NCBI RefSeq assembly: GCF_000355805.1
Contig: NZ_CM001837.1
Span: 1,826,155-1,890,154, forward strand
DNA from: Dokdonia sp. PRO95
GTDB lineage: Bacteria > Bacteroidota > Bacteroidia > Flavobacteriales > Flavobacteriaceae
Length of the DNA stretch: 64,000 bases
Direction of reading: 5' to 3'
The position numbers and the translations under genes were made by a program. This document shows positions 1 through 64,000 of the stretch, one piece after another. A model generated the notes under the pieces. That model saw only the letters and a list, made by a program, of their open reading frames with translations, was not told where the DNA came from and ran no database searches. Position 1 is the stretch's first letter; each line of letters opens with the position of its first letter.

Positions 1-2
1 TT

Positions 3-767
3 ACGGACGTATCCGATAGTGCTAATCCTGCAGACGATACTGGAGCAGGAGATGACCCTACGGTAACTATGTTTGAAGTAGCTAATGTCTCTCTGCAGAA
101 AATGGGAGAGTACGTTGATACTAATCTCAATAATATAGTAGATCAAGGTGACCGTATTGATTACATGTTTACAGTGACAAATACTGGTAATACGCCATTG
201 TTTGACGTAAGTGTTGAGGATAACTTAGTCACTGTAGAAGGAGGTCCAATTGATCTAGCTATAGGGGAGTCTGATAGTGTTACATTTAGCGCTAGTTATA
301 TTCTTACTAATCAAGATGTGGCTAATGGAAGTGTATTAAACACAGCTACTGTTACTGCAAGGACTGCAAATGGAGCCATTGTAACAGATGTTTCGGATGA
401 TCCTACAAACCCTACAGATAATGATGAGAATAATGATGGTGAACCAGATGATCCTACTATTACAGTATTAGATGTAGAACAAGATTTGGAAATATTCAAT
501 GAAATTTCTCCAAATGGCGATGGTGTAAATGAAACTTTTGTTATTCAAGGATTACAAAATTATCCTAACAACGTTCTTCGCATTTATAATAGATGGGGTA
601 ATGTTGTTTTTGAAGAAGCAAACTATCAAAATAACTTTGACGGTACTTCAAACGGTCGAGCAACCGTTGAGAGAGGTGAGAAACTACCAGTAGGTACATA
701 TTATTACCTTCTAGACCTCAATGATGGAAGTTCGGGTCGTGCAGGATGGTTATATATAAACAGATAA
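3..767 (+). CDS. T9SS type B sorted cell-surface protein (5'-truncated)
   Basis: The reading frame is open from the window edge, so the true start lies upstream. What remains is a DUF11-like repeat ([18 protein letters not shown]), a D/N/P-rich linker that looks like a calcium-binding or spacer segment, and a C-terminal gliding-motility-associated (CHU_C, type B) sorting domain marked by [24 protein letters not shown] and PVGTYYYLL. Such domains direct export through the type IX secretion system and surface attachment. The next gene is a PorP/SprF protein, the usual partner of type B substrates. The function of the exported part cannot be told from the fragment; it is probably a long adhesin-like protein. 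Confidence 0.9.
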
Positions 768-799
768 TTTAAGGTGTATAAGCACTAAAAATAAAAAGT

Positions 800-1714
800 A
801 TGAATATAAAGCTTAGAGTATTAATAGTAGGTTTAGTAGGTCTATCCTTCCAGACGCTATTTGCGCAACAAGATCCTCAGTTTACACAATATATGTACAA
901 TACATTGAGTGTAAATCCAGCATATGCTGGATCTAGAGGTCATGCTTCTGCGATTGGGGTATTGAGATCACAATGGGTTGGTCTAGATGGAGCTCCTAGA
1001 ACACAGACCTTTTCTTTAGACACTCCAATAGGTGAACATGTAGGTCTTGGTCTAGCAATAGCAAATGATGAACTTGGTCCCTCTAAGGAAACGTATCTAG
1101 ATCTTAATTTTTCATATACGATAATGACTTCAGACACTCGTAAGCTTTCGTTTGGCTTAAAAGGTGGTGGACGTTTCTTAGATATTGATTTTTCTAAGGG
1201 TAATGCTCAAAGTGAAGATGTCCTTTTTCAAAATAATGTGAGCGAATTTTTACCTACTCTAGGAGCAGGTGTCTACTGGCATAATGATCGTAACTATCTT
1301 GGATTTTCCATCCCAAATTTATTTACCGATCAAACCTATGACGATATACAGCAAACTGTAGCTGCCGAAAGACTTCACTTATTTATAATAGGAGGTATTG
1401 TCACAGATCTTAGTAGTACGACAAAATTTAAACCAGCTTTCCTTGTAAAGAGTGTTACGGGAGCCCCGCTTATTGTGGATTTATCTGCAAATTTTATGTT
1501 TTATGAAAAGCTAAGATTAGGGCTTTCTTATAGATGGGATGATTCTGTAAGTGGTCTTGCTGGATTCCAGATAACACCACAGCTATTGGTAGGGTATTCT
1601 TATGATTATACTACTACAGAACTACAGCGATTTAATACTGGAAGCCATGAGATTACAATGAGATTTGATCTTATCTCAAAAACAAAGAAAATTAAATCAC
1701 CTCGTTTCTTTTAA
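800..1714 (+). CDS. PorP/SprF family type IX secretion outer-membrane protein
   Basis: 304 aa. A signal peptide (about residues 1-22, ending LFAQ) precedes the family hallmark QDPQFTQYMYNTLSVNPAYAGSRG, followed by alternating beta-barrel strands to the C-terminus. SprF in Flavobacterium johnsoniae is needed for secretion of the type B CTD protein SprB, and each PorP/SprF paralogue is thought to serve the type B protein encoded next to it. Here that is the gene ending 32 bp upstream. The OmpA-family gene follows after only 10 bp, so the three probably form one operon closed by the terminator at 3721. Confidence 0.93.
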   Translation: MNIKLRVLIVGLVGLSFQTLFAQQDPQFTQYMYNTLSVNPAYAGSRGHASAIGVLRSQWVGLDGAPRTQTFSLDTPIGEHVGLGLAIANDELGPSKETYLDLNFSYTIMTSDTRKLSFGLKGGGRFLDIDFSKGNAQSEDVLFQNNVSEFLPTLGAGVYWHNDRNYLGFSIPNLFTDQTYDDIQQTVAAERLHLFIIGGIVTDLSSTTKFKPAFLVKSVTGAPLIVDLSANFMFYEKLRLGLSYRWDDSVSGLAGFQITPQLLVGYSYDYTTTELQRFNTGSHEITMRFDLISKTKKIKSPRFF

Positions 1715-1724
1715 ATTATAAATA

Positions 1725-3683
1725 ATGACAAAGAATATTACGATACTTCTGCTACTTTTTTCTGTTTCTCTCTTTGCACAGAAAACATACAAAAACGCAG
1801 ATAAGCTATTTGAACAAATGCGCTATGTTGAAGCGGCAGCTGTTTATGAGAAAGCAATAGATAGAGGAGATAACTCTATGGTACTCCTGCAGAAAGCTGG
1901 AGATTCATATTACTTTAATACTAATATGGAGGAGGCTTATAAGTGGTATGATCTGCTTGTTAGTCAATATAGAGATGAAGTCGATGCTGAGTATTTATTT
2001 CGATTTGCACACTCACTTCAGGGTATTGGAGATTATAAAGCCGCAAAAAAATGGATGAAAGCTTTCGCGAAAGCATCATCTAAAAATGATAAACGTATTG
2101 ATGATTATGCTCAGAAAGAACGTACTCTGGCAGATGTGCTAGCGATTCCTGCGCAATTTGAGCTTAAAAACTTGTCAATAAATACAGCGTATTCAGATTT
2201 TGGACCTACATATTATGGATCTAAACTAGTATACTCATCTGCGGTAGATACATCTTATTATATAAAAAGAAGGTACCACTGGAATGACCAACCTTTTTTA
2301 GACTTCTATATAGGTCAAATAAATGCCGCCGAAAATGAAGTGAAGCGAGAGGATATTTTTTCGGACGTTATCAATACAAAGTATCATGAAGCCACTATAG
2401 CTTTCGCAAAAGATGGAAAACGTATATACTTTACGAGGAATAATTATGATGGTGATTTGAGAAGGGGAGAGGATGGAGTTAGTCATCTCAAATTATATAC
2501 TGCTAAGAGGAATGATAGTGTAGGAGCCAAAGATGATTGGCTAGATGTGCGCGAGTTACCTTTTAATAGCAGTGAGTATTCTACAGGTCACCCAGCACTT
2601 AGTGAAGATGGTACAAAGTTGTATTTTGTGTCAGACATGCCTGGGACTATAGGAGCAACAGATATTTTTGTAGTTGACATCTTGGGTGATAATAATTATT
2701 CTGCACCCCAAAACTTAGGTCCTAAAGTAAATACTTCTGGAAGAGAAATGTTTCCTTATATAGAAAATCAAGTAATGTATTTTGCTTCAGATGGACACTT
2801 AGGTGTTGGTGGGTTAGATGTTTTTGAGAGCGATATAGGTAACAATACTTTTTCAATTCCACGTAATTTGGGAAAACCACTCAATAGTCAGCTAGATGAT
2901 TTTGGTTTCATTATTAATGAGAGTGGAGAGCAAGGGTTTGTATGCTCAAACAGAGAAGGAGGAGTGGGTGACGATGATATTTATGCAATACAGCGTATTC
3001 CTTTAGAAGATGTTGTAAAGAATTGTAAGCAGCTAGTTAAAGGTTATGTCGTTAATAGCCGTACGCAGGAACGTATAGCGGATGCTACAGTTTCTTTGTA
3101 TGGGGAGAATGGAGTTAAACTTTCTGAAACCGTAAGTAAAAGTAATGGAGATTATGTTTTTAATTTTGACCTGGACTGTGCTGAGCAATATGATATAAAA
3201 GTGAACAAATTAGGATACACTCCTAATTCAAAAAATATTGTTACTTCTAGTATCTCCTCAGAAACTATAGTACCCCTAGATCTTGAGACGTTAAGCGAGC
3301 TCATTGTGGAAGATAGTGGTCAACTTAAAATTAAGGTTGGGATTATATTTTTTGACCTCGATAAGGACTACATACGTCCGGACGCTGCTATGGAGCTCAA
3401 CAAGATTGTAACACTGATGTCTCAGCAGCCATCTATGGAAATTAGAATTGAATCTCATACAGATGCTCGTGCAGATGATAGTTATAATATGGAGCTATCG
3501 CAACGAAGAGCAGTCTCAACTAAAAATTACCTGATAAGACAAGGGATAGCAAAAGAGAGAATACTGTCTGCTCAAGGTTTTGGAGAAACAAGATTACTTA
3601 ATGAATGTTCTAATGGAGTGCAATGTGATGAAGTACAACATCAAATAAATAGAAGGTCTGAGTTTATTATAGAGAAAATGTAA
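1725..3683 (+). CDS. OmpA-family protein with TPR, PD40 propeller and carboxypeptidase-regulatory-like domains (PorE-like)
   Basis: 652 aa with signal peptide (about 1-18, ending LFAQ). Domains in order: TPR-like helices (about 20-130), WD40-like PD40 beta-propeller repeats (about 150-425, e.g. GHPALSEDGTKLYFVSD), a carboxypeptidase-regulatory-like fold (about 435-520, GYVVNSRTQERIADATVSLYG) and an OmpA peptidoglycan-binding domain (about 535-650, IRIESHTDARADDSYNMELSQRRA). This order matches PorE-type proteins that tie the type IX machinery to peptidoglycan. It sits in the PorP/SprF operon. One copy of the 14-bp palindrome (2061-2074) encodes AFAKA in the TPR region. Whether it is the general PorE or a paralogue dedicated to this substrate is not clear. 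Confidence 0.9.
   Translation: MTKNITILLLLFSVSLFAQKTYKNADKLFEQMRYVEAAAVYEKAIDRGDNSMVLLQKAGDSYYFNTNMEEAYKWYDLLVSQYRDEVDAEYLFRFAHSLQGIGDYKAAKKWMKAFAKASSKNDKRIDDYAQKERTLADVLAIPAQFELKNLSINTAYSDFGPTYYGSKLVYSSAVDTSYYIKRRYHWNDQPFLDFYIGQINAAENEVKREDIFSDVINTKYHEATIAFAKDGKRIYFTRNNYDGDLRRGEDGVSHLKLYTAKRNDSVGAKDDWLDVRELPFNSSEYSTGHPALSEDGTKLYFVSDMPGTIGATDIFVVDILGDNNYSAPQNLGPKVNTSGREMFPYIENQVMYFASDGHLGVGGLDVFESDIGNNTFSIPRNLGKPLNSQLDDFGFIINESGEQGFVCSNREGGVGDDDIYAIQRIPLEDVVKNCKQLVKGYVVNSRTQERIADATVSLYGENGVKLSETVSKSNGDYVFNFDLDCAEQYDIKVNKLGYTPNSKNIVTSSISSETIVPLDLETLSELIVEDSGQLKIKVGIIFFDLDKDYIRPDAAMELNKIVTLMSQQPSMEIRIESHTDARADDSYNMELSQRRAVSTKNYLIRQGIAKERILSAQGFGETRLLNECSNGVQCDEVQHQINRRSEFIIEKM
2061..2074. repeat. 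GCTTTCGCGAAAGC palindrome, copy 1 (in OmpA-family gene)
   Basis: Perfect 14-bp palindrome inside the coding sequence, read as AFAKA in the context MKAFAKASS. It lies in the variable region after the TPR helices. Confidence 0.95.
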
Positions 3684-3720
3684 TTAATTAAAAACAGACG
3701 ATTACCTACAAAGTAAAAAA

Positions 3721-3749
3721 GCTCTCAATCTAGATTGAGAGCTTTTTTA
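3721..3749 (+). terminator. Rho-independent terminator after the PorP/OmpA operon
   Basis: An 11-bp perfect inverted repeat GCTCTCAATCT/AGATTGAGAGC is followed by TTTTTT, 37 bp after the OmpA-family stop codon. The A-run just upstream would also let it work on the minus strand. Confidence 0.9.
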
Positions 3750-4050
3750 TGCTTAATAACTAAATGAGATTTTTGAGATGTACTGGTGTTTTTGACGCTG
3801 AAAAACACGAGATATAGTACTGAAGAATTATTTTTTCACAATAATGAGGTGTTTCTATTAAAAAAGTATCAAGGTAGTAAGAAATTACAGCATACTTTCA
3901 TATACTTGCTATCTCAAAAGATTTCACAATAACGTGAAGTAATTATTTTGTGATAAAATTAGATGTATTTCATTCAAATTTTGGTGTAAGTACCTTGCTT
4001 TATAAATTACATACTAAATTAATTGTAATTAAAATAAGACGATGCTTTTC

Positions 4051-4058
4051 TATATTTG
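4051..4058 (+). promoter_or_regulatory. Putative -7 box for the exbB operon
   Basis: TATATTTG matches the Bacteroidota TAnnTTTG -7 consensus. The nearest TTG (4023-4025) is 25 nt upstream, longer than the usual 19-21 nt, so the -33 element is weak. The predicted leader is about 60 nt. Confidence 0.45.
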
Positions 4059-4124
4059 TTACAGATAATCTAATTAATTACTATATTTAACCCTTTACTA
4101 ATTTAAACTTTAAGATCAAGAGCA

Positions 4125-4919
4125 ATGAAAAAATTATTCTCTATCATGGCAGTTGCCGCTGTAGTAGTGTTAAGCACATTCACAGCAAACGCCAGTAACG
4201 CACAAACAACCCTTCCAGTACAAATCCAACAAATTGTTGCGAATGTAGATGCTGGTGCATCTTTTCAAGAAGAAGCTGCCGCAGAAGAGCTTTCTTTTAC
4301 GCAGGATTTGAAAAAACGATTCATTGAAGGAGGTCCTGGATTCATGGGGATTGTACTTTTATGTCTTATTTTAGGACTTGCAATTGCTATTGAGCGTATT
4401 ATATATCTTAACCTAGCATCTACTAACACTAAGAAGTTAGCTCAAGATGTTGAAGATGCATTAAATAGTGGTGGTGTTGAAGCTGCAAAAGAAGTATGTC
4501 GTAACACTAAGGGCCCTGTTGCTTCTATCTACTACCAAGGTCTTGACCGTGTAGATGAAGGAGTAGAAGCTGCTGAAAAAGCTGTTGTAGCTTATGGTGG
4601 TGTTCAAATGGGACAACTTGAAAAGAACGTATCTTGGATTTCATTATTTATCGCACTTGCACCAATGCTTGGTTTCATGGGTACGGTAATCGGTATGATT
4701 CAAGCCTTTGATAGAATTGAAGCAGCAGGTGATATGAATCCAGCACTTGTAGCAGGAGGTATTAAAGTAGCACTTCTTACAACAGTATTCGGACTGATTG
4801 TGGCTATTATTCTTCAAATATTCTATAACTATATTATTGCAAAAATTGACAGTATCGTAAACGATATGGAAGATGCATCAATCACATTGATGGACATGCT
4901 TGTACGTTACAAGAAGTAA
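4125..4919 (+). CDS. exbB: MotA/TolQ/ExbB proton channel family protein
   Basis: 264 aa. An N-terminal signal-like segment (about 1-27) precedes the ExbB core with three membrane helices (about 73-93, 170-194, 213-238). The conserved C-terminal helices read LFIALAPMLGFMGTVIGMI and ALLTTVFGLIVAI. ExbB forms the pentameric inner-membrane channel that, with ExbD, converts proton motive force into energy for TonB-dependent outer-membrane transport. It heads a four-gene run with a small TM protein and two ExbD proteins, closed by the terminator at 6525. A channel for another envelope machine cannot be excluded. Confidence 0.92.
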   Translation: MKKLFSIMAVAAVVVLSTFTANASNAQTTLPVQIQQIVANVDAGASFQEEAAAEELSFTQDLKKRFIEGGPGFMGIVLLCLILGLAIAIERIIYLNLASTNTKKLAQDVEDALNSGGVEAAKEVCRNTKGPVASIYYQGLDRVDEGVEAAEKAVVAYGGVQMGQLEKNVSWISLFIALAPMLGFMGTVIGMIQAFDRIEAAGDMNPALVAGGIKVALLTTVFGLIVAIILQIFYNYIIAKIDSIVNDMEDASITLMDMLVRYKK

Positions 4920-4950
4920 TATATAGTAATCTTAAAAATTCATACATATT

Positions 4951-5385
4951 ATGGGATTACATAAAATTTTAAAAATCATTGTTGGTATCGTAGGTATCGC
5001 AGCACTTGTTGTTGCTGGTATGGTATGGGCAAACAATGAAGCCATCGTAGGTGGTGATTCACAGAACCTTGTTGATATTATGATTCTCCTCGCTTGGATA
5101 GTTATAGGTATCGCAATAGTGCTCGTAGCGATTTTTGTTGTCAAAGGTCTATTTTCGGGTAACGCAAAGAATACACTAATAGGTGCTGGAGCATTCTTGT
5201 TAGTAGTTGCTATATCTTACTTCGCAGCAAGTGGAGCAGAAGAAGTTGCAATGAAAGACGGAGAAATGCTATCTGCTAGTGGTTCACAATGGGTAAGCGC
5301 TGGTATTAATGCATTCTTTATTCTTGCAGCAATTGCAATTGTACTTATGCTAGTATCAGGAGCTAAGAAACTTGTAAATAAATAA
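4951..5385 (+). CDS. Small membrane protein between exbB and exbD
   Basis: 144 aa with about four hydrophobic helices (near residues 6-24, 46-68, 76-92, 115-138) and no enzymatic motif. It starts 31 bp after exbB and ends 2 bp before the first exbD, so it is almost certainly co-transcribed and probably an accessory subunit of the ExbB/ExbD complex. Members of Bacteroidota often carry such a small TM protein here; its molecular role is unknown to me. Confidence 0.8.
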   Translation: MGLHKILKIIVGIVGIAALVVAGMVWANNEAIVGGDSQNLVDIMILLAWIVIGIAIVLVAIFVVKGLFSGNAKNTLIGAGAFLLVVAISYFAASGAEEVAMKDGEMLSASGSQWVSAGINAFFILAAIAIVLMLVSGAKKLVNK

Positions 5386-5387
5386 TT

Positions 5388-6002
5388 ATGGCTAGGAGAA
5401 ATGCACCAGAAATTAATGCAGGGTCTATGGCAGACATCGCATTCTTACTACTTATCTTCTTCTTGGTAACTACTACCATTGAAAAAGATAGAGGTCTAGT
5501 AAGAGCGTTACCGCCAGAGCAACCTGAGAATGTGGAGCCTCCTATCATTAAAGAAAAAAACCTTTTTGTAGTTATCGTAAATAAAAACGATGAGCTTTTG
5601 GTTGAAGATAAGCCTATGGAGATCAAAGATCTCCAAGAGGCAGCTATCGCCTTCTTAGATAATGGAGGTGTACCGAAAGGGCAAGAAGGGTATTGTGATT
5701 ACTGTCAAGGAGAGCGCGACCCTAGTTCGTCAGACTTTCCAGACAAGGCTATTGTAACTGTAAAAAATGACCGTGAGACATCTTACGATACGTACATTAC
5801 AGTTCAAAATGAGCTAGTAGGAGCATACAATTCTTTACGTGATAGAGAGTCACAACGTTTATACGGTTGGAAATTTACTGAAGTAAAGAAAGCTATAGAC
5901 GAAGGAGTGTATAAAGGAAACGAAGAGAGTGCAAAAGAAAAACTTGATGTTATCAAGAAAATGTATCCTCAGAAACTTTCTGAAATAGATCCTCAATCAT
6001 AA
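5388..6002 (+). CDS. exbD: ExbD/TolR family biopolymer transport protein (first copy)
   Basis: 204 aa. The N-terminal motif GSMADIAFLLLIFFLVTTTI contains the single membrane helix with the proton-relay Asp (D16), followed by a periplasmic domain. This copy is longer than the usual 130-150 aa. It carries an insertion with a CxxC pair (GYCDYCQGERDPSSS, C103 and C106), absent from the second ExbD and suggesting a disulfide or metal site in the periplasm. It is co-transcribed with exbB. Confidence 0.92.
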   Translation: MARRNAPEINAGSMADIAFLLLIFFLVTTTIEKDRGLVRALPPEQPENVEPPIIKEKNLFVVIVNKNDELLVEDKPMEIKDLQEAAIAFLDNGGVPKGQEGYCDYCQGERDPSSSDFPDKAIVTVKNDRETSYDTYITVQNELVGAYNSLRDRESQRLYGWKFTEVKKAIDEGVYKGNEESAKEKLDVIKKMYPQKLSEIDPQS

Positions 6003-6026
6003 GTAGAATTATAAAATAAAAATATT

Positions 6027-6500
6027 ATGTCAAAATTTAAAAAAGGTGGGTCAAAAGAGTTACCAGCGGTAAACACGGCTTCCCTACCAGATATTGTATT
6101 TATGTTATTATTCTTCTTCATGGTGGCTACAGTGTTACGTAAAAATGACGTAAAAGTAGCGCAAATTTTACCAGCAGCAGATCAAACAGAGAAGCTACAA
6201 AAGGACAGAAGTGTTTACATCTTCGGAGGGAAACCTGGAGAGGGATACAAGCAGTTCGGTACAGAGGGTAAAATTCAAATAGGAGACAAATTCGTAAATA
6301 TAAACGAAGTACAACCTGCTATTCTTGAAGAGCGTGAAAAGCTTAGAGATGAGCTTAAAGATCGTGTTATGGTTGCCTTTAAAGTTGATAAGGAAACTAA
6401 TTCAGGTTTAGTATATGATGTGAAGCAGGAGCTTAGACAAGCAAACATGCTTAAAGTAATTTATATTACTACACAAACGGAGGATGCTGTATCGCAATAA
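6027..6500 (+). CDS. exbD: ExbD/TolR family biopolymer transport protein (second copy)
   Basis: 157 aa. The N-terminal helix LPDIVFMLLFFFMVATVL carries the conserved Asp (D22), followed by a periplasmic domain ending KVIYITTQTE. It starts 24 bp after the first ExbD gene. Two unequal ExbD proteins next to one ExbB suggest a heterodimeric ExbD inside the ExbB pentamer, an arrangement common in Bacteroidota. Confidence 0.92.
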   Translation: MSKFKKGGSKELPAVNTASLPDIVFMLLFFFMVATVLRKNDVKVAQILPAADQTEKLQKDRSVYIFGGKPGEGYKQFGTEGKIQIGDKFVNINEVQPAILEEREKLRDELKDRVMVAFKVDKETNSGLVYDVKQELRQANMLKVIYITTQTEDAVSQ

Positions 6501-6524
6501 TCCGATATTAAATTAGTAAAAAAA

Positions 6525-6553
6525 CGTCTTGAGGCAACTCAAGGCGTTTTTTT
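6525..6553 (+). terminator. Rho-independent terminator after the exbB-exbD-exbD operon
   Basis: Stem CGTCTTGAG/CTCAAGGCG (one G-U pair) with loop GCAA, followed by TTTTTTTA, starting 24 bp after the stop codon. Confidence 0.9.
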
Positions 6554-6580
6554 ATTTTTAATACTCATTATCATTTCTCT

Positions 6581-6588
6581 TATATTTG
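6581..6588 (+). promoter_or_regulatory. Putative -7 box for the porT-like gene
   Basis: TATATTTG matches TAnnTTTG and lies just after the exbD terminator, 16 nt before the TTG start. No clear -33 TTG is visible. Confidence 0.5.
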
Positions 6589-6604
6589 TTAGAAATTCTT
6601 CCAC

Positions 6605-7306
6605 TTGAAATACTACTTGTTTTTGTCCATTTTATTTCTCACTTCTTGCTTACTGGCGCAGGAAGAAGTTGTGCTATATGAGGAAGATGTAGATTCTTTG
6701 TATCGAGAAGATCAAGTTTATGTAGGTGTTACTTTTAATTTAATAAGTAATAAGCCAACAGATTTTAAACAAAATGGTCTCAGTGCTGGAATACAAGCTG
6801 GAGTTATTAGAGATTTTCCTATTAATAAGAGGCGTAATAAGGCAATAGGTCTAGGAATAGGTCTTGCGGTGGATACCTATAATCAAAACTTGTTTATAGA
6901 TGAAGCGATTACTGATATGGTGACTAATTATGAAATTCTCGATGACCAGGTTGATGAGGATGTCAATAGATTTACAACATATACCCTTGAGTTTCCAATC
7001 GAATATAGGTGGCGCACATCGACCCCAACTAAATACAGCTTTTGGCGTATACATGCCGGCTTAAAGTTGGGTTACTTATTTAGGTTTAAATCCACTTTTC
7101 AAGACAATAACCTTAATGTTGTCCGTACTGATTTGCCAGAGGTAAATAGCTTCCAATACGGGCCCTCATTCTCTTTTGGTTATGGAGCCTTTAATTTTCA
7201 AGGATATTATGGTTTGAGTACCCTGTTCAATGATGAGGCGCAAATAGATGCTAGTAGCGTTAATCTTCAAGTCATTAGATTGGGATTGGTTTTTTACTTC
7301 TTATAG
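6605..7306 (+). CDS. PorT-family outer-membrane beta-barrel protein
   Basis: 233 aa from a TTG start; no in-frame ATG precedes the signal peptide (about 1-19, ending LLAQ), so TTG is preferred. The rest is beta-barrel-like with alternating strands and a terminal aromatic residue (LGLVFYFL). Features such as GLGIGLAVDTYNQNL, EFPIEYRWRTSTPTKYSFWRIHAGLKLGYLF and FSFGYGAFNFQGYYGLSTLFN fit the PorT/SprT family required for type IX secretion. It is a single-gene unit downstream of the exbD terminator. Family assignment is by recognition only; a generic barrel remains possible. Confidence 0.7.
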   Translation: MKYYLFLSILFLTSCLLAQEEVVLYEEDVDSLYREDQVYVGVTFNLISNKPTDFKQNGLSAGIQAGVIRDFPINKRRNKAIGLGIGLAVDTYNQNLFIDEAITDMVTNYEILDDQVDEDVNRFTTYTLEFPIEYRWRTSTPTKYSFWRIHAGLKLGYLFRFKSTFQDNNLNVVRTDLPEVNSFQYGPSFSFGYGAFNFQGYYGLSTLFNDEAQIDASSVNLQVIRLGLVFYFL

Positions 7307-7310
7307 GAGT

Positions 7311-7328
7311 ACGCTTTCGCGAAAGCGT
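7311..7328. repeat. Palindrome copy 2, 18-bp form, between convergent genes
   Basis: ACGCTTTCGCGAAAGCGT is a perfect 18-bp palindrome beginning 5 bp after the porT-like stop and 14 bp from the stop of the convergent gene. There is no T-run, so it is not a classical terminator. Confidence 0.95.
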
Positions 7329-7341
7329 GACAACAATCCTA

Positions 7342-7947
7342 CTACAACCAGTAAGGGTAGACTAGAAATTGTGAAGTAGCTCCCAAAATAAATCCTATTA
7401 TAAGTTCAATAGGTGTATGAGCTCTTGCATCTAGCCTAGATGTAGCCGTTGCGCCACAAGCAAAAATTCCAAATGCAATCCAATATAACATATTAGACCC
7501 ATAGTGAAGGCTGAGTCCCATTACAAAAAATAAGACCCCTGAGAGACCTATCATATGTAGACTAGCTTTAAATTTAAAAAGTGATAATAAGAATGCTCCT
7601 GAACTAGCTCCAAGAATGCCTATAAAAAAATAGTAAAGTGCTGGTATCTCATAGCCGTCAAATATTAATTTTATTAATACAAACGTAAATACCATTTGCA
7701 TGAGTAGAGGCCATTTACGCTCTCTTACATCCTTGAGGTGTATGCTTGTGACCAGTTGAAGGTTTTTGAGCATATAGAAGCTTAAAATGGGAATTACGGT
7801 GGTCATTATGGCTGCCGCAAAAAGTTTTGAGTATACAAACTCTTTGTTGAAATATCGTGGTGATATGTAGAAGTAGTAGAGTACACCACTCAAAGGCATG
7901 AATAGTGGGTGAAAAATATAAGAAAAGCTACGTATGAAAAATTTCAT
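7342..7947 (-). CDS. Multi-pass membrane protein, PAP2-like
   Basis: 201 aa with about six hydrophobic helices. The C-terminal part reads ATSRLDARAHTPIELIIGFILGA, reminiscent of the SR-x-H ... G motif order of PAP2 lipid phosphatases, though the canonical KX6RP and SGH motifs are not clear. It overlaps rpoN by one base (TAATG), so it is translationally coupled to it. In Bacteroidota this family is usually annotated as PAP2-like or hypothetical. A lipid or undecaprenyl phosphatase role is only a guess. Confidence 0.75.
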   Translation of the reverse strand: MKFFIRSFSYIFHPLFMPLSGVLYYFYISPRYFNKEFVYSKLFAAAIMTTVIPILSFYMLKNLQLVTSIHLKDVRERKWPLLMQMVFTFVLIKLIFDGYEIPALYYFFIGILGASSGAFLLSLFKFKASLHMIGLSGVLFFVMGLSLHYGSNMLYWIAFGIFACGATATSRLDARAHTPIELIIGFILGATSQFLVYPYWL

Positions 7948-9392
7948 TAAATCTGTTTACGTAATCTCGCTACCGGAAGGTCTAATTGTTCTCGGTATTT
8001 AGCAACCGTTCTCCGAGCTATAGGATATCCTTTTTCTTTTAAAATACCTGCAAGTTTATCATCTGTAAGAGGTTTGCGTTTATCCTCCTCGTCTATGACC
8101 ATTTCTAAGATTTTTTTAATTTCACGTGTAGACACCTCTTCACCTTGGTCATTAGTCATACTTTCAGAAAAGAACTCTTTGATGAGTTTTGTTCCGTAAG
8201 GAGTGTCTACATATTTACTATTTGCTACTCGAGAAACTGTGGAAACGTCCATGCCAATTTCTGTGGCGATATCTTTCAATATCATAGGTCTTAAGTTGCG
8301 CTCGTCACCCGTCAAGAAGTATTTTTCTTGATAGTGCATAATACTACTCATTGTCACAAAAAGTGTTTGCTGTCGCTGTATAATGGCTTCAATAAACCAC
8401 TTAGCAGCATCAAGCTTCTGCTTGATAAACATTACTGCATCTTTTTGTGCTTTAGTACGTTCTTTAGATTCTTTATAGCCTTTGAGCATATTGCTATAAT
8501 CTCTAGAGACTTTGAGCTCTGGAGCATTACGGCCATTTAATGAAAGTTCTAACTCACCGTCTACTATGCGTATAGTAAAGTCTGGAACTACATGCTCTAC
8601 AATTTTTGTATTACTAGAGTATGAACCTCCTGGACGAGGATTAAGGTGTTCTATTTCATTAATGGCATCTTTAAGTTCTTCCTCAGTTATGTGAAACTTA
8701 GCCATGAGCTTTTTGTAATGCTTCTTGCTAAAGTGGTCAAAAGACTTTTCAAGTATATCAACTGCTAGGGATATAGATTTGGTAGCAGGCTTTCTGTCTA
8801 GTTGTAACACTAGGCATTCTTGTAAGTTACGAGCGCCTACACCTGCAGGATCAAGGTCTTGTACCTTAAAAAGCATTTTTTCTATAACCTCTTCAGAGGT
8901 ATAAATATTTTGTGTGAAGGCTAGATCATCCATAAGATCTGCTAGTGGTCGTCTTAGGTATCCTGCTTCATCAAGGGAACCTATGATAAATTCGGCAACT
9001 TCACGCTCCTCAGAAGATATTCTTACAGTATTGAGCTGCGTCTTGAGATACTGATTGAACGATGTTCCAGATGCATAAGGGACTTGTTTGTCCTCATCAT
9101 CTGCACTGTAATTATTTGCACTCAAGCGGTATTCTGGGATTTCATCATCACTTAGATAGTCATCCACATTGATTTCAACCTCTGGTGCTTCATCAAAGTC
9201 GTCTGTATTGTCAAACTCTTCAAAATCATCTTTAACTTCCTCCTTACCGCTATCGAGAGCAGGATTTTCTTCGAGCTCTTGTTTGATTTTTTGTTCAAAC
9301 GCCTGCGTAGGAAGTTGGATAAGCTTCATCAGCTGGATTTGCTGAGGAGAGAGCTTTTGCGAAAGTTTAAAATTAAGTTGTTGTTTTAACAT
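7947..9392 (-). CDS. rpoN: RNA polymerase sigma-54 factor
   Basis: 481 aa. Region I (about 1-50) is Gln/Leu-rich (LSQKLSPQQIQLMKLIQLP), region II (about 50-110) is very acidic, then come the core-binding domain and the DNA-binding part with helix-turn-helix (DVSTVSRVANSKYV). The RpoN box ARRTVAKYR is intact at residues 459-467. Sigma-54 needs AAA+ activators to open promoters; none is encoded in this window. A box TAACTTCG lies only 6 nt upstream of the ATG on the minus strand, suggesting a very short or absent leader. The PAP2-like membrane gene follows in the same operon. Confidence 0.97.
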   Translation of the reverse strand: MLKQQLNFKLSQKLSPQQIQLMKLIQLPTQAFEQKIKQELEENPALDSGKEEVKDDFEEFDNTDDFDEAPEVEINVDDYLSDDEIPEYRLSANNYSADDEDKQVPYASGTSFNQYLKTQLNTVRISSEEREVAEFIIGSLDEAGYLRRPLADLMDDLAFTQNIYTSEEVIEKMLFKVQDLDPAGVGARNLQECLVLQLDRKPATKSISLAVDILEKSFDHFSKKHYKKLMAKFHITEEELKDAINEIEHLNPRPGGSYSSNTKIVEHVVPDFTIRIVDGELELSLNGRNAPELKVSRDYSNMLKGYKESKERTKAQKDAVMFIKQKLDAAKWFIEAIIQRQQTLFVTMSSIMHYQEKYFLTGDERNLRPMILKDIATEIGMDVSTVSRVANSKYVDTPYGTKLIKEFFSESMTNDQGEEVSTREIKKILEMVIDEEDKRKPLTDDKLAGILKEKGYPIARRTVAKYREQLDLPVARLRKQI

Positions 9393-9398
9393 ATAAAA

Positions 9399-9406
9399 CG
9401 AAGTTA
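9399..9406 (-). promoter_or_regulatory. -7-like box 6 nt before the rpoN start
   Basis: Minus-strand TAACTTCG (7 of 8 to TAnnTTTG when TTCG is allowed for TTTG), ending 6 nt before the ATG. A -33 TTG is not evident. Confidence 0.4.
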
Positions 9407-9526
9407 CGAAAAAGCAATAAACAGTGATGAGAAATATATGTTAAGCAAACTTTTAATTAATAAAGGTTATACTCGTTTATATTTGAGATTCTAAAGTGTC
9501 GTTATATGGTTTAGTATTGCGCTAGC

Positions 9527-10345
9527 TTATAAGGTGTTTACCACCTTTCTAATTGCAACAAGATTACCTAGTAGTCTTTCAAGATGTGCAAGATCAAGCA
9601 TATTTGCGCCATCACTTTTTGCATTTGCCGGGTCAAAGTGAGTTTCAATAAATAATCCGTCTACATTATTTACAATACCTGCTCTAGCAATAGTTTCAAT
9701 CATGTCTGGTCTCCCTCCAGTTACTCCGCTTGATTGGTTGGGTTGTTGTAGCGAGTGAGTAACGTCGAGTACCGTAGGTGCAAATTCTTTCATTGTAGGG
9801 ATTCCCCTAAAATCAACAATCATATCTTGATAGCCAAACATAGTTCCGCGATCTGTAATCCAAGCATTTTCATTACCTGTGTCGAGTACTTTTTGTACAG
9901 CATGTTTCATGGATTCTGGAGACATAAACTGTCCTTTCTTGAGGTTTACTACTTTGCCTGTTTTGGCAGCAGCGACTACAAGAGAAGTTTGTCTTACCAG
10001 AAATGCAGGAATCTGAAGTACATCTACATATTGTGCCGCAAGAGCAGCGTCAGAACTTTCGTGAATGTCTGTTACTGTTGGGACATCAAACTCTGCCGAA
10101 ACCTTAGCTAGAATCTCAAGAGCTTTTTCATCTCCTATGCCGGTAAAGCTATCTACTCTACTACGATTTGCCTTTCTAAAGCTACCTTTAAAAACGTACG
10201 GTATTTTTAGAGTGTCAGTAATTTTTACAACTTTCTCTGCTATGCGCATTGCCATGTCTTCTCCCTCTATAGCGCATGGTCCGCATAGTAGAAAAAAGTT
10301 ATTGGCATCTGTATGTTTTATTTTAGGTATGTTAGAAAGTTTCAT
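9527..10345 (-). CDS. kdsA: 3-deoxy-8-phosphooctulonate synthase (KDO-8-P synthase)
   Basis: 272 aa, normal length. KdsA condenses phosphoenolpyruvate with D-arabinose 5-phosphate to give KDO-8-phosphate for lipid A-core synthesis in the cytosol. Family signatures are LLCGPCAIEGEDMA near the N-terminus, YVFKGSFRKANRSR, TDIHESSDAALAAQYVDVLQIPAFLVRQT and FGYQDMIVDFRGIP. It is a single-gene unit with its own promoter-like box at 10397. With lpxK at 14673 it shows that this region supports lipopolysaccharide synthesis. Confidence 0.97.
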   Translation of the reverse strand: MKLSNIPKIKHTDANNFFLLCGPCAIEGEDMAMRIAEKVVKITDTLKIPYVFKGSFRKANRSRVDSFTGIGDEKALEILAKVSAEFDVPTVTDIHESSDAALAAQYVDVLQIPAFLVRQTSLVVAAAKTGKVVNLKKGQFMSPESMKHAVQKVLDTGNENAWITDRGTMFGYQDMIVDFRGIPTMKEFAPTVLDVTHSLQQPNQSSGVTGGRPDMIETIARAGIVNNVDGLFIETHFDPANAKSDGANMLDLAHLERLLGNLVAIRKVVNTL

Positions 10346-10396
10346 CGTTTAGATTTTAATTGTTTCCTGGTATTTCTTAGGAATAAATAGGTGTTA

Positions 10397-10424
10397 CAAA
10401 GATAGCATTAAAAGAGATGAGCAA
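10397..10424 (-). promoter_or_regulatory. Putative kdsA promoter
   Basis: On the minus strand, a TTTTGC -33-like element ending at 10422 is followed 17 nt later by a perfect -7 box TATCTTTG (10397-10404). The leader to the kdsA ATG would be about 45-50 nt. Confidence 0.55.
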
Positions 10425-10426
10425 AA

Positions 10427-11074
10427 TTACTTCTTGATAGAAGTGGGCAGCTTATCAGGTTTTGCATAAGAAAATCTGTCTATAATTTTTGGAGAAGCAT
10501 AAGCGTCAAGTCCGTTTATGGCTACTCCCATAGATGTTTCTAGATCTATCCATCCATCTTCTTGCAGGCAGTTATCTGGTAAAGTTACTCCCTTGACTGC
10601 GCCTATCATTAAGATAGTTCCATTTTCCTCAATTTTGTATTCGTTTACGTATTCGCAGGCGATTTTAATGTGAGCTTGTTTTGCAAATGGAGCTCTCCAA
10701 TTGTTTAAATATTCAGTTTCTAAACCTGTAGCGACAAATTCTGATACATTTTCCTCATATGCTGCCGCTGTCTGGTGAGATGGTAAGACGATTTCAGTAT
10801 TAATATGATTTACGGTAAAACTTCTTGTCTCTTTAATATTTGTATAGGTATGCCTAGGGACTGTGGTAGGTCTCATAATGAAGCCCAACATTGCAGGATT
10901 GCTTCCTATATGTGTGATAGAGCTAAAAATCGCTAGATTTTCATGATCATCCTTAGATATGGTACCTATAAGATTTGCGCTTTTGTAACCGGTAACACTA
11001 TTAATAAAGTTTGCACGGTAGCGCTTATCCATCGCGATTATGGCATCGTCGTCAAAATGTAGTATCTTTTTCAT
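10427..11074 (-). CDS. Flavin reductase-like, FMN-binding split-barrel protein
   Basis: About 215 aa from the ATG at 11074; three codons upstream a TTG is open, but the ATG gives the usual MKKILHFDD start. The split-barrel FMN fold is indicated by YRANFINSVTGYKSANLIGT, IGSNPAMLGFIMRP, RHTYTNIKETRSFTVNHI and a C-terminal half typical of the DIM6/NTAB flavin reductase group. It probably binds FMN and reduces it or serves an oxygenase; the partner is unknown. It is divergent from the methyltransferase at 11095 with a 20-bp gap. A perfect -7-like TATTTTTG sits 6 nt before the ATG. Confidence 0.88.
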   Translation of the reverse strand: MKKILHFDDDAIIAMDKRYRANFINSVTGYKSANLIGTISKDDHENLAIFSSITHIGSNPAMLGFIMRPTTVPRHTYTNIKETRSFTVNHINTEIVLPSHQTAAAYEENVSEFVATGLETEYLNNWRAPFAKQAHIKIACEYVNEYKIEENGTILMIGAVKGVTLPDNCLQEDGWIDLETSMGVAINGLDAYASPKIIDRFSYAKPDKLPTSIKK

Positions 11075-11080
11075 TACTAT

Positions 11081-11088
11081 CAAAAATA
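11081..11088 (-). promoter_or_regulatory. -7 box 6 nt before the flavin reductase start
   Basis: Minus-strand TATTTTTG is a perfect TAnnTTTG match. A TTG (complement of CAA at 11110-11112) lies 21 nt further upstream, giving a full -33/-7 pair. The expected transcription start would fall at or next to the ATG. Confidence 0.6.
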
Positions 11089-11094
11089 CGGATT

Positions 11095-11898
11095 ATGAAA
11101 GAGCAGTTTCAAGATTACTTCAACACCAACAAGGAAACTTGGGAAAAGAAGGTTTCTGTCCACGCAGAGAGTAGCTTTTATGATATGCCAAGATTTTTGA
11201 ATGGTAAAAGTTCTCTCAATAGCTATGAGTTAGATGCGTTGGGAGATGTAAATGGTAAAAGTTTACTCCATCTTCAGTGTCATTTTGGACAAGATACTTT
11301 GAGTTGGGCAAGGATGGGTGCTTTGGCTACCGGGGTAGATATTAGTGAGGAGGCGATTACGCTTTCGCGAAAGCTAAACAAGCAACTAGGTTTGTCTGCT
11401 GAATTTGTGTGCTGTAATGTTCTAGATACTTCAAACCATGTTCATGAGCAATTTGATGTTGTTTTTACGAGTTATGGGGTGATAGGGTGGTTGCCAGATT
11501 TGAAACCTTGGGCGCTTATGATTGCACAGCGATTAAGAAGTGGAGGAACTTTTTATATAGTAGAGTTTCATCCCATTGTCTGGATGTTTGATTATACAGG
11601 AAATAAGCCAGTAATGAAATATGGTTATCATCAAGATGAACCAGTTTACGAAGAATATGAGGGGACTTACGCTCAACCTGATGCAGCTATAACAAGTAAA
11701 GAGTATGGATGGAATCATGGTTTAGGAGAGGTGGTCTCTGCCTTAATAGATGCGGGTCTTAAGATAGAATTTCTAAAAGAACACGATGCTTCTCCTTATG
11801 ATGTTCTTCCAGATTTAATTAAAAATGAAAATGGCCTTTACGAAAGTAAAGACCATTTATATCCATTAATTTTTGAGATAAAAGCTACTAAAGTTTAG
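11095..11898 (+). CDS. Class I SAM-dependent methyltransferase
   Basis: 267 aa from the ATG at 11095; an upstream extension to 11011 would run through the start of the divergent flavin reductase and is rejected. SAM-binding motif I appears as LLHLQCHFGQDTLSWARMGA followed by TGVDISEEAI, and motif IV-like FDVVFTSYGVIGWLPDL is visible. The substrate is unknown; such proteins are usually annotated only as class I methyltransferases. It overlaps the convergent msrA by 4 bp. Palindrome copy 3 encodes TLSRKL just after the acidic SAM-ribose residue region. Confidence 0.88.
   Translation: MKEQFQDYFNTNKETWEKKVSVHAESSFYDMPRFLNGKSSLNSYELDALGDVNGKSLLHLQCHFGQDTLSWARMGALATGVDISEEAITLSRKLNKQLGLSAEFVCCNVLDTSNHVHEQFDVVFTSYGVIGWLPDLKPWALMIAQRLRSGGTFYIVEFHPIVWMFDYTGNKPVMKYGYHQDEPVYEEYEGTYAQPDAAITSKEYGWNHGLGEVVSALIDAGLKIEFLKEHDASPYDVLPDLIKNENGLYESKDHLYPLIFEIKATKV
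11361..11374. repeat. Palindrome copy 3 (in methyltransferase gene)
   Basis: GCTTTCGCGAAAGC, read in the LSRK frame (ITLSRKLNK). Left-flanked by TTAC as in the longer form. Confidence 0.95.
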
Positions 11899-12551
11899 TG
11901 CGCATCTTCTTTTAGTAATTCTGGAAACTTCTGTGCAAAACGTTTATACCTAGGTATTGATACATTTTGAATGTATGGGTTGTTTGGGTTGTTCTTTTCA
12001 TAATCCTGATGGTATGCCTCTGCAATCCAAAATTTCTGAAAAGGTAGTACTTGTGTGCTTATTTTACCATCGTAGGTAGACTCGTTTAAGGCAGCAATAG
12101 TCTTATCTATTATTTTCTTTTCGCTATCGTTTTGATAGAAAGCGATAGAGCGATATTGTGGTCCAGCATCCGGTCCTTGACGGTTTTTTGTGGTCGGATT
12201 CTGTGATCCAAAAAACACATCAACTAGCTGTTGAAAAGAGACTACCTTCGGATCGTAAATTACTTCTACAGCCTCTGCATGAGTCGTGTTTCCGTAGCTT
12301 ACTTGTTTGTATGTTGGGTTGTCTTCCTTTCCTCCACTATAGCCACTTATAGCCTCGTCAACTCCTTTTACGCTTTCAAAAATTGCTTCTACACACCAAA
12401 AACATCCACTAGCAAAATATGCTCTACTCAGCCCATCTTGATATGTTGCTTCTACTGGCTCAAGCATGGCTGTAGGTTCAGTCATAGGCTTGGTATTATG
12501 ATTGCAAGCCATAAATGTGATAAGTGTAGTGAGGTAGGCAATGATTTTCAT
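11895..12551 (-). CDS. msrA: Peptide-methionine (S)-S-oxide reductase, lipoprotein form
   Basis: 218 aa. A lipoprotein signal peptide with lipobox Cys16 (TFMAC) precedes the MsrA domain, whose catalytic motif GCFWC is intact (C50 as nucleophile). Other signatures are GYSGGKEDNPTYKQVSYGNTTHAEAV and the ending FQKFWIAEAYHQDYE. It repairs oxidised methionine, here in envelope proteins rather than the cytosol. It stands alone, convergent with the methyltransferase. Confidence 0.96.
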   Translation of the reverse strand: MKIIAYLTTLITFMACNHNTKPMTEPTAMLEPVEATYQDGLSRAYFASGCFWCVEAIFESVKGVDEAISGYSGGKEDNPTYKQVSYGNTTHAEAVEVIYDPKVVSFQQLVDVFFGSQNPTTKNRQGPDAGPQYRSIAFYQNDSEKKIIDKTIAALNESTYDGKISTQVLPFQKFWIAEAYHQDYEKNNPNNPYIQNVSIPRYKRFAQKFPELLKEDAH

Positions 12552-12703
12552 ACAATATTTTTAAGAGTATAAAATTACTTCATAAGAACTTAGATTGTTG
12601 TTATCGTTTTGTTAATCAATTTGAGATGTAATAAAATGAGGTTCGAGTGGGGAATGTTATGGTGTAAAGCCTTAGTACTACAAGTCTGCAAAAATTTTTT
12701 AAC

Positions 12704-12739
12704 ACAAAAAAAGCCTTCTATAATAAATAGAAGGCTTTA
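12704..12739 (-). terminator. Rho-independent terminator of the minus-strand coiled-coil gene/NIF3 unit
   Basis: Stem AAAGCCTTCTA/TAGAAGGCTTT around loop TAATAAA (12711-12739). The A-run at 12706-12713 reads as the T-tract on the minus strand. Confidence 0.88.
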
Positions 12740-12761
12740 GATATTGTAGAAAAAAAAATGA

Positions 12762-13541
12762 TTACAGCTTTTTAAATAGCTTTGTCATTTTTTCATGCTG
12801 CTCATTTGCAAGTTCACTATCTATTAAGATACGACCAGAGTGCTCATCTGTGATGATTTTCTTGCGTCCAGCAATCTCAACCTGAACTTGTGGTGGGATT
12901 GTAAAGTAAGATCCTCCAGAAGCTCCACGCTCTATAGGTACAATTGCAAGACCGTTGCGTACACTAGAACGGATTCTCTTGTAAGCTTTAACTAAGCGCT
13001 CTTCAATGTTAGTTTCATATTCCGCACTTTTAGCTAGAAGTGCTTGTTCCTCTTTCTCTGTTTCAGAAAGGATAGCATCTAGCTCGTTTTTCTTGTGCTT
13101 AAGGTGAGTCTCGCGTTCTGCAAGACGTTCCTTAGTTTGCGTGATTACATCTCCCTTTTGTTCAATCTGGGCCTTATATTCACGTATATTTTTCTCTGCA
13201 AGTTGAATTTCAAGTTCTTGGAACTCTACTTCTTTACTTAAAGCATTAAACTCACGGTTGTTACGTACGTTCTTTTGCTGCTCAGAGTATTTCTTTATAG
13301 ATGCTTTTGAGTCATCTATCTGGATTTTTTTAGCCTTGATAGAGTCGTCCACCAATTTTAAATCGTTTTCCAACTTCTCGATGCGCTTGTTAAGACCAGC
13401 TACTTCATCTTCAAGGTCTTCAACTTCCAATGGAAGCTCTCCACGTACATTGCGGATCTCGTCCACACGTGAGTCTATAAGTTGTAAATCGTAAAGCGAG
13501 CGTAGTTTTTCTTCTACTGTTGCTTCTTTCTTCTTTGCCAT
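12762..13541 (-). CDS. Coiled-coil protein with C-terminal zinc-ribbon-like domain lacking its cysteines
   Basis: 259 aa. A long alpha-helical coiled coil (about 20-180, rich in E/K/Q) precedes a C-terminal segment with the framework of the zf-RING_7/C4-type zinc ribbon (nucleic-acid-binding family that includes Helicobacter HP0958). The expected CGGC and CxxCGRIL cysteines read S208-GG-S211 and D232-EH-S235-GRIL, so the zinc site is gone while IPPQ and GRIL are kept. It lies 3 bp downstream of the NIF3-like gene in one operon, a pairing frequent in Bacteroidota. The exact function is unknown. Confidence 0.9.
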   Translation of the reverse strand: MAKKKEATVEEKLRSLYDLQLIDSRVDEIRNVRGELPLEVEDLEDEVAGLNKRIEKLENDLKLVDDSIKAKKIQIDDSKASIKKYSEQQKNVRNNREFNALSKEVEFQELEIQLAEKNIREYKAQIEQKGDVITQTKERLAERETHLKHKKNELDAILSETEKEEQALLAKSAEYETNIEERLVKAYKRIRSSVRNGLAIVPIERGASGGSYFTIPPQVQVEIAGRKKIITDEHSGRILIDSELANEQHEKMTKLFKKL

Positions 13542-13544
13542 ACG

Positions 13545-14639
13545 TTAAAAATAGTTGATAGGATTGGTATTTTCCTCAGATAAAATGATTGCAAAAGTAC
13601 TAATTTTTTCTGTAAGATAGTCGCATATTAAGTTTTTCGTATATCGTTCGCTTTCATAATGCCCTACATCGCATAAAAGAATGCTGCCTTCAGCTTGGTA
13701 ATAGTCGTGGTATTTTAAATCTGAAGTTACAAGCACATCGGCTCCTTGAGCTTTTGCACTTTTAATAGCAAAGGCTCCACTTCCTCCCAGTACGGCTATT
13801 TTTTTTATAGGTTTTCCTATTAATTGTGAGTGACGTATACCGCCTGTTTTGAATTGCGCTTTCGCGAAAGCTAAAAAATCCACCTCACTTATTTCTTTAT
13901 CAAGATTACCTATCATCCCCATGCCTACATTTTGCAACGTATTTTCTAGTGAAGTAATCTCATAGGCAACTTCTTCATAAGGGTGATTTTCAAAAAGAGT
14001 TTGTAAAATCTTAGACTTAAGGTGCTTTTCAAACGTAAGATGTAATTGTGTTTCTGGTTCAATATGTCTCGAGCCTCTTTGGCCTATTACAGGATTACAA
14101 TTGTCATTTCCTTTGAAAGAACCCCTACCTTCAACCTCAAAGCTGCACTCTTCATAATTACCTAAACTTCCTGCTCCCGCCGAAAACAAAGCATCGCTCA
14201 CACTTTTTACAGATGCGTGAGGAACGTAAGTGGTGAGTTTGTAAATATGATGCTGTTTAGGGATTAAAATCTTAGTGTTTGATAGATTGAGAGCTTTGCA
14301 CATTCCAAAGTTAACACCGTGCTCTACATTATCTAGCGCAGTGTGAATTGCAAAAATGGCAATATCATTTTTAATAGCCTTTTGAACCACTTTTTGCACA
14401 TAGTTACTTGCTGTGAGCCTTTTTAATCCTGAGAAAATAATAGGATGAAAGCATACAATGAGGTTGCAGTTTTTTGCAACAGCCTCATCAACTACATTTT
14501 CAAGTGCGTCATGTGAGACAAGAATATTGGTCACTTCTTGCAGAGGATCCCCTACAAGAAGACCAACGTTATCAAAATCTTCTGCATAGGCAAGTGGTGC
14601 CCATTCATTAATTATAGTACTTACATCTTTTACCTTCAT
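13545..14639 (-). CDS. NIF3-like dinuclear metal centre hexameric protein
   Basis: 364 aa, the long form with an inserted PII-like middle domain (about 130-230). N-terminal DFDNVGLLVGDP, metal-ligand region IVCFHPIIFSGLKRL and C-terminal DVLVTSDLKYHDY ... DVGHYESE are all present. Where many members have HHP the first His is Phe (CFHP), which I believe is common in this phylum. The family has been linked to GTP cyclohydrolase-like or regulatory roles, without a settled activity. It forms an operon with the coiled-coil protein and is divergent from lpxK. Palindrome copy 4 encodes AFAKA. Confidence 0.93.
   Translation of the reverse strand: MKVKDVSTIINEWAPLAYAEDFDNVGLLVGDPLQEVTNILVSHDALENVVDEAVAKNCNLIVCFHPIIFSGLKRLTASNYVQKVVQKAIKNDIAIFAIHTALDNVEHGVNFGMCKALNLSNTKILIPKQHHIYKLTTYVPHASVKSVSDALFSAGAGSLGNYEECSFEVEGRGSFKGNDNCNPVIGQRGSRHIEPETQLHLTFEKHLKSKILQTLFENHPYEEVAYEITSLENTLQNVGMGMIGNLDKEISEVDFLAFAKAQFKTGGIRHSQLIGKPIKKIAVLGGSGAFAIKSAKAQGADVLVTSDLKYHDYYQAEGSILLCDVGHYESERYTKNLICDYLTEKISTFAIILSEENTNPINYF
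13858..13871. repeat. Palindrome copy 4 (in NIF3-like gene)
   Basis: GCTTTCGCGAAAGC, read on the minus strand as AFAKA (FLAFAKAQF). Confidence 0.95.
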
Positions 14640-14644
14640 AAGGG

Positions 14645-14652
14645 TAAAGATA
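14645..14652 (-). promoter_or_regulatory. -7-like box 5 nt before the NIF3-like start
   Basis: Minus-strand TATCTTTA (7 of 8 to TAnnTTTG), 5 nt before the ATG, in the 33-bp divergent gap with lpxK. Confidence 0.4.
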
Positions 14653-14660
14653 AAAAATGA

Positions 14661-14668
14661 TACCTTCG
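14661..14668 (+). promoter_or_regulatory. -7-like box 4 nt before the lpxK start
   Basis: TACCTTCG (7 of 8) ends 4 nt before the lpxK ATG. The divergent NIF3 box lies 8 bp away, so both promoters share the 33-bp gap. Confidence 0.4.
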
Positions 14669-14672
14669 TTTT

Positions 14673-15683
14673 ATGAGAAAACTACGTCTCTTGTTATTTC
14701 CCGTTGCGGGAATTTATTATTTAGTTACGCTTACGCGAAATAAGCTCTACGACACTGGTATATTTAAGTCAAAAAAATATGATATTCCAGTTATATGTGT
14801 GGGTAATTTGAGCGTGGGAGGAACTGGAAAATCCCCAATGACTGAGTTTGTAGTTCGGCTTTTACGGGATGATTATCGAGTAGCTACGCTTAGTAGAGGC
14901 TACGGCCGAAAAACTAAAGGATATCTCGATGTTAATCCAGAAAATGAAGCAACTATGGTAGGTGATGAGCCATTGCAATTTGCTCAGAAATTTAAAAATA
15001 TCCAAGTTGCAGTTTGTGAAGATCGACAAACTGGTATCGAAACATTATTGTCAAAAGTTAATGCTCCTGAAGTTGTAGTTCTGGATGATGCTTACCAGCA
15101 TAGAAAGGTAGAAGCTGGGTTTTATATACTATTAACAGCATATAGTGATTTGTATAGTAATGATTTCTTGTTGCCAGCTGGAAATTTAAGAGAACCTCGA
15201 GCTGGTGCGGGTAGGGCAGACGTTGTAGTTGTAACTAAGTGTCCAGAAAATTTAAGTCCAAAAGAGCAAGCATCTATTGTTGCGTCTTTAGATGTAAATA
15301 AAACTCAGCAAGTATATTTTTCAACAATCTCATATGATGAGAAGGTGTATTCTGCACTAGGGCCTGTGTCGCTAAACCGCCTTAAGGTAAAGAATGTTAC
15401 GCTAGTGACGGGAATTGCAAATCCTAAGCCGTTTTCGGCCTACTTGGCTAGTCAAGGACTGTCATTTTCTCATGAGGCGTATGGAGATCATCATAATTTT
15501 ACAAACTCGGAGGTTAATGAGCTCGATAAGTTGGATTGCATCCTTACTACAGAAAAAGATTATGTGAGACTTCGTCCGCTACTTAAGATGAAAGATCTCT
15601 ACTATTTACCAATAAAAGCTCATTTTATTGATGGTGAGGAATTGTTAACCGCAGATATTAAAAACTTTGTTTCAAGCTTTTAA
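14673..15683 (+). CDS. lpxK: Tetraacyldisaccharide 4'-kinase
   Basis: 336 aa. LpxK phosphorylates the 4' position of the lipid A disaccharide at the inner membrane. The P-loop VGNLSVGGTGKSP is at about residues 43-55 after a short N-terminal membrane-associated helix. Family motifs TLSRGYGRKTKGY, GDEPLQFAQKF, VVLDDAYQHRKV and LLTAYSDLYSNDFLLPAGNLREP are clear. It is convergent with the histidine kinase gene and appears monocistronic. Confidence 0.97.
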   Translation: MRKLRLLLFPVAGIYYLVTLTRNKLYDTGIFKSKKYDIPVICVGNLSVGGTGKSPMTEFVVRLLRDDYRVATLSRGYGRKTKGYLDVNPENEATMVGDEPLQFAQKFKNIQVAVCEDRQTGIETLLSKVNAPEVVVLDDAYQHRKVEAGFYILLTAYSDLYSNDFLLPAGNLREPRAGAGRADVVVVTKCPENLSPKEQASIVASLDVNKTQQVYFSTISYDEKVYSALGPVSLNRLKVKNVTLVTGIANPKPFSAYLASQGLSFSHEAYGDHHNFTNSEVNELDKLDCILTTEKDYVRLRPLLKMKDLYYLPIKAHFIDGEELLTADIKNFVSSF

Positions 15684-15709
15684 ACTAAGTAATTTCTAGG
15701 AAATAAGTT

Positions 15710-17932
15710 CTAGCTAAGTACCTTACTATTTCTAAGACCGTTGTATATTTTTTGAAAAAACTCTTCTACCTTATATGGTTTAGGGATGATGTCATTAAAT
15801 CCTACGGCATGAAATTCATCAATATTTTCGTCTATAGTGACGGCCGTAAGTGCTAGTATTGGAATGTCTTTATTAAACAAACGTATTTGTTCAGTAGCTT
15901 CTATACCACTTATTCCAGGCATATGAATATCCATTAAAATAAGGTCAAATTGCTCTGTGCGAGCTTTCTCAACAGCAATCTCACCATTATCGGCTGTCTC
16001 ACACGTGATCTTGTTTTTCTCAAGAATCTTACGTGTAATCATCTGGTTTATTTTATTGTCTTCTACTACAAGAATATGACGATTTTCAAGGGCATTATAA
16101 TCTATTTCGTATGCCATATCGTTTGCATTTGATTCGCCAGGTGCTGTTTTAGATAGATTATAATTAAGGTCAAACTTAAAGGTGGTTCCTTTACCTAGGG
16201 TGCTCTCAAGTACAATCTCACTATTTAATAAGTCAAGAAGATTTTTGACAATAGACAAGCCTAGTCCTGTACCTCCAAATTTTCTATTAATTGCTACAGA
16301 GCCTTGTGTGAAGTTTTGGAAAATTGTTTTTTGTTTCTTCTTTGAGATTCCTTCTCCATTATCTTCTATCTCAAAGTGAAGTTTGATGTCTGATTCGCCT
16401 TGACTAATTTTCTGCACACGAACCCAAACGTCACCATCGCGGGTAAATTTTATTGCATTTCCTACTAGATTTATGAGTACTTGAGAGATCATTAATGGAT
16501 CTCCTAGGAGTTCTGTAGGAATGTTAGAGTCAAAGTCAATATGTAATTTGTTGCCTTTATCTCGGGCAGATTTGCCAAGAGCAAATAATACGTCTTCAAT
16601 GCGTTTCTTTATATTAAAGGAAGTTTCTTCAACCTCTACTTTATTTGCTTCTAGTTTGTTGAGATCTAGAATGTTGTTTATGAGAGAAAGTAGGTACTCT
16701 CCAGAAAACTTTAATGAGTCAAGGTGCTTTTTCTGATCTTCCGTTGGGTTTTCAGAAAGGAGTAAGTGGGTCAGTCCCGTAACGGCATACATTGGTGTCC
16801 GCAATTCATGTGTTATTGTAGAGAGGAACTGTGCCTTAACCATAGAAGCCTTTTCTGCGTTATCTCTTGCAATGACAAGCTCGACGTTTTTGGCTTGTAA
16901 AAGTTCATTTGCTTTTGCTCTCAGGTTGTTGTTTTTATATAACGATAGCGTGAGCAGTGCAAGAATAGAGCAAAGAGCGATGCTGAGTACAAGTGTTAGT
17001 CTCATAGCTCTAGAGTTTCTGTCTTCCTCTATTTCAATATTTTGTTTTAATCGTGTCACCATATCATCAAGTTCTGGACTGTCTGATGTGGGTAAGGGTA
17101 CGCTTGATATTTTATTAAGCGCATGTTGATTTGTAGACTGATAGTATGATGTTAAGTAATCATTTGCTTCTTTATAGTTCCCACGACCTTGAGCTAAAAG
17201 ATGTTTGACTTTTAATAACGTTGTGCTGATGCTTGGGAAATTGTTTGAACTCAATAGCGTTGCGACCTCTAGTAAGGTTTCATCTGCTTCTTCAAGTCTT
17301 CCTAATTCTGCAAGGCTTAGCGCTTTATTGGTGAGAGCTTGAGTTTTTAAGTAGTCGCTATTTTCGTTTTTCGCATACTCAATGCCTTTGTTGTAAGATG
17401 TTATAGCTTCTAAGTGGCTTTTGTTATCCCTTAAAATGTCGCCTTTTAAAGTGTATAATTGAGCCTTTAGGTCATTTCGTGTGCTATTTTCGAGAGTTGT
17501 TACACCATTAGAGATATATTGTAAAGCAGTTGTGGTATCTTTTTTTATGAGCGCGAGTTGGGTTGCAGTAATGTAGCTCTGTCCCAAGAGATCAAAGCTC
17601 TTAGTTTCTTTTTGCAAAGCTATTGCGCGCTCATTTTCAACAAGAGCTTTTTCATAATCGTTGAGTTGGAAATATAGTTTGGCAAGGGTTCCAGAGGCAA
17701 GACCTACACGCTTCGTGTGGCCTATGTCTGTTGCTAGATCTCTAGAATACTTTAGTATGTCAATGGCATGGTTGTAATTGCGATCGGAAACTGCAATTAC
17801 AGCTCGCTTGAGAAGCGAGTCTATTTTATCATTGGTAAGCGTTTCCTCTATATTCTCTCTTTCTTGGGCAATACTTATCACAGGATAAGAAAGAAGAAGC
17901 GCTAGAAGAAAACGTACTAATAGCAAATTCAT
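15710..17932 (-). CDS. Hybrid sensor histidine kinase with periplasmic TPRs and receiver domain
   Basis: 740 aa. Signal peptide (about 1-22), TPR sensor region (about 30-270), one membrane helix (about 308-332), short coiled linker, HisKA dimerisation domain with phospho-acceptor His375 (FLSTITHELRTPM), HATPase domain with N box GNAIKF, G1 DNGEGIS and G2 GTGLGLS, and a C-terminal receiver domain (about 617-735) with phospho-acceptor Asp668 and Lys718. All catalytic residues are present. There is no DNA-binding output domain and no partner regulator nearby, so signalling must pass to an unlinked phosphotransfer protein or regulator. The ligand is unknown. Confidence 0.95.
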   Translation of the reverse strand: MNLLLVRFLLALLLSYPVISIAQERENIEETLTNDKIDSLLKRAVIAVSDRNYNHAIDILKYSRDLATDIGHTKRVGLASGTLAKLYFQLNDYEKALVENERAIALQKETKSFDLLGQSYITATQLALIKKDTTTALQYISNGVTTLENSTRNDLKAQLYTLKGDILRDNKSHLEAITSYNKGIEYAKNENSDYLKTQALTNKALSLAELGRLEEADETLLEVATLLSSNNFPSISTTLLKVKHLLAQGRGNYKEANDYLTSYYQSTNQHALNKISSVPLPTSDSPELDDMVTRLKQNIEIEEDRNSRAMRLTLVLSIALCSILALLTLSLYKNNNLRAKANELLQAKNVELVIARDNAEKASMVKAQFLSTITHELRTPMYAVTGLTHLLLSENPTEDQKKHLDSLKFSGEYLLSLINNILDLNKLEANKVEVEETSFNIKKRIEDVLFALGKSARDKGNKLHIDFDSNIPTELLGDPLMISQVLINLVGNAIKFTRDGDVWVRVQKISQGESDIKLHFEIEDNGEGISKKKQKTIFQNFTQGSVAINRKFGGTGLGLSIVKNLLDLLNSEIVLESTLGKGTTFKFDLNYNLSKTAPGESNANDMAYEIDYNALENRHILVVEDNKINQMITRKILEKNKITCETADNGEIAVEKARTEQFDLILMDIHMPGISGIEATEQIRLFNKDIPILALTAVTIDENIDEFHAVGFNDIIPKPYKVEEFFQKIYNGLRNSKVLS

Positions 17933-17964
17933 AAGAAATTCTGATTATTCAACTGCAATATATA

Positions 17965-18966
17965 TTATTTTGTAGAAATCCGTAGTATTAAGTCAACTAA
18001 TCTGCTAGAATATCCCATTTCATTATCATACCATCCTATAATTTTCACCATCTTACCTATTACAGATGTCATTTGTGAATCAAAAGTACAAGAGTAGGGG
18101 TTTCCTACAATGTCTATTGATACTATAGGGTCTTCAGTATACGATACAATACCTTTGTATCTTCCTAATGAGGCTTTGCGCATAGCGTCGTTAATTTCGC
18201 TAATGGAGGTGTCTCTTTTTACATTAAAAGTAATGTCTGTAAGAGATCCATTAGGTACTGGCACGCGTATTCCACACCCTCCTATTACATCAGAGAGATG
18301 GGGGAAAATGCCTGTTAAAGCTTTTGCTGCTCCAGTAGTAGTAGGTACAATACTTTGTCCTGCTGCTCGTGCTCTTCTTAAATCTCTATGAGGTTGATCA
18401 TGTAAGCTTTGATCTGTAGTGTAAGAGTGTATTGTAGTGATGTATGCCTGTTCTACACCGCACAAGTTATCTATAATTTGCACCATAGGTGCTGCATTAT
18501 TTGTAGTACACGACGCATTAGAAATAATAGTGTCAGTTTCTTTTATTTCATGATCATTTACACCCATTACAATCATGGGTATGTCTTCATCAAGTGGAGG
18601 TACGCTCAAAATTACCTTTGCCGCTCCAGCATCTATGTGATTTTTAAGGTGCTCTTTTGTTTTAAACTTACCTGTACTTTCTATCACAATATCCGGGGAG
18701 GTGTTCTTCCAAGGAATGTTGCCTATTTTACTTTCGTTATATAGTGGGATAGATTTTTCACCAATAATAATTGTATGATCACCATGAGACACCTCTTTTT
18801 TTAAAACACCATGAATACTGTCGTATTTGAGAAGGTGTGATAAAGTACGTGCGTCTGCTAGATCGTTAATTGCGACTACTTCCATTGCTGGATGTTCCTC
18901 AATAAGTCTAAACACGGTACGACCTATGCGACCAAAACCGTTGATAGCAATCTTAAGTTTAGTCAT
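17965..18966 (-). CDS. gap: Type I glyceraldehyde-3-phosphate dehydrogenase
   Basis: 333 aa. The NAD-binding INGFGRIGR motif (about 8-16) and the catalytic SNASCTTN motif with nucleophile Cys153 and base His180 are intact. The signature continues NAAP where most type I enzymes have CLAP. It interconverts glyceraldehyde-3-phosphate and 1,3-bisphosphoglycerate. It lies 4 bp downstream of lipA, an unusual partner for gap, so the two are probably co-transcribed. A gluconeogenic paralogue or erythrose-4-phosphate dehydrogenase is possible; the window does not decide it. Confidence 0.93.
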   Translation of the reverse strand: MTKLKIAINGFGRIGRTVFRLIEEHPAMEVVAINDLADARTLSHLLKYDSIHGVLKKEVSHGDHTIIIGEKSIPLYNESKIGNIPWKNTSPDIVIESTGKFKTKEHLKNHIDAGAAKVILSVPPLDEDIPMIVMGVNDHEIKETDTIISNASCTTNNAAPMVQIIDNLCGVEQAYITTIHSYTTDQSLHDQPHRDLRRARAAGQSIVPTTTGAAKALTGIFPHLSDVIGGCGIRVPVPNGSLTDITFNVKRDTSISEINDAMRKASLGRYKGIVSYTEDPIVSIDIVGNPYSCTFDSQMTSVIGKMVKIIGWYDNEMGYSSRLVDLILRISTK

Positions 18967-18970
18967 TCTT

Positions 18971-19846
18971 TTAAGTAAGGTGTTTCTGTGCTTTGTAAGA
19001 CGAGCGCACGAGTGCGCCGCTCTCTACATGGCGGAATCCCATCTCTAAACCTATCTTTTCATACTTCTGAAATTGATCAGGAGTGATAAATTGTTTTACA
19101 GGTAGGTGTTTTTTAGAAGGCTGTAAGTATTGCCCTATGGTTACGATGTCTAGATTTACAGATCGCAAGTCTTTAAGAGTCTGGATTACTTCCTCTTCAG
19201 TCTCACCTAAACCTAGCATGATACCAGATTTTGTACGCTTAATTCCGCTGTCTTTTAGGTATTTTAAGACGCCAAGACTGCGTTCATATTTTGCTTGTAT
19301 ACGTACTTCACGAGTAAGACGTTTTACAGTTTCCATGTTGTGAGACACCACTTCCGGTGCTACAGTTACAATACGATCTAGTAAGTCTTCTCTACCTTGA
19401 AAATCAGGAATAAGAGTTTCAAGAGTTGTGTTTGGGTTCATGCGTCGTATAGCTTGTACGGTTTCTGCCCAGATAATAGTCCCCATATCCTTGAGGTCAT
19501 CACGATCAACAGAAGTAATTACTGCGTGCTTGATGTCCATTAATTTAATAGATCGAGCTACTTTTTCTGGTTCTTCCCAGTCTACTTGCTCTGGGCGTCC
19601 CGTTTTTACACCACAAAACCCACAAGAACGTGTACATGTGTTCCCGAGAATCATAAATGTCGCTGTACCTTCACTCCAGCATTCACCCATGTTTGGGCAA
19701 CTTCCTGAAGTACATATTGTGTTAAGACTGTATTTGTCTACTAGACTACGTAGGTCTTTATATTTCTTACCAGTAGGTAGTTTTACGCGAAGCCATTTTG
19801 GCTTTGCCACGCGCTCTGGCTTAGTAATAGTGAGTTCTTCTTGCAT
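18971..19846 (-). CDS. lipA: Lipoyl synthase
   Basis: 291 aa radical-SAM enzyme that inserts sulfur into octanoyl groups on lipoyl domains. Both iron-sulfur clusters can be built: auxiliary cluster C45/C50/C56 (ICTSGSCPNMGEC) and radical-SAM cluster C71/C75/C78 (CTRSCGFC). The C-terminal RSSY auxiliary ligand motif is present (ALVRSSYKAQ). It is transcribed together with gap, probably from the box at 19866. Confidence 0.98.
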   Translation of the reverse strand: MQEELTITKPERVAKPKWLRVKLPTGKKYKDLRSLVDKYSLNTICTSGSCPNMGECWSEGTATFMILGNTCTRSCGFCGVKTGRPEQVDWEEPEKVARSIKLMDIKHAVITSVDRDDLKDMGTIIWAETVQAIRRMNPNTTLETLIPDFQGREDLLDRIVTVAPEVVSHNMETVKRLTREVRIQAKYERSLGVLKYLKDSGIKRTKSGIMLGLGETEEEVIQTLKDLRSVNLDIVTIGQYLQPSKKHLPVKQFITPDQFQKYEKIGLEMGFRHVESGALVRSSYKAQKHLT

Positions 19847-19865
19847 AGCATTTTTTATAGCGTTA

Positions 19866-19873
19866 CAAAGATA
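19866..19873 (-). promoter_or_regulatory. -7 box for lipA-gap
   Basis: Minus-strand TATCTTTG is a perfect TAnnTTTG match, 19 nt upstream of the lipA ATG. No obvious -33 TTG is visible. Confidence 0.5.
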
Positions 19874-19897
19874 CTAAATAATGAATTGTGGGTGGTT

Positions 19898-19915
19898 ACG
19901 CTTTCGCGAAAGCGT
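19898..19915. repeat. Palindrome copy 5, 18-bp form, after birA
   Basis: ACGCTTTCGCGAAAGCGT lies 4 bp downstream of the birA stop codon (minus strand) and upstream of the lipA promoter box. Confidence 0.95.
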
Positions 19916-19919
19916 ACTC

Positions 19920-20651
19920 TTAATATAACAATTGAAGTTCTTTGAGATCGTACTGGTTTACAATATCATTTTCTTCTAGAAGAAGAAGCTTTCCAGACTC
20001 TGAAACGCCTTTTATTATTCCAACAAACTGGCGTCCATCTTCTGAAAGAAACGTAGCTGGCTTGTCCTTTTTAAATAAGTGAGCTTCATAGTCATTTTTG
20101 ATCGTGCTAAACTCTCCTTTGAGTAGTAGTTCTACATAGTGGTGAAATCTTTGAAGTAGTAGCGATAAAATTTCTTCTAACTCAAAGTGAATCCCTGTTC
20201 TAGACTTTATTGAAGTAGCGCGAGGTACATTATTCCACTGTGTCTGATTTACATTAAGTCCTACGCCTAAGATCATTGCGTCAAGTTGCCCGCCTTTTAT
20301 GACACTCTCTATAAGTATGCCGCATATTTTGTCGTTATCTGTCAATATGTCGTTAGGCCATTTGACACGAACATTTTTTATGAGAAGTTTAGATAGTACA
20401 TCTTTAACTGCTAGAGAAGCGGCCATAAGAGCATAAAATTGTTCATTGATGGTAATACGCTTTACTTTTCTAAATACGCTGAATGTCAGGTTTTTGCCGC
20501 TTTCTGCTTGCCACTGAGTGCCCATTTGACCACGTCCCGCAGTTTGTTCTAAAGCCCAGACTACAATGTCCTCCTCTGCATTTTCTTCTTTAGAAATACG
20601 TTTGAGATAATCGTTTGTTGAGTCAACGGTATGAAGTTTGTCTATGCGCAT
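19920..20651 (-). CDS. birA: Biotin--[acetyl-CoA-carboxylase] ligase
   Basis: 243 aa. The catalytic loop GRGQMGTQW (biotinyl-5'-AMP binding) and the KWPNDI motif with the essential Lys are present. The protein lacks the N-terminal helix-turn-helix of E. coli BirA, so it is a monofunctional ligase, not a repressor. It attaches biotin to the carboxyl carrier protein of acetyl-CoA carboxylase; the alpha subunit of that enzyme is at 39611. It is divergent from rsfS. Confidence 0.95.
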   Translation of the reverse strand: MRIDKLHTVDSTNDYLKRISKEENAEEDIVVWALEQTAGRGQMGTQWQAESGKNLTFSVFRKVKRITINEQFYALMAASLAVKDVLSKLLIKNVRVKWPNDILTDNDKICGILIESVIKGGQLDAMILGVGLNVNQTQWNNVPRATSIKSRTGIHFELEEILSLLLQRFHHYVELLLKGEFSTIKNDYEAHLFKKDKPATFLSEDGRQFVGIIKGVSESGKLLLLEENDIVNQYDLKELQLLY

Positions 20652-20673
20652 ATGTAAAACACCCAGCCTAAAC

Positions 20674-20716
20674 TTGTGTTAAGACCGCAGAGTAATGTAA
20701 ATTTGTAATAACTTTG
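20674..20716 (+). promoter_or_regulatory. Promoter region for rsfS-ftsH
   Basis: A TTG at 20674-20676 is followed after 21 nt by a perfect -7 box TAAATTTG (20698-20705). A second perfect box TAACTTTG (20709-20716) lies closer to the ATG at 20735. Either or both could drive the operon. Confidence 0.6.
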
Positions 20717-20734
20717 TGTAAATTAAAGAATTTA

Positions 20735-21106
20735 ATGGTAAATAAGGAAAAGAATACAGATCAATTAATTGCTAAGATTGTCGAGGGAATTGAAGATGTA
20801 AAGGGACAGAATATTGATATACTGGATCTTAGAGATATAGAAAATACGGTTTGTGATTATTTTATCATTTGTGATGGAACATCAAACACACAAGTGGGAG
20901 CTATCGTAAGTTCTATACAAAAGACTGCTAGTAAAGCCTTGCAAGAAAAAGCATGGCATATAGAGGGGATGGAAAATCAAGAGTGGGTGCTTATGGACTA
21001 CGTTAATGTGGTAGTGCATGTTTTTCAAAAGCACATACGTGAATTCTATGATATAGAAAGTCTTTGGGGTGATGCAAAGATTACTACGATCCCAACAGAT
21101 TATTAA
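20735..21106 (+). CDS. rsfS: Ribosomal silencing factor RsfS
   Basis: 123 aa from ATG 20735 (an upstream TTG at 20714 overlaps a -7 box and is rejected). Family core DILDLRDIENTVCDYFIICDGTSNTQVGAI and HIEGMENQEWVLMDYVNVVVHVF ... YDIESLWGDA is complete. RsfS binds ribosomal protein uL14 and blocks subunit joining when nutrients are low. It leads the run to ftsH (13-bp gap). Confidence 0.96.
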   Translation: MVNKEKNTDQLIAKIVEGIEDVKGQNIDILDLRDIENTVCDYFIICDGTSNTQVGAIVSSIQKTASKALQEKAWHIEGMENQEWVLMDYVNVVVHVFQKHIREFYDIESLWGDAKITTIPTDY

Positions 21107-21119
21107 AAAAAAAGATTAA

Positions 21120-23096
21120 ATGGCTAAAGAAGAAAAGAATGCAGGCGGAACTCCGCCTAATAAACCTAAGTTTAGTTCTTACTGGATATACGGTTTAATT
21201 GTTATAATATTCATTGCAATCAGTATGCTTACTGGTAGTTCTGGTTTAGGTGAAGCTCAAAAAACTTCTCTCTATCAGTTTGAAGAATATCTTGAGGCTG
21301 GAGATGTTGCTCGTGTAGAGATTGTAAATAAAAACTCTGTAAAGGTTTATCTAACTAAAGAAGCTGAAACAAAAGAGATTCATAATAAAGGACGTGCTAC
21401 TGGTTTTTTAAAACCATCTGCCGGTGCTCCAGACTATCGTTTTGAAATAGGAGATCTACAGAATTTTGAAAATGATATCAACACAACGATTGATGAAAAC
21501 AACTTAGATACCAGAGTTTCTTATGAGACTGAGGGTGATATGTGGGGGCTTGTAGCTAGTTTTCTTCCTTTCATACTTATTATTGGACTTTGGATCTTTA
21601 TCATGAGACGCATGTCTTCTGGTGGAGGAGGAGGGCCTGGTGGTCAGATTTTTAACATTGGTAAGTCAAAGGCTAAATTGTTTGACGAGAAAACAGATGT
21701 TAAAACTACATTTAAGGATGTAGCTGGACTTGAAGGCGCAAAAGAAGAAATACAGGAGATTGTAGATTTCTTGAAGAACCCAGAGAAGTATACAAGTTTA
21801 GGGGGTAAGATACCTAAAGGTGCATTACTAGTAGGTCAACCAGGTACTGGTAAAACTTTGCTAGCAAAAGCAGTCGCGGGAGAGGCAAAGGTTCCTTTCT
21901 TCTCACTATCAGGTTCAGACTTCGTGGAGATGTTTGTGGGTGTTGGAGCATCGCGTGTACGTGATTTGTTCAAACAAGCAAAAGAAAAATCTCCAGCTAT
22001 AATTTTTATAGATGAGATAGACGCGATAGGTCGTGCTCGTGGAAAAAATAATTTTTCTGGAGGTAATGATGAACGTGAGAACACACTTAACCAACTTCTT
22101 ACTGAGATGGACGGTTTTGGTACAAATACAAATGTGATTGTTCTTGCAGCAACAAACAGGGCAGATGTACTAGATAAAGCACTTATGCGTGCAGGTCGTT
22201 TTGACCGTCAGATTTATGTAGATCTTCCAGATGTGCGTGAGCGTAAAGAGATTTTTCAAGTGCACCTTCGTCCATTAAAAAAGGTTGATGATGAGCTTGA
22301 TGTAGATTTCCTTGCAAAGCAAACTCCAGGTTTCTCAGGAGCAGATATTGCAAACATGTGTAACGAAGCTGCTCTTATAGCTGCTCGTAAAGGAAGTAAG
22401 GCTGTAGGGAAACAAGACTTCTTGGATGCGGTAGATCGTATTGTAGGAGGGTTAGAAAAGAAAAATAAAATCATCACACCAGACGAGAAGCGTGCAATTG
22501 CTTTTCATGAAGCTGGTCACGCTACTGTAAGCTGGATGCTAGAACATGCTGCGCCATTAGTTAAGGTGACTATTGTGCCTCGTGGACAATCATTAGGTGC
22601 TGCTTGGTATCTACCAGAAGAAAGACTTATAGTGCGCCCAGAGCAAATGCTAGATGAAATGTGTGCTGCACTAGGAGGTAGAGCTGCCGAGAAGGTAATC
22701 TTTAACAAGATTTCTACTGGGGCGTTAAGTGACCTTGAGAAGGTGACTAAACAGGCTAGAATGATGGTAACTGTTTACGGTCTAAATGATAAAGTAGGTA
22801 ATCTTACATATTATGATTCTTCAGGACAGTCGGATAATGGCTTTACAAAACCTTATAGTGAGCAGACGGCAGAGATAATTGATAAAGAGATATCTAATAT
22901 TATTGAAGGGCAGTATCAAAGAGCTATTGATTTGCTTACTAAAGAAAAAGATAAGCTTACCCAACTAGCAGAATATCTTCTTGATAAAGAAGTGATTTTT
23001 AAAGATAACCTAGAGGAAATCTTTGGAAAACGTGCTTTTGGAGAAGTGGAGGCTCAAGAAGCTTCTGAAGATTCTGAAACCAAGCCTATAGTCTAG
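21120..23096 (+). CDS. ftsH: ATP-dependent zinc metalloprotease FtsH
   Basis: 658 aa. Two membrane helices (about 22-38 and 143-163) flank a periplasmic domain. The AAA+ module has Walker A GQPGTGKT (239-246), Walker B IIFIDEID (294-301) and the second region of homology [21 protein letters not shown]. The zinc site HEAGH is at 463-467. It degrades misfolded membrane and short-lived regulatory proteins at the inner membrane. It is followed by a terminator at 23129, although the downstream LUD-cdsA-psd genes may be read through. Confidence 0.98.
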
Positions 23097-23128
23097 TTTT
23101 AGACTAAGAGATTAAGGGATAGACCCTC

Positions 23129-23169
23129 AAAAAATCTTGATTGTACCTAAGGTTCAGTCAAGATTTTTT
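23129..23169 (+). terminator. Terminator after ftsH, overlapping the next promoter
   Basis: Stem AAAAAATCTTGA/TCAAGATTTTTT with a 17-nt loop that itself can form ACC/GGT pairs. The T-tract runs directly into the -7-like box TATATTTG (23169-23176). Confidence 0.85.
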
Positions 23170-23176
23170 ATATTTG
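23169..23176 (+). promoter_or_regulatory. -7 box for the LUD-cdsA-psd-ACBP unit
   Basis: TATATTTG is a perfect TAnnTTTG match embedded at the end of the ftsH terminator, 32 nt before the LUD ATG. Confidence 0.5.
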
Positions 23177-23208
23177 AAAAATACACCAAGCGTTGAGCAA
23201 ATCTATTG

Positions 23209-23823
23209 ATGAGTCTTTTTAGAAAAATCTTTGGAAATACATCTAAATCAGATAGCCCCCATAGCGATAAAGAAGGTGAAGAGCGCAGTAAGTACATGCC
23301 GGATATTAACACTCCAGCAGATGAGCGCTTCACCAAAAACTTTATCATAAACGGAGGGCGATTTTTGTATGCTCTTAATCAAGAGGAAATCAATGAAAAT
23401 TTTGATAACATCTTGTTAGAAAATGATTGGTACGAAAAGAATGTATTCTGTACAGATGATAATCTTAAGGAGATCTTTAAGGGTTATAATCTCACTTTTG
23501 GAACAAATACAGAATCTCCTTTTTTTCTTACTACTTGCGAAAGTCTCGTAGCAAATGATGGCTCTCTGTTGGTGTGTTCAAAACAGTTAAAAGAGCTCAA
23601 GCTACATGATCTGCCTAAGGATATTATTGTTTTTGGAACAACAAGCCAAATAGTTAATACTATAGGTGAAGGATTGAGACTCATAAAAAATAGAAATTCT
23701 GGAAGTATACCTACCAATATTACTACAATAAAGAATTTTGAGTCAAAACAAGATGATAAAGATTTTATGACCTATGGAAGTAGCACAAAGAATCTTTACT
23801 TGTTACTGCTAGAAGACTTGTAA
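23209..23823 (+). CDS. LUD (lactate utilisation, LutC/YkgG-like) domain protein
   Basis: 204 aa from ATG 23209 (a TTG one codon upstream is rejected). The second half matches the LUD fold: FFLTTCESLVANDGSLLVCSKQLKELKLHDLPKDIIVFG and IVNTIGEGLRLI. LutC-type proteins help oxidise lactate, but in Bacteroidota a lone LUD protein next to cdsA and ftsH is common and its role is unknown. It ends 1 bp before cdsA, so it is co-transcribed with the phospholipid genes. Confidence 0.85.
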   Translation: MSLFRKIFGNTSKSDSPHSDKEGEERSKYMPDINTPADERFTKNFIINGGRFLYALNQEEINENFDNILLENDWYEKNVFCTDDNLKEIFKGYNLTFGTNTESPFFLTTCESLVANDGSLLVCSKQLKELKLHDLPKDIIVFGTTSQIVNTIGEGLRLIKNRNSGSIPTNITTIKNFESKQDDKDFMTYGSSTKNLYLLLLEDL

Positions 23824-23824
23824 T

Positions 23825-24628
23825 ATGCGAGAAATAATTATTAGGGGGCTTTCTGGATTGCTCTATGTGACATTATTGTTGCTTGCCATTTTTTCAAAAG
23901 AAAATATTTACTTACTTGTTTTTTCAGGCTTAGGCGTTGTAGTGCTTTTTGAGTTTTTAAAGCTTGTAGAGGTTAAATCGCTTTTACCATATTTATTTCT
24001 TTTTGCTTGTGTGGCGATTTTCTGTTATTTCAAACTTGACAGACTTGCAACGTTAGTGTTTCTTGCGCTTACAATCACAGTTAATTTATATTTGATTAAA
24101 AATCTGATTCGTCCATCCGAGCGCTATATAACGGTATCTCAAAAATATGCTTATATCATTTTTTATATCGTGGGTGGTGTGGTTTTTACGATACTGCTGC
24201 CATCTTACAAAGGAGAGTACACTTCTCTTTTAGTTGCGAGTATACTGGCTTTAATCTGGATAAACGATACCTTTGCATTTATAGTAGGTAAAAGCATAGG
24301 GAAGCATAAGCTTCTTGAGCGCATCTCACCCAATAAGACTGTAGAGGGCTTTGTTGGTGGGTTGGTTTTTTGTTGTATTGCAAGTGTGCTGTTCTATTAT
24401 TTTACAGATCTTCTCAGTCTTCAGCTTTGGTTAACTATTGCAATTGTTACTTCGGTTTTTGGAACATTAGGAGATTTGATACAATCACAGCTTAAGCGTC
24501 AGGCTGGAGTGAAGGATAGTGGTCGTATTATGCCTGGCCACGGAGGATTATATGATAGGTTAGATAGTATCATATTTGCAGCACCATTTTTATACTTATT
24601 TTTAATTGTACTTGACTATGTTCCATAA
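23825..24628 (+). CDS. cdsA: Phosphatidate cytidylyltransferase
   Basis: 267 aa with about seven or eight membrane helices. It makes CDP-diacylglycerol from phosphatidic acid and CTP, the branch point of phospholipid synthesis. The family signature near the C-terminus is intact (SQLKRQAGVKDSGRIMPGHGG followed by YDRLDS), as is the SPNKTVEGFVGG loop. It overlaps psd by 11 bp. Confidence 0.97.
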   Translation: MREIIIRGLSGLLYVTLLLLAIFSKENIYLLVFSGLGVVVLFEFLKLVEVKSLLPYLFLFACVAIFCYFKLDRLATLVFLALTITVNLYLIKNLIRPSERYITVSQKYAYIIFYIVGGVVFTILLPSYKGEYTSLLVASILALIWINDTFAFIVGKSIGKHKLLERISPNKTVEGFVGGLVFCCIASVLFYYFTDLLSLQLWLTIAIVTSVFGTLGDLIQSQLKRQAGVKDSGRIMPGHGGLYDRLDSIIFAAPFLYLFLIVLDYVP

Positions 24629-25268
24629 AGAAGGATATAAGATTATTGTAATAGCATTAGTGATTTTCACAGGCCTTATCTTGCTTGCAAATAAGTTTCT
24701 TGAGAAGAACTGGTTATTTTATGTAGTAGCTTTGGTGCTAGGAGTATTGTTATATCTTATACTTCAGTTTTTTAGAAATCCGGATCGTACAGCGCCTTTA
24801 GATTCTAATGTAATCACATCACCAGTAGATGGTAAGGTGGTTGTAATAGAAGAGGTGTATGAAGCAGAATACTTTAAGGATAAACGTCTTCAAGTCTCTG
24901 TTTTTATGTCGCCGCTTAATGTGCACGTAACACGATACCCATCTGGGGGAAAGATTGCATATAGTAAATACCACCCAGGAAAATATCTTGTAGCCTGGCA
25001 CCCTAAATCTAGTACAGAAAATGAACGCACAACTGTGGTGGTAAGTACAGAAAAGTTTGGTGATGTTCTTTATCGTCAGATTGCTGGTGCGCTAGCAAAG
25101 CGTATCATTAATTATGCAGAAGAAGGGCAAATGGTACAGCAGGGGGAAGATAGTGGGTTTATACGTTTTGGCTCTCGTGTAGATCTATATTTACCTATTG
25201 GGACAAAGTTAGACGTAGAGCTTAATCAAGTAGTAAAAGGAGCGCAATCGGTAATAGCATCAATATAA
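24618..25268 (+). CDS. psd: Phosphatidylserine decarboxylase family protein
   Basis: 216 aa from ATG 24618; an upstream TTG at 24606 would lengthen the overlap with cdsA and is not favoured. Two N-terminal membrane helices precede a short (type II-like) Psd domain with ITSPVDGKVVVIEE, FMSPLNVHVTRYPSGG and the autocleavage region GFIRFGSRVDLYLP, where the Gly-Ser pair would yield the pyruvoyl group. It converts phosphatidylserine to phosphatidylethanolamine. Its stop overlaps the ACBP start (TAATG). Confidence 0.94.
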   Translation: MFHKEGYKIIVIALVIFTGLILLANKFLEKNWLFYVVALVLGVLLYLILQFFRNPDRTAPLDSNVITSPVDGKVVVIEEVYEAEYFKDKRLQVSVFMSPLNVHVTRYPSGGKIAYSKYHPGKYLVAWHPKSSTENERTTVVVSTEKFGDVLYRQIAGALAKRIINYAEEGQMVQQGEDSGFIRFGSRVDLYLPIGTKLDVELNQVVKGAQSVIASI

Positions 25269-25528
25269 TGGGTAAGAAGGTACTTCATAAAGAGTTTGAA
25301 GATGCCTTCCGTAGGGTGAGTAATTCTTCTCAAGAATTTCCGCCAGATGTATTGCTGCAGTTTTATGCGTTATACAAACAAGCTACGCAAAAGAACACCT
25401 TTAGCCATAATGAAGGCGAACACGAGCTTGTGAGTGCTTTTAAAATCAATGCGCTACTTCAGGTAAAAGGTATGACGGAAGATGAGGCAATGGAGGCTTA
25501 TGTAGAAGCTGCAAAGAAGTACCTCTAA
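25268..25528 (+). CDS. Acyl-CoA-binding protein
   Basis: 86 aa, the usual size of a stand-alone ACBP. Four-helix signature residues are visible: EFEDAFRRVSNSSQEFPPDVLLQFYALYKQAT and the C-terminal EDEAMEAYVEAAKKYL. Such proteins buffer long-chain acyl-CoA, are best known from eukaryotes and occur in some bacteria. Translational coupling to psd points to a role in supplying acyl groups or controlling their pool during phospholipid synthesis. Confidence 0.92.
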   Translation: MGKKVLHKEFEDAFRRVSNSSQEFPPDVLLQFYALYKQATQKNTFSHNEGEHELVSAFKINALLQVKGMTEDEAMEAYVEAAKKYL

Positions 25529-25550
25529 CAAGAAAAATAACATAAATAAA

Positions 25551-25580
25551 AAGGCGTCTAAATAATTTTAGACGCCTTTT
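25551..25580. terminator. Bidirectional terminator between ACBP and valS
   Basis: Perfect 12-bp stem AAGGCGTCTAAA/TTTAGACGCCTT with loop TAAT, followed by a T-run on the plus strand; the A-run upstream serves the convergent valS. Confidence 0.92.
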
Positions 25581-25602
25581 TTTTGTGATATATGTAAGTC
25601 TA

Positions 25603-28236
25603 TTAAGACAAACTAGCCAGTCGTTTTTCTAGCGCTTCTATTTTTGCTTCGGCATCTGCCATCTTTTGTTTTTCGATAGCGACTACCTTCTCTGGTGCGT
25701 TGCTTACAAAACGCTCATTAGATAGCTTTTTTGAAACCGACATTAAGAATCCTTTTGTGTATTTAAGTTCTTCCTCAATTTTTGCAACTTCGGCTTCTAC
25801 ATCAATAGCTCCCGCAAGAGGTATGAAGTACTCATTAGATTTTACTCTAAAAGATAGTGCTCCGTCTAGTGGCGCTTTCGCGAAAGCGATCTCACTCACA
25901 TTACCTAGTTTTGAGATGATACTATTGTAATCACTAGAAACTTCTTCATTGCTTAGAACGTGCACTTCTATAGCGTCTTTAAAAGCGATGTTTTTACTTT
26001 TTCTAATAGTTCGTATACCTGAAATCACTTGTGAGGCGTAGTCAAAATCTGCAATGATTTTTTCATTTAACGCACCACCTTCTGGCCATTTATTGATAAT
26101 CAAAGCCTCTTCTGGAGTACGCGTAGCGATAGTCTGCCAGATCTCTTCAGATGCAAATGGGATAAATGGGTGAAGTATGCGTAGGTTATTTTCAAAAGCT
26201 GCAATTACCGCGTCGTAGGTCTTGCGATCTATAGGTTGCTGGTATGCTGGTTTTATAATCTCTAGTAACCACCCGCAGAAGTCGTTCCATACCACTTTGT
26301 AACTCGCCATAAGTGCGTCTGAGATACGGTACTTTGAGAAGTGATCTTCTATCTCTAGAAGTGTTTGGTTAAAACGGTTTGTATACCACTCAATACCTTG
26401 CGCGCTATGTGCTGGTTGTGGTATAGTCTCGTCTATCTCCCATCCCTGTATGAGGCTAAAAGCGCTCAAGTTTTTCTTGATAAATCCTTTTCCTTGTTTA
26501 AGAAGATCTTCGTCAAACATAAGGTCGTTACCGGCAGCACTACTTAATAATAGTCCTACGCGCACACCATCTGCTCCATATTCTTTAATAAGTTCTAGTG
26601 CATCTGGTGAGTTACCTAGTGACTTAGACATCTTGCGACGCTGCTTGTCACGTACTAAACCTGTGAGGTAAACATTTTGGAAAGGTCTTTTGTCTGTGTA
26701 CTCATATCCCGCTATGATCATACGCGCTACCCAGAAGAATAAAATATCTGGTCCCGTTACAAGATCATTAGTAGGGTAGTAGTAGTTAAACTCCTCGTTA
26801 TCTGGATTGCGCACTCCGTCAAAAACACTCATAGGCCATAACCAAGAGCTGAACCAAGTGTCCATAGCATCTTCGTCTTGGCGTAAATCTTCGGCAGTGA
26901 GGGAGTCGTTTCCGGTACGCTTTCGCGAAAGCGTAACAGCATCCTCAATAGATTCGGCAACTACAAAATCTTCCTTTCCTTCTCCATAGAAGTAAGCAGG
27001 AATTTGCTGTCCCCACCATAGCTGGCGAGAGATGTTCCAGTCACGTATGTTCTCCATCCAGTGACGGTAGGTGTTTTCAAACTTCTTAGGAAATAACTTT
27101 ACATCTCCAGTTTCTAGTACGGCTTTTATGGCAGGCTTTACAAGCTCTTCCATTTTAAGGAACCACTGGTCTGATAGTCTAGGCTCTATTACCGCCTTTG
27201 TACGCTCAGATGTTCCTACTTTATTAACGTGGTTTTCTGTCTTTACTAGAGCACCTAGTTCTTCAAGTTCTTTTTTTATAGCCTTGCGCACTACAAAGCG
27301 ATCTTGACCTTCATAGTGAAGCCCAAAACTGTTAAGAGAAGCGTCATCATTAAAGATGTCTATTACTTCTAGCTTATGTTTGTCACCCAGCATCTTGTCA
27401 TTCTCATCGTGTGCTGGTGTTACCTTAAGGCAACCTGTACCAAACTCAAGATCTACATACTCATCTTCTATAATAGGAATCACGCGCCCACTTATAGGTA
27501 CAATGGCTTTCTTTCCTTTAAGATGTGTGAATCGCTCGTCATTTGGGTTAATACAAATCGCTGTATCGCCAAAAATAGTCTCTGGTCTCGTAGTCGCTAT
27601 TGTTAATAACTCCTCAGATCCTTCTAGTTTATAATTTATGTAATAGAGTAAGCCTTGTCGCTCTTCGTGTATTACCTCCTCGTCAGAGAGGGTTGTTTTT
27701 GCTTCTGGATCCCAGTTTACCATACGGTAACCGCGATATATCAATCCTTTATTATAAAGATCTACAAATGTTTTTATAACAGACTCAGACATTGCTGGAT
27801 CCATAGTAAAAGCTGTGCGCTCCCAGTCGCAAGAGGCTCCTAGTTTTTTAAGTTGGTCAAGTATAACGCCGCCATATTCTTCTTTCCATTCCCAGGCGTG
27901 GGCAAGAAATTCCTCACGAGTAAGGTCAGATTTTTTGATGCCTTGATCTTTAAGTCTGGCAACTACCTTTGCCTCTGTAGCAATAGATGCGTGGTCTGTA
28001 CCAGGTACCCAGCACGCATTTTTACCTAGTAATCTTGCACGACGTATTAATACGTCTTGTATCGTGTTGTTAAGCATATGTCCCATATGTAAGACACCTG
28101 TCACGTTAGGAGGTGGGATTACAATGGTGTATGGTTCTCTATCATCTGGTGTAGAATGGAAATAATTATGCTCCATCCAGTAGCTGTACCACTTATCTTC
28201 TACCTGTGTAGAATCATATTTTGACGCTATGCTCAT
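25603..28236 (-). CDS. valS: Valyl-tRNA synthetase
   Basis: 877 aa class Ia synthetase. HIGH-equivalent HMGH is at 50-53 and KMSKS at 535-539. The editing domain (about 210-345, TTRPETIFGDTAI) and the C-terminal coiled-coil arm (KIEEELKYTKGFL ... IEALEKRLASLS) are present. It charges tRNA-Val and hydrolyses misacylated Thr-tRNA. Unusually, it carries two palindrome copies in different frames: LSRKR at 436-440 and AFAKA at 784-788, both in poorly conserved loops. A -7-like TACTTTTG lies on the minus strand at 28267-28274, 30 nt upstream of the ATG. Confidence 0.98.
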   Translation of the reverse strand: MSIASKYDSTQVEDKWYSYWMEHNYFHSTPDDREPYTIVIPPPNVTGVLHMGHMLNNTIQDVLIRRARLLGKNACWVPGTDHASIATEAKVVARLKDQGIKKSDLTREEFLAHAWEWKEEYGGVILDQLKKLGASCDWERTAFTMDPAMSESVIKTFVDLYNKGLIYRGYRMVNWDPEAKTTLSDEEVIHEERQGLLYYINYKLEGSEELLTIATTRPETIFGDTAICINPNDERFTHLKGKKAIVPISGRVIPIIEDEYVDLEFGTGCLKVTPAHDENDKMLGDKHKLEVIDIFNDDASLNSFGLHYEGQDRFVVRKAIKKELEELGALVKTENHVNKVGTSERTKAVIEPRLSDQWFLKMEELVKPAIKAVLETGDVKLFPKKFENTYRHWMENIRDWNISRQLWWGQQIPAYFYGEGKEDFVVAESIEDAVTLSRKRTGNDSLTAEDLRQDEDAMDTWFSSWLWPMSVFDGVRNPDNEEFNYYYPTNDLVTGPDILFFWVARMIIAGYEYTDKRPFQNVYLTGLVRDKQRRKMSKSLGNSPDALELIKEYGADGVRVGLLLSSAAGNDLMFDEDLLKQGKGFIKKNLSAFSLIQGWEIDETIPQPAHSAQGIEWYTNRFNQTLLEIEDHFSKYRISDALMASYKVVWNDFCGWLLEIIKPAYQQPIDRKTYDAVIAAFENNLRILHPFIPFASEEIWQTIATRTPEEALIINKWPEGGALNEKIIADFDYASQVISGIRTIRKSKNIAFKDAIEVHVLSNEEVSSDYNSIISKLGNVSEIAFAKAPLDGALSFRVKSNEYFIPLAGAIDVEAEVAKIEEELKYTKGFLMSVSKKLSNERFVSNAPEKVVAIEKQKMADAEAKIEALEKRLASLS
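25874..25887. repeat. Palindrome copy 6 (in valS, AFAKA frame)
   Basis: GCTTTCGCGAAAGC, minus-strand reading EIAFAKAPL at residues 784-788 of ValS, between the anticodon-binding region and the coiled-coil arm. Confidence 0.95.
26917..26934. repeat. Palindrome copy 7, 18-bp form (in valS, LSRK frame)
   Basis: ACGCTTTCGCGAAAGCGT, minus-strand reading VTLSRKRTG near residues 435-440, in a loop of the catalytic domain insert. Confidence 0.95.
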
Positions 28237-28360
28237 AGTTTGGTCTGATTATTGTCTTATAGATGGCAAAAGTAGGGATAACAGTAGGATTAATATATAG
28301 TCTACGTGCTATTTTTGGTACATATGTACGTTATCGTCACGTGTTAATGTTAATATCATT

Positions 28361-28393
28361 TTTTGGCAGGCAGGTATTTTGTGACTACATTTG
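28361..28393 (+). promoter_or_regulatory. Promoter of the DUF1573 gene
   Basis: TTTTG at 28361-28365, a 20-nt spacer and a perfect -7 box TACATTTG (28386-28393). It is the best full match to the Bacteroidota promoter pattern in the window; the leader would be about 17 nt. Confidence 0.7.
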
Positions 28394-28416
28394 AATTCCC
28401 TCAAATATTTAAAATT

Positions 28417-28803
28417 ATGAAAAAGGTACTATTTTTATTTGTCGCTATGCTTCTAGTAGTAAGCGTTAAAGCACAAGAGAAAAGAGCTGAAATCACTTTT
28501 GATTCAGAAGTTGTAGATTACGGTGAGGTAGATTATGGTGCAGATGGTGTACGTAAGTTTACTTTTACAAATACAGGAGATGATGTGCTTATCGTAGCAA
28601 GAGTATACTCTACTTGCGGTTGTACAATACCTAAAAAACCAGAAAACCCTATCCAGCCAGGAGAAAAAGGTGAGATAGAAGTAAAGTATGATACTAAGCG
28701 CCCTGGACCTATTAGAAAAACGATTACAGTTTATTCTAATGCATCTGAGGTTCCACAAAGCCTTAAGATTAAAGGGACAGTAAAGCCAGAGGCTGGAGAG
28801 TAA
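28417..28803 (+). CDS. DUF1573 domain secreted protein
   Basis: 128 aa from ATG 28417; a longer frame from 28363 would include the promoter and is rejected. Signal peptide about 1-19 (VSVKAQ). The DUF1573 immunoglobulin-like (ASH/PapD-like) domain carries the conserved TFTNTGDDVLIVARVYSTCGCTIP and KPIQPGEKG-type GEIEVKYDT pattern. These are abundant envelope proteins in Bacteroidota with unknown function, possibly structural or chaperone-like. Monocistronic, with its own promoter and terminator. Confidence 0.93.
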   Translation: MKKVLFLFVAMLLVVSVKAQEKRAEITFDSEVVDYGEVDYGADGVRKFTFTNTGDDVLIVARVYSTCGCTIPKKPENPIQPGEKGEIEVKYDTKRPGPIRKTITVYSNASEVPQSLKIKGTVKPEAGE

Positions 28804-28825
28804 CATTACTTTAAACAAAGCAACT

Positions 28826-28853
28826 AAAGACCGTTTTATAGCGGTCTTTTTTT
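28826..28853 (+). terminator. Terminator after the DUF1573 gene
   Basis: Stem AAAGACCG/CGGTCTTT with loop TTTTATAG and a T-run of seven or more. Palindrome copy 8 starts 5 bp beyond. Confidence 0.88.
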
Positions 28854-28857
28854 ATGC

Positions 28858-28871
28858 GCTTTCGCGAAAGC
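28858..28871. repeat. Palindrome copy 8 (intergenic)
   Basis: GCTTTCGCGAAAGC directly after the DUF1573 terminator, 67 bp before the aminotransferase start. Confidence 0.95.
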
Positions 28872-28937
28872 AAAATACCCTCCTTCTAGTTTTAAAAACC
28901 ACAATAATTTCCTCATTTTTGTATAAAAAAATATTCA

Positions 28938-30128
28938 ATGCCAGCAATATCAAAGAAGGGGCTCGCAATGCCTCAATCGCCTATACGTAAACTCGTACCT
29001 TTTGCAGAAGGAGCAAAGGCTAGAGGAATAAAAATTCACCAACTTAACATTGGCCAGCCAGATATCAAGACGCCACAAGTAGCGCTAGATGCTGTAAAGA
29101 ATAATGATCTTGAAGTTTTAGCATATAGTCACAGTGCAGGATTTCAGTCTTATAGAGATAAGCTAGCTAGCTATTATAGCAACCACGGTATAGATGTCTC
29201 GTCTGAAGATATTATCATATCTACCGGAGGATCTGAAGCCTTATTATTTGCAATGGGATCTGTTACAGACCCAGGAGATGAGATTATTATTCCAGAGCCT
29301 TTTTATGCAAACTACAACGGTTTTGCAACGGCGAGTGGTGTTAAGGTTGTACCTGTAATATCTACACTAGAAGAGGGATTTGCTTTGCCTCCTATATCAG
29401 ATTTTGAGAAGTTAATCTCAGATAAAACAAAGGCTATCGTTATCTGTAACCCAGGTAATCCTACTGGATATCTATACTCAGAAGATGAGATACGCCAGCT
29501 TGCAGAGCTTGTAAAGAAGCACGACCTATTCCTCATTGCAGATGAGGTCTATCGTGAGTTTGCTTACGACGGTCACAAGCATCACTCAGTGATGAAGCAG
29601 CGTGATATAGATGCTCATACTATTATGATAGACTCTGTATCAAAACGTTTCTCGATGTGTGGTGCTCGTATAGGATGTATCGTAAGTCGCAATAAAGAAC
29701 TTATGAGCACAGCGATGAAGTTTGCACAAGCACGTTTAAGTCCTCCTACATTTGCACAAATCGCATCTGAGGCTGCACTAGACACACCTCAATCATACTT
29801 TGACGACGTGATTGAAGAGTATGTATCTAGAAGAAATACACTTGTAGCAGGACTAGAGGCAATACCTGGAGTAAAAGTAGCAAAGCCTAAAGGTGCTTTT
29901 TACTGTATTGCAGAGCTACCTGTAAAAAATGCAGATGCTTTTGCACAATGGTTGCTAGAGTCTTATGATCTAGATGGAAAAACCATTATGGTTGCACCAG
30001 CAGCAGGTTTTTACAGCAGTGATAATGTAGGTCTTAATCAAGTGAGAATTGCTTATGTGCTAGAAGAAAACCATCTTAAAGAAGCAGTTACTATTCTTAA
30101 AGCTGCTTTAGAACAATACCAAGATTAA
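28938..30128 (+). CDS. Pyridoxal-phosphate aminotransferase, class I/II (aspartate aminotransferase type)
   Basis: 396 aa. PLP lysine K236 in DSVSKRFSMCGARIG, substrate-side NPGNPTG (171-177) and ADEVYREF (201-208) are intact. The sequence resembles the Ib aspartate/aromatic aminotransferase group, transferring amino groups between aspartate (or another amino acid) and 2-oxoglutarate. Substrate cannot be fixed from sequence. Its stop overlaps the murB start (TAATG), linking it to peptidoglycan precursor synthesis. Confidence 0.93.
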   Translation: MPAISKKGLAMPQSPIRKLVPFAEGAKARGIKIHQLNIGQPDIKTPQVALDAVKNNDLEVLAYSHSAGFQSYRDKLASYYSNHGIDVSSEDIIISTGGSEALLFAMGSVTDPGDEIIIPEPFYANYNGFATASGVKVVPVISTLEEGFALPPISDFEKLISDKTKAIVICNPGNPTGYLYSEDEIRQLAELVKKHDLFLIADEVYREFAYDGHKHHSVMKQRDIDAHTIMIDSVSKRFSMCGARIGCIVSRNKELMSTAMKFAQARLSPPTFAQIASEAALDTPQSYFDDVIEEYVSRRNTLVAGLEAIPGVKVAKPKGAFYCIAELPVKNADAFAQWLLESYDLDGKTIMVAPAAGFYSSDNVGLNQVRIAYVLEENHLKEAVTILKAALEQYQD

Positions 30129-31147
30129 TGACAGTACAAGAAAACGTATCGCTTAAGGCATACAATACCTTTGGTATAGATGTAAACGCTCGCTTTTTTG
30201 CGAGCGTTTCTTCTGTACAGCAATTGCAAGAGTTGCTGGGAGATGCTAGATATCCAGATCCTTTTGTTATAGGCGGAGGGAGCAATATGCTACTCACACA
30301 AGATGTAAATAGACTTGTGATACATCTCGATATTAAAGAGATATCACTTATAGATGATTCGTTTTCAAAAAATGAAGTACTACTCAAAGTTGCTGGTGGC
30401 GAAAACTGGCACGAGTTTGTACTCTATTGTGTAGCACATAATCTGGGAGGTGTAGAAAACCTATCGCTTATCCCTGGTAATGTAGGTACATCACCAGTGC
30501 AAAATATAGGTGCCTACGGTGTAGAGCTCAAAGATACTTTTTATGAGTGCGAGGCTGTGCGTAGAGACACTCAAGAGGTGAGGGTGTTTACGCTAGAAGA
30601 TTGTGCTTTTGGCTATCGTGATTCGGTATTTAAAAATGAGCTTAAAGATGCCTACGTCATTACCTCTGTCACCTTTAAACTCACAAAGAGTAATCATAAT
30701 ATAAATACTGAATACGGTGCTATTTTTGACACGCTTAAAGCGAAAGAAATCACAACGCCTACATTAAAAGATGTGTCAGATGCCGTTATAGCTATCAGGC
30801 AGTCTAAGCTTCCAGATCCTAAGAAAATAGGGAATAGCGGATCTTTCTTTAAGAATCCAGTGATCTCACAAGCGCAGTTTACTCAACTTAGAAAAGTGCA
30901 TACAGAAATCCCTTTTTATCCCATAGGTAATGAGCAGATTAAGGTGCCCGCTGGATGGCTCATCGAGCAAGCAGGCTTTAAGGGGAAACGCTTTGGCGAT
31001 GCTGGTATACACGATAGGCAGGCTCTGGTACTCGTAAATCACGGTAATGCTACAGGTCAAGAAGTGTGGGCAGTTGCAATGAAAGTACAAGCGGCAGTAG
31101 AGGAGAAGTTTGGGATAAAGATTGTTCCAGAGGTGAATGTGATATAA
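30128..31147 (+). CDS. murB: UDP-N-acetylenolpyruvoylglucosamine reductase
   Basis: 339 aa, the long E. coli-like type I form. FAD-binding GGGSNMLL (49-56), IPGNVGTSPVQNIGAYGVELKD and the catalytic Ser loop GNSGSFFKNP are present, and the C-terminal GWLIEQAGFKGKRFGDAGIHDRQALVLVN is typical. It reduces UDP-GlcNAc-enolpyruvate to UDP-MurNAc. A perfect 10-bp hairpin lies in the first codons (30184-30209). It is followed 3 bp after the stop by palindrome copy 9. Confidence 0.97.
   Translation: MTVQENVSLKAYNTFGIDVNARFFASVSSVQQLQELLGDARYPDPFVIGGGSNMLLTQDVNRLVIHLDIKEISLIDDSFSKNEVLLKVAGGENWHEFVLYCVAHNLGGVENLSLIPGNVGTSPVQNIGAYGVELKDTFYECEAVRRDTQEVRVFTLEDCAFGYRDSVFKNELKDAYVITSVTFKLTKSNHNINTEYGAIFDTLKAKEITTPTLKDVSDAVIAIRQSKLPDPKKIGNSGSFFKNPVISQAQFTQLRKVHTEIPFYPIGNEQIKVPAGWLIEQAGFKGKRFGDAGIHDRQALVLVNHGNATGQEVWAVAMKVQAAVEEKFGIKIVPEVNVI
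30184..30209 (+). promoter_or_regulatory. Perfect hairpin inside the murB 5' coding region
   Basis: Stem AAACGCTCGC/GCGAGCGTTT with a six-T loop, starting 57 nt after the murB ATG and encoding NARFFASV. Strong and GC-rich compared with surrounding sequence. It might modulate translation or transcription of murB; that role is inferred. Confidence 0.5.
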
Positions 31148-31149
31148 TT

Positions 31150-31165
31150 ACGCTTTCGCGAAAGC
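31150..31165. repeat. Palindrome copy 9, after murB
   Basis: The core GCTTTCGCGAAAGC at 31152-31165 is preceded by AC, starting 3 bp after the murB stop codon. An A-run follows that belongs to the convergent terminator. Confidence 0.95.
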
Positions 31166-31167
31166 TT

Positions 31168-31193
31168 AAAAAAAAGCCCCACTCGCGTGAGGC
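31168..31193 (-). terminator. Terminator of the fasciclin gene
   Basis: On the minus strand the stem GCCTCAC/GTGGGGC (one G-U pair) with loop GCGA is followed by a T-tract (A-run 31168-31175 on plus). Confidence 0.82.
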
Positions 31194-31210
31194 CTCAACT
31201 AAACTAAACT

Positions 31211-31723
31211 TTAGTTGCTAGGTGATAGCACTGTATCTGCCACGTGTATGATGCCGTTTTTCCCATTGATATCGGTCTTAGTGAGAAGCGAAGTGTGACC
31301 CGTTGTATCTGTAATTGCTATTTTATTATCCTTTAAGGTAGCCACGAGCTGCTGGCCATTTACTGTCTGTAATGTAAAACTGCCATTTTCTACATTTATT
31401 TTATTTATTATTTCTGTCTCGGTTAGTGATCCGGCTATGACGTGATATGACAGAATAGATGCGAGCGTTGCTTTGTTTTCTGGGTTGAGAAGGTTTGCTA
31501 GTTGTTTAGGAGGTAGTTTATCAAACGCTTCATTAGTGGGGGCAAATATGGTGTATGGTCCACTTTTTTTAAGTGTTGATACAAGCCCTGCAGCTTTTAT
31601 GGTCGTAATAAATGTTGTGTGATCTTCAGAGAGTAAGATGATGTCTACCACGTCTGATTGTGCATAAGTGGATAACGAAAAGAATGAGATTACTGCAATT
31701 AAAATTATATTTTTGGGTTTCAT
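31211..31723 (-). CDS. Secreted fasciclin (FAS1) domain protein
   Basis: 170 aa. Signal peptide about 1-21 (STYAQ) and a single FAS1 domain with H1 motif YTIFAPTNEAFDKLP, central SYHVIAGSLT and H2 motif GIIHVADTVLSP. FAS1 proteins are cell-surface adhesion or ligand-binding modules. It is divergent from the ECF sigma/RskA-like anti-sigma pair at 31847-33165 with a 123-bp gap. That is the arrangement expected if it is their target. Confidence 0.93.
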   Translation of the reverse strand: MKPKNIILIAVISFFSLSTYAQSDVVDIILLSEDHTTFITTIKAAGLVSTLKKSGPYTIFAPTNEAFDKLPPKQLANLLNPENKATLASILSYHVIAGSLTETEIINKINVENGSFTLQTVNGQQLVATLKDNKIAITDTTGHTSLLTKTDINGKNGIIHVADTVLSPSN

Positions 31724-31846
31724 AATAATACGTTGTTTGCAGAGTTTATAGTAAAATCTTTTCCTTTTATAATTATACGCATTAACTTGAGGTGCGGGAT
31801 GGATTTGTATTCTTAAGATTTTGTTAATTCAAGAAAAACTTACTTT

Positions 31847-32401
31847 TTGAAGACATTTGTCGAAAAACATATTGTAGAACTCCTTAAGGCTGGAGATGAG
31901 CGTGCTATAGGGTTATTATATGACAACTATGCAGATGCATTGTATGGTGTAGCGATTAAAGTGACTCATGATGAAGAGCTTGCTCAAGACGTATTACAAG
32001 AGTCTTTTGTGAAAATCTGGAAAAACGCACATAAGTATGATGCAGACAAAGCGCGTCTATTTACGTGGCTTTTTAGGGTGGTCCAGAATACGGCTATAGA
32101 CAAAGTGCGTAGCCGCAAAAGAAAAATGAATAAAGAAGTCCAAACAGACGATTCTAACGTATATCATTTACAGTCTACATCACTAGCTATAGAACATATG
32201 GATCTTCAAGAACATGCAGATGGGCTTGAAGATAAATATAGGGTTGTTATTGATGCTTTGTTTTTTCAAGGAATGACTCAGCAAGAAGCGAGTGATGAGT
32301 TAAATATCCCGTTAGGTACCGTAAAGTCTAGGTTAAAAATAGGCTTACGAGAACTGCGTAAACTGTTTGGAGTATTATTTTTTATGATCAGTGTGTTATG
32401 A
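31847..32401 (+). CDS. ECF RNA polymerase sigma factor (SigK-like neighbourhood)
   Basis: 184 aa from a TTG start; no in-frame ATG precedes region 2. Sigma region 2 (LLYDNYADALYGVAIKVT, LAQDVLQESFVKIWKN, FTWLFRVVQNTAIDKVRSR) and region 4 (YRVVIDALFFQGMTQQEASDELNIP followed by GTVKSRLKIG) are complete. Its 3' end overlaps the anti-sigma gene by 4 bp (ATGA), so the pair is translationally coupled. The neighbouring divergent fasciclin gene is a likely target. Confidence 0.93.
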   Translation: MKTFVEKHIVELLKAGDERAIGLLYDNYADALYGVAIKVTHDEELAQDVLQESFVKIWKNAHKYDADKARLFTWLFRVVQNTAIDKVRSRKRKMNKEVQTDDSNVYHLQSTSLAIEHMDLQEHADGLEDKYRVVIDALFFQGMTQQEASDELNIPLGTVKSRLKIGLRELRKLFGVLFFMISVL

Positions 32402-33165
32402 GTGATAGAGTTTCACAATTTTTAGAGAGCGATTTATTAGAGCGTTACCTTCTAGGAGCTACCTCGCCTATAGAATCTCAGGAAGCTGAGCATTTTATAG
32501 CTAAGTATCCAGAGGTGGAGCAGACTTATATAGAATTACAAGAAAACCTTGAGAATTATGCGACATCATATGCTGCAAAAGCGCCTGATGAATTGCGTGC
32601 TAGTATAGTAAAAGCAACTAGGACTAAGCCTAAACGTGCTTTGCCTATTCTTGCGATTACGGCATGTATGATTGCAGCATTTTTTGGGCTAGTAGCTATT
32701 ATGATTTACAACCAAAATCAAGAGTTGTTAGAAGATCGAAGGTTTACATCAAATCTACTTGAAAACTTAAATGATGATATTGTTTCAAATAGGGAGATGT
32801 TACAGTCTGTAGAGGAGCAATTTATGATTCTCAATAATACCTCAACTCAGAAATATATTTTACAAGGTAATGTACGTGCACAGCGACTAGAGGCTGTTGC
32901 CTACGTCAACGAGCTAGAGCAGCGTTCATACATACACGTTAATTCGTTGCCAGAGCTTCCAGACGAGCAAGTATACCAGATGTGGGCATCTGTAGATGGT
33001 ACACTTGTACCTCTAGACATCTTAAAAGTCACAAAAGATAATCTGGTTGAGATTCCATATGAAGAACGCATGGCTAGTATTAATATTACCATAGAGCCTA
33101 AAGGTGGGAGCAAGGAAGCTACACAAGCAAATGAAGTTGCGACCATAAATTTTGATAATAATTAA
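32398..33165 (+). CDS. Membrane anti-sigma factor, RskA-like
   Basis: 255 aa. A cytoplasmic N-terminal domain (about 1-78, LLERYLLGATSPIESQEAEHF) without the HxxxCxxC zinc motif, one membrane helix (about 81-104) and a periplasmic RskA C-terminal domain (VYQMWASVDGTLVPLDIL ... SINITIEPKGGS). RskA-type proteins hold an ECF sigma at the membrane until released by regulated proteolysis. Coupled to the sigma gene by the ATGA overlap. Confidence 0.9.
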   Translation: MSDRVSQFLESDLLERYLLGATSPIESQEAEHFIAKYPEVEQTYIELQENLENYATSYAAKAPDELRASIVKATRTKPKRALPILAITACMIAAFFGLVAIMIYNQNQELLEDRRFTSNLLENLNDDIVSNREMLQSVEEQFMILNNTSTQKYILQGNVRAQRLEAVAYVNELEQRSYIHVNSLPELPDEQVYQMWASVDGTLVPLDILKVTKDNLVEIPYEERMASINITIEPKGGSKEATQANEVATINFDNN

Positions 33166-33188
33166 GGCTTTTCCTTCTTTCAAAAAAC

Positions 33189-33219
33189 TTTTACTTGATA
33201 ATGCCTTTCTGTATCTTTG
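33189..33219 (+). promoter_or_regulatory. Promoter for the Cys-rich peptide/GT2/sigma/Nramp operon
   Basis: A TTTT run (33189-33192), 19-nt spacer and a perfect -7 box TATCTTTG (33212-33219), 15 nt before the ATG at 33235. Confidence 0.55.
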
Positions 33220-33234
33220 TGCAAAATAATTGTC

Positions 33235-33432
33235 ATGGAGTTACTACTAATTACACTAGTCCTTCTTGCACTATCTGTAGCAGGTATTGCAATCAAAATT
33301 TGGGCAAAAAAAGATGGTAAATTTGCAGGTACCTGTGCTAGTCAAAGTCCTTTTCTTAATAAAAGTGGCGAGGCTTGCGGTATGTGCGGTAAAATGCCCG
33401 AAGAAATGGGTGACTGTTCTGTAGAGAAATAA
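33235..33432 (+). CDS. Small membrane-anchored Cys-rich protein
   Basis: 65 aa from ATG 33235. One N-terminal membrane helix (about 2-24) is followed by a short soluble tail with four cysteines (C34, C48, C51, C61), including a CGMCGK CxxC motif. This suggests a metal or redox site facing the cytoplasm or periplasm. Such small proteins occur widely in Bacteroidota and are usually annotated only as membrane or secreted proteins. It opens a tight operon with GT2 (12-bp gap), an ECF sigma and an Nramp-like transporter. Confidence 0.8.
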   Translation: MELLLITLVLLALSVAGIAIKIWAKKDGKFAGTCASQSPFLNKSGEACGMCGKMPEEMGDCSVEK

Positions 33433-33444
33433 GACCTCTATCTG

Positions 33445-34560
33445 TTGGAACAAATCTTTACACTACTTTTTTATATATTTATAGGAGTCACGTTTATTAA
33501 CGTGACTTTTTATGTTTTCTATTGGTTATTCGCTTTCGCGAAAATATCTAATACCAATACAAGTTCGTTTCCTCCAGTTTCGGTAATTATTTGTGCCAAA
33601 AACGAGTCGGCAAATCTCCAGAAAAACATTCCAAAAATATTATCTCAAGACTATCCAGAATTTGAAGTTATTTTAATTAATGACGCATCTTCTGATGATA
33701 CAGAAGATATTATGGAAGCATTTAAACTGGCCAATGTAAATGTACAGCAAGTAAATGTGGTGAATAATGAGACTTTCTGGGGTAATAAAAAATACGCACT
33801 CACCCTTGGTATAAAACGAGCACAGCATAAGCATATGTTATTTACAGATGCAGATTGTGTTCCAGCATCAGACCAATGGTTACAGCACATGGCTTCTTCT
33901 TTTAATGAGGATAAGGAAATAGTGCTAGGTTATGGTGCTTATGAAAAAATTAAAGGGTCTTGGGTTAATAAGCTTATAAGATTTGAAACATTGATGACTG
34001 CTTTACAATATTTTAGTTGGGCAAAAGCAGGAAGACCATACATGGGCGTAGGACGCAATCTAGCCTATACGTCTGATGTTTTTTATGAGCAAAAGGGATT
34101 TATTAACCATATTAAAATTCAAAGTGGTGATGATGACCTGTTTGTAAACGAAGCCAGTACACGTAAGAATACTGCTATCCAGTTTTCTCCAGAATCATTC
34201 ACAATTTCTACTCCTAAGAAGACCTTTGCGAGCTGGATCACTCAGAAGCGTAGACACATAAGCACTGCGGTACATTATAAGTTTTTAGAGAAATCACTGC
34301 TAGCCCTTTTTTATATTAGTCAGTGTTTGTTTTTGGTAGGAGCGGTTGCTCTTCTTGTGATTCAGTTTAACTGGGAGTGGGTAGCGCTCATTATTGGTGT
34401 ACGTTATGTATGTGCATGGATTACCGTAGGTTGTAGTGCTGCGCGTTTACAAGAAAAAGATCTCACCTATTTGTACCCCATTTATGAGATAGCGTTAGTA
34501 TGTGTGCAAATGAGTATCTTTATCTGTAACCTTATTACAAAACCAACACGGTGGAAGTAA
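33445..34560 (+). CDS. Family 2 glycosyltransferase, membrane-bound
   Basis: 371 aa from a TTG start. An N-terminal membrane helix, the GT-A catalytic domain with VSVIICAKNESANL, DDTEDI-type LINDASSDDTE, metal-binding FTDADC and the QKRRH motif (QxxRW-like position), then C-terminal membrane helices (about 283-365). It probably transfers a sugar from a nucleotide donor to a membrane acceptor or polymer; the product is unknown. A terminator-like hairpin (33486-33511) and a degenerate palindrome (33532-33544) lie in the first 100 nt of the gene. It overlaps the downstream sigma gene by 10 bp. Confidence 0.9.
   Translation: MEQIFTLLFYIFIGVTFINVTFYVFYWLFAFAKISNTNTSSFPPVSVIICAKNESANLQKNIPKILSQDYPEFEVILINDASSDDTEDIMEAFKLANVNVQQVNVVNNETFWGNKKYALTLGIKRAQHKHMLFTDADCVPASDQWLQHMASSFNEDKEIVLGYGAYEKIKGSWVNKLIRFETLMTALQYFSWAKAGRPYMGVGRNLAYTSDVFYEQKGFINHIKIQSGDDDLFVNEASTRKNTAIQFSPESFTISTPKKTFASWITQKRRHISTAVHYKFLEKSLLALFYISQCLFLVGAVALLVIQFNWEWVALIIGVRYVCAWITVGCSAARLQEKDLTYLYPIYEIALVCVQMSIFICNLITKPTRWK
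33486..33511 (+). terminator. Terminator-like hairpin inside the 5' end of the GT2 gene
   Basis: Perfect 9-bp stem AGTCACGTT/AACGTGACT, loop TATT, followed by TTTTT, 41 nt inside the GT2 coding sequence and 54 nt after the stop of the small Cys-rich gene. It could end the short transcript and so limit GT2/sigma/Nramp expression. Confidence 0.55.
33532..33544. repeat. Degenerate palindrome (in GT2 gene)
   Basis: GCTTTCGCGAAAA: left arm and centre intact, right arm lost its GC. It reads AFAK in LFAFAKIS, so it is probably a decayed copy of the AFAKA form. Confidence 0.7.
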
Positions 34561-35120
34561 CCCCCGAAAAAATTATTCTAGAAATATCCCGAGCAAAAGA
34601 AGGAAAGCAAAGTGCTTTCAATTTCTTGCTTAATTCATTTTGGAGTGAAGTTTATGGATTCCAACTTAAGCGTACTAGGAATGCGTATGATGCAGAGGAT
34701 ATAACTATCCAGACTTTTTCAAAGGCATTTTCAAAAATAGATACTTATAAAGAAGAGTATAGGTTTGCCACTTGGCTAATTACCATTTCAAAAAATATAC
34801 ATATTGACATAATTAGAAAAAAAGAGTCTTCTATAAGATCTCATATTTCTGATCGTGACGATGAGCGAATAAAGAAAGTTGCCGACTTGAATCCCTCCCC
34901 AGAAGATGTACTTATTAAGGAGCAGAATTTATCTGAATTACTAGCTTATATTAAAACCTTAAAGCCTCATTATCAGGAAATAATTAATTTGCGTTACTTT
35001 CAAGAGATGAGCTATAAGGAAATGGCAGAGTATCTTGAAGAGCCTATGAGCAATGTAAAAGTCAAGCTTCTGCGTGCTCGTAGATTGCTCGCAAATGTTA
35101 TTAAAACAGAAGATAATTGA
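34551..35120 (+). CDS. ECF RNA polymerase sigma factor (second)
   Basis: 189 aa from a GTG start overlapping the GT2 stop. Region 2 (FNFLLNSFWSEVYGF, AYDAEDITIQTFSKAFSKIDTY, FATWLITISKNIHIDIIRKK) and region 4 (YQEIINLRYFQEMSYKEMAEYLE ... NVKVKLLRARRLL) are complete. No anti-sigma follows; the next gene is the transporter. It may be controlled by the partner membrane protein at 33235 or act constitutively. The targets are unknown. Confidence 0.92.
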   Translation: MEVTPEKIILEISRAKEGKQSAFNFLLNSFWSEVYGFQLKRTRNAYDAEDITIQTFSKAFSKIDTYKEEYRFATWLITISKNIHIDIIRKKESSIRSHISDRDDERIKKVADLNPSPEDVLIKEQNLSELLAYIKTLKPHYQEIINLRYFQEMSYKEMAEYLEEPMSNVKVKLLRARRLLANVIKTEDN

Positions 35121-36352
35121 AAGCCGTACCCTTTAAAAAGTTAGGCCCAGGATTATTATTTGCTGGTGCGGCTATTGGTGTTTCTCACCTTGTACAAAGC
35201 ACTAGAGCAGGCGCCGATTTTGGTTTTGGTCTACTGTGGGCTTTAATCCTCGTTAACATTATTAAGTATCCCTTCTTTCAATTTGGTCCTAGGTATGCTT
35301 CGGCAACGGGCAATAGTTTACTAGTGGGGTATATGAAACTTGGAAAACCTGTTTTATGGGTGTATTTCTTTTTGACACTGGCTACCATGTTTACCATTCA
35401 GACAGCAGTTACTATTGTAACGGCGGGAATTGCTGTTCAGCTGTTTGGAATTACTAGTGATGTAGCGATATGGAGTGTTGCTATTACAATGCTCTGTGCG
35501 ACTATTTTGGCGATAGGTAAATATAGGATACTCGATAAATTAATGAAAGTGATTATTATCACACTTACTATAAGTACGCTTGTGGCAGTCTTTTTTGCTT
35601 TTCGCGAAAGCGTAATTAATCAAGGGATGGGAACTCCTGCAAACTTGCTTCAAATTATACCAACCGAAGGGGCGGCTGTGGCATTTTTGATTGCTTTTAT
35701 GGGGTGGATGCCAGCGCCACTTGATATTTCGATATGGCACTCACTGTGGACATTAGAAAAAAGAGATTCAGGTAAGGATGGAATGCGCAATTCAATTTTT
35801 GATTTTAATGTTGGGTATGCTGGCGCGGTTGTGCTGGGTATTTGTTTTATGACCTTAGGAGCATTAGTCATGTTTGGTAGCGGAGAGACATTTTCTCCTA
35901 AGGGAGGTGTTTTTGCTGGACAACTTATCAATATGTATACGGCCAGTCTGGGAGACTGGGCAACCTTGCTTATAGGGATTGCTGCATTTACAACAATGTT
36001 TAGCACTACGCTTACTACATTAGACGCGTCTCCTAGAGCGCTTGAGGCTACAACCTCATTATTAGGTTTTGGTTTTAAGAAACGAGGATACTTATTTTAT
36101 TTAATAATCTTAATTCTTGGAACCTGCGGGATACTATTTTTTTTAATAAGCGAGATGGGAGCTCTCGTAAAACTCGCGACAATTTTATCTTTTCTAACTG
36201 CTCCATTTTATGCCATTTGTAACTATTTATCATTGAGAGATGAAACCATTCCCGAAGATGCGAGGCTCTCTAAAGGAATGAATTTGCTCAGTATTGTGAG
36301 TATAATTGCTTTGTTAGGCTTCAGTATCTGGTATGTTGTTACATTGATTTAA
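35117..36352 (+). CDS. Nramp-family transporter with altered metal-binding motifs
   Basis: 411 aa from a TTG start overlapping the sigma stop (TTGA), about 11 membrane helices. The fold and the LGPGLLFAG start fit Nramp (MntH) metal transporters, but the first-helix DPGN motif reads AIGVS and the sixth-helix MPH motif reads MPAPLDIS. So the canonical Mn/Fe ligand set is missing, and the substrate may be Mg, another ion or something else. The last gene of the operon. A near-palindrome with one extra T lies at 35597-35611, encoding FRESV. Confidence 0.88.
   Translation: MKAVPFKKLGPGLLFAGAAIGVSHLVQSTRAGADFGFGLLWALILVNIIKYPFFQFGPRYASATGNSLLVGYMKLGKPVLWVYFFLTLATMFTIQTAVTIVTAGIAVQLFGITSDVAIWSVAITMLCATILAIGKYRILDKLMKVIIITLTISTLVAVFFAFRESVINQGMGTPANLLQIIPTEGAAVAFLIAFMGWMPAPLDISIWHSLWTLEKRDSGKDGMRNSIFDFNVGYAGAVVLGICFMTLGALVMFGSGETFSPKGGVFAGQLINMYTASLGDWATLLIGIAAFTTMFSTTLTTLDASPRALEATTSLLGFGFKKRGYLFYLIILILGTCGILFFLISEMGALVKLATILSFLTAPFYAICNYLSLRDETIPEDARLSKGMNLLSIVSIIALLGFSIWYVVTLI
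35597..35611. repeat. Near-palindrome (in Nramp-like gene)
   Basis: GCTTTTCGCGAAAGC: the 14-bp core with one extra T in the left arm, followed by GT. Reads AFRESV, the FRES frame. Confidence 0.75.
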
Positions 36353-36416
36353 GATGCAGGCGCTTTTAAGCCTTAAAATGACACTGTAACTTTCATTTTA
36401 AATTGTATCTAAGTTA

Positions 36417-36424
36417 TATCTTTG
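36417..36424 (+). promoter_or_regulatory. -7 box 6 nt before the tgt start
   Basis: TATCTTTG is a perfect TAnnTTTG match ending 6 nt before the ATG at 36431, with a TTTC -33-like element at 36391-36394. The transcript would start at or next to the ATG. Confidence 0.55.
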
Positions 36425-36430
36425 CCTCTT

Positions 36431-37561
36431 ATGCAATTTGACTTACTTACAACAGATCCTGCATCTCAAGCGAGAGCAGGAAAACTTACTACAGATCACG
36501 GTGTCATTGAGACGCCTATTTTTATGCCCGTAGGAACGGTGGCATCTGTAAAGGGTGTTCACCAGCGCGAGCTTAGAGAAGATATTAATCCAGATATTAT
36601 ATTAGGTAATACTTATCACCTGTATTTGCGTCCTAAAATGGATATCATGCAAAAGGCAGGTGGATTACATAAATTCATGAACTGGGACCGACCTATTCTT
36701 ACAGATAGTGGAGGGTATCAAGTATACTCTCTTTCTAATAGACGTAAGATTAAGGAAGAAGGGGTGCGTTTTAAGTCACACGTTGATGGGTCTATGCACT
36801 TATTTACACCTGAAAATGTGATGGAAATACAGCGCCAGATAGGTGCAGATATTATGATGGCATTTGATGAGTGTACACCATACCCATGTGATTACCGTTA
36901 TGCAAAGAGGTCTATGCATATGACGCATAGATGGTTGGATCGTTGTATTAATCATTTTAATAAAATTCCAGCATTATACGGTCATGAGCAAGCATTATTT
37001 CCTATTGTACAGGGAAGTACTTATAAGGACTTAAGAGCACAATCTGCCGAATACATTGCAAATGCAGGGGCTTTTGGGAATGCTATAGGAGGACTCTCTG
37101 TAGGAGAACCAGCCGAAGAAATGTATGGAATGACAGAAGTGGTTACTGCTATATTGCCTAAGGATAAGCCTAGATATTTAATGGGAGTAGGTACTCCTAT
37201 AAATATTTTAGAAAATATTGCGTTAGGTGTAGATATGTTTGACTGTGTGATGCCTACTCGTAATGCTCGTAACGGTATGTTATTTACTGCCCATGGTAGT
37301 ATAAACATTAAAAACCTCAAGTGGGAAGAAGACTTTTCACCTATAGACGAAATGGGTCTTACTTGGGTAGATACAGAATATAGTAAAGCTTACCTTCGTC
37401 ACTTGTTTAAATGCCATGAGCTATTGGGAATGCAAATTGCCACTATTCATAATTTAGGATTTTACATGTGGTTAGTACGTGAAGCTCGCAAGCATATTCT
37501 TGCAGGAGACTTTGTAACTTGGAAAGAAATGATGGTTAAACAAATGGATAATCGTTTATAA
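36431..37561 (+). CDS. tgt: tRNA-guanine transglycosylase without the usual zinc cysteines
   Basis: 376 aa from ATG 36431; the in-frame TTG at 36422 lies inside the -7 box and is rejected. TGT exchanges G34 for preQ1 in queuosine tRNAs. Catalytic region DSGGYQVYSLSNRR, DECTPYPCDYRYAKRSM and the second Asp in DMFDCVMPTRNARNGMLF are kept. The C-terminal zinc motif (CxCxxC in E. coli) is replaced: PIDEMGLTWVDTEYSKAYL has no Cys in the three ligand positions, while the fourth ligand His in TIHNL remains. It is followed immediately by the LptF/G-like gene. Confidence 0.95.
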   Translation: MQFDLLTTDPASQARAGKLTTDHGVIETPIFMPVGTVASVKGVHQRELREDINPDIILGNTYHLYLRPKMDIMQKAGGLHKFMNWDRPILTDSGGYQVYSLSNRRKIKEEGVRFKSHVDGSMHLFTPENVMEIQRQIGADIMMAFDECTPYPCDYRYAKRSMHMTHRWLDRCINHFNKIPALYGHEQALFPIVQGSTYKDLRAQSAEYIANAGAFGNAIGGLSVGEPAEEMYGMTEVVTAILPKDKPRYLMGVGTPINILENIALGVDMFDCVMPTRNARNGMLFTAHGSINIKNLKWEEDFSPIDEMGLTWVDTEYSKAYLRHLFKCHELLGMQIATIHNLGFYMWLVREARKHILAGDFVTWKEMMVKQMDNRL

Positions 37562-38638
37562 TTGAAGATTCTAGATTGGTATATAGTCAAGCGATACATC
37601 GGGACATTTGTCACGATGCTTGTGCTATTTATACCTATAGGTATTATTGTAAATCTTGCTGAGAAGATTGATAAAATCTTAGCAAACGAAGCTCCTTTTG
37701 GTGAGGTGGCATTGTATTATCTCAATTTTACAATCTACTTTGCAAATCTTCTTTTTCCATTATTTCTGTTTCTGTCGGTAATTTGGTTTACGTCAAAACT
37801 GGCAAACAATACGGAGGTTATTGCCTTCTTGAGTAGTGGGGTATCTTTTTCTAGATTTTTAAGGCCTTATTTGATAGGGGCAACTATAGTATGTGCTGGT
37901 GCTTTCTTTTTAGGTACTTATCTTGCTCCACGTGCAAACAAGGGCTACAATGAGTTCATTTTTGAGTATTTAAAAAAGAACAAAAAAGATCGAGAAACGC
38001 AAAACGTTTATAGACAGATTGATACTGGGGATTATATCTATGTAAGCAGTTTTACACCACGTACAAAGACTGGGCGTAATTTTACATGGGAACATTTTGA
38101 AGGCAATAAAATGACTTACAAAATGAGCGCCATACGTATAAGATATAATGAAGAGGATACTACATATACTTTGAATAGCTTTAAGAAGCGAACGATTACA
38201 GAAAATGGTGATATATTAGAAAGTAAGGCAAAATTAGATACAGTATTTAACTTTGATATTGACGATCTCACCCCAGTAGAGTACATAGCAGAGACCTTAA
38301 GTACACCAGAATTAAGAAAATTTATTGCAAAAGAAAAATCAAGAGGGTCTTCTTATATAAGTCGCTATGAAGTGACTTTACAAAAACGCTATAGCTTACC
38401 TGTTGCTGCATATATTCTCACAATTATTGCAGTGGCTGTTAGCGCTATGAAGCGTCGTGGCGGTATGGGTATTAATCTTGCTTTTGGTATTGTGCTTGCG
38501 TTTGTTTTTATATTCTTTGATAAAGTTTTTGGAACGCTTGCAGAACAATCGGATTTTCCACCTTTAGTCGCAGTTTGGACACCTAACATACTTTTTGCTA
38601 TACTCGCAGTATATCTTCTTCGCAATGCAAAACGATAA
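37562..38638 (+). CDS. LptF/LptG family lipopolysaccharide export permease
   Basis: 358 aa from a TTG start directly after the tgt stop. Six membrane helices as three N-terminal and three C-terminal pairs flank a periplasmic beta-jellyroll domain (about 125-265), as in LptF and LptG. N-terminal LDWYIVKRYIGTF is the usual start. It works with LptB and a second permease to extract LPS from the inner membrane. Only one permease is here, so its partner is elsewhere. Overlaps the EamA gene by 14 bp. Confidence 0.93.
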   Translation: MKILDWYIVKRYIGTFVTMLVLFIPIGIIVNLAEKIDKILANEAPFGEVALYYLNFTIYFANLLFPLFLFLSVIWFTSKLANNTEVIAFLSSGVSFSRFLRPYLIGATIVCAGAFFLGTYLAPRANKGYNEFIFEYLKKNKKDRETQNVYRQIDTGDYIYVSSFTPRTKTGRNFTWEHFEGNKMTYKMSAIRIRYNEEDTTYTLNSFKKRTITENGDILESKAKLDTVFNFDIDDLTPVEYIAETLSTPELRKFIAKEKSRGSSYISRYEVTLQKRYSLPVAAYILTIIAVAVSAMKRRGGMGINLAFGIVLAFVFIFFDKVFGTLAEQSDFPPLVAVWTPNILFAILAVYLLRNAKR

Positions 38639-39530
38639 GCTCAAAGCATACCTCCATTTTCACCTCATAGTATTTATTTGGGGATTTACAGCTGTACTAG
38701 GAGCACTCATCACTATTGATGCTGTGCCGTTAGTTTGGTTCAGAATGGGACTGGCAAGTATATTCATATTTGCATACATAAAGATGCGAGGTGTCTCTCT
38801 CGCGGTATCACGTAAGACATTAATGGGTTTTGCTATTGCAGGTCTAGTAATTGCCGTTCACTGGCTTACATTTTTTGGGGCTATTAAAGAGTCTAATGTT
38901 TCCATTACACTTGCGATGATGAGTACCGGAGCATTTTTTACAGCTTTGCTAGAGCCTATATTTTATAAACGTAAGGTGATCTGGTATGAGCTCTTATTTG
39001 GAGCAATAGTAGTAGGAGCTCTATATGTTATTTTTGAAGTAGAGACAGCATATCAAACGGGAATATTGCTAGCATTGTTTTCTGCCTTTCTATCGGCAGT
39101 GTTTACGTTGATTAATGGGAAATTTATAGAAAATCATCATCCTACAAAAATATCTTTTTACGAGTTGCTCATTGGTAGTTTATGTGTGACGGCTTATCTT
39201 GTGATCGCTAGAACAGACACGTTCTTTTCTGCTCAGTTTTTTGCTTTGCCCACCATGGATTGGGTATACATTGGTATATTAGCCTCTGTATGTACGGCAT
39301 ACGCATTTATAGCAGCGGTAGCAGTTATGAAACATTTAAGCCCATATACAATCATGCTTACTATTAATCTTGAACCCGTATATGGAATATTACTAGCCTT
39401 TATTGTGCTAGGAGATGCAGAACAAATGAGTTCAGAGTTTTACTATGGCGCGCTTGTTATTCTCGCCGTAGTTATTGCAAATGGAGTGCTTAAGAATAGT
39501 AAAAAATTCAAGGCTGTTAAACAAGCTTGA
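38625..39530 (+). CDS. EamA/DMT family transporter
   Basis: 301 aa from ATG 38625 (a longer frame from 38595 runs back into the permease). About ten membrane helices arranged as two EamA repeats; typical phrases are FIWGFTAVLGALITIDAVPLVWFRM and YTIMLTINLEPVYGILLAFIVLGDAEQMS. Such proteins export metabolites or amino acids; the substrate is unknown. It overlaps the permease by 14 bp and its stop lies in the accA promoter. Confidence 0.92.
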   Translation: MQNDKLKAYLHFHLIVFIWGFTAVLGALITIDAVPLVWFRMGLASIFIFAYIKMRGVSLAVSRKTLMGFAIAGLVIAVHWLTFFGAIKESNVSITLAMMSTGAFFTALLEPIFYKRKVIWYELLFGAIVVGALYVIFEVETAYQTGILLALFSAFLSAVFTLINGKFIENHHPTKISFYELLIGSLCVTAYLVIARTDTFFSAQFFALPTMDWVYIGILASVCTAYAFIAAVAVMKHLSPYTIMLTINLEPVYGILLAFIVLGDAEQMSSEFYYGALVILAVVIANGVLKNSKKFKAVKQA

Positions 39531-39556
39531 GTCTCTTAAGAAAACCATTATATTTG
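39527..39556 (+). promoter_or_regulatory. Promoter of accA
   Basis: TTG at 39527-39529, 19-nt spacer and perfect -7 box TATATTTG (39549-39556), with a leader of about 48 nt. The -33 TTG overlaps the end of the EamA gene. Confidence 0.65.
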
Positions 39557-39610
39557 TAAACTATACCTAACCGAAAGTAAAGCGCCATTGTGCGTCTTAA
39601 AACCTTGAGA

Positions 39611-40564
39611 ATGGAATATTTAGATTTCGAATTACCAATCAAAGAGCTTGAAGAGCAACTGGAAAAATGTGCCTTAATAGGGCAGGAGAGTGATGTAGAC
39701 GTTACCCAGACTTGTAAGCAAATAGAAAAAAAACTAGCCGCTACCAAAAAGGATATTTATAAAAATCTTACCGCATGGCAGCGTGTTCAATTATCAAGAC
39801 ACCCTAATCGTCCTTATACTTTAGATTACATAAATGCTATCTGTGGTGATACTTTTTTAGAGCTTCACGGAGATCGTAATGTAAAAGACGATAAAGCAAT
39901 GATAGGTGGCCTAGGAAAGATAGGTGATCAATCATTTATGTTCATAGGACAGCAAAAGGGGTACAACACAAAAACTAGACAGTACCGTAACTTCGGTATG
40001 GCAAATCCAGAAGGATATCGTAAGGCATTACGCCTCATGAAAAGTGCTGAAAAGTTTGGAGTACCTGTAGTTTCTATAGTAGATACACCAGGAGCATATC
40101 CAGGTCTAGAAGCAGAAGAACGTGGACAAGGAGAAGCAATTGCACGTAACATCCTTGAGATGACACGCCTTAAAGTGCCTATTATTGTAATGATTATAGG
40201 AGAAGGAGCTAGTGGTGGAGCCTTAGGAATAGGTGTAGGTAATAAAGTATTGATGCTTGAGAATACTTGGTACTCTGTAATCTCACCAGAGTCATGCTCT
40301 TCAATTTTATGGAGAAGCTGGGAGTATAAAGAGCAAGCAGCAGAGGCTTTAAAGCTTACTGCAACAGATATGAAAAAGCAAAAGCTCATAGACGAAATAA
40401 TAAAAGAACCATTAGGTGGAGCACATGCAAACCGCCCAGAGACTTTTCTTACTGTAAAGGAGTCTATTTTAAAAGCTTTTGACGAATTTAAGAACTTATC
40501 ACCAACAGAACTGGTGGAACAAAGGATGAATAAATATTCAGAAATGGGAGTCTTCAAAGGCTAA
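39611..40564 (+). CDS. accA: Acetyl-CoA carboxylase carboxyltransferase subunit alpha
   Basis: 317 aa from ATG 39611 (an upstream TTG extension to 39590 lacks family similarity). Family start [37 protein letters not shown], carboxyltransferase loops [21 protein letters not shown] and [20 protein letters not shown] are all present. It makes malonyl-CoA with AccB, AccC and AccD encoded elsewhere; birA at 19920 supplies the biotinylated carrier. Confidence 0.98.
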
Positions 40565-40589
40565 CAAGACCTTTTTCACTTGATGCCAT

Positions 40590-40619
40590 AATCCGCGCTT
40601 TTTCAGTGCGGATTTTTTT
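40590..40619 (+). terminator. Terminator after accA
   Basis: Stem AATCCGC/GCGGATT around an 11-nt loop, followed by a T-run, 25 bp after the stop. Confidence 0.85.
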
Positions 40620-40680
40620 ACCCTTATTAACAATATTTTCTAGTTGTTAACAGTTCAATTGTTAATGACCTGTGAGTACT

Positions 40681-40698
40681 ACGCTTTCGCGAAAGCGT
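40681..40698. repeat. Palindrome copy 10, 18-bp form, upstream of dnaB
   Basis: ACGCTTTCGCGAAAGCGT, flanked by T and A so that the symmetry reaches 20 bp. It ends 20 bp upstream of the -7-like box of dnaB, in the promoter region. Confidence 0.95.
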
Positions 40699-40718
40699 AT
40701 CTCGCATAACTATTTATT

Positions 40719-40726
40719 TACTTTCG
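40719..40726 (+). promoter_or_regulatory. -7-like box 5 nt before the dnaB start
   Basis: TACTTTCG (7 of 8 to TAnnTTTG) ends 5 nt before the ATG at 40732; no TTG at the -33 position, where the palindrome lies. Confidence 0.4.
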
Positions 40727-40731
40727 TAGCT

Positions 40732-42288
40732 ATGGAACAAACGAAGCCGAAGCCAGCATATAATACTTCTAAAGGTCAAGTAATTAGCCTTGAAAAAGGT
40801 AAAATACCACCACAAGCACTTGATCTTGAGGTTGTTGTGCTTGGTGCGCTTATGATTGATAAGAAGGGTGTTGATGAGGTGATTGATATCTTATCACCAG
40901 AGGTATTCTACAAGGAGCAGCACAAACATGTATTTGAAGCGATAAGAGTTCTCTTTGAAGAAGGCCAGCCTGTCGACTTATTAACTGTTTCTGAGCAACT
41001 TAAGAAAATGGGTAAGCTAGTTGAAGCTGGTGGTGATTATTACCTTATTCAACTTACGCAAAAAGTAGCATCTTCTGCTCACATCGAGTATCACGCTCGT
41101 ATCATTTTACAGAAGTTTATACAGCGCTCTCTCATTAAAATCTCAAACGAAATTATTGAAGAGGCGTATGATGAGACCACAGATGTTTTTGATCTTCTAG
41201 ATACTGCAGAGACAAAGTTATATGAGGTAACACAGGGAAATGTAAAACGTAGTTCTGAGAGCGCTCAGAACCTTGTTATACAAGCAAAAAAGCGAATAGA
41301 AGAGATAGCAAACCAAGAGGGATTATCTGGTATTCCTACTGGTTTTCATAAAGTAGATGAACTTACTTCTGGCTGGCAACCGTCAGATTTAATTATTGTT
41401 GCTGCTCGTCCAGGTATGGGTAAAACGGCGATGACGCTTACCATGGCGCGTAACATGGCAGTAGATCAGAATGTACCCGTTGCTTTCTTTTCTCTGGAGA
41501 TGTCTTCTGTACAGCTTATTACACGTTTGATTTCTTCAGAAACTGGTTTGTCATCAGAAAAGCTTCGTACAGGTAAATTAGAAAAACACGAGTGGGAACA
41601 ACTCAATGTAAAAGTAAAGAGTCTCGAGAAAGCGCCTTTATTTATAGATGATACACCATCGCTGTCTATTTTTGACTTACGAGCAAAGGCAAGACGTCTA
41701 GCATCGCAGTTTGGTATTAAAATAATAATGATTGATTACCTCCAGCTTATGACGGGAGGATCTGCAAATAAAGGAGGAGGTAACCGTGAACAAGAGATAT
41801 CGATGATTTCTCGTAACCTTAAGGCACTAGCAAAGGAGCTTAGTGTTCCTGTAATTGCACTATCCCAGCTATCGCGTGCGGTGGAAACTCGTGGAGGTAG
41901 TAAAAGACCTTTACTTTCTGACCTTCGTGAATCTGGAGCGATCGAGCAGGATGCAGATATTGTATCTTTTATTTACCGTCCAGAATATTACAAAATTGAA
42001 GAATGGGATGATGATGAGCGTAGCCCAACCGAGGGACAAGGAGAGTTTATTGTTGCAAAACACCGTAATGGTGGATTAGATAACATACGTCTCAAATTTA
42101 TTGGACATCTCGGTAAGTTTGACAACTTAGATGACTTCTCGACACCTTATGAGTTTGCGAGTAGCATGAATGCCGCTGCAAATGATGATTCCTTTAATCC
42201 TAATGCACTACCTAGTGCAGATGATGCCTTTGGAGGACCACCACCAGGACTTCCAAGTGAAGAAGAAGATGATGGAGTTCCTTTTTAA
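40732..42288 (+). CDS. dnaB: Replicative DNA helicase
   Basis: 518 aa from ATG 40732; an earlier in-frame start at 40672 would translate the palindrome and is rejected. The N-terminal DnaB domain (QALDLEVVVLGALMIDKKG) is followed by the RecA-like helicase domain with Walker A ARPGMGKTAMT, FSLEMSSVQLITRL and IIMIDYLQLMTGG (Walker B). The D/P/G-rich tail is typical. DnaB unwinds DNA at the replication fork as a hexamer. No intein is seen. Monocistronic with its own terminator. Confidence 0.98.
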   Translation: MEQTKPKPAYNTSKGQVISLEKGKIPPQALDLEVVVLGALMIDKKGVDEVIDILSPEVFYKEQHKHVFEAIRVLFEEGQPVDLLTVSEQLKKMGKLVEAGGDYYLIQLTQKVASSAHIEYHARIILQKFIQRSLIKISNEIIEEAYDETTDVFDLLDTAETKLYEVTQGNVKRSSESAQNLVIQAKKRIEEIANQEGLSGIPTGFHKVDELTSGWQPSDLIIVAARPGMGKTAMTLTMARNMAVDQNVPVAFFSLEMSSVQLITRLISSETGLSSEKLRTGKLEKHEWEQLNVKVKSLEKAPLFIDDTPSLSIFDLRAKARRLASQFGIKIIMIDYLQLMTGGSANKGGGNREQEISMISRNLKALAKELSVPVIALSQLSRAVETRGGSKRPLLSDLRESGAIEQDADIVSFIYRPEYYKIEEWDDDERSPTEGQGEFIVAKHRNGGLDNIRLKFIGHLGKFDNLDDFSTPYEFASSMNAAANDDSFNPNALPSADDAFGGPPPGLPSEEEDDGVPF

Positions 42289-42307
42289 CATATAGAATAC
42301 ATAAAGA

Positions 42308-42344
42308 AAAAGCCTCAATAGCAATACTATTGAGGCTTTTTTTA
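42308..42344 (+). terminator. Terminator after dnaB
   Basis: Perfect 14-bp stem AAAAGCCTCAATAG/CTATTGAGGCTTTT with loop CAATA, then TTT; one of the strongest in the window. Confidence 0.93.
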
Positions 42345-42576
42345 TTGTCCTGATATCATTTTCTCCTCGAAATGATCATTCCTATTAGTTATGATTTAGG
42401 CGGTCTTTGTCAAGACAAACCTGTAGCTAATGTTAACACAATTACACCATTAAGTGCTGTATTCTAATGAAAAAATAACATACCACTTGGTTTCATAAAG
42501 CTACTTTAACTTTAGAATAACTCAGACTTTAAGGATGAACTTTAATTATGTGTCACAAAATCAAACACATATTTTT

Positions 42577-44319
42577 ATGAGTAATCCATCTAATAAAAGG
42601 AGACTTTTTCTACGTAATACATTGCTGGCTACTGGCGGTATAATATTGATTCCTAACTTTATAAGCTGTTCTAATGATGATGATTTAGCGTTAGATAATG
42701 CTATCATACCAGAAAACCTTACCACTTCAAATTTTGAACTTGGCGTAGCGAGTTTTGACCCTACGAGTAATCAAGTCATTATCTGGACACATTATACTAC
42801 AGAAGCAAGTCAAGCAACGATTACATATGAATTGAGTACGGATGTAAATTTTAATACTATTGTAAGAAGTGGCGAGGTAATTACAGATAGTAGCCGCGAC
42901 TTTACAGTTAGTGTTGAGGTACAAGATCTGGAGGCAGGTCAAAAATTATATTATCGCTTTGCAAATCTAGAAGACAACACTATTTCTGTAATAGGAGAGA
43001 CTATTACTTTACCATCGAGCGGCCTTGATGCAGTATCTATGGGAGTGGTTTCTTGTGCAAACTATGCTGCTGGACTTTTTAATGTATATGATGCAATAGG
43101 AAATTCTGATGTGGATATTATAGTTCACTTAGGGGATTATATTTACGAGTACGGAGAGAATCAATATGGAACAAATGAAAATACGGTTGCATTAGGTAGA
43201 GTCCCTGAGCCTAATTATGAAATCGTAAGTCTTGATGATTATCGCCAGAGATATCGTCAATATCGCAGTGATGCAGGACTACAACTAGCACATCAAAAAA
43301 AACCGTTTATTGCCGTATGGGATGATCACGAAATTACAAATGACACTTATCAAGATGGAGCCCAAAATCATCAAGATGACGAAGGTGATTTTGAAACTCG
43401 CAAGCAGGCAGCACTCCAAGCATATAGTGAGTATTTACCAGCAATGACAAATGATGTAAATATCATTTATAGAAGTTTTAAAATAGGAGATCTTGCAGAT
43501 TTAATTATGCTTGATACTCGATTAGTAGGTCGTGATAAGCAACTAGATTTTAATAACTACTTTGGGAGTACTGGTAGTTTTGATTTTACTGCATTTGGCG
43601 AAGATCTAGTAGATCCTAACCGTAGTATGTTAGGCGTACAACAAAAGAGCTGGTTCCAGAGTGCCCTAGCAAATAGTTCTTCAAAGTATCAAGTGATAGG
43701 GCAGCAGGTGCTTATGGGAAAAATGTTTATACCAGCAGAGCTTATCATTACAATAGGAACTATTTTAGGAGAAATAGGAGCAACAGGATCGGTGTCTGCC
43801 GGAACTACGGCTTTCTTTCAAGCGCAGCTTACCGAGCTGGTAGAGCTCAAACTACGTGTACAAGCAAATGATCCAACGCTTACCGCCCAAGAGATAGGGC
43901 GAGTGTCTAATACAATTCCTTACAATCTTGACGCTTGGGATGGATACTTAGTAGAACGAGAAGAGTTAATGAGTAGCTTTGTAGGGAAAGATGTGGTTGT
44001 TCTTGCGGGCGATACACATAATGCGTGGTATAATGATCTTACACTTCAAGATGGAACTGCTGTGGGTAAGGAGCTTGCAACAGCTTCTGTTAGTTCGCCA
44101 GGATTTGAAGGTATTTTAGGAGGTGATGCAGCTACAATTACAGGGTTCCAACAAGCAATGACCATTCTTATAGATGGACTTAATTACTTTAATGCAACAG
44201 AGCGTGGCTATCTTAAAGTAACTTTAAGTGGTTCTGGAGTGCAGTCTGATTGGATTTTTATTGATACGATTGCTTCTTCAAACTATACGACGCATACAGG
44301 TCACTCTGAGAGTTTCTAG
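42577..44319 (+). CDS. Alkaline phosphatase D-like phosphodiesterase/phosphatase lipoprotein
   Basis: 580 aa from ATG 42577 (42535 is an alternative). The N-terminus combines a twin-arginine motif (KRRLFLRN) with a lipobox Cys (NFISC) and acidic residues after it, so the protein is predicted to be a Tat-exported lipoprotein. The PhoD-like core has an N-terminal Fn3-like domain and the metal residues in VVSCANYA, VHLGDYIYEYG, WDDHEITND and LAGDTHNAWY. PhoD hydrolyses phosphodiesters and monoesters, often under phosphate limitation; the substrate is unknown. Monocistronic, with a terminator at 44346. Confidence 0.92.
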   Translation: MSNPSNKRRLFLRNTLLATGGIILIPNFISCSNDDDLALDNAIIPENLTTSNFELGVASFDPTSNQVIIWTHYTTEASQATITYELSTDVNFNTIVRSGEVITDSSRDFTVSVEVQDLEAGQKLYYRFANLEDNTISVIGETITLPSSGLDAVSMGVVSCANYAAGLFNVYDAIGNSDVDIIVHLGDYIYEYGENQYGTNENTVALGRVPEPNYEIVSLDDYRQRYRQYRSDAGLQLAHQKKPFIAVWDDHEITNDTYQDGAQNHQDDEGDFETRKQAALQAYSEYLPAMTNDVNIIYRSFKIGDLADLIMLDTRLVGRDKQLDFNNYFGSTGSFDFTAFGEDLVDPNRSMLGVQQKSWFQSALANSSSKYQVIGQQVLMGKMFIPAELIITIGTILGEIGATGSVSAGTTAFFQAQLTELVELKLRVQANDPTLTAQEIGRVSNTIPYNLDAWDGYLVEREELMSSFVGKDVVVLAGDTHNAWYNDLTLQDGTAVGKELATASVSSPGFEGILGGDAATITGFQQAMTILIDGLNYFNATERGYLKVTLSGSGVQSDWIFIDTIASSNYTTHTGHSESF

Positions 44320-44345
44320 TGAAACAGAAGTAAATCAATGATTAG

Positions 44346-44375
44346 AACCCTTATTCTTACATAAGGGTTTTTTTT
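44346..44375 (+). terminator. Terminator after the PhoD-like gene
   Basis: Stem AACCCTTAT/ATAAGGGTT, loop TCTTAC, then six Ts. Confidence 0.9.
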
Positions 44376-44414
44376 GTGCACGATTTTTGTAATTTCAACG
44401 TTATAAAATTGACA

Positions 44415-45674
44415 ATGAAGAAACTACTTATATTATCCTTTTTGATAATGAATTTCGCTTTCGCGAAAGCGTCATATATCCTCATTCCGATGGATGTAGA
44501 GTCACAAAGGGAGCATCTTAAAGCTTATGGAATCACGTACTGGTCACTTGATAAAAACCAAAAAGTAAAATGGTTGCTTAACTATAGAGGCGGCTCTTTC
44601 TTGCTACCAGATACCGAAGACGTACGGCGCGAGTGTACCATACGTGGTGTCTCTTATGAAGTATTATCAGACGGACAAACGGAGCAAATTCTAACAGAAA
44701 TAGCAAGTCCATCTCAGAATATGGAAGCAATTGTATTAGAAAAAGCACCAAAAATTGCTGTTTACACACCAGACAGTAAGGTGCCTTGGGATGATGCCGT
44801 AACCATGGTGCTTACCTATGCAGAGATACCTTATACTACGATTTACGATACAGAAGTACTGAGTGATCAACTTATTTTATATGACTGGTTACACTTACAT
44901 CACGAGGATTTTACTGGGCAGTTTGGAAAATTTTATGGTTCTTATCGTGCCTCGCCTTGGTACATAGAAGAGAAAAAAGCTGCCGAGGCACTTGCGGCCC
45001 AATTAGGTTACAATAAGGTATCAAAGGAAAAAGGAGATGTTGCTCTGAAGATACGTGACTATGTTGTGGGTGGAGGTTTTATGTTTGCCATGTGTAGTGC
45101 AACAGATAGCTTTGATATTGCCCTCTCTGCCGAGGGAGTAGATATTTGCGAACCAATGTTTGACGGAGATCCTAGCGAACCAGGATATACTTCAAAAATA
45201 GATTTTCAAAAAACATTTGCTTTTAAAAATTATACGCTAGAACGTTCTCCTACTACCTATGAGTTTTCGTCTATTGATATGACACGCAAGCGTAAGATTC
45301 CTTTTCAAACAGACTATTTTACCTTAAAAGATTATAGTGCAAAATGGGATCCTATCCCTACGATGCTTTGTCAAAATCATACGGCACTTGTAAAAGGGTT
45401 TATGGGACAGACTACGAGTTATGATCCTGAGACTATAAAATCTAATGTGCTAGTCATGGGAGAAAATCTCACAAATGGTGAAGCGAGATACATTCACGGG
45501 ATTAAAGGAAAAGGATTTTTTACCTTTTATGGAGGGCACGATCCAGAAGATTATCAGCATAGAGTAGGTGATCCTAAGACAGAGTTAGAACTACATCCTA
45601 ACTCACCTGGTTATCGTTTGATTTTAAATAACGTACTGTTTCCAGCAGCACGCAAGAAGAAACAAAAAACCTAA
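44415..45674 (+). CDS. Secreted protein of unknown function (glutamine-amidotransferase-like fold suspected)
   Basis: 419 aa from ATG 44415; a longer frame from 44376 begins inside the terminator T-run and is rejected. Signal peptide MKKLLILSFLIMNFAFAKA, whose AxA end is encoded by palindrome copy 11. The mature part has IAVYTPDSKVPWDDAVTMVLTYAEIPY and GGGFMFAMCSATDSFDIALSAEG, which recall ThuA/class I glutamine-amidotransferase-like folds with a Cys after a small-residue elbow, but no full catalytic triad is recognised. It is followed 6 bp later by a DUF922 protease. Related proteins seem to have been labelled asparagine synthetase B in some annotations, which the sequence does not support. 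Confidence 0.75.
   Translation: MKKLLILSFLIMNFAFAKASYILIPMDVESQREHLKAYGITYWSLDKNQKVKWLLNYRGGSFLLPDTEDVRRECTIRGVSYEVLSDGQTEQILTEIASPSQNMEAIVLEKAPKIAVYTPDSKVPWDDAVTMVLTYAEIPYTTIYDTEVLSDQLILYDWLHLHHEDFTGQFGKFYGSYRASPWYIEEKKAAEALAAQLGYNKVSKEKGDVALKIRDYVVGGGFMFAMCSATDSFDIALSAEGVDICEPMFDGDPSEPGYTSKIDFQKTFAFKNYTLERSPTTYEFSSIDMTRKRKIPFQTDYFTLKDYSAKWDPIPTMLCQNHTALVKGFMGQTTSYDPETIKSNVLVMGENLTNGEARYIHGIKGKGFFTFYGGHDPEDYQHRVGDPKTELELHPNSPGYRLILNNVLFPAARKKKQKT
44457..44470. repeat. Palindrome copy 11 (encoding the signal peptide end)
   Basis: GCTTTCGCGAAAGC, read as AFAKA within FAFAKAS; supplies the probable AKA signal peptidase I site. Confidence 0.95.
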
Positions 45675-45679
45675 TAGCA

Positions 45680-46210
45680 TTGAGTAGAGTATTAATCATA
45701 TTATTTGCAATAGCCTTAGTGTCTGTCTCTGATGCTCCAGAAAGACTTGCTTGGAATAGCAACCGAGTATTGCAATGGTCAGATTTTAAAGGAACACCAG
45801 ATTCGCTAGAGAGATGGGCAGCTAGTTCAAGTACGGGGATTAGTCAAGGATATGCAGCAGATGGTGATGGGTACATAGACAAAGAAAGTCTAACAGTTAC
45901 TGCTCATTTCTATCCAGAGTATTCATGGGTGCGACACCAAGAAAAGAGTAAGCATCTCCTAGCTCATGAGCAAACACATTTTAATATTACTGAGGTATAT
46001 GCCCGTAAACTTAAAGATAAAGTAGCCGCGTTTGCATTTACATCAAATAGTCTTGAAGAAATAAAAATGCTTTATAAAGAAGTAGAGGAGGAGCGCATTG
46101 CTACCCAGCAATTATTTGATAAAGAAACAAACCACTCTATCGATCATATGAAAGAAGTACAGTGGGAACTTAAAGTAGCTAGGTGGCTCGATGGTAATTT
46201 TGAAGAATAG
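45680..46210 (+). CDS. DUF922-type secreted zinc protease
   Basis: 176 aa from a TTG start 6 bp after the previous stop. Short signal peptide, then a DUF922 core with LAWNSNRVLQWSDFKGTPD and the zinc motif HEQTHFNI (HExxH). DUF922 members are predicted secreted zinc-dependent proteases. Probably translated with the unknown protein upstream, which might be its partner or substrate. Activity is not proven for the family. Confidence 0.85.
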   Translation: MSRVLIILFAIALVSVSDAPERLAWNSNRVLQWSDFKGTPDSLERWAASSSTGISQGYAADGDGYIDKESLTVTAHFYPEYSWVRHQEKSKHLLAHEQTHFNITEVYARKLKDKVAAFAFTSNSLEEIKMLYKEVEEERIATQQLFDKETNHSIDHMKEVQWELKVARWLDGNFEE

Positions 46211-46241
46211 TGCACTAAATACCCATTCTAACACATAAAAA

Positions 46242-46275
46242 AAAACTGGATTCTCAAGAATGAGAATCCAGTTTT
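46242..46275. terminator. Bidirectional terminator between DUF922 and DUF2911 genes
   Basis: Perfect 15-bp stem AAAACTGGATTCTCA/TGAGAATCCAGTTTT with loop AGAA, flanked by A-run and T-run; shared by convergent genes. Confidence 0.93.
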
Positions 46276-46300
46276 CTGTTTTTTAGCCTAAGGCCTATGT

Positions 46301-46837
46301 TTAGTTATAGAAAGGTACTTCTACGCGAGCATTACCCCACGCCATGTGAAGGTGAGCTCCTTGATCTACAGGTAAGAATTCCATCCCAAAATACTCAATA
46401 GACTCATCTGCTTGTGTTACTGGTACCGTGATACGAGCTACATCATTTGCTTCTTTGTAAAAGTAAGATCCCCATACATTGAGATCAGAGCTTAAAATAA
46501 TGGTCCACTCGGCTCCATTAGGCATTGCATACATTGTGTACGTTCCTGCTTTTACTGGAGTAGTACCTAATTTCATATCCTTGTAAAGTGTAATCTCTGC
46601 TGCTTCATTTGCACCTAATCTCCATACTTTTCCGTCTGGAGCAAGTTTAGAAAGCTCACGCTCCTTAAGTTGAGGGCGGCTATATGTTACTTTTACTTGT
46701 TTATTTGATTCCTTGTAATTAGATGGAAAAGCCGCTTGATCCATTGGGCTTTTGTCTACTTTAAAATCTTGTGCAGTTACAGATGGTGCAGCAACAAACG
46801 CTAGTGCAACCATAGCAGTCATAAAAAACTTTTTCAT
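46301..46837 (-). CDS. DUF2911 domain secreted protein
   Basis: 178 aa. Signal peptide about 1-23 (SVTAQ) and a DUF2911 core: KVTYSRPQLKERELSKLAPDGKVWRLGANEAAEITLYKD and KAGTYTMYAMPNGAEWTIILS. The family is widespread in Bacteroidota and has no known function. Divergent from asnB with a 257-bp gap that holds palindrome copy 12. Confidence 0.92.
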   Translation of the reverse strand: MKKFFMTAMVALAFVAAPSVTAQDFKVDKSPMDQAAFPSNYKESNKQVKVTYSRPQLKERELSKLAPDGKVWRLGANEAAEITLYKDMKLGTTPVKAGTYTMYAMPNGAEWTIILSSDLNVWGSYFYKEANDVARITVPVTQADESIEYFGMEFLPVDQGAHLHMAWGNARVEVPFYN

Positions 46838-46949
46838 AATAGTAATTGTGTTTAAGAGTTAATTAGTCTTGAAATACCTCTCAAGGCTTCTTCAAAGTTA
46901 TGTTGTAAGTCTTACAAAAGTGCTAAAACTTTCAAAATGTTTTAGAAGT

Positions 46950-46967
46950 ACGCTTTCGCGAAAGCGT
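46950..46967. repeat. Palindrome copy 12, 18-bp form, in the DUF2911/asnB divergent gap
   Basis: ACGCTTTCGCGAAAGCGT with T and A flanks extending the symmetry to 20 bp; 113 bp upstream of the DUF2911 start and 128 bp upstream of asnB. Confidence 0.95.
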
Positions 46968-47094
46968 ATACCTTCATATTAATACGTTTAATTGATATTT
47001 AGTTATAATATGTAACTGTATGTTATATAAACGTTTTATTAAATGAAGTATAATCGCATATTTGACTTATCAATAACAATAAATATTTAAAATC

Positions 47095-48762
47095 ATGTGT
47101 GGAATTGTATGCGCCTTTGATCTCAAGGAGAAAGCCGAAGATTTACGCCCCCAATTATTAGAAATGTCTAAAAAAATTCGCCATAGAGGGCCGGATTGGA
47201 ATGGCGTGTTTAATAATGATAAAGCGATCATGACACATGAACGTCTGTCTATAGTAGATCCAGCTTCTGGAAAACAACCATTATTTTCAAAAGATAAGAG
47301 TCTAGTACTTGCGGCAAATGGCGAGATATATAATCATAAAGAATTGCGTGAGACTATAACAGGTGATTATGAGTTTCAAACAGCATCAGACTGTGAGATC
47401 ATACTAGCACTTTATAAAGAATACGGTCACGACTTTTGCGATAAACTTAATGGGATTTTTGGATTTGCGCTATATGACGTAGCAAAAGATGAATATTTTG
47501 TGGCCCGTGATCACATGGGAATTATTCCGCTATACATGGGATGGGATCAGCATGGGACTTTTTATGTGGCTTCTGAGTTGAAGGCACTAGAAGGTGTTTG
47601 TTCTAAGATAGAATTATTTCCTCCAGGACATTACTACTCTAGTGTAACAGGAGAGCTCACACGCTGGTATTCTCGCGACTGGATGGAATTTGATAACGTA
47701 AAAGATAACGAGTCAAGTATAGAAGAGTTGCACGATGCACTAGCGGCATCTATAAAACGCCAACTTATGAGTGATGTGCCTTATGGGGTATTGCTTTCTG
47801 GAGGTTTAGATTCTTCAATCACCAGTGCAGTTGCAAAGCTATATGCAGAAAAGCGTATAGAATCTGGTGATGAGCAAGCTGCATGGTGGCCACAGTTACA
47901 CTCTTTTAGTATAGGACTCAAAGGTTCTCCAGATCTTGCAGCTGCTCAGGTAGTTGCAGATCATATAGGGACAGTACATCACCCTATTGAGTTTACGATA
48001 CAAGAAGGACTAGATGCCATACGTGATGTAATCTATCATCTAGAAACGTATGATATCACCACGATAAGAGCGAGTACGCCTATGTACTTAATGGCTCGCG
48101 TGATCAAATCTATGGGAGTAAAAATGGTACTCTCAGGAGAAGGGGCAGATGAGATTTTTGGAGGATATTTATATTTCCATAAGGCGCCTAATGCCAAAGA
48201 GTTTCATGAGGAAACTGTGCGTAAACTAGATAAGTTACACATGTATGACTGTCTACGGGCAAATAAATCACTTGCAGCCTGGGGAATAGAAGGACGTGTT
48301 CCTTTCTTAGATAAAGAATTTATGGATGTCGCTATGCGTCTTAACCCTCAAGATAAAATGATTACTAAGGAGCGTAAGATGGAAAAATGGATCTTGCGTA
48401 AAGCCTTTGAAAAGTATTTACCTGAAAGTGTAGCTTGGAGACAGAAAGAGCAGTTCTCAGACGGTGTAGGTTACTCATGGATTGATAGTCTTAAGGACAT
48501 AGTAGATGAAGCCGTGAGTGCAACTCAAATGGAAAATGCACATCATAGATTCCCTATCCATACGCCTCAAAACAAAGAAGAGTTTTACTACCGTACTATT
48601 TTTGAAGAGCACTTCCCAAGTGATGCTGCAGCACGCTGTGTGCCTTCTGTGCCAAGTGTAGCTTGTAGTACACCTACAGCACTAGAATGGGATGAAGCTT
48701 TTAAAAACATGAATGATCCATCAGGTAGAGCTGTTGCTTTTGTACATGATGATGCTTATTAA
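47095..48762 (+). CDS. asnB: Asparagine synthase B (glutamine-hydrolysing)
   Basis: 555 aa. The N-terminal glutaminase domain has nucleophile Cys2 (MCGIV) with NGEIYNHKELRE, and the synthetase domain has the PP-loop GVLLSGGLDSSI and VVLSGEGADEIFGGY-type LSGEGADEIFGGYLYF. It makes asparagine from aspartate, glutamine and ATP. It matches E. coli AsnB in length and end. Monocistronic with a terminator at 48785. Confidence 0.97.
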   Translation: MCGIVCAFDLKEKAEDLRPQLLEMSKKIRHRGPDWNGVFNNDKAIMTHERLSIVDPASGKQPLFSKDKSLVLAANGEIYNHKELRETITGDYEFQTASDCEIILALYKEYGHDFCDKLNGIFGFALYDVAKDEYFVARDHMGIIPLYMGWDQHGTFYVASELKALEGVCSKIELFPPGHYYSSVTGELTRWYSRDWMEFDNVKDNESSIEELHDALAASIKRQLMSDVPYGVLLSGGLDSSITSAVAKLYAEKRIESGDEQAAWWPQLHSFSIGLKGSPDLAAAQVVADHIGTVHHPIEFTIQEGLDAIRDVIYHLETYDITTIRASTPMYLMARVIKSMGVKMVLSGEGADEIFGGYLYFHKAPNAKEFHEETVRKLDKLHMYDCLRANKSLAAWGIEGRVPFLDKEFMDVAMRLNPQDKMITKERKMEKWILRKAFEKYLPESVAWRQKEQFSDGVGYSWIDSLKDIVDEAVSATQMENAHHRFPIHTPQNKEEFYYRTIFEEHFPSDAAARCVPSVPSVACSTPTALEWDEAFKNMNDPSGRAVAFVHDDAY

Positions 48763-48784
48763 GAATATGTAAATTGTTAAATAG

Positions 48785-48821
48785 AAAAACCGCTTTATCT
48801 TCAAGGATAAAGCGGTTTTTT
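48785..48821. terminator. Bidirectional terminator between asnB and the MRJP-like gene
   Basis: Perfect stem AAAACCGCTTTATC/GATAAAGCGGTTTT with loop TTCAAG, then Ts on plus and an A-run upstream for the convergent gene. Confidence 0.92.
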
Positions 48822-48847
48822 AATACCTGAAATTAAAAGGCTTCTAT

Positions 48848-49918
48848 TTAATCAATACTCACTTTATTGATAGTAAATTTCATATCCCCTAGAGGACCTG
48901 TAATTTCATTTATTCTAGAGTTGGTGTAATATAAATCGCCTTTGTAAATACTAAAGGTATCTGCCCAGCGTACTTGGTCACCTTCAATAAGTGTAGAAAC
49001 TTCTTTAGTGTTAGCATCCATTTTCATCACCTTGTTATTTTCTAAGTCGGCGAAGTAAAGGTTACTAGCATCATCAAGTATCATCCCATCTGGTGCGCTT
49101 GTTTTTTTAACTAGAGATACGCTATTTTCTATTTCTTCTTGAGTACCATTATTTAAAACAGCCGTAGGGATAGCATATAAGCTATAACCGCTCAGTGCGT
49201 GGTAATATAAAATGTCATTATTTACATCTAATGCAATACCATCAGAATGTACTGTGTTCTCCCAAGTACTGCCACCGGGAAAAGTAAGTTGGCTTACTTC
49301 AGCTAGTGTTGAGGTGTGCTCATTTAAAACTCTTTTAGATTCGCCAGACTCAAGGTCTAAAACTACAAGTCCTGCATGTCCAGAGTCTGTAAAGTAAGCT
49401 TTGTTGTTTTTTGCATCTATACGCACATCGTTTATGTATGAGTCTTTATGGATGCTAGTTTCATCAATAGTGTAAGTGCGTTTTAATGAGTTTGTAGTTA
49501 AGTCAAATACAAAGATTTTTGGGTTGTCAATCACACCACCAAATAATGGATTACGTGTATCCACTACATATAAGTCATTATTGAAAGCGACTACAGATTG
49601 TACCGCTACAAAAAGCGAATCATTAATTTCTTTTCCATCTTCCCATGTATTCCACTGTTCGTTAGGGAATGCAGCCGACTCATTATTTTCTAATACTTCA
49701 ACTACAGAGTTTTCTACACCTTTTCTCCATCTTGGAAAATTAGCAAATATTCTACCTTCATTACTTACCGTAACACCTGTAACCTGTTGTCCTGTAAAGG
49801 TAGCTACTTCAGTAATTACTGGGCTTTCCTGAGTTTTTTGTGCTTCTTTTGTTTCTGTAGTGTTCTTGCAGCTTATAATAGAAAATACAACAAGTAGCGA
49901 TAGTATTGTTTTATTCAT
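48848..49918 (-). CDS. Lipoprotein of the major royal jelly/yellow (L-dopachrome tautomerase-related) family
   Basis: 356 aa. Lipobox Cys17 (SIISC), then a six-bladed beta-propeller like MRJP/yellow proteins: ISNEG-type GVTVSNEGRIFANFPRW, FNNDLYVVDTRNP, SYINDVRIDAKNNKAYFTDSGHAGLVVLDL and HSDGIALDVNNDILYYHALSG. Bacterial members are often called SMP-30/gluconolactonase-like; activity here is unknown. Convergent with asnB. Confidence 0.88.
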   Translation of the reverse strand: MNKTILSLLVVFSIISCKNTTETKEAQKTQESPVITEVATFTGQQVTGVTVSNEGRIFANFPRWRKGVENSVVEVLENNESAAFPNEQWNTWEDGKEINDSLFVAVQSVVAFNNDLYVVDTRNPLFGGVIDNPKIFVFDLTTNSLKRTYTIDETSIHKDSYINDVRIDAKNNKAYFTDSGHAGLVVLDLESGESKRVLNEHTSTLAEVSQLTFPGGSTWENTVHSDGIALDVNNDILYYHALSGYSLYAIPTAVLNNGTQEEIENSVSLVKKTSAPDGMILDDASNLYFADLENNKVMKMDANTKEVSTLIEGDQVRWADTFSIYKGDLYYTNSRINEITGPLGDMKFTINKVSID

Positions 49919-50035
49919 AATATGAGTTTTATAATATATGGTACTTCTTAGAGGCTGTAAAGATAGTACGGCGATTTACGCCCAGCGAATAGAAAGTGTT
50001 AGGCTTATTATAAAATTCAAGAAACCTTGTTGAGA

Positions 50036-51199
50036 TTATGTAGTAACGTATTCCTTTAAATCAGAAGTTAAGATATCTGTGAGTTCGCGCTCATTACCAA
50101 GGCTCGTTTCTGTAAAAATAAATCCAAATACAGGATAGCTATGTATATCCAGAGGTCTTACTAGTACTGGTTTTTCAAACTTTGTAGCTATCTTTTTGTA
50201 GTCAAAACTTTTGATGCTTTCGGCAGGGATACCCGTACTATTGTCTAGTATAATTATGCTAAAGACTTTATCCTCCTTGCCTTTAAATATGTGGTCCCAG
50301 TTAGGTTTTTTGCTTTCGCGAAAGCATACATAAGAATTAAAATCTAAGGTAACACCAAGTGAGTCACCCGTAGTACAAAATCCTCCAAAACGCAGCGGAT
50401 TAACCTCAATAGGAGTTATTTTTCCAGAAGCATCGATGCGTATCTCTGCATGCGCAGGAAAATTCTTGAGTTGTAATTCTTGTCCTAACGCACTTAAGAA
50501 TTCATGTATGGCAGCACTATATGTGGTGATAGTATCTTTTGAGGTGCAATAAACGCGATCGCTAGTATCTTTGCCAGAAGAGAATAGGTGGTGTAAAATG
50601 TTTAAAATTACAACCTCACCATTTGCATTGTGATAGTAATCTATAGCAAATTCTTCTCCTTGAATAAATTCTTCAATAATAAAATATGTGGTGTCCAGCA
50701 CATTTTTAGGAAAGATGCTTTTGAGCTTCTCTGGGTGTAATTCCTTCTTTGCCTGTTTCCAATCATGTTGATCGTGGATGATATGAACTCCTATGCTGAA
50801 AAAGCCAACACTAGGTTTAATAACAAAAGGGAATTTTAATGTTTCGGCATCTAGAAGATGGACATCAGTTAGAGAAAGCTTTTGAAAATAAAAGTCTGGA
50901 AACAAGCTTTTAGTAAGCTCTCTAAATTGGACTTTGTCTTTTAAAATATTTATTTGACGAGCAAGTGTGCTATCTCCTAGGTGCTCTTCTATCCATACCA
51001 GCGCGTTTTCTGAGTTTGAATATAATGCTGTTTCTGGATTATCGTTATAGATAGCTACCGCATCCTGCTCCTCTATCCAGTTGAGCGTGTCATCTTGAAT
51101 AATGGACTTTGCAATTGGAGTGGCAATAATGGGGTAGTTATTTTCTTTTATAGTTGCAATAAGAAAATCTGAAGCAAAGGGCTTGTCTATTAAAAACAT
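50036..51199 (-). CDS. ATP-grasp domain protein
   Basis: 387 aa. ATP-grasp features: KFPFVIKPSVGFFSIGVHII (glycine-rich loop and first Lys), YFIIEEFIQGEEFAIDYYHNANGEVVILNIL (second ATP-binding strand) and EIRIDASGKITPIEVNPLRFGGFC (metal site). It probably ligates a carboxylate to an amine or thiol, as in peptide or carnosine-type ligases; the substrate is unknown. Palindrome copy 13 reads FRES near the C-terminal part. The MarC gene lies 30 bp upstream in the same orientation. Confidence 0.88.
   Translation of the reverse strand: MFLIDKPFASDFLIATIKENNYPIIATPIAKSIIQDDTLNWIEEQDAVAIYNDNPETALYSNSENALVWIEEHLGDSTLARQINILKDKVQFRELTKSLFPDFYFQKLSLTDVHLLDAETLKFPFVIKPSVGFFSIGVHIIHDQHDWKQAKKELHPEKLKSIFPKNVLDTTYFIIEEFIQGEEFAIDYYHNANGEVVILNILHHLFSSGKDTSDRVYCTSKDTITTYSAAIHEFLSALGQELQLKNFPAHAEIRIDASGKITPIEVNPLRFGGFCTTGDSLGVTLDFNSYVCFRESKKPNWDHIFKGKEDKVFSIIILDNSTGIPAESIKSFDYKKIATKFEKPVLVRPLDIHSYPVFGFIFTETSLGNERELTDILTSDLKEYVTT
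50312..50325. repeat. Palindrome copy 13 (in ATP-grasp gene)
   Basis: GCTTTCGCGAAAGC, minus-strand reading CFRESKKP; the FRES frame. Confidence 0.95.
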
Positions 51200-51229
51200 G
51201 ATGATGATTATGAGGTCTTGAAATAAATT

Positions 51230-51847
51230 TTAAGCGATACCTGTCCCAAAATAAGAGCTTATCCCGCTCAAAATACTTTGTACAGCATACGCGGCTAAGA
51301 TGAGTCCCATTATTTTACTAATAACAGTAATCCCGTAGTTACCTATGCGATCTTGAAGTTTATTTGCTCCAAGTAAAATCAAACAAGTAAGTCCTATCAC
51401 AAACAGCACGAGTGCTGTAGCTATAAACTGTTCCTGTATAGAGTAAATATGGTTATCTGTCATTAAAACCACAGCCATAATTGCTCCAGGAGAAGCAATA
51501 GACGGTATTGCAATGGGGAATATGGTAACGTGTTTATAATCTGTAATTTTATTTTTTTCGTCTTCTGGTTTACCATCGCCAAAAATCATAGTAAGCGCAA
51601 ATAGAAATAGTATTACACCTCCAGAAATCTGGAAGGCATTCAAGGATACAGACATTCCTTCAAGAATGAGCTGTCCTATCACTATAAAAAATAAGAGTAT
51701 TAAAAATGCTATCACAGAAGCTCTAACGGCAATTTTCTTTTTGTGACGTAAATCAAATTCTTTTGTAGCCTCTAGATATACAGGGATAGATCCTATAGGG
51801 TCAATCACTGCAAAAATGAAGAAAATGGAAGTGATGATTTCAGACAT
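51230..51847 (-). CDS. MarC family integral membrane protein
   Basis: 205 aa with six membrane helices. The family start IITSIFFIFAVIDPIGSIPVYL and FPIAIPSIASPGAIMAVVL are typical. MarC proteins are of unknown function; an early link to multiple antibiotic resistance was not borne out. Transcribed toward the ATP-grasp gene. Confidence 0.93.
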   Translation of the reverse strand: MSEIITSIFFIFAVIDPIGSIPVYLEATKEFDLRHKKKIAVRASVIAFLILLFFIVIGQLILEGMSVSLNAFQISGGVILFLFALTMIFGDGKPEDEKNKITDYKHVTIFPIAIPSIASPGAIMAVVLMTDNHIYSIQEQFIATALVLFVIGLTCLILLGANKLQDRIGNYGITVISKIMGLILAAYAVQSILSGISSYFGTGIA

Positions 51848-52032
51848 ATATAGCTTTTAGAGATGAGATGTAAATGTACCATTTTCTCATTCTTCATATC
51901 CTTAAATAGAAAGACACCTTTTATATACTAAGCGTTGCGGTATTACCTAGTGCACTCTTTGTAGTTATAGTTTTAGCAATATGTACTAAAGTCAATTGCA
52001 TAGCTAAAGTACAGATATTCAGACTAAAGCAT

Positions 52033-52040
52033 TATATTTA
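52033..52040 (+). promoter_or_regulatory. -7-like box 6 nt before the radC start
   Basis: TATATTTA (7 of 8 to TAnnTTTG), 6 nt before the ATG at 52047. No -33 TTG at the expected spacing. Confidence 0.4.
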
Positions 52041-52046
52041 AGGCTT

Positions 52047-52760
52047 ATGGCTATAAAATCATCTACAGACGCTGCTTCCTATATTTCTATAAAAAATTGG
52101 TCTGAAGATGATAGGCCACGAGAGAAACTAATGGTAAAGGGACGTTCTGTATTATCTGATGCAGAGTTAATCGCTATTTTAATAAGTTCTGGTTCTAGAG
52201 AGGAAAGCGCAGTCTCACTAAGTAAACGCATTCTCTCCCAAGCCGAGAATAATCTTTCGGAGCTGGGTAAGTTTTCGGTAAAAGATTTAATGAAATTTAA
52301 AGGAATAGGAGAGGCAAAGGCCGTTACTATCGCTGCTGCGCTAGAACTAGGGAGAAGGAGAAGTGGTGGAGAGACGCTTTCGCGAAAGCGTATTTCTTCC
52401 TCAAAAGATGCTTATCAAATTTTACAACCCATCATAGGAGAGTTAGGGCACGAGGAATTCTGGGTGCTTTTTCTAAACAATTCAAACAAGGTACTACGCA
52501 AAGAGCAAGTGAGTAAAGGCGGACTCACGGGAACACTAGTAGATGTAAGGCTAGTAATGAAAACCGCCATAGAACTTAGTGCTGTGGGAATGATTTTAGG
52601 GCACAATCACCCTTCTGGAACCCTTAAACCATCACAAGCAGATAAGCTACTTACTGCCAAACTGAAAACGGCTGCGCAGAGTCTAGATATCCAAGTCTTA
52701 GACCATATTATTGTGACCGAAAAACAGTATTTTAGCTTTGCCGATGACGGCATTCTATAA
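52047..52760 (+). CDS. radC: RadC family JAB-domain protein
   Basis: 237 aa. N-terminal helix-hairpin-helix (about 25-95, LMKFKGIGEAKAVTIAAALEL) and C-terminal JAB/MPN domain with the metal motif HNHPSG and a downstream His-Asp (DHIIVTE). Historically called a DNA repair protein; real activity is unclear. Palindrome copy 14 encodes LSRKRISS exactly in the linker between the two domains. Followed after 14 bp by the deacetylase-like gene, so probably an operon with it and YjjG. Confidence 0.95.
   Translation: MAIKSSTDAASYISIKNWSEDDRPREKLMVKGRSVLSDAELIAILISSGSREESAVSLSKRILSQAENNLSELGKFSVKDLMKFKGIGEAKAVTIAAALELGRRRSGGETLSRKRISSSKDAYQILQPIIGELGHEEFWVLFLNNSNKVLRKEQVSKGGLTGTLVDVRLVMKTAIELSAVGMILGHNHPSGTLKPSQADKLLTAKLKTAAQSLDIQVLDHIIVTEKQYFSFADDGIL
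52374..52391. repeat. Palindrome copy 14, 18-bp form (in radC)
   Basis: ACGCTTTCGCGAAAGCGT, reading ETLSRKRIS in the RadC interdomain linker. Confidence 0.95.
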
Positions 52761-52774
52761 TCACTGCCTGCCTC

Positions 52775-54058
52775 ATGTTACTTGTTTATACGCATAAAAT
52801 CACACCTCGTGTTTCATATACATTCAAACATATATGTACGCGTATTTTAGGCGTGCCTGTGCAATTTACTAGCAAGTTAGAAGCTTTTATTGCTCACGAG
52901 GGACCTAAACTTTCTTATACTAACAAAAAATTAGGTAACGAACTTCACATAAGAAGCACAGACTTGCTCTTTGATCAAGGAGTACTTTCTATGGATATAA
53001 GCGTACAAGACTGGGATGGAGTTCCTTGTTTTTTTCAAATAAGAGAAGCAACAACTGAGATTCCCTATGATATTTTTGCCGCAACATTTTATTTATTAAG
53101 TAGGTATGAAGAGTATTTACCACATGTAAAGGATGACTTGGGACGCTTTCCCGCTTCAGAAAGTCTAGGGGGAATACATGATTTTTTACAGCAGCCAGTC
53201 ATTGATATATGGATACATCGTTTTGCAGCAGTACTAGTTAATAGTTTTCCAGCAATTGAGTTGAAAGAAAGCACCTATCATACACATATGATGGTTACGG
53301 TGCCTCAGGCTTTCAAATACAGAAAGCTAGGCGTGTTACGCATGCTAGGAGGTTATGTGAGAGATATAAGTAAATTACGCTTGCGCGAAATTTTACGACG
53401 CACACAAGTATTAGTAGGTGCACGTAAAGATCCTTACGACACCTTCGGCTGGCTTACTAATGTGCAGAAAAATGAAAAATGCCTCTTTCAAGTATTTTTT
53501 CAAGTGGGAGATTATGGTAAGGATGGTAAGAATATTAAACATTCTAAGCGTAGCTTTCAAACTACCATAAAAATGGTGGGTGATTATTGCAAAGTAGGTC
53601 TGTTAGTATCGCCACAAGCTGCACGTGACAAGGTTTCCTTAGGTCTAGAACGAAAGCGTCTAGAAGAAATAGAACATAGACCCTTGCGTAGCATACACAT
53701 CTCAAATTTTAAATTGAATTTACCGCACGTGTATCGCGATGCTTTAGATCAAGAGATTCAACAAGATTTTACTATGGGCTATGACGGTATTATAGGTTTT
53801 AGAGCAGGTACATCACAATCATTCTTGTATTACGATCTTGATTATGAAATCCAGACTCCACTAGTCGTAAACCCAGTTTGCATGCAGTCTGATGCAATTA
53901 TAAATTATAAAAACCATACCATTGATTTTGTACTTCTCAAGGAGTTACAAGACCGCCTTAAGAACGTGGGAGGCGTATTTAGAATTTCTTTTTCTAATGC
54001 CTCCTTTGATGATATTTACAGCAAAAAACTCTTTAGACACTTACTAGCAAATGGCTAA
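52775..54058 (+). CDS. Polysaccharide deacetylase-like protein with altered catalytic motif (DUF7033 type)
   Basis: 427 aa. The N-terminal half (VSYTFKHICTRILGVPVQFT, YDIFAATFYLLSRYEEYLP) fits the DUF7033 region that precedes a polysaccharide deacetylase domain in Bacteroidota. In relatives as I recall them the deacetylase begins with a DxD-type motif before A-[FY]-K; here the stretch reads MMVTVPQAFKYRKLG with no Asp. The rest keeps the general fold order. It may be an inactive or binding-only member. Overlaps YjjG by 8 bp. Confidence 0.75.
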   Translation: MLLVYTHKITPRVSYTFKHICTRILGVPVQFTSKLEAFIAHEGPKLSYTNKKLGNELHIRSTDLLFDQGVLSMDISVQDWDGVPCFFQIREATTEIPYDIFAATFYLLSRYEEYLPHVKDDLGRFPASESLGGIHDFLQQPVIDIWIHRFAAVLVNSFPAIELKESTYHTHMMVTVPQAFKYRKLGVLRMLGGYVRDISKLRLREILRRTQVLVGARKDPYDTFGWLTNVQKNEKCLFQVFFQVGDYGKDGKNIKHSKRSFQTTIKMVGDYCKVGLLVSPQAARDKVSLGLERKRLEEIEHRPLRSIHISNFKLNLPHVYRDALDQEIQQDFTMGYDGIIGFRAGTSQSFLYYDLDYEIQTPLVVNPVCMQSDAIINYKNHTIDFVLLKELQDRLKNVGGVFRISFSNASFDDIYSKKLFRHLLANG

Positions 54059-54734
54059 TATTACAGATATATTTTTTGACCTTGATCACACATTATGGGA
54101 CTTTGACCGTAATAGTGGTTTGGCTTTCGCCAAAATTTTTGAACTCAACAATCTCTCTATTAATTATGACGAGTTCTTAGAAGTTTATAGTCCTATAAAT
54201 TTCCAGCAATGGAAATGGTATAGAGAAGAACGTATCACGAAAGCACAGCTGCGCTACGGAAGATTTAAAAAGACCTTTGACAAGATGGGGATTTCTGTTA
54301 CAGATGATATTATTGATAGACTCTCTGATGATTACATTAATCACTTGCCACAGAATAACTTTCTATTTGATGGTACTATCGAGTTATTAGATTATCTAGC
54401 GCCTAATTATAAGATGCACATTATTACTAATGGCTTTCAAGAAGTGCAAACTACCAAAATGAAGAAGTCAGGACTTACCCCTTATTTTCAAACTATGACC
54501 ACTAGTGAGTCTGCCAATGTTAAGAAACCAAATCCTAAAATTTTTCATGTAGCTATGGAAAAAGCAGGAGCTACTGCTAGTACTAGCCTCATGATAGGGG
54601 ATACGTATGAGGCAGATATTGTAGGGGCTATAAATGTAGGAATGGATGCAATATGTTTCAATTACCATAAATTGAAATTACCATCAGGCATTAAAGAAGT
54701 CAAGAGTATACCACAACTCAAAGAGTATCTTTAA
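54051..54734 (+). CDS. yjjG: YjjG-type noncanonical pyrimidine nucleotidase (HAD)
   Basis: 227 aa HAD hydrolase: motif I FFDLDHTLWDFD, motif II HIITNGFQEVQ, Lys in KKPNPKIFH and motif IV MIGDTYEADIVGA. YjjG dephosphorylates non-canonical nucleoside monophosphates and thereby keeps bad bases out of DNA. It overlaps the upstream gene by 8 bp and so is in the radC operon. Confidence 0.93.
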   Translation: MANITDIFFDLDHTLWDFDRNSGLAFAKIFELNNLSINYDEFLEVYSPINFQQWKWYREERITKAQLRYGRFKKTFDKMGISVTDDIIDRLSDDYINHLPQNNFLFDGTIELLDYLAPNYKMHIITNGFQEVQTTKMKKSGLTPYFQTMTTSESANVKKPNPKIFHVAMEKAGATASTSLMIGDTYEADIVGAINVGMDAICFNYHKLKLPSGIKEVKSIPQLKEYL

Positions 54735-54791
54735 CAATAAGGCTAAACCTGCATCGTTTTAATACGGTACTACGTAACAATCAAGTGACAT

Positions 54792-55349
54792 ATGATTTCT
54801 TATAGACGTTTTTTTTATTTTTTCGCTTTAAGCTTACTAGTGTTAACAACATCCTGCGTTAGTGATATTGATACAGACCGTGTAGATGAGGTAGTCTTGA
54901 GCCCTAGAGTGGATGCAGATTTAGTTTTTTTTACACTTAATGCAGCAAACTTTCAGGCGGCGCCTAATGTGGGTTCTCAAATTGTTATAAGAGACACAAC
55001 TAGGCTTGAGTTTATAAATGATGCAATTGTTCAAGAATCATTAAAGGAGTTGTCGTTTATGTATCAAAGTGAGAGTACATTATCTCAGAATGTAGTAAAT
55101 AAATCACTTTTTCTTGATCAATCAGGTCGTGTGCAATATGAATTAAATTACCCGATAAATGGCTCGTTAGATGGTGAGGTTGTTAGAAATTCTTTTGACG
55201 TTATTCTTTCTGAAGAAGATATAGCACGCATTAAGAATTCAATTCAAGTTGTTAATGAGATAACGCTATTTTTAAATGGACAACCTATTAATGGGCACTA
55301 TTCATTACAAAGTAAAGCTATATACGCTTTAGAAATATCAGATTTTTAG
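54792..55349 (+). CDS. Lipoprotein of unknown function (envelope cluster, gene 1)
   Basis: 185 aa. Lipobox Cys22 (LLTTSC) after a hydrophobic signal; the mature part is beta-rich, with D residues after the Cys (SDIDTD) as in surface-exported lipoproteins. No domain recognised. It is separated by 1 bp from the next gene and so co-transcribed with the DUF5723 barrel and the third protein. Confidence 0.8.
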   Translation: MISYRRFFYFFALSLLVLTTSCVSDIDTDRVDEVVLSPRVDADLVFFTLNAANFQAAPNVGSQIVIRDTTRLEFINDAIVQESLKELSFMYQSESTLSQNVVNKSLFLDQSGRVQYELNYPINGSLDGEVVRNSFDVILSEEDIARIKNSIQVVNEITLFLNGQPINGHYSLQSKAIYALEISDF

Positions 55350-55350
55350 T

Positions 55351-56757
55351 ATGAAATATATACTTGGTTTTCTTTTTCTGGTATTAACCTATACCGTTTC
55401 AGCACAGAATAAACAGCTATTGTACAATGTGCAAGAGTTGCCTCAGTCACTGTTAAGTAATCCAGCAAGTGTTATTACTTTTGACAAGCATATAGGAATC
55501 CCTTTTTTATCTGGATTTTCTGTAGAGGGTGGCTCATCTGGAGTTAGTGCTTACGACCTCTTTAGGTCAGATAGAGATATTAATACCTCTATTGATATTG
55601 CGATCGCTGAGCTTGATAGTAAAGATTACTTTGGTGTAAATCAGCAACTAGAGATTTTGTCTTTTGGATGGAGGTCAAGGAAGTCAGAAGTTTATTACTC
55701 TGGAGGTTTGTATCATGAGATAGATGCACTTGTCTACTTCCCAAAAGACATCGCAGTACTGGCCTATAGAGGTAATGCAGATTATATTGATAGGGCGTTT
55801 GACTTTTCTGATCTTTCGTTTACTGCAGAGTCTCTCTCTGTATATCACTTTGGATTGCAGAAGCAAGTAAACGACTCTTGGCAATTAGGGGTGCGAGCTA
55901 AAGTATATATGAGTGTTGCAAATATTAATAGTACTGATAATACTGGGACTTTTGTAACGAGAACTACACCGGAGGGGCCCAATTTTTATAGTCATCAACT
56001 ACGTAATGTAAGTCTAGGAGTAAACACTTCTGGTATTGCATCATTGTTTGAAGAAGAAGAGTCTACAGAAGTAAATGAAATTGTTAGTAATGCTTTTCTT
56101 AGTGATAATGCTGGATTTGGTTTAGATGTAGGGTTCACACATTTTATTAATGATCAATGGCTAGTCACTGGAAGTCTTATCGATATTGGTTTTGTGAGGC
56201 ATAAAGCAGATGTGAAGAATTTTAGTGCTAGAGGTGATTATGAGACTAGTGGTATTGAGCTTGAATTTCCAGGCGCTATACAGGGAGTCGAGACTACTTC
56301 ATACTGGCAGGAACTAGAAGATGAGTTTGAAGATGCCGTAACTCTTGAAGATAGTTTATCTAGCCCTTATATTAGTTGGCGTCCTTTAAAAATAAATGGC
56401 TCTGTACAGTATTCTTTTGGTGAGGATAGGGGAGAGGGGTGTAATTGTAGATCCAAATCAAAAAGAATTTATAAAAATCGAGTGGGTGCACATTTATATA
56501 GCATAAAGAGGCCTAGAGGTTTTCAAACTGCATTGACGGGTTACTATGAAAAACAGTGGGGGAATAAATTACTCTCGCGTGTTACGTATACTTATGACAA
56601 ACGTTCAAGTAAGAATATTGGGCTTTTAATGAGTGCAAAAATTGATAAATTTAATCTCTATCTTGCTGCAGATAACTTACTAGAATATTCAAATCTTGCA
56701 AAGGCTAGAGGAGCGAGTTTACAACTTGGAATGCAACTAGTATTCAATAACAAATAA
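55351..56757 (+). CDS. DUF5723-like outer-membrane beta-barrel protein (envelope cluster, gene 2)
   Basis: 468 aa. Signal peptide (about 1-18, TVSAQ), N-terminal LSNPASVITFDKHIGIPFLSGFSVEGG and repeated amphipathic strands to a final barrel-like QLGMQLVF. The start resembles the DUF5723 family, whose members lie in the outer membrane. A short Cys-containing insert (GCNCRSKSK) is present. Forms a unit with the lipoprotein and the following protein. Confidence 0.8.
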   Translation: MKYILGFLFLVLTYTVSAQNKQLLYNVQELPQSLLSNPASVITFDKHIGIPFLSGFSVEGGSSGVSAYDLFRSDRDINTSIDIAIAELDSKDYFGVNQQLEILSFGWRSRKSEVYYSGGLYHEIDALVYFPKDIAVLAYRGNADYIDRAFDFSDLSFTAESLSVYHFGLQKQVNDSWQLGVRAKVYMSVANINSTDNTGTFVTRTTPEGPNFYSHQLRNVSLGVNTSGIASLFEEEESTEVNEIVSNAFLSDNAGFGLDVGFTHFINDQWLVTGSLIDIGFVRHKADVKNFSARGDYETSGIELEFPGAIQGVETTSYWQELEDEFEDAVTLEDSLSSPYISWRPLKINGSVQYSFGEDRGEGCNCRSKSKRIYKNRVGAHLYSIKRPRGFQTALTGYYEKQWGNKLLSRVTYTYDKRSSKNIGLLMSAKIDKFNLYLAADNLLEYSNLAKARGASLQLGMQLVFNNK

Positions 56758-56764
56758 TTCTACC

Positions 56765-57595
56765 ATGAAATTAGTACTTAGTTTATTACTTACAGTCGTT
56801 ATAAGTTCTTCATTAATATCTCAATCTGTTAATGATTATAAATATGTGATTGTTCCTGAAAAATTTGATTTTTTGAATGAACAAGACCAGTATCAAATGA
56901 ATAGCTTAACAACTTTTCTTTTTAATAAATATGGGTTTGAGGCTTACTTGGAAAAGGCAAGTAATCTTCCGTTAGATTACAAACGTAATGGGTGTAACAA
57001 CCTTCGTGCAGATATTGTAGAATCTTCAGGAATGCTTAGAACTAAATTGCGCGTGAAATTACTAGACTGTAATGATGCTGTAATATTCTTATCAGAAGAA
57101 GGAACTAGCAAGCTTAAAGATTATAAGAAGAGTTATCATGAGGCTCTAAGGAGAGCTTTTGTATCTATCGAAGAGCTTAATTATGCGTATCAAGAAAGTG
57201 GTGCCGTGGTGGTTGAAGAAAAACCTACTATGACTGAGAAACCTGAGAAACCTTTAGTAGATAATTCTCAAAAGGAGGAGAACATAGTGGAGTCTACTGT
57301 CTCTAGTCAAGAGCGAGTAGGTAATGAGTCACTTTCTGGAAATAATGTGTTAACGGTACAATCTTATGTAAGTACAGATGGCGCTTATGAAGCGCTTACT
57401 GCTGGTTCATCCATTCAGTTTTTTGAAAATTCTCAAAAAATAGGAGAGGTCACTAATGTAAAATTAGGTGCGCGCTTTCAAGTAACAACAACTCAGTTTA
57501 CAGGAAAAGGATATTTAAAAGAGGGACGTCTTATTGTGGAGCGTGTGATTAAGGGAATTGCAGATCCTATCGAGATGATTTTTATTAAGAAATAA
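56765..57595 (+). CDS. Secreted protein of unknown function (envelope cluster, gene 3)
   Basis: 276 aa with a signal peptide (about 1-20). The first half (YVIVPEKFDFLNEQDQYQMNSLTTFLFNKYGFEAYLEKAS) carries a globular domain; a K/E/P-rich linker (about 145-185) precedes a C-terminal beta-rich domain. I do not recognise it. It begins 7 bp after the barrel gene, suggesting periplasmic or surface service to that protein. Confidence 0.75.
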   Translation: MKLVLSLLLTVVISSSLISQSVNDYKYVIVPEKFDFLNEQDQYQMNSLTTFLFNKYGFEAYLEKASNLPLDYKRNGCNNLRADIVESSGMLRTKLRVKLLDCNDAVIFLSEEGTSKLKDYKKSYHEALRRAFVSIEELNYAYQESGAVVVEEKPTMTEKPEKPLVDNSQKEENIVESTVSSQERVGNESLSGNNVLTVQSYVSTDGAYEALTAGSSIQFFENSQKIGEVTNVKLGARFQVTTTQFTGKGYLKEGRLIVERVIKGIADPIEMIFIKK

Positions 57596-57602
57596 TAGTC
57601 TT

Positions 57603-58880
57603 TTAATATCCGTATTTAGAACCCCATTTTTCTTTTAAACTTTCGCGTAAAGCTTTTTCGCGCGCGTTATTAGTGGGTTCGTAAAATCTAGTGCCACTTA
57701 TTTCGGGTGGCATAAATTCTTGCTTTACAAAACTACCTGGGAAGTCATGTGAATACTTGTAATCATCACCATACCCTATTTCTTTCATCAACTTCGTTGG
57801 CGCATTGCGTAACGGGAGTGGTACAGATAAGTCTCCTGTTTGTTTTACTAGTTGTTGCGCTTTGCCTATTGCAAGGTATGATGCATTACTTTTTGGAGAA
57901 GTGGCAAGGTAAGTCACGCACTGACTAAGTATAATGCGCGCTTCAGGATACCCAATAGTTGTCACGGCTTGAAAACAATTATTAGCAATTACCAGTGCCG
58001 TCGGATTTGCATTCCCAATATCTTCAGAAGCAGCAATAATAAGACGGCGAGCAATAAACTTCACATCCTCCCCGCCTTCTATCATACGTGCAAGCCAGTA
58101 AACAGCTGCATTAGGGTCACTTCCTCGTATTGATTTGATGAAAGCAGAAATTATATCGTAATGCTGCTCTCCAGTCTTATCATATCGTACAATATTTTGT
58201 TGCACTTTAGATTGCACCATATCATTAGTAACAATTACCTCTTTTTGAGACTCTGTAGTTACTATAAGTTCAAATATATTGAGTAGTTTACGAGCATCTC
58301 CGCCACTTAGGCGGAGTAATGCTTCTGTTTCTTTGAGTGTGATATCTTTCTTCTGGAGAATACTATCTTCTGTAATTGCCCTATGAAGTAATAATTCTAA
58401 ATCCTTCTTTTCAAAGGGTTTTAGGATATATACTTGACAACGAGAGAGCAATGCGGGAATAACCTCAAAACTTGGGTTTTCTGTAGTAGCACCTACTAAG
58501 GTTACCCAACCGCGCTCTACTGCTCCTAGTAGAGAGTCTTGCTGCGATTTTGAAAATCTATGAATCTCGTCTATAAAAAGGATAGGGTTTTTTTGTGTAA
58601 AAAGCCCTCCGCTTTGCTTTGCTTTATCAATAACGTCACGTATATCTTTAACTCCGCTGTTTATAGCGCTCAACGTGTAGAAAGGTCTGTTGGACTCTTC
58701 GGAGATAATAGTTGCAAGAGTCGTTTTTCCTATACCTGGAGGTCCCCACAAAATAAGCGACGGTATTATACCCGCCTTTAACGCCTGTTGTAGTGATCCG
58801 TTAGGGCCTACAAGGTGTTGCTGGCTGAGGTAATCTTCTAATTTTTTTGGGCGTAACCTTTCTGCAAGAGGAGTATTCAT
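57603..58880 (-). CDS. rarA: Replication-associated recombination protein A (MgsA)
   Basis: 425 aa AAA+ ATPase. Family start [20 protein letters not shown], Walker A GPPGIGKT (46-53), Walker [11 protein letters not shown], sensor 1 GATTENPSF. The C-terminal domain binds single-strand binding protein and forms the tetramer. It acts at stalled replication forks. A perfect -7-like box lies 4 nt before its ATG. Convergent with the envelope cluster (8-bp gap). Confidence 0.97.
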
Positions 58881-58884
58881 AGTA

Positions 58885-58892
58885 CAAAAATA
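58885..58892 (-). promoter_or_regulatory. -7 box 4 nt before the rarA start
   Basis: Minus-strand TATTTTTG is a perfect TAnnTTTG match 4 nt upstream of the ATG. No -33 TTG at 19-21 nt. Confidence 0.45.
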
Positions 58893-58979
58893 GCTATTTT
58901 GTTAAGGTCTTTAGTGACAATATTACATCTACTTCGACTATGGGCGTTAATTTGTAGTTAAAGAGATAAGCACATTCTT

Positions 58980-59735
58980 ATGAACAAAGAAGCAGATTAT
59001 TTTAAGTTTTATAATGGGGTAGTAGTATTCCCATTATTCTTTGTTCTCTTAATGTGGGGAGTATTCTGGGTAGAGATAAAGTTTGGTTTAGACTTTACTA
59101 AGTGGGGAGTGAGACCACGTACGGCAACGGGAATAAAAGGTGTGATTTTCTCACCATTTATTCATTCTGGAATCAAACATTTATGGCACAATACCGTACC
59201 ATTACTCGTGCTTAGTGCCGCCTTGTTCTATTTTTATAGGAAAATTTCTTGGCGTGTTCTTTTACTTCTTGTCATATTGAGCGGCACAGGTACTTGGCTA
59301 ATAGGTCGGGACTCATACCATATCGGAATGAGCGGAGTGATATATGCGCTAGTTTCTTTTCTCTTCTTTAAAGGGATCCTAGCAAAGCACTTTCGACTTA
59401 TTGCACTATCATTAATAGTTGTATTTCTTTATGGTAGTCTCATATGGGGAACACTTCCCACTAGTGAGACTATATCTTGGGAAGGGCATTTATCTGGATT
59501 TATAGCTGGAGGATTGATTGCGTTATGCTTTCGCGAAAGCGTACCAAAACCAGTTACATATAATTGGGAGCAACCTGATTATTCTTCAGATGATGATCCA
59601 TTCATGCAGCAGTTTGATGAAAATGGAAACTTCTTTGAACTGCCTCCAGAAATTGATCAAGATGAAGGAGCGGAAACTATTGTGATAAGTTATGAGTACA
59701 AAGATCCTAAAACACCGGAAAAAGGTAGTTTATGA
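58980..59735 (+). CDS. Rhomboid family intramembrane serine protease
   Basis: 251 aa with about six membrane helices. Catalytic Ser118 in GMSGVIYAL, His170 in WEGHLSGFIAGG and the oxyanion-loop HLWHN (H70, N71) are present. It cleaves single-pass membrane proteins within the membrane; substrates are unknown. The acidic C-terminal tail (about 190-251) is soluble. Palindrome copy 15 reads LCFRESVPK right after the last helix. Convergent with rlmB, overlapping by 6 bp. Confidence 0.93.
   Translation: MNKEADYFKFYNGVVVFPLFFVLLMWGVFWVEIKFGLDFTKWGVRPRTATGIKGVIFSPFIHSGIKHLWHNTVPLLVLSAALFYFYRKISWRVLLLLVILSGTGTWLIGRDSYHIGMSGVIYALVSFLFFKGILAKHFRLIALSLIVVFLYGSLIWGTLPTSETISWEGHLSGFIAGGLIALCFRESVPKPVTYNWEQPDYSSDDDPFMQQFDENGNFFELPPEIDQDEGAETIVISYEYKDPKTPEKGSL
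59527..59540. repeat. Palindrome copy 15 (in rhomboid gene)
   Basis: GCTTTCGCGAAAGC, reading CFRES at the end of the last membrane helix; FRES frame. Confidence 0.95.
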
Positions 59736-60464
59736 GCGTTGTCTAACTATTTCATATAAAAAAGCACCACAAGCAACCGAAACATTTAATGAAGCAATAG
59801 AGCCTTTAAGAGGAAGTTTTGCTTGTTTATCTACAATTTTGAGAACGCCAGGAGATACACCACTGTCTTCACGACCCATTACTATAGCCGTAGGTGGTGT
59901 AAGGTCTGTTTCAAATAAAGTAGTATCAGTTTTTTCTGTTGCCGCTACCACTTGCACTCCTGATCCTTGTAGGTAATAAATGGCATCTTTAATATGGTCA
60001 ACCTTGGCAATAGGAATGTTAAAAGCAGCTCCGGCCGAAGTTTTTATAGCCACACCATTTACTGGAGCGCCACCTTTTTTAGGGATAATGATACCATGCA
60101 CGCCTGTACATTCTGCAGTACGTATAATGGCACCAAAATTTCTTACATCAGATAATTGATCTAATAATATAAATAGGGGAGCAGCTTCGGTTTCTACAAC
60201 AGCATTTACAAGCTCTTCAAAATCATAAAATGAAATCGCGCTTACTACGGCAATAGCACCTTGGTGATTTTGCTGTGTTAGTTTGTTTAGTTTTTCAATA
60301 GGTACATGTGAAGTTTGTACACCATTTTTTTTGATGAGTGTATTGAGTTCGCTCAATAAAGGGTTGTGAAGCCCTTTTTGAAGAAAAACTTTATCTATTT
60401 CTTTACCAGCTTGTATAGCTTCTATGATGGCACGAGTACCAAAGATTTGTAGGTCTTTTTGCAT
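59730..60464 (-). CDS. rlmB: TrmH family 23S rRNA (guanosine-2'-O-)-methyltransferase
   Basis: 244 aa from ATG 60464; a longer frame to 60542 runs through the terminator of the upstream gene and is rejected. The SPOUT domain has DQLSDVRNFGAIIRTAECTG, VMGREDSGVSP and the C-terminal LPLKGSIASLNVSVACGAFLYE motif 3. Together with an N-terminal L30e-like substrate-binding domain this fits RlmB, which methylates 23S rRNA G2251; a tRNA paralogue is possible. A perfect -7 box lies 4 nt before its ATG. Confidence 0.93.
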   Translation of the reverse strand: MQKDLQIFGTRAIIEAIQAGKEIDKVFLQKGLHNPLLSELNTLIKKNGVQTSHVPIEKLNKLTQQNHQGAIAVVSAISFYDFEELVNAVVETEAAPLFILLDQLSDVRNFGAIIRTAECTGVHGIIIPKKGGAPVNGVAIKTSAGAAFNIPIAKVDHIKDAIYYLQGSGVQVVAATEKTDTTLFETDLTPPTAIVMGREDSGVSPGVLKIVDKQAKLPLKGSIASLNVSVACGAFLYEIVRQRS

Positions 60465-60468
60465 GCTG

Positions 60469-60476
60469 CAAAGATA
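60469..60476 (-). promoter_or_regulatory. -7 box 4 nt before the rlmB start
   Basis: Minus-strand TATCTTTG is a perfect TAnnTTTG match ending 4 nt before the ATG. Confidence 0.5.
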
Positions 60477-60524
60477 GTTAAAAGGTATTCTATTATGGAA
60501 TATATAAATGCACACTAGTAAGAA

Positions 60525-60556
60525 CAAAAAAAGGGGGACCATATTGGTCCCCCTTT
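60525..60556 (-). terminator. Terminator of the SusD-lipoprotein operon
   Basis: Perfect 11-bp stem AAAGGGGGACC/GGTCCCCCTTT around loop ATATT; the A-run at 60526-60532 reads as T-tract on the minus strand. The GC-rich stem makes it very stable. Confidence 0.93.
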
Positions 60557-60578
60557 ATAATTAAATTACGTCTTTAGA

Positions 60579-61445
60579 TTATAGAGCCGTAAAATTGGTG
60601 TATGAAACTGTACCACTTACTTCGTCTGTTATTTTCTCAAACGATCCTAATGGAATAAAAGAGCCTTGAGGGCTTCCTGCAGGAAGTGTCCCTTCAAAGG
60701 CATTAAGTGACCCATCAGGTAAGGTTGATAGTACTTGGTAATCAATAGCCTCATCTGCTGGTGCAGTAAATATTGAAGTGTAAAAAACGTAAACTCCATC
60801 TTCTCTCCCAATAGTTTGAAATAAATCACTTTCAAAACGAGAACCTGTTTCAGAATCCTCCAAAATAGCAGTGAATGCTTCATCTATAACGTAAAAATCA
60901 AGATCTGCATTTTCTGGATTCGTCCAGTCAAAAATGCTGTTTAGACCTCCAGCGATACCTAGTGTATCAGAGAAAATTCCAATACTTGTTTCGTTAGGCG
61001 CGACAACATACGTTGTACCTTCAACTAATTCGTCAAGACGGATGGCTACAGCAGAAAGAGTTCCTGCATCTTCAGCAACTAAACCTGCTGGTATAAATCC
61101 ATCATCTGTAGGCATAGTTAAAGATCCGGTTCCAGTTGTAGTACCAGCAGGAACAACTGCTGTTCCTGTACTTACCTCACCATTATCGAAAGTAACTTTT
61201 ACAGTTACAGTAGCGTCAGAGCTAAATGAATTTCCAATCGTTACAGCAAATGGTGTAAGGTTTCCTTCTCCAACATTTGGTTGAAGTGCAGTTACCATAG
61301 CGTCTACTGAAACAATATTTTTTGTTAGAGGGTCACCTTCTCCCGCAGAGACAGGTTCATCATCTTCACAACTTACTGCTCCAAGTGCAAGCACTGCAGC
61401 AAAAGCAAATTTTCCGAAATATTTAATATAATTAAGTTTCATCAT
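60579..61445 (-). CDS. Surface lipoprotein, last gene of the SusD operon
   Basis: 288 aa; the second Met (61442) is an equally good start. Lipobox Cys26 (GAVSC) is followed by EDDEP, an acidic lipoprotein export signal that in Bacteroidota sends lipoproteins to the cell surface. The mature part is beta-rich with two domain-like halves. No family recognised. By position downstream of SusD it may be an accessory glycan- or protein-binding lipoprotein (SusE/F role) for the same transporter. 9 bp from the preceding gene. Confidence 0.82.
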   Translation of the reverse strand: MMKLNYIKYFGKFAFAAVLALGAVSCEDDEPVSAGEGDPLTKNIVSVDAMVTALQPNVGEGNLTPFAVTIGNSFSSDATVTVKVTFDNGEVSTGTAVVPAGTTTGTGSLTMPTDDGFIPAGLVAEDAGTLSAVAIRLDELVEGTTYVVAPNETSIGIFSDTLGIAGGLNSIFDWTNPENADLDFYVIDEAFTAILEDSETGSRFESDLFQTIGREDGVYVFYTSIFTAPADEAIDYQVLSTLPDGSLNAFEGTLPAGSPQGSFIPLGSFEKITDEVSGTVSYTNFTAL

Positions 61446-61454
61446 TTTTAATTT

Positions 61455-62348
61455 TTAGTTTTTCTGAGCTTCAAACGCACGATTTCCGAAGGTGAATAGT
61501 GCACCAGTACCTGTCTGAGGAACGACTGTACGCGCAGTGAATAATATAGTACCTGTACAAGAGAAGTAAAATCCAGAATCTGCCTGGATTTCAGTATCCT
61601 CAAAGCCTCCACAGCAATACTCTAATGTAGAAAATGCACGTTGTTGAGCAATACTACCAATTCCTGTAGCTGGATCAACAACTATAGTAATTTCAAATGG
61701 ATCATCTCCAGCGTTAAGTGGAGTAGAGTCGTAAGGGTTAATTAAAACCACAGTATTAGGATCTGTACCTGCTACAACTTCAAATTGATTTCCTTCACAA
61801 TTACCGAATCCACAATCTGTAAACGTATAAGTTCCAAGCGCTTCATCAGTAGAGAAAGGACAAGAAATAAAAGAAGTAAACTGGTATGATTGAAGCTGAC
61901 CTGGCTCTGCCTGTAAATCCCCATTAATTAAAGAGAATTCAGTCACATTTCCATCTGTAGATGTGCTTGTAGCTTGGAAGTCAAAACGGTCTCCTGCACC
62001 AAAATCTGCAACTTCTAGTCCTAATGCACCAGATAAGTCTTCTAAATCAATAGAGAAATTTGATGGGAAGGTGTCTGTAGTGTATACAGTTACGTAATCT
62101 GATAAAACACCTCCTGTAGAACGAGCTACTTGCAATTCGTAAGATGCTACGTTTGGTACTGGCGCTTTTAGTACTCCAGTAATAGCCGTATTCTCTAAAT
62201 CTGTAACATCAAGTATTAAATTGTCAAACTCAACAGTTACAAACGATCCATCCTCTGTAGCAGGTAATGGATATTTTTCATTATCCTCACAGCTGAAAAT
62301 ACCAACTGCTATAAAGGCAATGAGAAACGTTTTTAATATATTTTTCAT
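61455..62348 (-). CDS. Surface lipoprotein, middle gene of the SusD operon
   Basis: 297 aa. Lipobox Cys20 (GIFSC) followed by EDNEK, again an acidic surface-export signal. N-terminal beta-sandwich-like region and a C-terminal half with several Cys (CPFSTDEA, FTDCGFGNCEG, EYCCGGFED), suggesting disulfides. Not recognised. It lies 17 bp downstream of susD-like, so it is co-transcribed. Confidence 0.82.
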   Translation of the reverse strand: MKNILKTFLIAFIAVGIFSCEDNEKYPLPATEDGSFVTVEFDNLILDVTDLENTAITGVLKAPVPNVASYELQVARSTGGVLSDYVTVYTTDTFPSNFSIDLEDLSGALGLEVADFGAGDRFDFQATSTSTDGNVTEFSLINGDLQAEPGQLQSYQFTSFISCPFSTDEALGTYTFTDCGFGNCEGNQFEVVAGTDPNTVVLINPYDSTPLNAGDDPFEITIVVDPATGIGSIAQQRAFSTLEYCCGGFEDTEIQADSGFYFSCTGTILFTARTVVPQTGTGALFTFGNRAFEAQKN

Positions 62349-62365
62349 TTTTTCTAGTTTTGAAA

Positions 62366-64000
62366 TTAGTTAATAAATCCAGCTGGATTTTTGTCCCAAA
62401 ATACTTGACGTGAAATATCAGCTTGTTGAGCATTTGGATTGTTGTTGATACTTGAATCAGGATATAAAGCACTTCTGTAAAAATCTCCTGGATTAGGGTT
62501 TAAAGAAGGTTGCATGTTGTTAGGGAATCCTGTACGACGGTATGCGTTGTATACTTCAAGTCCATTACCAAATGAAGCAATGTGATGCTCTTTCATCACA
62601 ACATTGAGTTTAGCGTCATTCCCAACAGCTTGATCATAAGCATCATTTACAAAATTGACATAGTTGTCAATTTGAGCTTGTGAAGCTAAAAATTCTCCTA
62701 ATAAAACCTCCTCATTAGCTGCCGTACCTGAATCATCTGCAACAACAATAGTAGATGGATTTAATCCTCCAAAAGAAGTTACTTTATCCATTGAGAATCT
62801 GATAGCTTCTTCAAGACTAGCTTGAGCATCACCTATTCCTAATTCTAAGGCAATTTCCGATTTAATAAAAGCGATGTGTGAACTCAAAAGAATTGGTTCT
62901 ATCCCAGCTCCTAAAAGACCATCTGCTCCTTCATTCTGAATTCCAGCAGCATCACCTACGTCAAACGCACCTCCAGCAGGGTAAAGTCCCCATACTGTTC
63001 TTTTTGTGTTGTCTGGTGGTATACCATTGTCATCTCCGTGATCACGACCCCAGTAACCTCTAGAAGGAACTGCAGTACAAAAAGGTACAGTAACATCAAC
63101 GTCTTCATATATTGAAGTAACACTAGCATAGTGTCCCGGTGCTGATTGTACAGCACATCCTAGAGTAAATATATCCTCATTCTGTGCGTTAGTATCTTGG
63201 CGGTAGAAATAATAGAATAATCTTGGATCATCAAAGCCTTTTTCTTGTGTCATCTCCCACATCAAGTAATTAGCTAAATATCCAGAAGAATCATTTTCAT
63301 AATTCAAACTGTATCCTGGATGACGAGTGTTAGGGTTTAATCTATTGGCACCATAGTTAAATTGAAGATCTTCTGAAGCATCATCGATTAAATTATTGTC
63401 ATTCAATAATGCAGTAATTCTTCCTGTAACATCAATGCCTAAGTCACTAGCACCTGCTTTTGCATTGTTTAATGCACGAAGCTCTAATGAGTTTGCTGCT
63501 GTAATCCATTTTCCTCTTGAAGTAGAAGAGTTGGCAAGTCCATAGAAGAAGTCTTCTAATGGTTCAATACCAGTACCTGAAGAAAGTAATGCTCTACCTT
63601 GATTTAATTCATCAAATGCTGCTAAATAAACTGATACTTGATCAGTGAAATTTGGACTTTGATTATCAGCGCCTTGTAAAGCTTCTTCTAGTGGAACATC
63701 TCCAAAGAAATCAACTAATGTAAAAAGGACCTGAGCTTTTAATATCTTGGATACACCCAATTGATAAGAGAAGTTTGTTTCAGCTTCTGGGAAATTTTCA
63801 AGTGTTTGAATATCTTGAAGTAATCCTGCGTAAGCGTTTGACCAAATTCCGTTGAAAGTACCTGGGGAGTATGCACCTGCATAAACACTAGATCCTGTCA
63901 TTGAGAACTGTCTAGTTACAGATGAAGCAAATGATCCATACCCTCCTGTAGTTGAAGCAAATCCTGCAAAATTTAATTGAATATTATTAAACAAGAATTG
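62366..64000 (-). CDS. SusD/RagB-like nutrient-binding outer-membrane lipoprotein (partial, N-terminus beyond window)
   Basis: At least 544 residues visible; the frame is open through the right edge (QFLFNNIQLN), so signal peptide and lipobox are missing from the window. SusD_2-type features: SSVYAGAYSPGTFNGIWSNAYAGLLQDIQTLE, KAQVLFTLVDFFGDVPLEEALQG and the C-terminal ASFGNGLEVYNAYRRTGFPNNMQPS followed by NPGDFYRSALYP. SusD proteins cap TonB-dependent SusC channels and bind the substrate; susC should lie just outside. No glycoside hydrolase or peptidase is near enough to indicate the substrate. Confidence 0.93.
   Translation of the reverse strand, partial: QFLFNNIQLNFAGFASTTGGYGSFASSVTRQFSMTGSSVYAGAYSPGTFNGIWSNAYAGLLQDIQTLENFPEAETNFSYQLGVSKILKAQVLFTLVDFFGDVPLEEALQGADNQSPNFTDQVSVYLAAFDELNQGRALLSSGTGIEPLEDFFYGLANSSTSRGKWITAANSLELRALNNAKAGASDLGIDVTGRITALLNDNNLIDDASEDLQFNYGANRLNPNTRHPGYSLNYENDSSGYLANYLMWEMTQEKGFDDPRLFYYFYRQDTNAQNEDIFTLGCAVQSAPGHYASVTSIYEDVDVTVPFCTAVPSRGYWGRDHGDDNGIPPDNTKRTVWGLYPAGGAFDVGDAAGIQNEGADGLLGAGIEPILLSSHIAFIKSEIALELGIGDAQASLEEAIRFSMDKVTSFGGLNPSTIVVADDSGTAANEEVLLGEFLASQAQIDNYVNFVNDAYDQAVGNDAKLNVVMKEHHIASFGNGLEVYNAYRRTGFPNNMQPSLNPNPGDFYRSALYPDSSINNNPNAQQADISRQVFWDKNPAGFIN

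What the first reader, a model, noticed from the sequence alone, without database searches (positions are those of the whole stretch)
2061..59540. Fifteen copies of the 14-bp palindrome GCTTTCGCGAAAGC in 64 kb
Perfect copies start at 2061, 7313, 11361, 13858, 19900, 25874, 26919, 28858, 31152, 40683, 44457, 46952, 50312, 52376 and 59527, plus decayed copies at 33532 and 35597. Several extend to 18-20 bp (TACGCTTTCGCGAAAGCGTA). A random 14-mer is expected far less than once here. Nine copies lie inside genes and use all three frames (AFAKA, LSRK, FRES), so protein selection did not create them. The TTTC-GC-GAAA arms recall parS/Noc-type sites and HIP1-like iterated palindromes. The site may bind a nucleoid, segregation, repair or modification protein, or be spread by an insertion mechanism.
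Basis: partly seen in the sequence, partly recalled or inferred. Interest (0 to 1): 0.78.

Follow-up and report, generated by a model that had tools for sequence, protein, structure and literature searches.

The report
Genome-wide iterated palindrome in Dokdonia
A marine bacterium carries nearly 800 exact, evenly spaced copies of one 14-letter palindromic DNA word that natural selection keeps in place, most likely as a recognition signal for a DNA-handling protein (perhaps for exchanging DNA between cells); the protein that reads it is still unknown.

Summary
All 15 perfect copies are where stated. The 3.31-Mb genome (Dokdonia) has 794 exact copies, 80 one-mismatch copies and no reversed control. 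Hundreds occur in all 18 genus genomes searched and in two other genera; every other family genome searched has 0-19. Copies are evenly spaced with an exclusion zone of about 1 kb, use all frames and gene orientations, and are kept in place in relatives: 56 of 62 aligned copies against 3-31% of random 14-mers. Half-sites do not covary, which points to a double-stranded protein site, not a hairpin. No support was found for RAYT mobility, a Noc-type ParB, or a shared C5 or N6/N4 methyltransferase. Best reading: a maintained DNA-exchange signal resembling Neisseria/Haemophilus uptake sequences. The reader protein was not found, uptake was not testable, and chromosome-organising and Chi-like readings stay open.

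The parts
2061..2074 (.). core palindrome, in OmpA-family gene (frame 0, AFAKA)
   Evidence: kept in 2 of 2 aligned relatives
7313..7326 (.). core palindrome, intergenic (18-bp palindrome)
   Evidence: kept in 5 of 5 aligned relatives
11361..11374 (.). core palindrome, in gene (frame 2)
   Evidence: kept in 4 of 5, substituted in G004
13858..13871 (.). core palindrome, in NIF3-like gene, frame 0
   Evidence: kept in 3 of 5, substituted in G016 and G003
19900..19913 (.). core palindrome, intergenic (20-bp palindrome from 19897)
   Evidence: kept in 5 of 5
25874..25887 (.). core palindrome, in the valyl-tRNA synthetase gene, frame 0
   Evidence: kept in 4 of 5
26919..26932 (.). core palindrome, in the valyl-tRNA synthetase gene, frame 2 (20-bp palindrome from 26916)
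   Evidence: kept in all 13 other Dokdonia genomes aligned and in G027 of another genus; absent from the 4 of 4 aligned motif-free or motif-poor genera
28858..28871 (.). core palindrome, intergenic
   Evidence: kept in 3 of 5, one mismatch in G004 and G008
31152..31165 (.). core palindrome, intergenic, near the right end of a recombination tract
   Evidence: kept in 2 of 2 aligned
33532..33545 (.). alternative form GCTTTCGCGAAA-AT
   Evidence: orthologous position is a perfect copy in G003, G016, G004, G011, G010, G017, G013
35598..35611 (.). one-armed form CTTTTCGCGAAAGC
   Evidence: the same one-armed form is kept in 7 of 9 aligned relatives
40683..40696 (.). core palindrome, intergenic by my gene call, or inside a GTG-started ORF at 40672 (20-bp palindrome)
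   Evidence: kept in 5 of 5
44457..44470 (.). core palindrome, intergenic by my gene call, or inside a GTG-started ORF at 44376
   Evidence: kept in 5 of 5
46952..46965 (.). core palindrome, intergenic (20-bp palindrome)
   Evidence: kept in 5 of 5 although flanks are only 63-64% identical in three of them
50312..50325 (.). core palindrome, in ATP-grasp gene, frame 1
   Evidence: kept in 2 of 2 aligned
52376..52389 (.). core palindrome, in radC, frame 2 (18-bp palindrome)
   Evidence: kept in 3 of 3 aligned
59527..59540 (.). core palindrome, in rhomboid gene, frame 1
   Evidence: kept in 3 of 3 aligned
26899..26952 (.). example span of the full site of about 54 bp: core plus about 20 nt on each side that is, on average over copies, C-poor on the strand running 5' into the core
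   Evidence: flank statistics over all sampled copies, (not tested on this single copy)

Best explanation
GCTTTCGCGAAAGC is the core of a site of about 54 bp with two-fold symmetry: a C-poor 5' flank of 16-20 nt, then a T-T-A-C-like step, the core, and the mirror image. It is read on double-stranded DNA, probably by a dimeric protein. Dokdonia genomes hold 369-905 copies and two further flavobacterial genera 408-664. SHOWN here: the excess, exactness and lineage limits; even spacing with a 1-kb exclusion (Dokdonia and g11); intergenic preference; positional conservation; loss by substitution rather than by excision; a symmetric flank rule without left/right covariation (Dokdonia; the flank rule also in g11); presence in some phage contigs. 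INFERRED: it marks a lineage's own DNA for exchange, as the uptake sequences of Neisseria and Haemophilus do. DNA carrying a site would be preferentially taken up or recombined. One site per few kb is then enough, a second within 1 kb gains nothing, and DNA that circulates in these hosts, prophages included, acquires sites. The G/T-rich strand running 3'-ward into the core from each side would suit RecA loading; that last step is speculation.
For: Exact maintenance: 794 exact against 80 one-mismatch copies. Even spacing: CV 0.67 against 0.99 for random over the first 100 copies of the genome and 0.62 over the first 67 listed copies of G016; 2 and 2 gaps under 1 kb where 20 and 16 are expected. 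Variance/mean 0.26 over 20 stretches of 20 kb. Pooled over three sets, 2 gaps under 1 kb against 36 expected, and the chance of a next site rises with distance. Permissive placement: 53 of 98 copies in the 11% intergenic DNA, all gene orientations. Conservation: 56 of 62. These resemble what PMC2397512 reports for Neisseria uptake sequences (abstract and passages read): spacing close to exchanged-fragment length, about 65% outside genes, highly conserved in permissive places. The Flavobacteriaceae transformation locus (a DUF5689 protein plus an outer-membrane protein with a carboxypeptidase-regulatory domain, essential in Riemerella: PMC8459023, passages including part of the abstract) is present in the window's genome. 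A tract of about 7 kb at 24.45-31.2 kb is 93-99% identical to G016 (500-bp bins; edges read), while all but one of the other bins are 64-91%. So recombination between species occurs; the tract carries four copies.
Against: The reader protein was not found. DUF5689 is equally present in motif-free relatives (41 of 41 genomes). Its tree (36 of 41 rows) and those of its neighbours (19 rows each) do not clearly set the motif-rich genera apart: 5, 3, 3 and 4 changes, with one origin not ruled out for the membrane partner. The DUF5689 protein also differs strongly even within these genera. So the known transformation locus does not explain which genera have the word. I saw no report that Dokdonia is naturally competent (in one search only 20 of 1,271 papers were listed, and none of those 20 names Dokdonia). 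Sites are not clearly concentrated in high-identity bins: G016 4 of 10 sites in 15 of 86 bins, G006 5 of 15 in 24 of 128, G008 3 of 14 in 16 of 117, G004 0 of 11 in 0 of 96. Phage contigs carry the word, which free transformation explains less directly. In the 5.5-Mb genome G010, 19 of 20 sampled stretches have 2-5 copies, so it is not simply missing from extra DNA. Even spacing would also suit a Chi-like or chromosome-organising site.
Confidence: 0.45

Rival explanations
1. Chromosome-organising site: a lineage-specific nucleoid or segregation protein binds the palindromes at regular intervals to fold or tether the chromosome.
For: Dyad symmetry, a long footprint, even spacing. Counts of 2-6 in 20 stretches round the chromosome, with no gradient evident (not tested formally). 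Spread also through most of 20 stretches of a 5.5-Mb genome.
Against: Classical candidates are not special: 22 of 26 genomes have a single ParB-domain gene and the four with more are not the motif-rich ones as a group (only G010 is). Presence in several phage contigs is not expected. No other family genus searched has the word in comparable number.
Confidence: 0.2
2. Palindromic, two-way Chi-like recombination signal: a helicase-nuclease stops at it, and RecA loads on the G/T-rich 3' strand lying 5' of the core.
For: The flank rule has the polarity expected: G/T-rich on the strand leading 5' into the core from both sides, in genes and between genes, in Dokdonia relatives and g11. Even spacing. 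RecA's GT preference and 'Chi islands' were seen only as titles in a reference list and in the opening of one abstract.
Against: Known Chi sites are short and asymmetric and read as single strands (recalled); nothing requires a palindrome. The E. coli Chi islands were themselves attributed to codon usage (title only). AddAB/RecBCD genes were not searched.
Confidence: 0.15
3. Self-marker: a host nuclease or defence system spares DNA that carries the site at intervals, so phages of these hosts acquire it.
For: Seventeen viral contigs chosen for their copies hold 1-7 each and follow the flank rule, more weakly than the host (C 8-14% at 5-20 nt). Proteins of some match portal, terminase, head and tape-measure families. 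In one phage family the 5 near-identical contigs have 2-3 copies each in the DNA held, while the 30 more distant relatives have 0.
Against: The contigs were found through the word itself, so density is biased, and several are near-duplicates. No such defence system was looked for. The same data fit exchange of prophage DNA; one contig has a CI-like repressor and an integration-type transposase.
Confidence: 0.1
4. HIP1-like word created or kept by an orphan DNA methyltransferase and repair.
For: Works like HIP1: iterated palindrome, lineage-specific, kept exact. 7 of 9 one-mismatch copies in the 464-kb sample deviate at the outer two positions of an arm, as HIP1's one-letter deviations lie at its ends (abstract of PMC4390886). 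The window's own genome does have a C5 methyltransferase gene.
Against: No C5 methyltransferase (PF00145) in 7 of 13 motif-rich genomes and no N6/N4 methyltransferase (PF01555) above cut-off in 11 of 13; G003, G004, G006, G010, G013 and G655 have neither above cut-off. The inner TCGCGA is neither favoured nor avoided outside the site: 24 against 27 expected. Other methyltransferase families were not tested.
Confidence: 0.07
5. Mobile palindrome (REP or MITE-like) spread by insertion.
For: Many copies, intergenic excess. RAYT-family genes exist in the three g11 genomes.
Against: No RAYT in 8 of 9 Dokdonia genomes or in G607, and many in motif-free G023 (14). Very few decayed copies; 1-kb exclusion. 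Alleles without the word are substituted words of the same length.
Confidence: 0.03

Closest known systems
DNA uptake sequences (Neisseria DUS; Pasteurellaceae USS)
   Same: Hundreds to thousands of exact copies, lineage-specific, conserved in place, mostly outside genes, spacing on a length scale (PMC2397512 abstract and passages; this work)
   Different: Perfect 14-bp palindrome with long symmetric C-poor flanks; Bacteroidota; about one per 4.2 kb instead of about 1.1-1.5 kb; no uptake receptor identified; uptake bias untested
HIP1 of cyanobacteria
   Same: Highly iterated palindrome of unknown function kept at genome scale
   Different: 14 bp instead of 8; site extends to about 54 bp; no shared C5 or N6/N4 methyltransferase in motif-rich genomes
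Chi sites
   Same: Similar density as recalled for E. coli; G/T-rich DNA on the 5' side
   Different: Palindromic, longer, two-way; enzyme not tested
parS / Noc / SlmA / MatP sites
   Same: Palindromic protein sites with TTTC-like arms (Noc, parS; recalled)
   Different: Core spacing 2 not 4; about 800 copies rather than tens; no extra ParB-type gene linked to the motif
REP elements with RAYT transposases
   Same: Hundreds of palindromic, mostly intergenic copies
   Different: No RAYT in 8 of 9 Dokdonia genomes nor in G607; inside genes in all frames; no insertion footprints in the sites examined

Membership tests
DNA uptake sequence (DUS/USS) | Short word in great excess, exact, lineage-specific | tested here: met
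DNA uptake sequence (DUS/USS) | Even spacing on a length scale of exchanged fragments | tested here: inconclusive
   Even spacing and a 1-kb exclusion shown; fragment lengths not measured beyond one 7-kb tract
DNA uptake sequence (DUS/USS) | Permissive placement and strong conservation in place | tested here: met
DNA uptake sequence (DUS/USS) | Exchanged tracts enriched in the word | tested here: inconclusive
   4 of 10 sites in 15 of 86 high-identity bins for G016, 5 of 15 in 24 of 128 for G006, 3 of 14 in 16 of 117 for G008, 0 of 11 in 0 of 96 for G004
DNA uptake sequence (DUS/USS) | Rare in newly acquired DNA | tested here: inconclusive
   One stretch of 20 kb in G010 with efflux and copper-oxidase genes has none, but the other 19 stretches have copies, and phage contigs do too
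DNA uptake sequence (DUS/USS) | DNA with the word is preferentially taken up | not testable with these tools
   needs a transformation assay
DNA uptake sequence (DUS/USS) | Transformation machinery present | tested here: met
   DUF5689 and its outer-membrane partner as in Riemerella; but DUF5689 is equally present in motif-free relatives; ComEC, DprA and ComF were not searched
HIP1-like | Matching orphan methyltransferase in genomes that have the word | tested here: not met
   for PF00145 and PF01555 only
REP/RAYT | Cognate RAYT transposase in the genome | tested here: not met
   absent from 8 of 9 Dokdonia genomes and from G607; present in the three g11 genomes
Noc/parS | ParB-family reader beyond the chromosomal ParB, and TTTC-N4-GAAA geometry | tested here: not met
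   geometry from the sequence (parS/Noc geometry recalled)
Chi | Recognised by RecBCD or AddAB | not testable with these tools
   no enzyme assay; gene presence not searched
Hairpin (terminator, REP) | Compensating changes in the two arms beyond the core | tested here: not met
   pairing at 1-10 nt outside the core is not above the expectation from column frequencies beyond small differences, in 45 coding and 53 intergenic copies

The most novel reading that the evidence does not exclude
A DNA-exchange signal of a new design in the Bacteroidota: a two-way symmetric site of about 54 bp (palindromic core plus C-poor, G/T-rich flanks leading into it from both sides) that couples recognition of kin DNA to recombination, kept in three genera and adopted by their phages, and read by a protein of no known uptake-sequence receptor family.
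Probability: 0.33. Interest if true: 0.88.

Novelty: new variant of a known kind. Interest (0 to 1): 0.78.

Why it matters
Genome-wide signal words are few (uptake sequences, Chi, KOPS, HIP1), and uptake sequences are, as far as I recall, described from Neisseriaceae and Pasteurellaceae. A strongly maintained word of this kind in cultured marine flavobacteria gives a clean system: 14 fixed letters, a flank rule, a length scale, motif-rich and motif-free relatives, and phage contigs that carry it. The word may also serve at once as a tracer of DNA that came from these genera.

Tried and rejected
Protein selection as the cause: rejected. 53 of 98 sampled copies are intergenic, the 45 coding copies use frames 0/1/2 as 23/10/12, and orthologues without the word align to it with other letters. 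The excess of frame 0 (AFAKA) fits an easily tolerated peptide; 5 of the 45 lie within the first 40 codons.

Hairpin or terminator: rejected. No covariation outside the core. Convergent gaps have 10 copies in 6.9 kb against 43 in 42.4 kb of the other gaps, a small difference (my count from the rows).

REP/RAYT, Noc-type ParB, C5 methyltransferase and N6/N4 methyltransferase: none follows the motif.

DUF5689 protein or its membrane partner as a motif-specific reader: no support. One search used 36 of 41 genomes, and some rows were fragments or wrong frames with very long branches (G028, G453, G746), so that tree is rough.

Independent origin in Dokdonia and g11: my first tree put G027 apart, but G027 is a long branch, and a tree holding it with Dokdonia is not rejected (p 0.576). 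So one origin is possible. A ValRS site is shared by both at the same place. G607 was not placed.

Copies in motif-poor genera: I read 12 copies in G186, G029, G422 and G359. By my reading of the translations, without a family search, those of G186 and three of the four read in G029 lie in heavy-metal efflux (CusABC-like) genes, the rest in other genes or between genes. A pair 933 bp apart recurs in G186, G529, G506, G629 and G515; only that of G186 was read. I take these as transferred DNA, not as local use of the word; this is an inference.

Search for other iterated 12-mers in 120 flavobacterial loci of 5-23 kb (top four per locus listed) showed no second palindrome of this kind.

Print: no paper held has the 14-mer; ten hold TTTCGCGAAA, and none of their titles or abstract openings concerns this word. 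The listings for Dokdonia + palindrom, uptake sequence + Bacteroidetes, highly iterated palindrome, Krokinobacter/Dokdonia repeats, and Dokdonia with competence terms show nothing on it. Passages of PMC4390886, PMC3587595 and PMC5217627 do not mention it. Subscription journals are mostly not held.


Full report
THE OBSERVATION. The window lies in a 3,305,093-bp single-contig genome with 794 exact copies, 874 at up to one mismatch, and none of the reversed control. The genus is Dokdonia: the valyl-tRNA synthetase of the window is 100% identical to that of a Dokdonia MAG, and one genome of the same genus, G016, has the exact length published for D. donghaensis DSW-1.

WHERE IT OCCURS. All 18 genomes of the genus searched have 369-905 copies; the lowest two are 78-85% complete. 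Of 397 family genomes, 79 have at least one copy, but only 6 have more than 100: two Dokdonia, three of genus g11 (578, 664, 609) and one of genus g366 (408); the next highest has 19. Of 394 genomes drawn from the phylum, 22 have a copy, and none but the window's own has more than 6. Of 12 copies read in four motif-poor genera, several lie in metal-efflux genes that look transferred (my reading of the translations).

THE SITE. In 464 kb sampled from the genome (14%; 20 stretches plus the window) 98 copies were read. The 8-mer TTCGCGAA occurs 137 times, and only 2 of these lie outside TTTCGCGAAA. Opposite a GC arm the second arm is GC 98 times, AT 20 times and anything else 16 times. Outside the core each half prefers T-T-A-C. 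Then comes a stretch where C falls from 19% to 5-10% for 16-20 nt on the strand running 5' into the core, on both sides. This holds in genes and between genes, in Dokdonia relatives (101 copies, C 7-13%) and in g11 (40 copies, C 3-9%); in g11 the T-T-A-C step is looser, and for g366 only 2 copies were read. Left and right flanks do not covary beyond column frequencies. So the site looks like double-stranded DNA read by a symmetric protein, not a hairpin.

SPACING. Over the first 100 copies of the genome (the listing stops there) gaps have CV 0.67 against 0.99 for random placement, and 2 gaps are under 1 kb where 20 are expected; in G016 the 67 copies listed give 0.62, and 2 against 16. Counts per 20 kb have variance/mean 0.26 (P 0.00045 against Poisson). 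With censoring, three sets (own genome outside that stretch, g11, other Dokdonia) give 2 gaps under 1 kb against 36 expected. The hazard of a next copy rises from 0.01 to about 0.65 per kb (some stretches are orthologous and not independent). The AT form obeys the same exclusion: 0 of 20 within 500 bp of a perfect copy, 2 of 20 within 1 kb, where 21% and 42% are expected.

PLACEMENT AND CONSERVATION. By a simple gene caller 53 of 98 copies lie in the 11% of DNA between genes, in all four gene orientations; 45 in genes use all frames. For the window's 15 sites, five relatives with 75-88% aligned identity keep the exact 14-mer in 10 of 11, 10 of 11, 14 of 14, 9 of 12 and 13 of 14 aligned places (56 of 62; 13 site-relative pairs did not align). 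Random 14-mers are kept in 3-31%. The six lost copies are substituted words of the same length; distant outgroups need only small compensating gaps within genes. The ValRS site at 26919 is present in all 14 Dokdonia genomes compared there, the window's own included, and at the same place in G027 of genus g11. It is absent from the four motif-free or motif-poor genera that aligned. A single origin for Dokdonia and g11 is not rejected.

WHO READS IT. I tested candidate readers on 13 motif-rich and 13 motif-poor or motif-free genomes. RAYT-family transposases are absent from 8 of 9 Dokdonia genomes and from G607, but present in the three g11 genomes and in several motif-free ones. ParB-domain genes: one copy in 22 of 26, two or three in G010, G034, G186 and G529. 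C5 methyltransferases are absent from 7 of 13 motif-rich genomes, though the window's own has one, and N6/N4 methyltransferases above cut-off occur in 2 of 13. The flavobacterial transformation locus known from Riemerella (PMC8459023, passages) is present: an outer-membrane protein of 924 aa with a carboxypeptidase-regulatory domain, a DUF5689 protein, and two flanking Exo_endo_phos_3 proteins. But DUF5689 is in all 41 genomes tried, with and without the word, and the trees show no clear motif-linked group.

PHAGES AND RECOMBINATION. The 66 copies read in high-GC hits lack the flank rule and look like chance words. Seventeen contigs of 36-47% GC chosen for their copies hold 1-7 each in full length (several are near-duplicates) and follow the flank rule more weakly than the host (39 copies, C 8-14%). 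Proteins from them match portal, terminase, head and tape-measure families, and one contig has a repressor and an integration-type transposase. In one family the five near-identical contigs carry 2-3 copies in the DNA held and the 30 more distant relatives carry none. Separately, own and G016 share a tract of 93-99% identity at 24.45-31.2 kb, while other bins are 64-91% but for one at 97%: evidence of recombination between species. Sites were not clearly concentrated in high-identity bins: 4 of 10 sites in 15 of 86 bins for G016, 5 of 15 in 24 of 128 for G006, 3 of 14 in 16 of 117 for G008, 0 of 11 in 0 of 96 for G004.

JUDGEMENT. That this is a selectively maintained, sequence-specific site of a DNA-binding protein is, in my view, close to certain. 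The whole pattern (exact, even, self-excluding, permissive, conserved in place) is that of uptake sequences as described for Neisseria (PMC2397512 abstract and passages), so I put DNA exchange first at 0.45. A chromosome organiser (0.2), a two-way Chi-like signal (0.15) and a self-marker (0.1) remain.

Noticed in passing
window 24450-31220: Sharp-edged tract 93-99% identical to D. donghaensis-like G016 inside DNA that is otherwise mostly 64-91% identical: recombination between species, carrying four copies of the word.
   Followed up: partly
window 3714-3749: 36-bp perfect palindrome between two genes (after the OmpA-family gene ending at 3683); looks like a two-way terminator.
   Followed up: no
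L291:6804-13283 and the same locus in L292-L310: DUF5689 protein and outer-membrane partner of the Riemerella transformation locus sit between two Exo_endo_phos_3 proteins in Dokdonia; at least one homologue of these was found in each of the 20 stretches compared (partial in L299), which suggests that they belong to the uptake machinery.
   Followed up: partly
L221:11232, 12165; L222:2919, 6910; L223; L224: Copies of the word in motif-poor genera lie largely in CusABC-like metal-efflux genes (my reading of the translations); a pair 933 bp apart recurs in five genomes, a possible tracer of DNA from a motif-rich donor.
   Followed up: partly
L166, L333, L334, L119, L200 and others (viral contigs): Phage contigs carrying 2-7 copies; some with GC 0.46-0.47 point to a further, unidentified motif-rich host.
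   Followed up: partly
genera g263 (G504, G700) and g238 (G479): Intermediate counts of 16, 19 and 17 copies: could be transferred DNA, an early stage, or a remnant of the system.
   Followed up: no
L005 and L020: GAGTGTCTTTAA is repeated 5 and 3 times in about 22 kb in two different genera: possibly another iterated element.
   Followed up: no
L371 (G010): The only one of 20 sampled stretches of G010 contig C21 without a copy holds RND efflux, TonB receptor and multicopper oxidase genes, perhaps acquired.
   Followed up: partly
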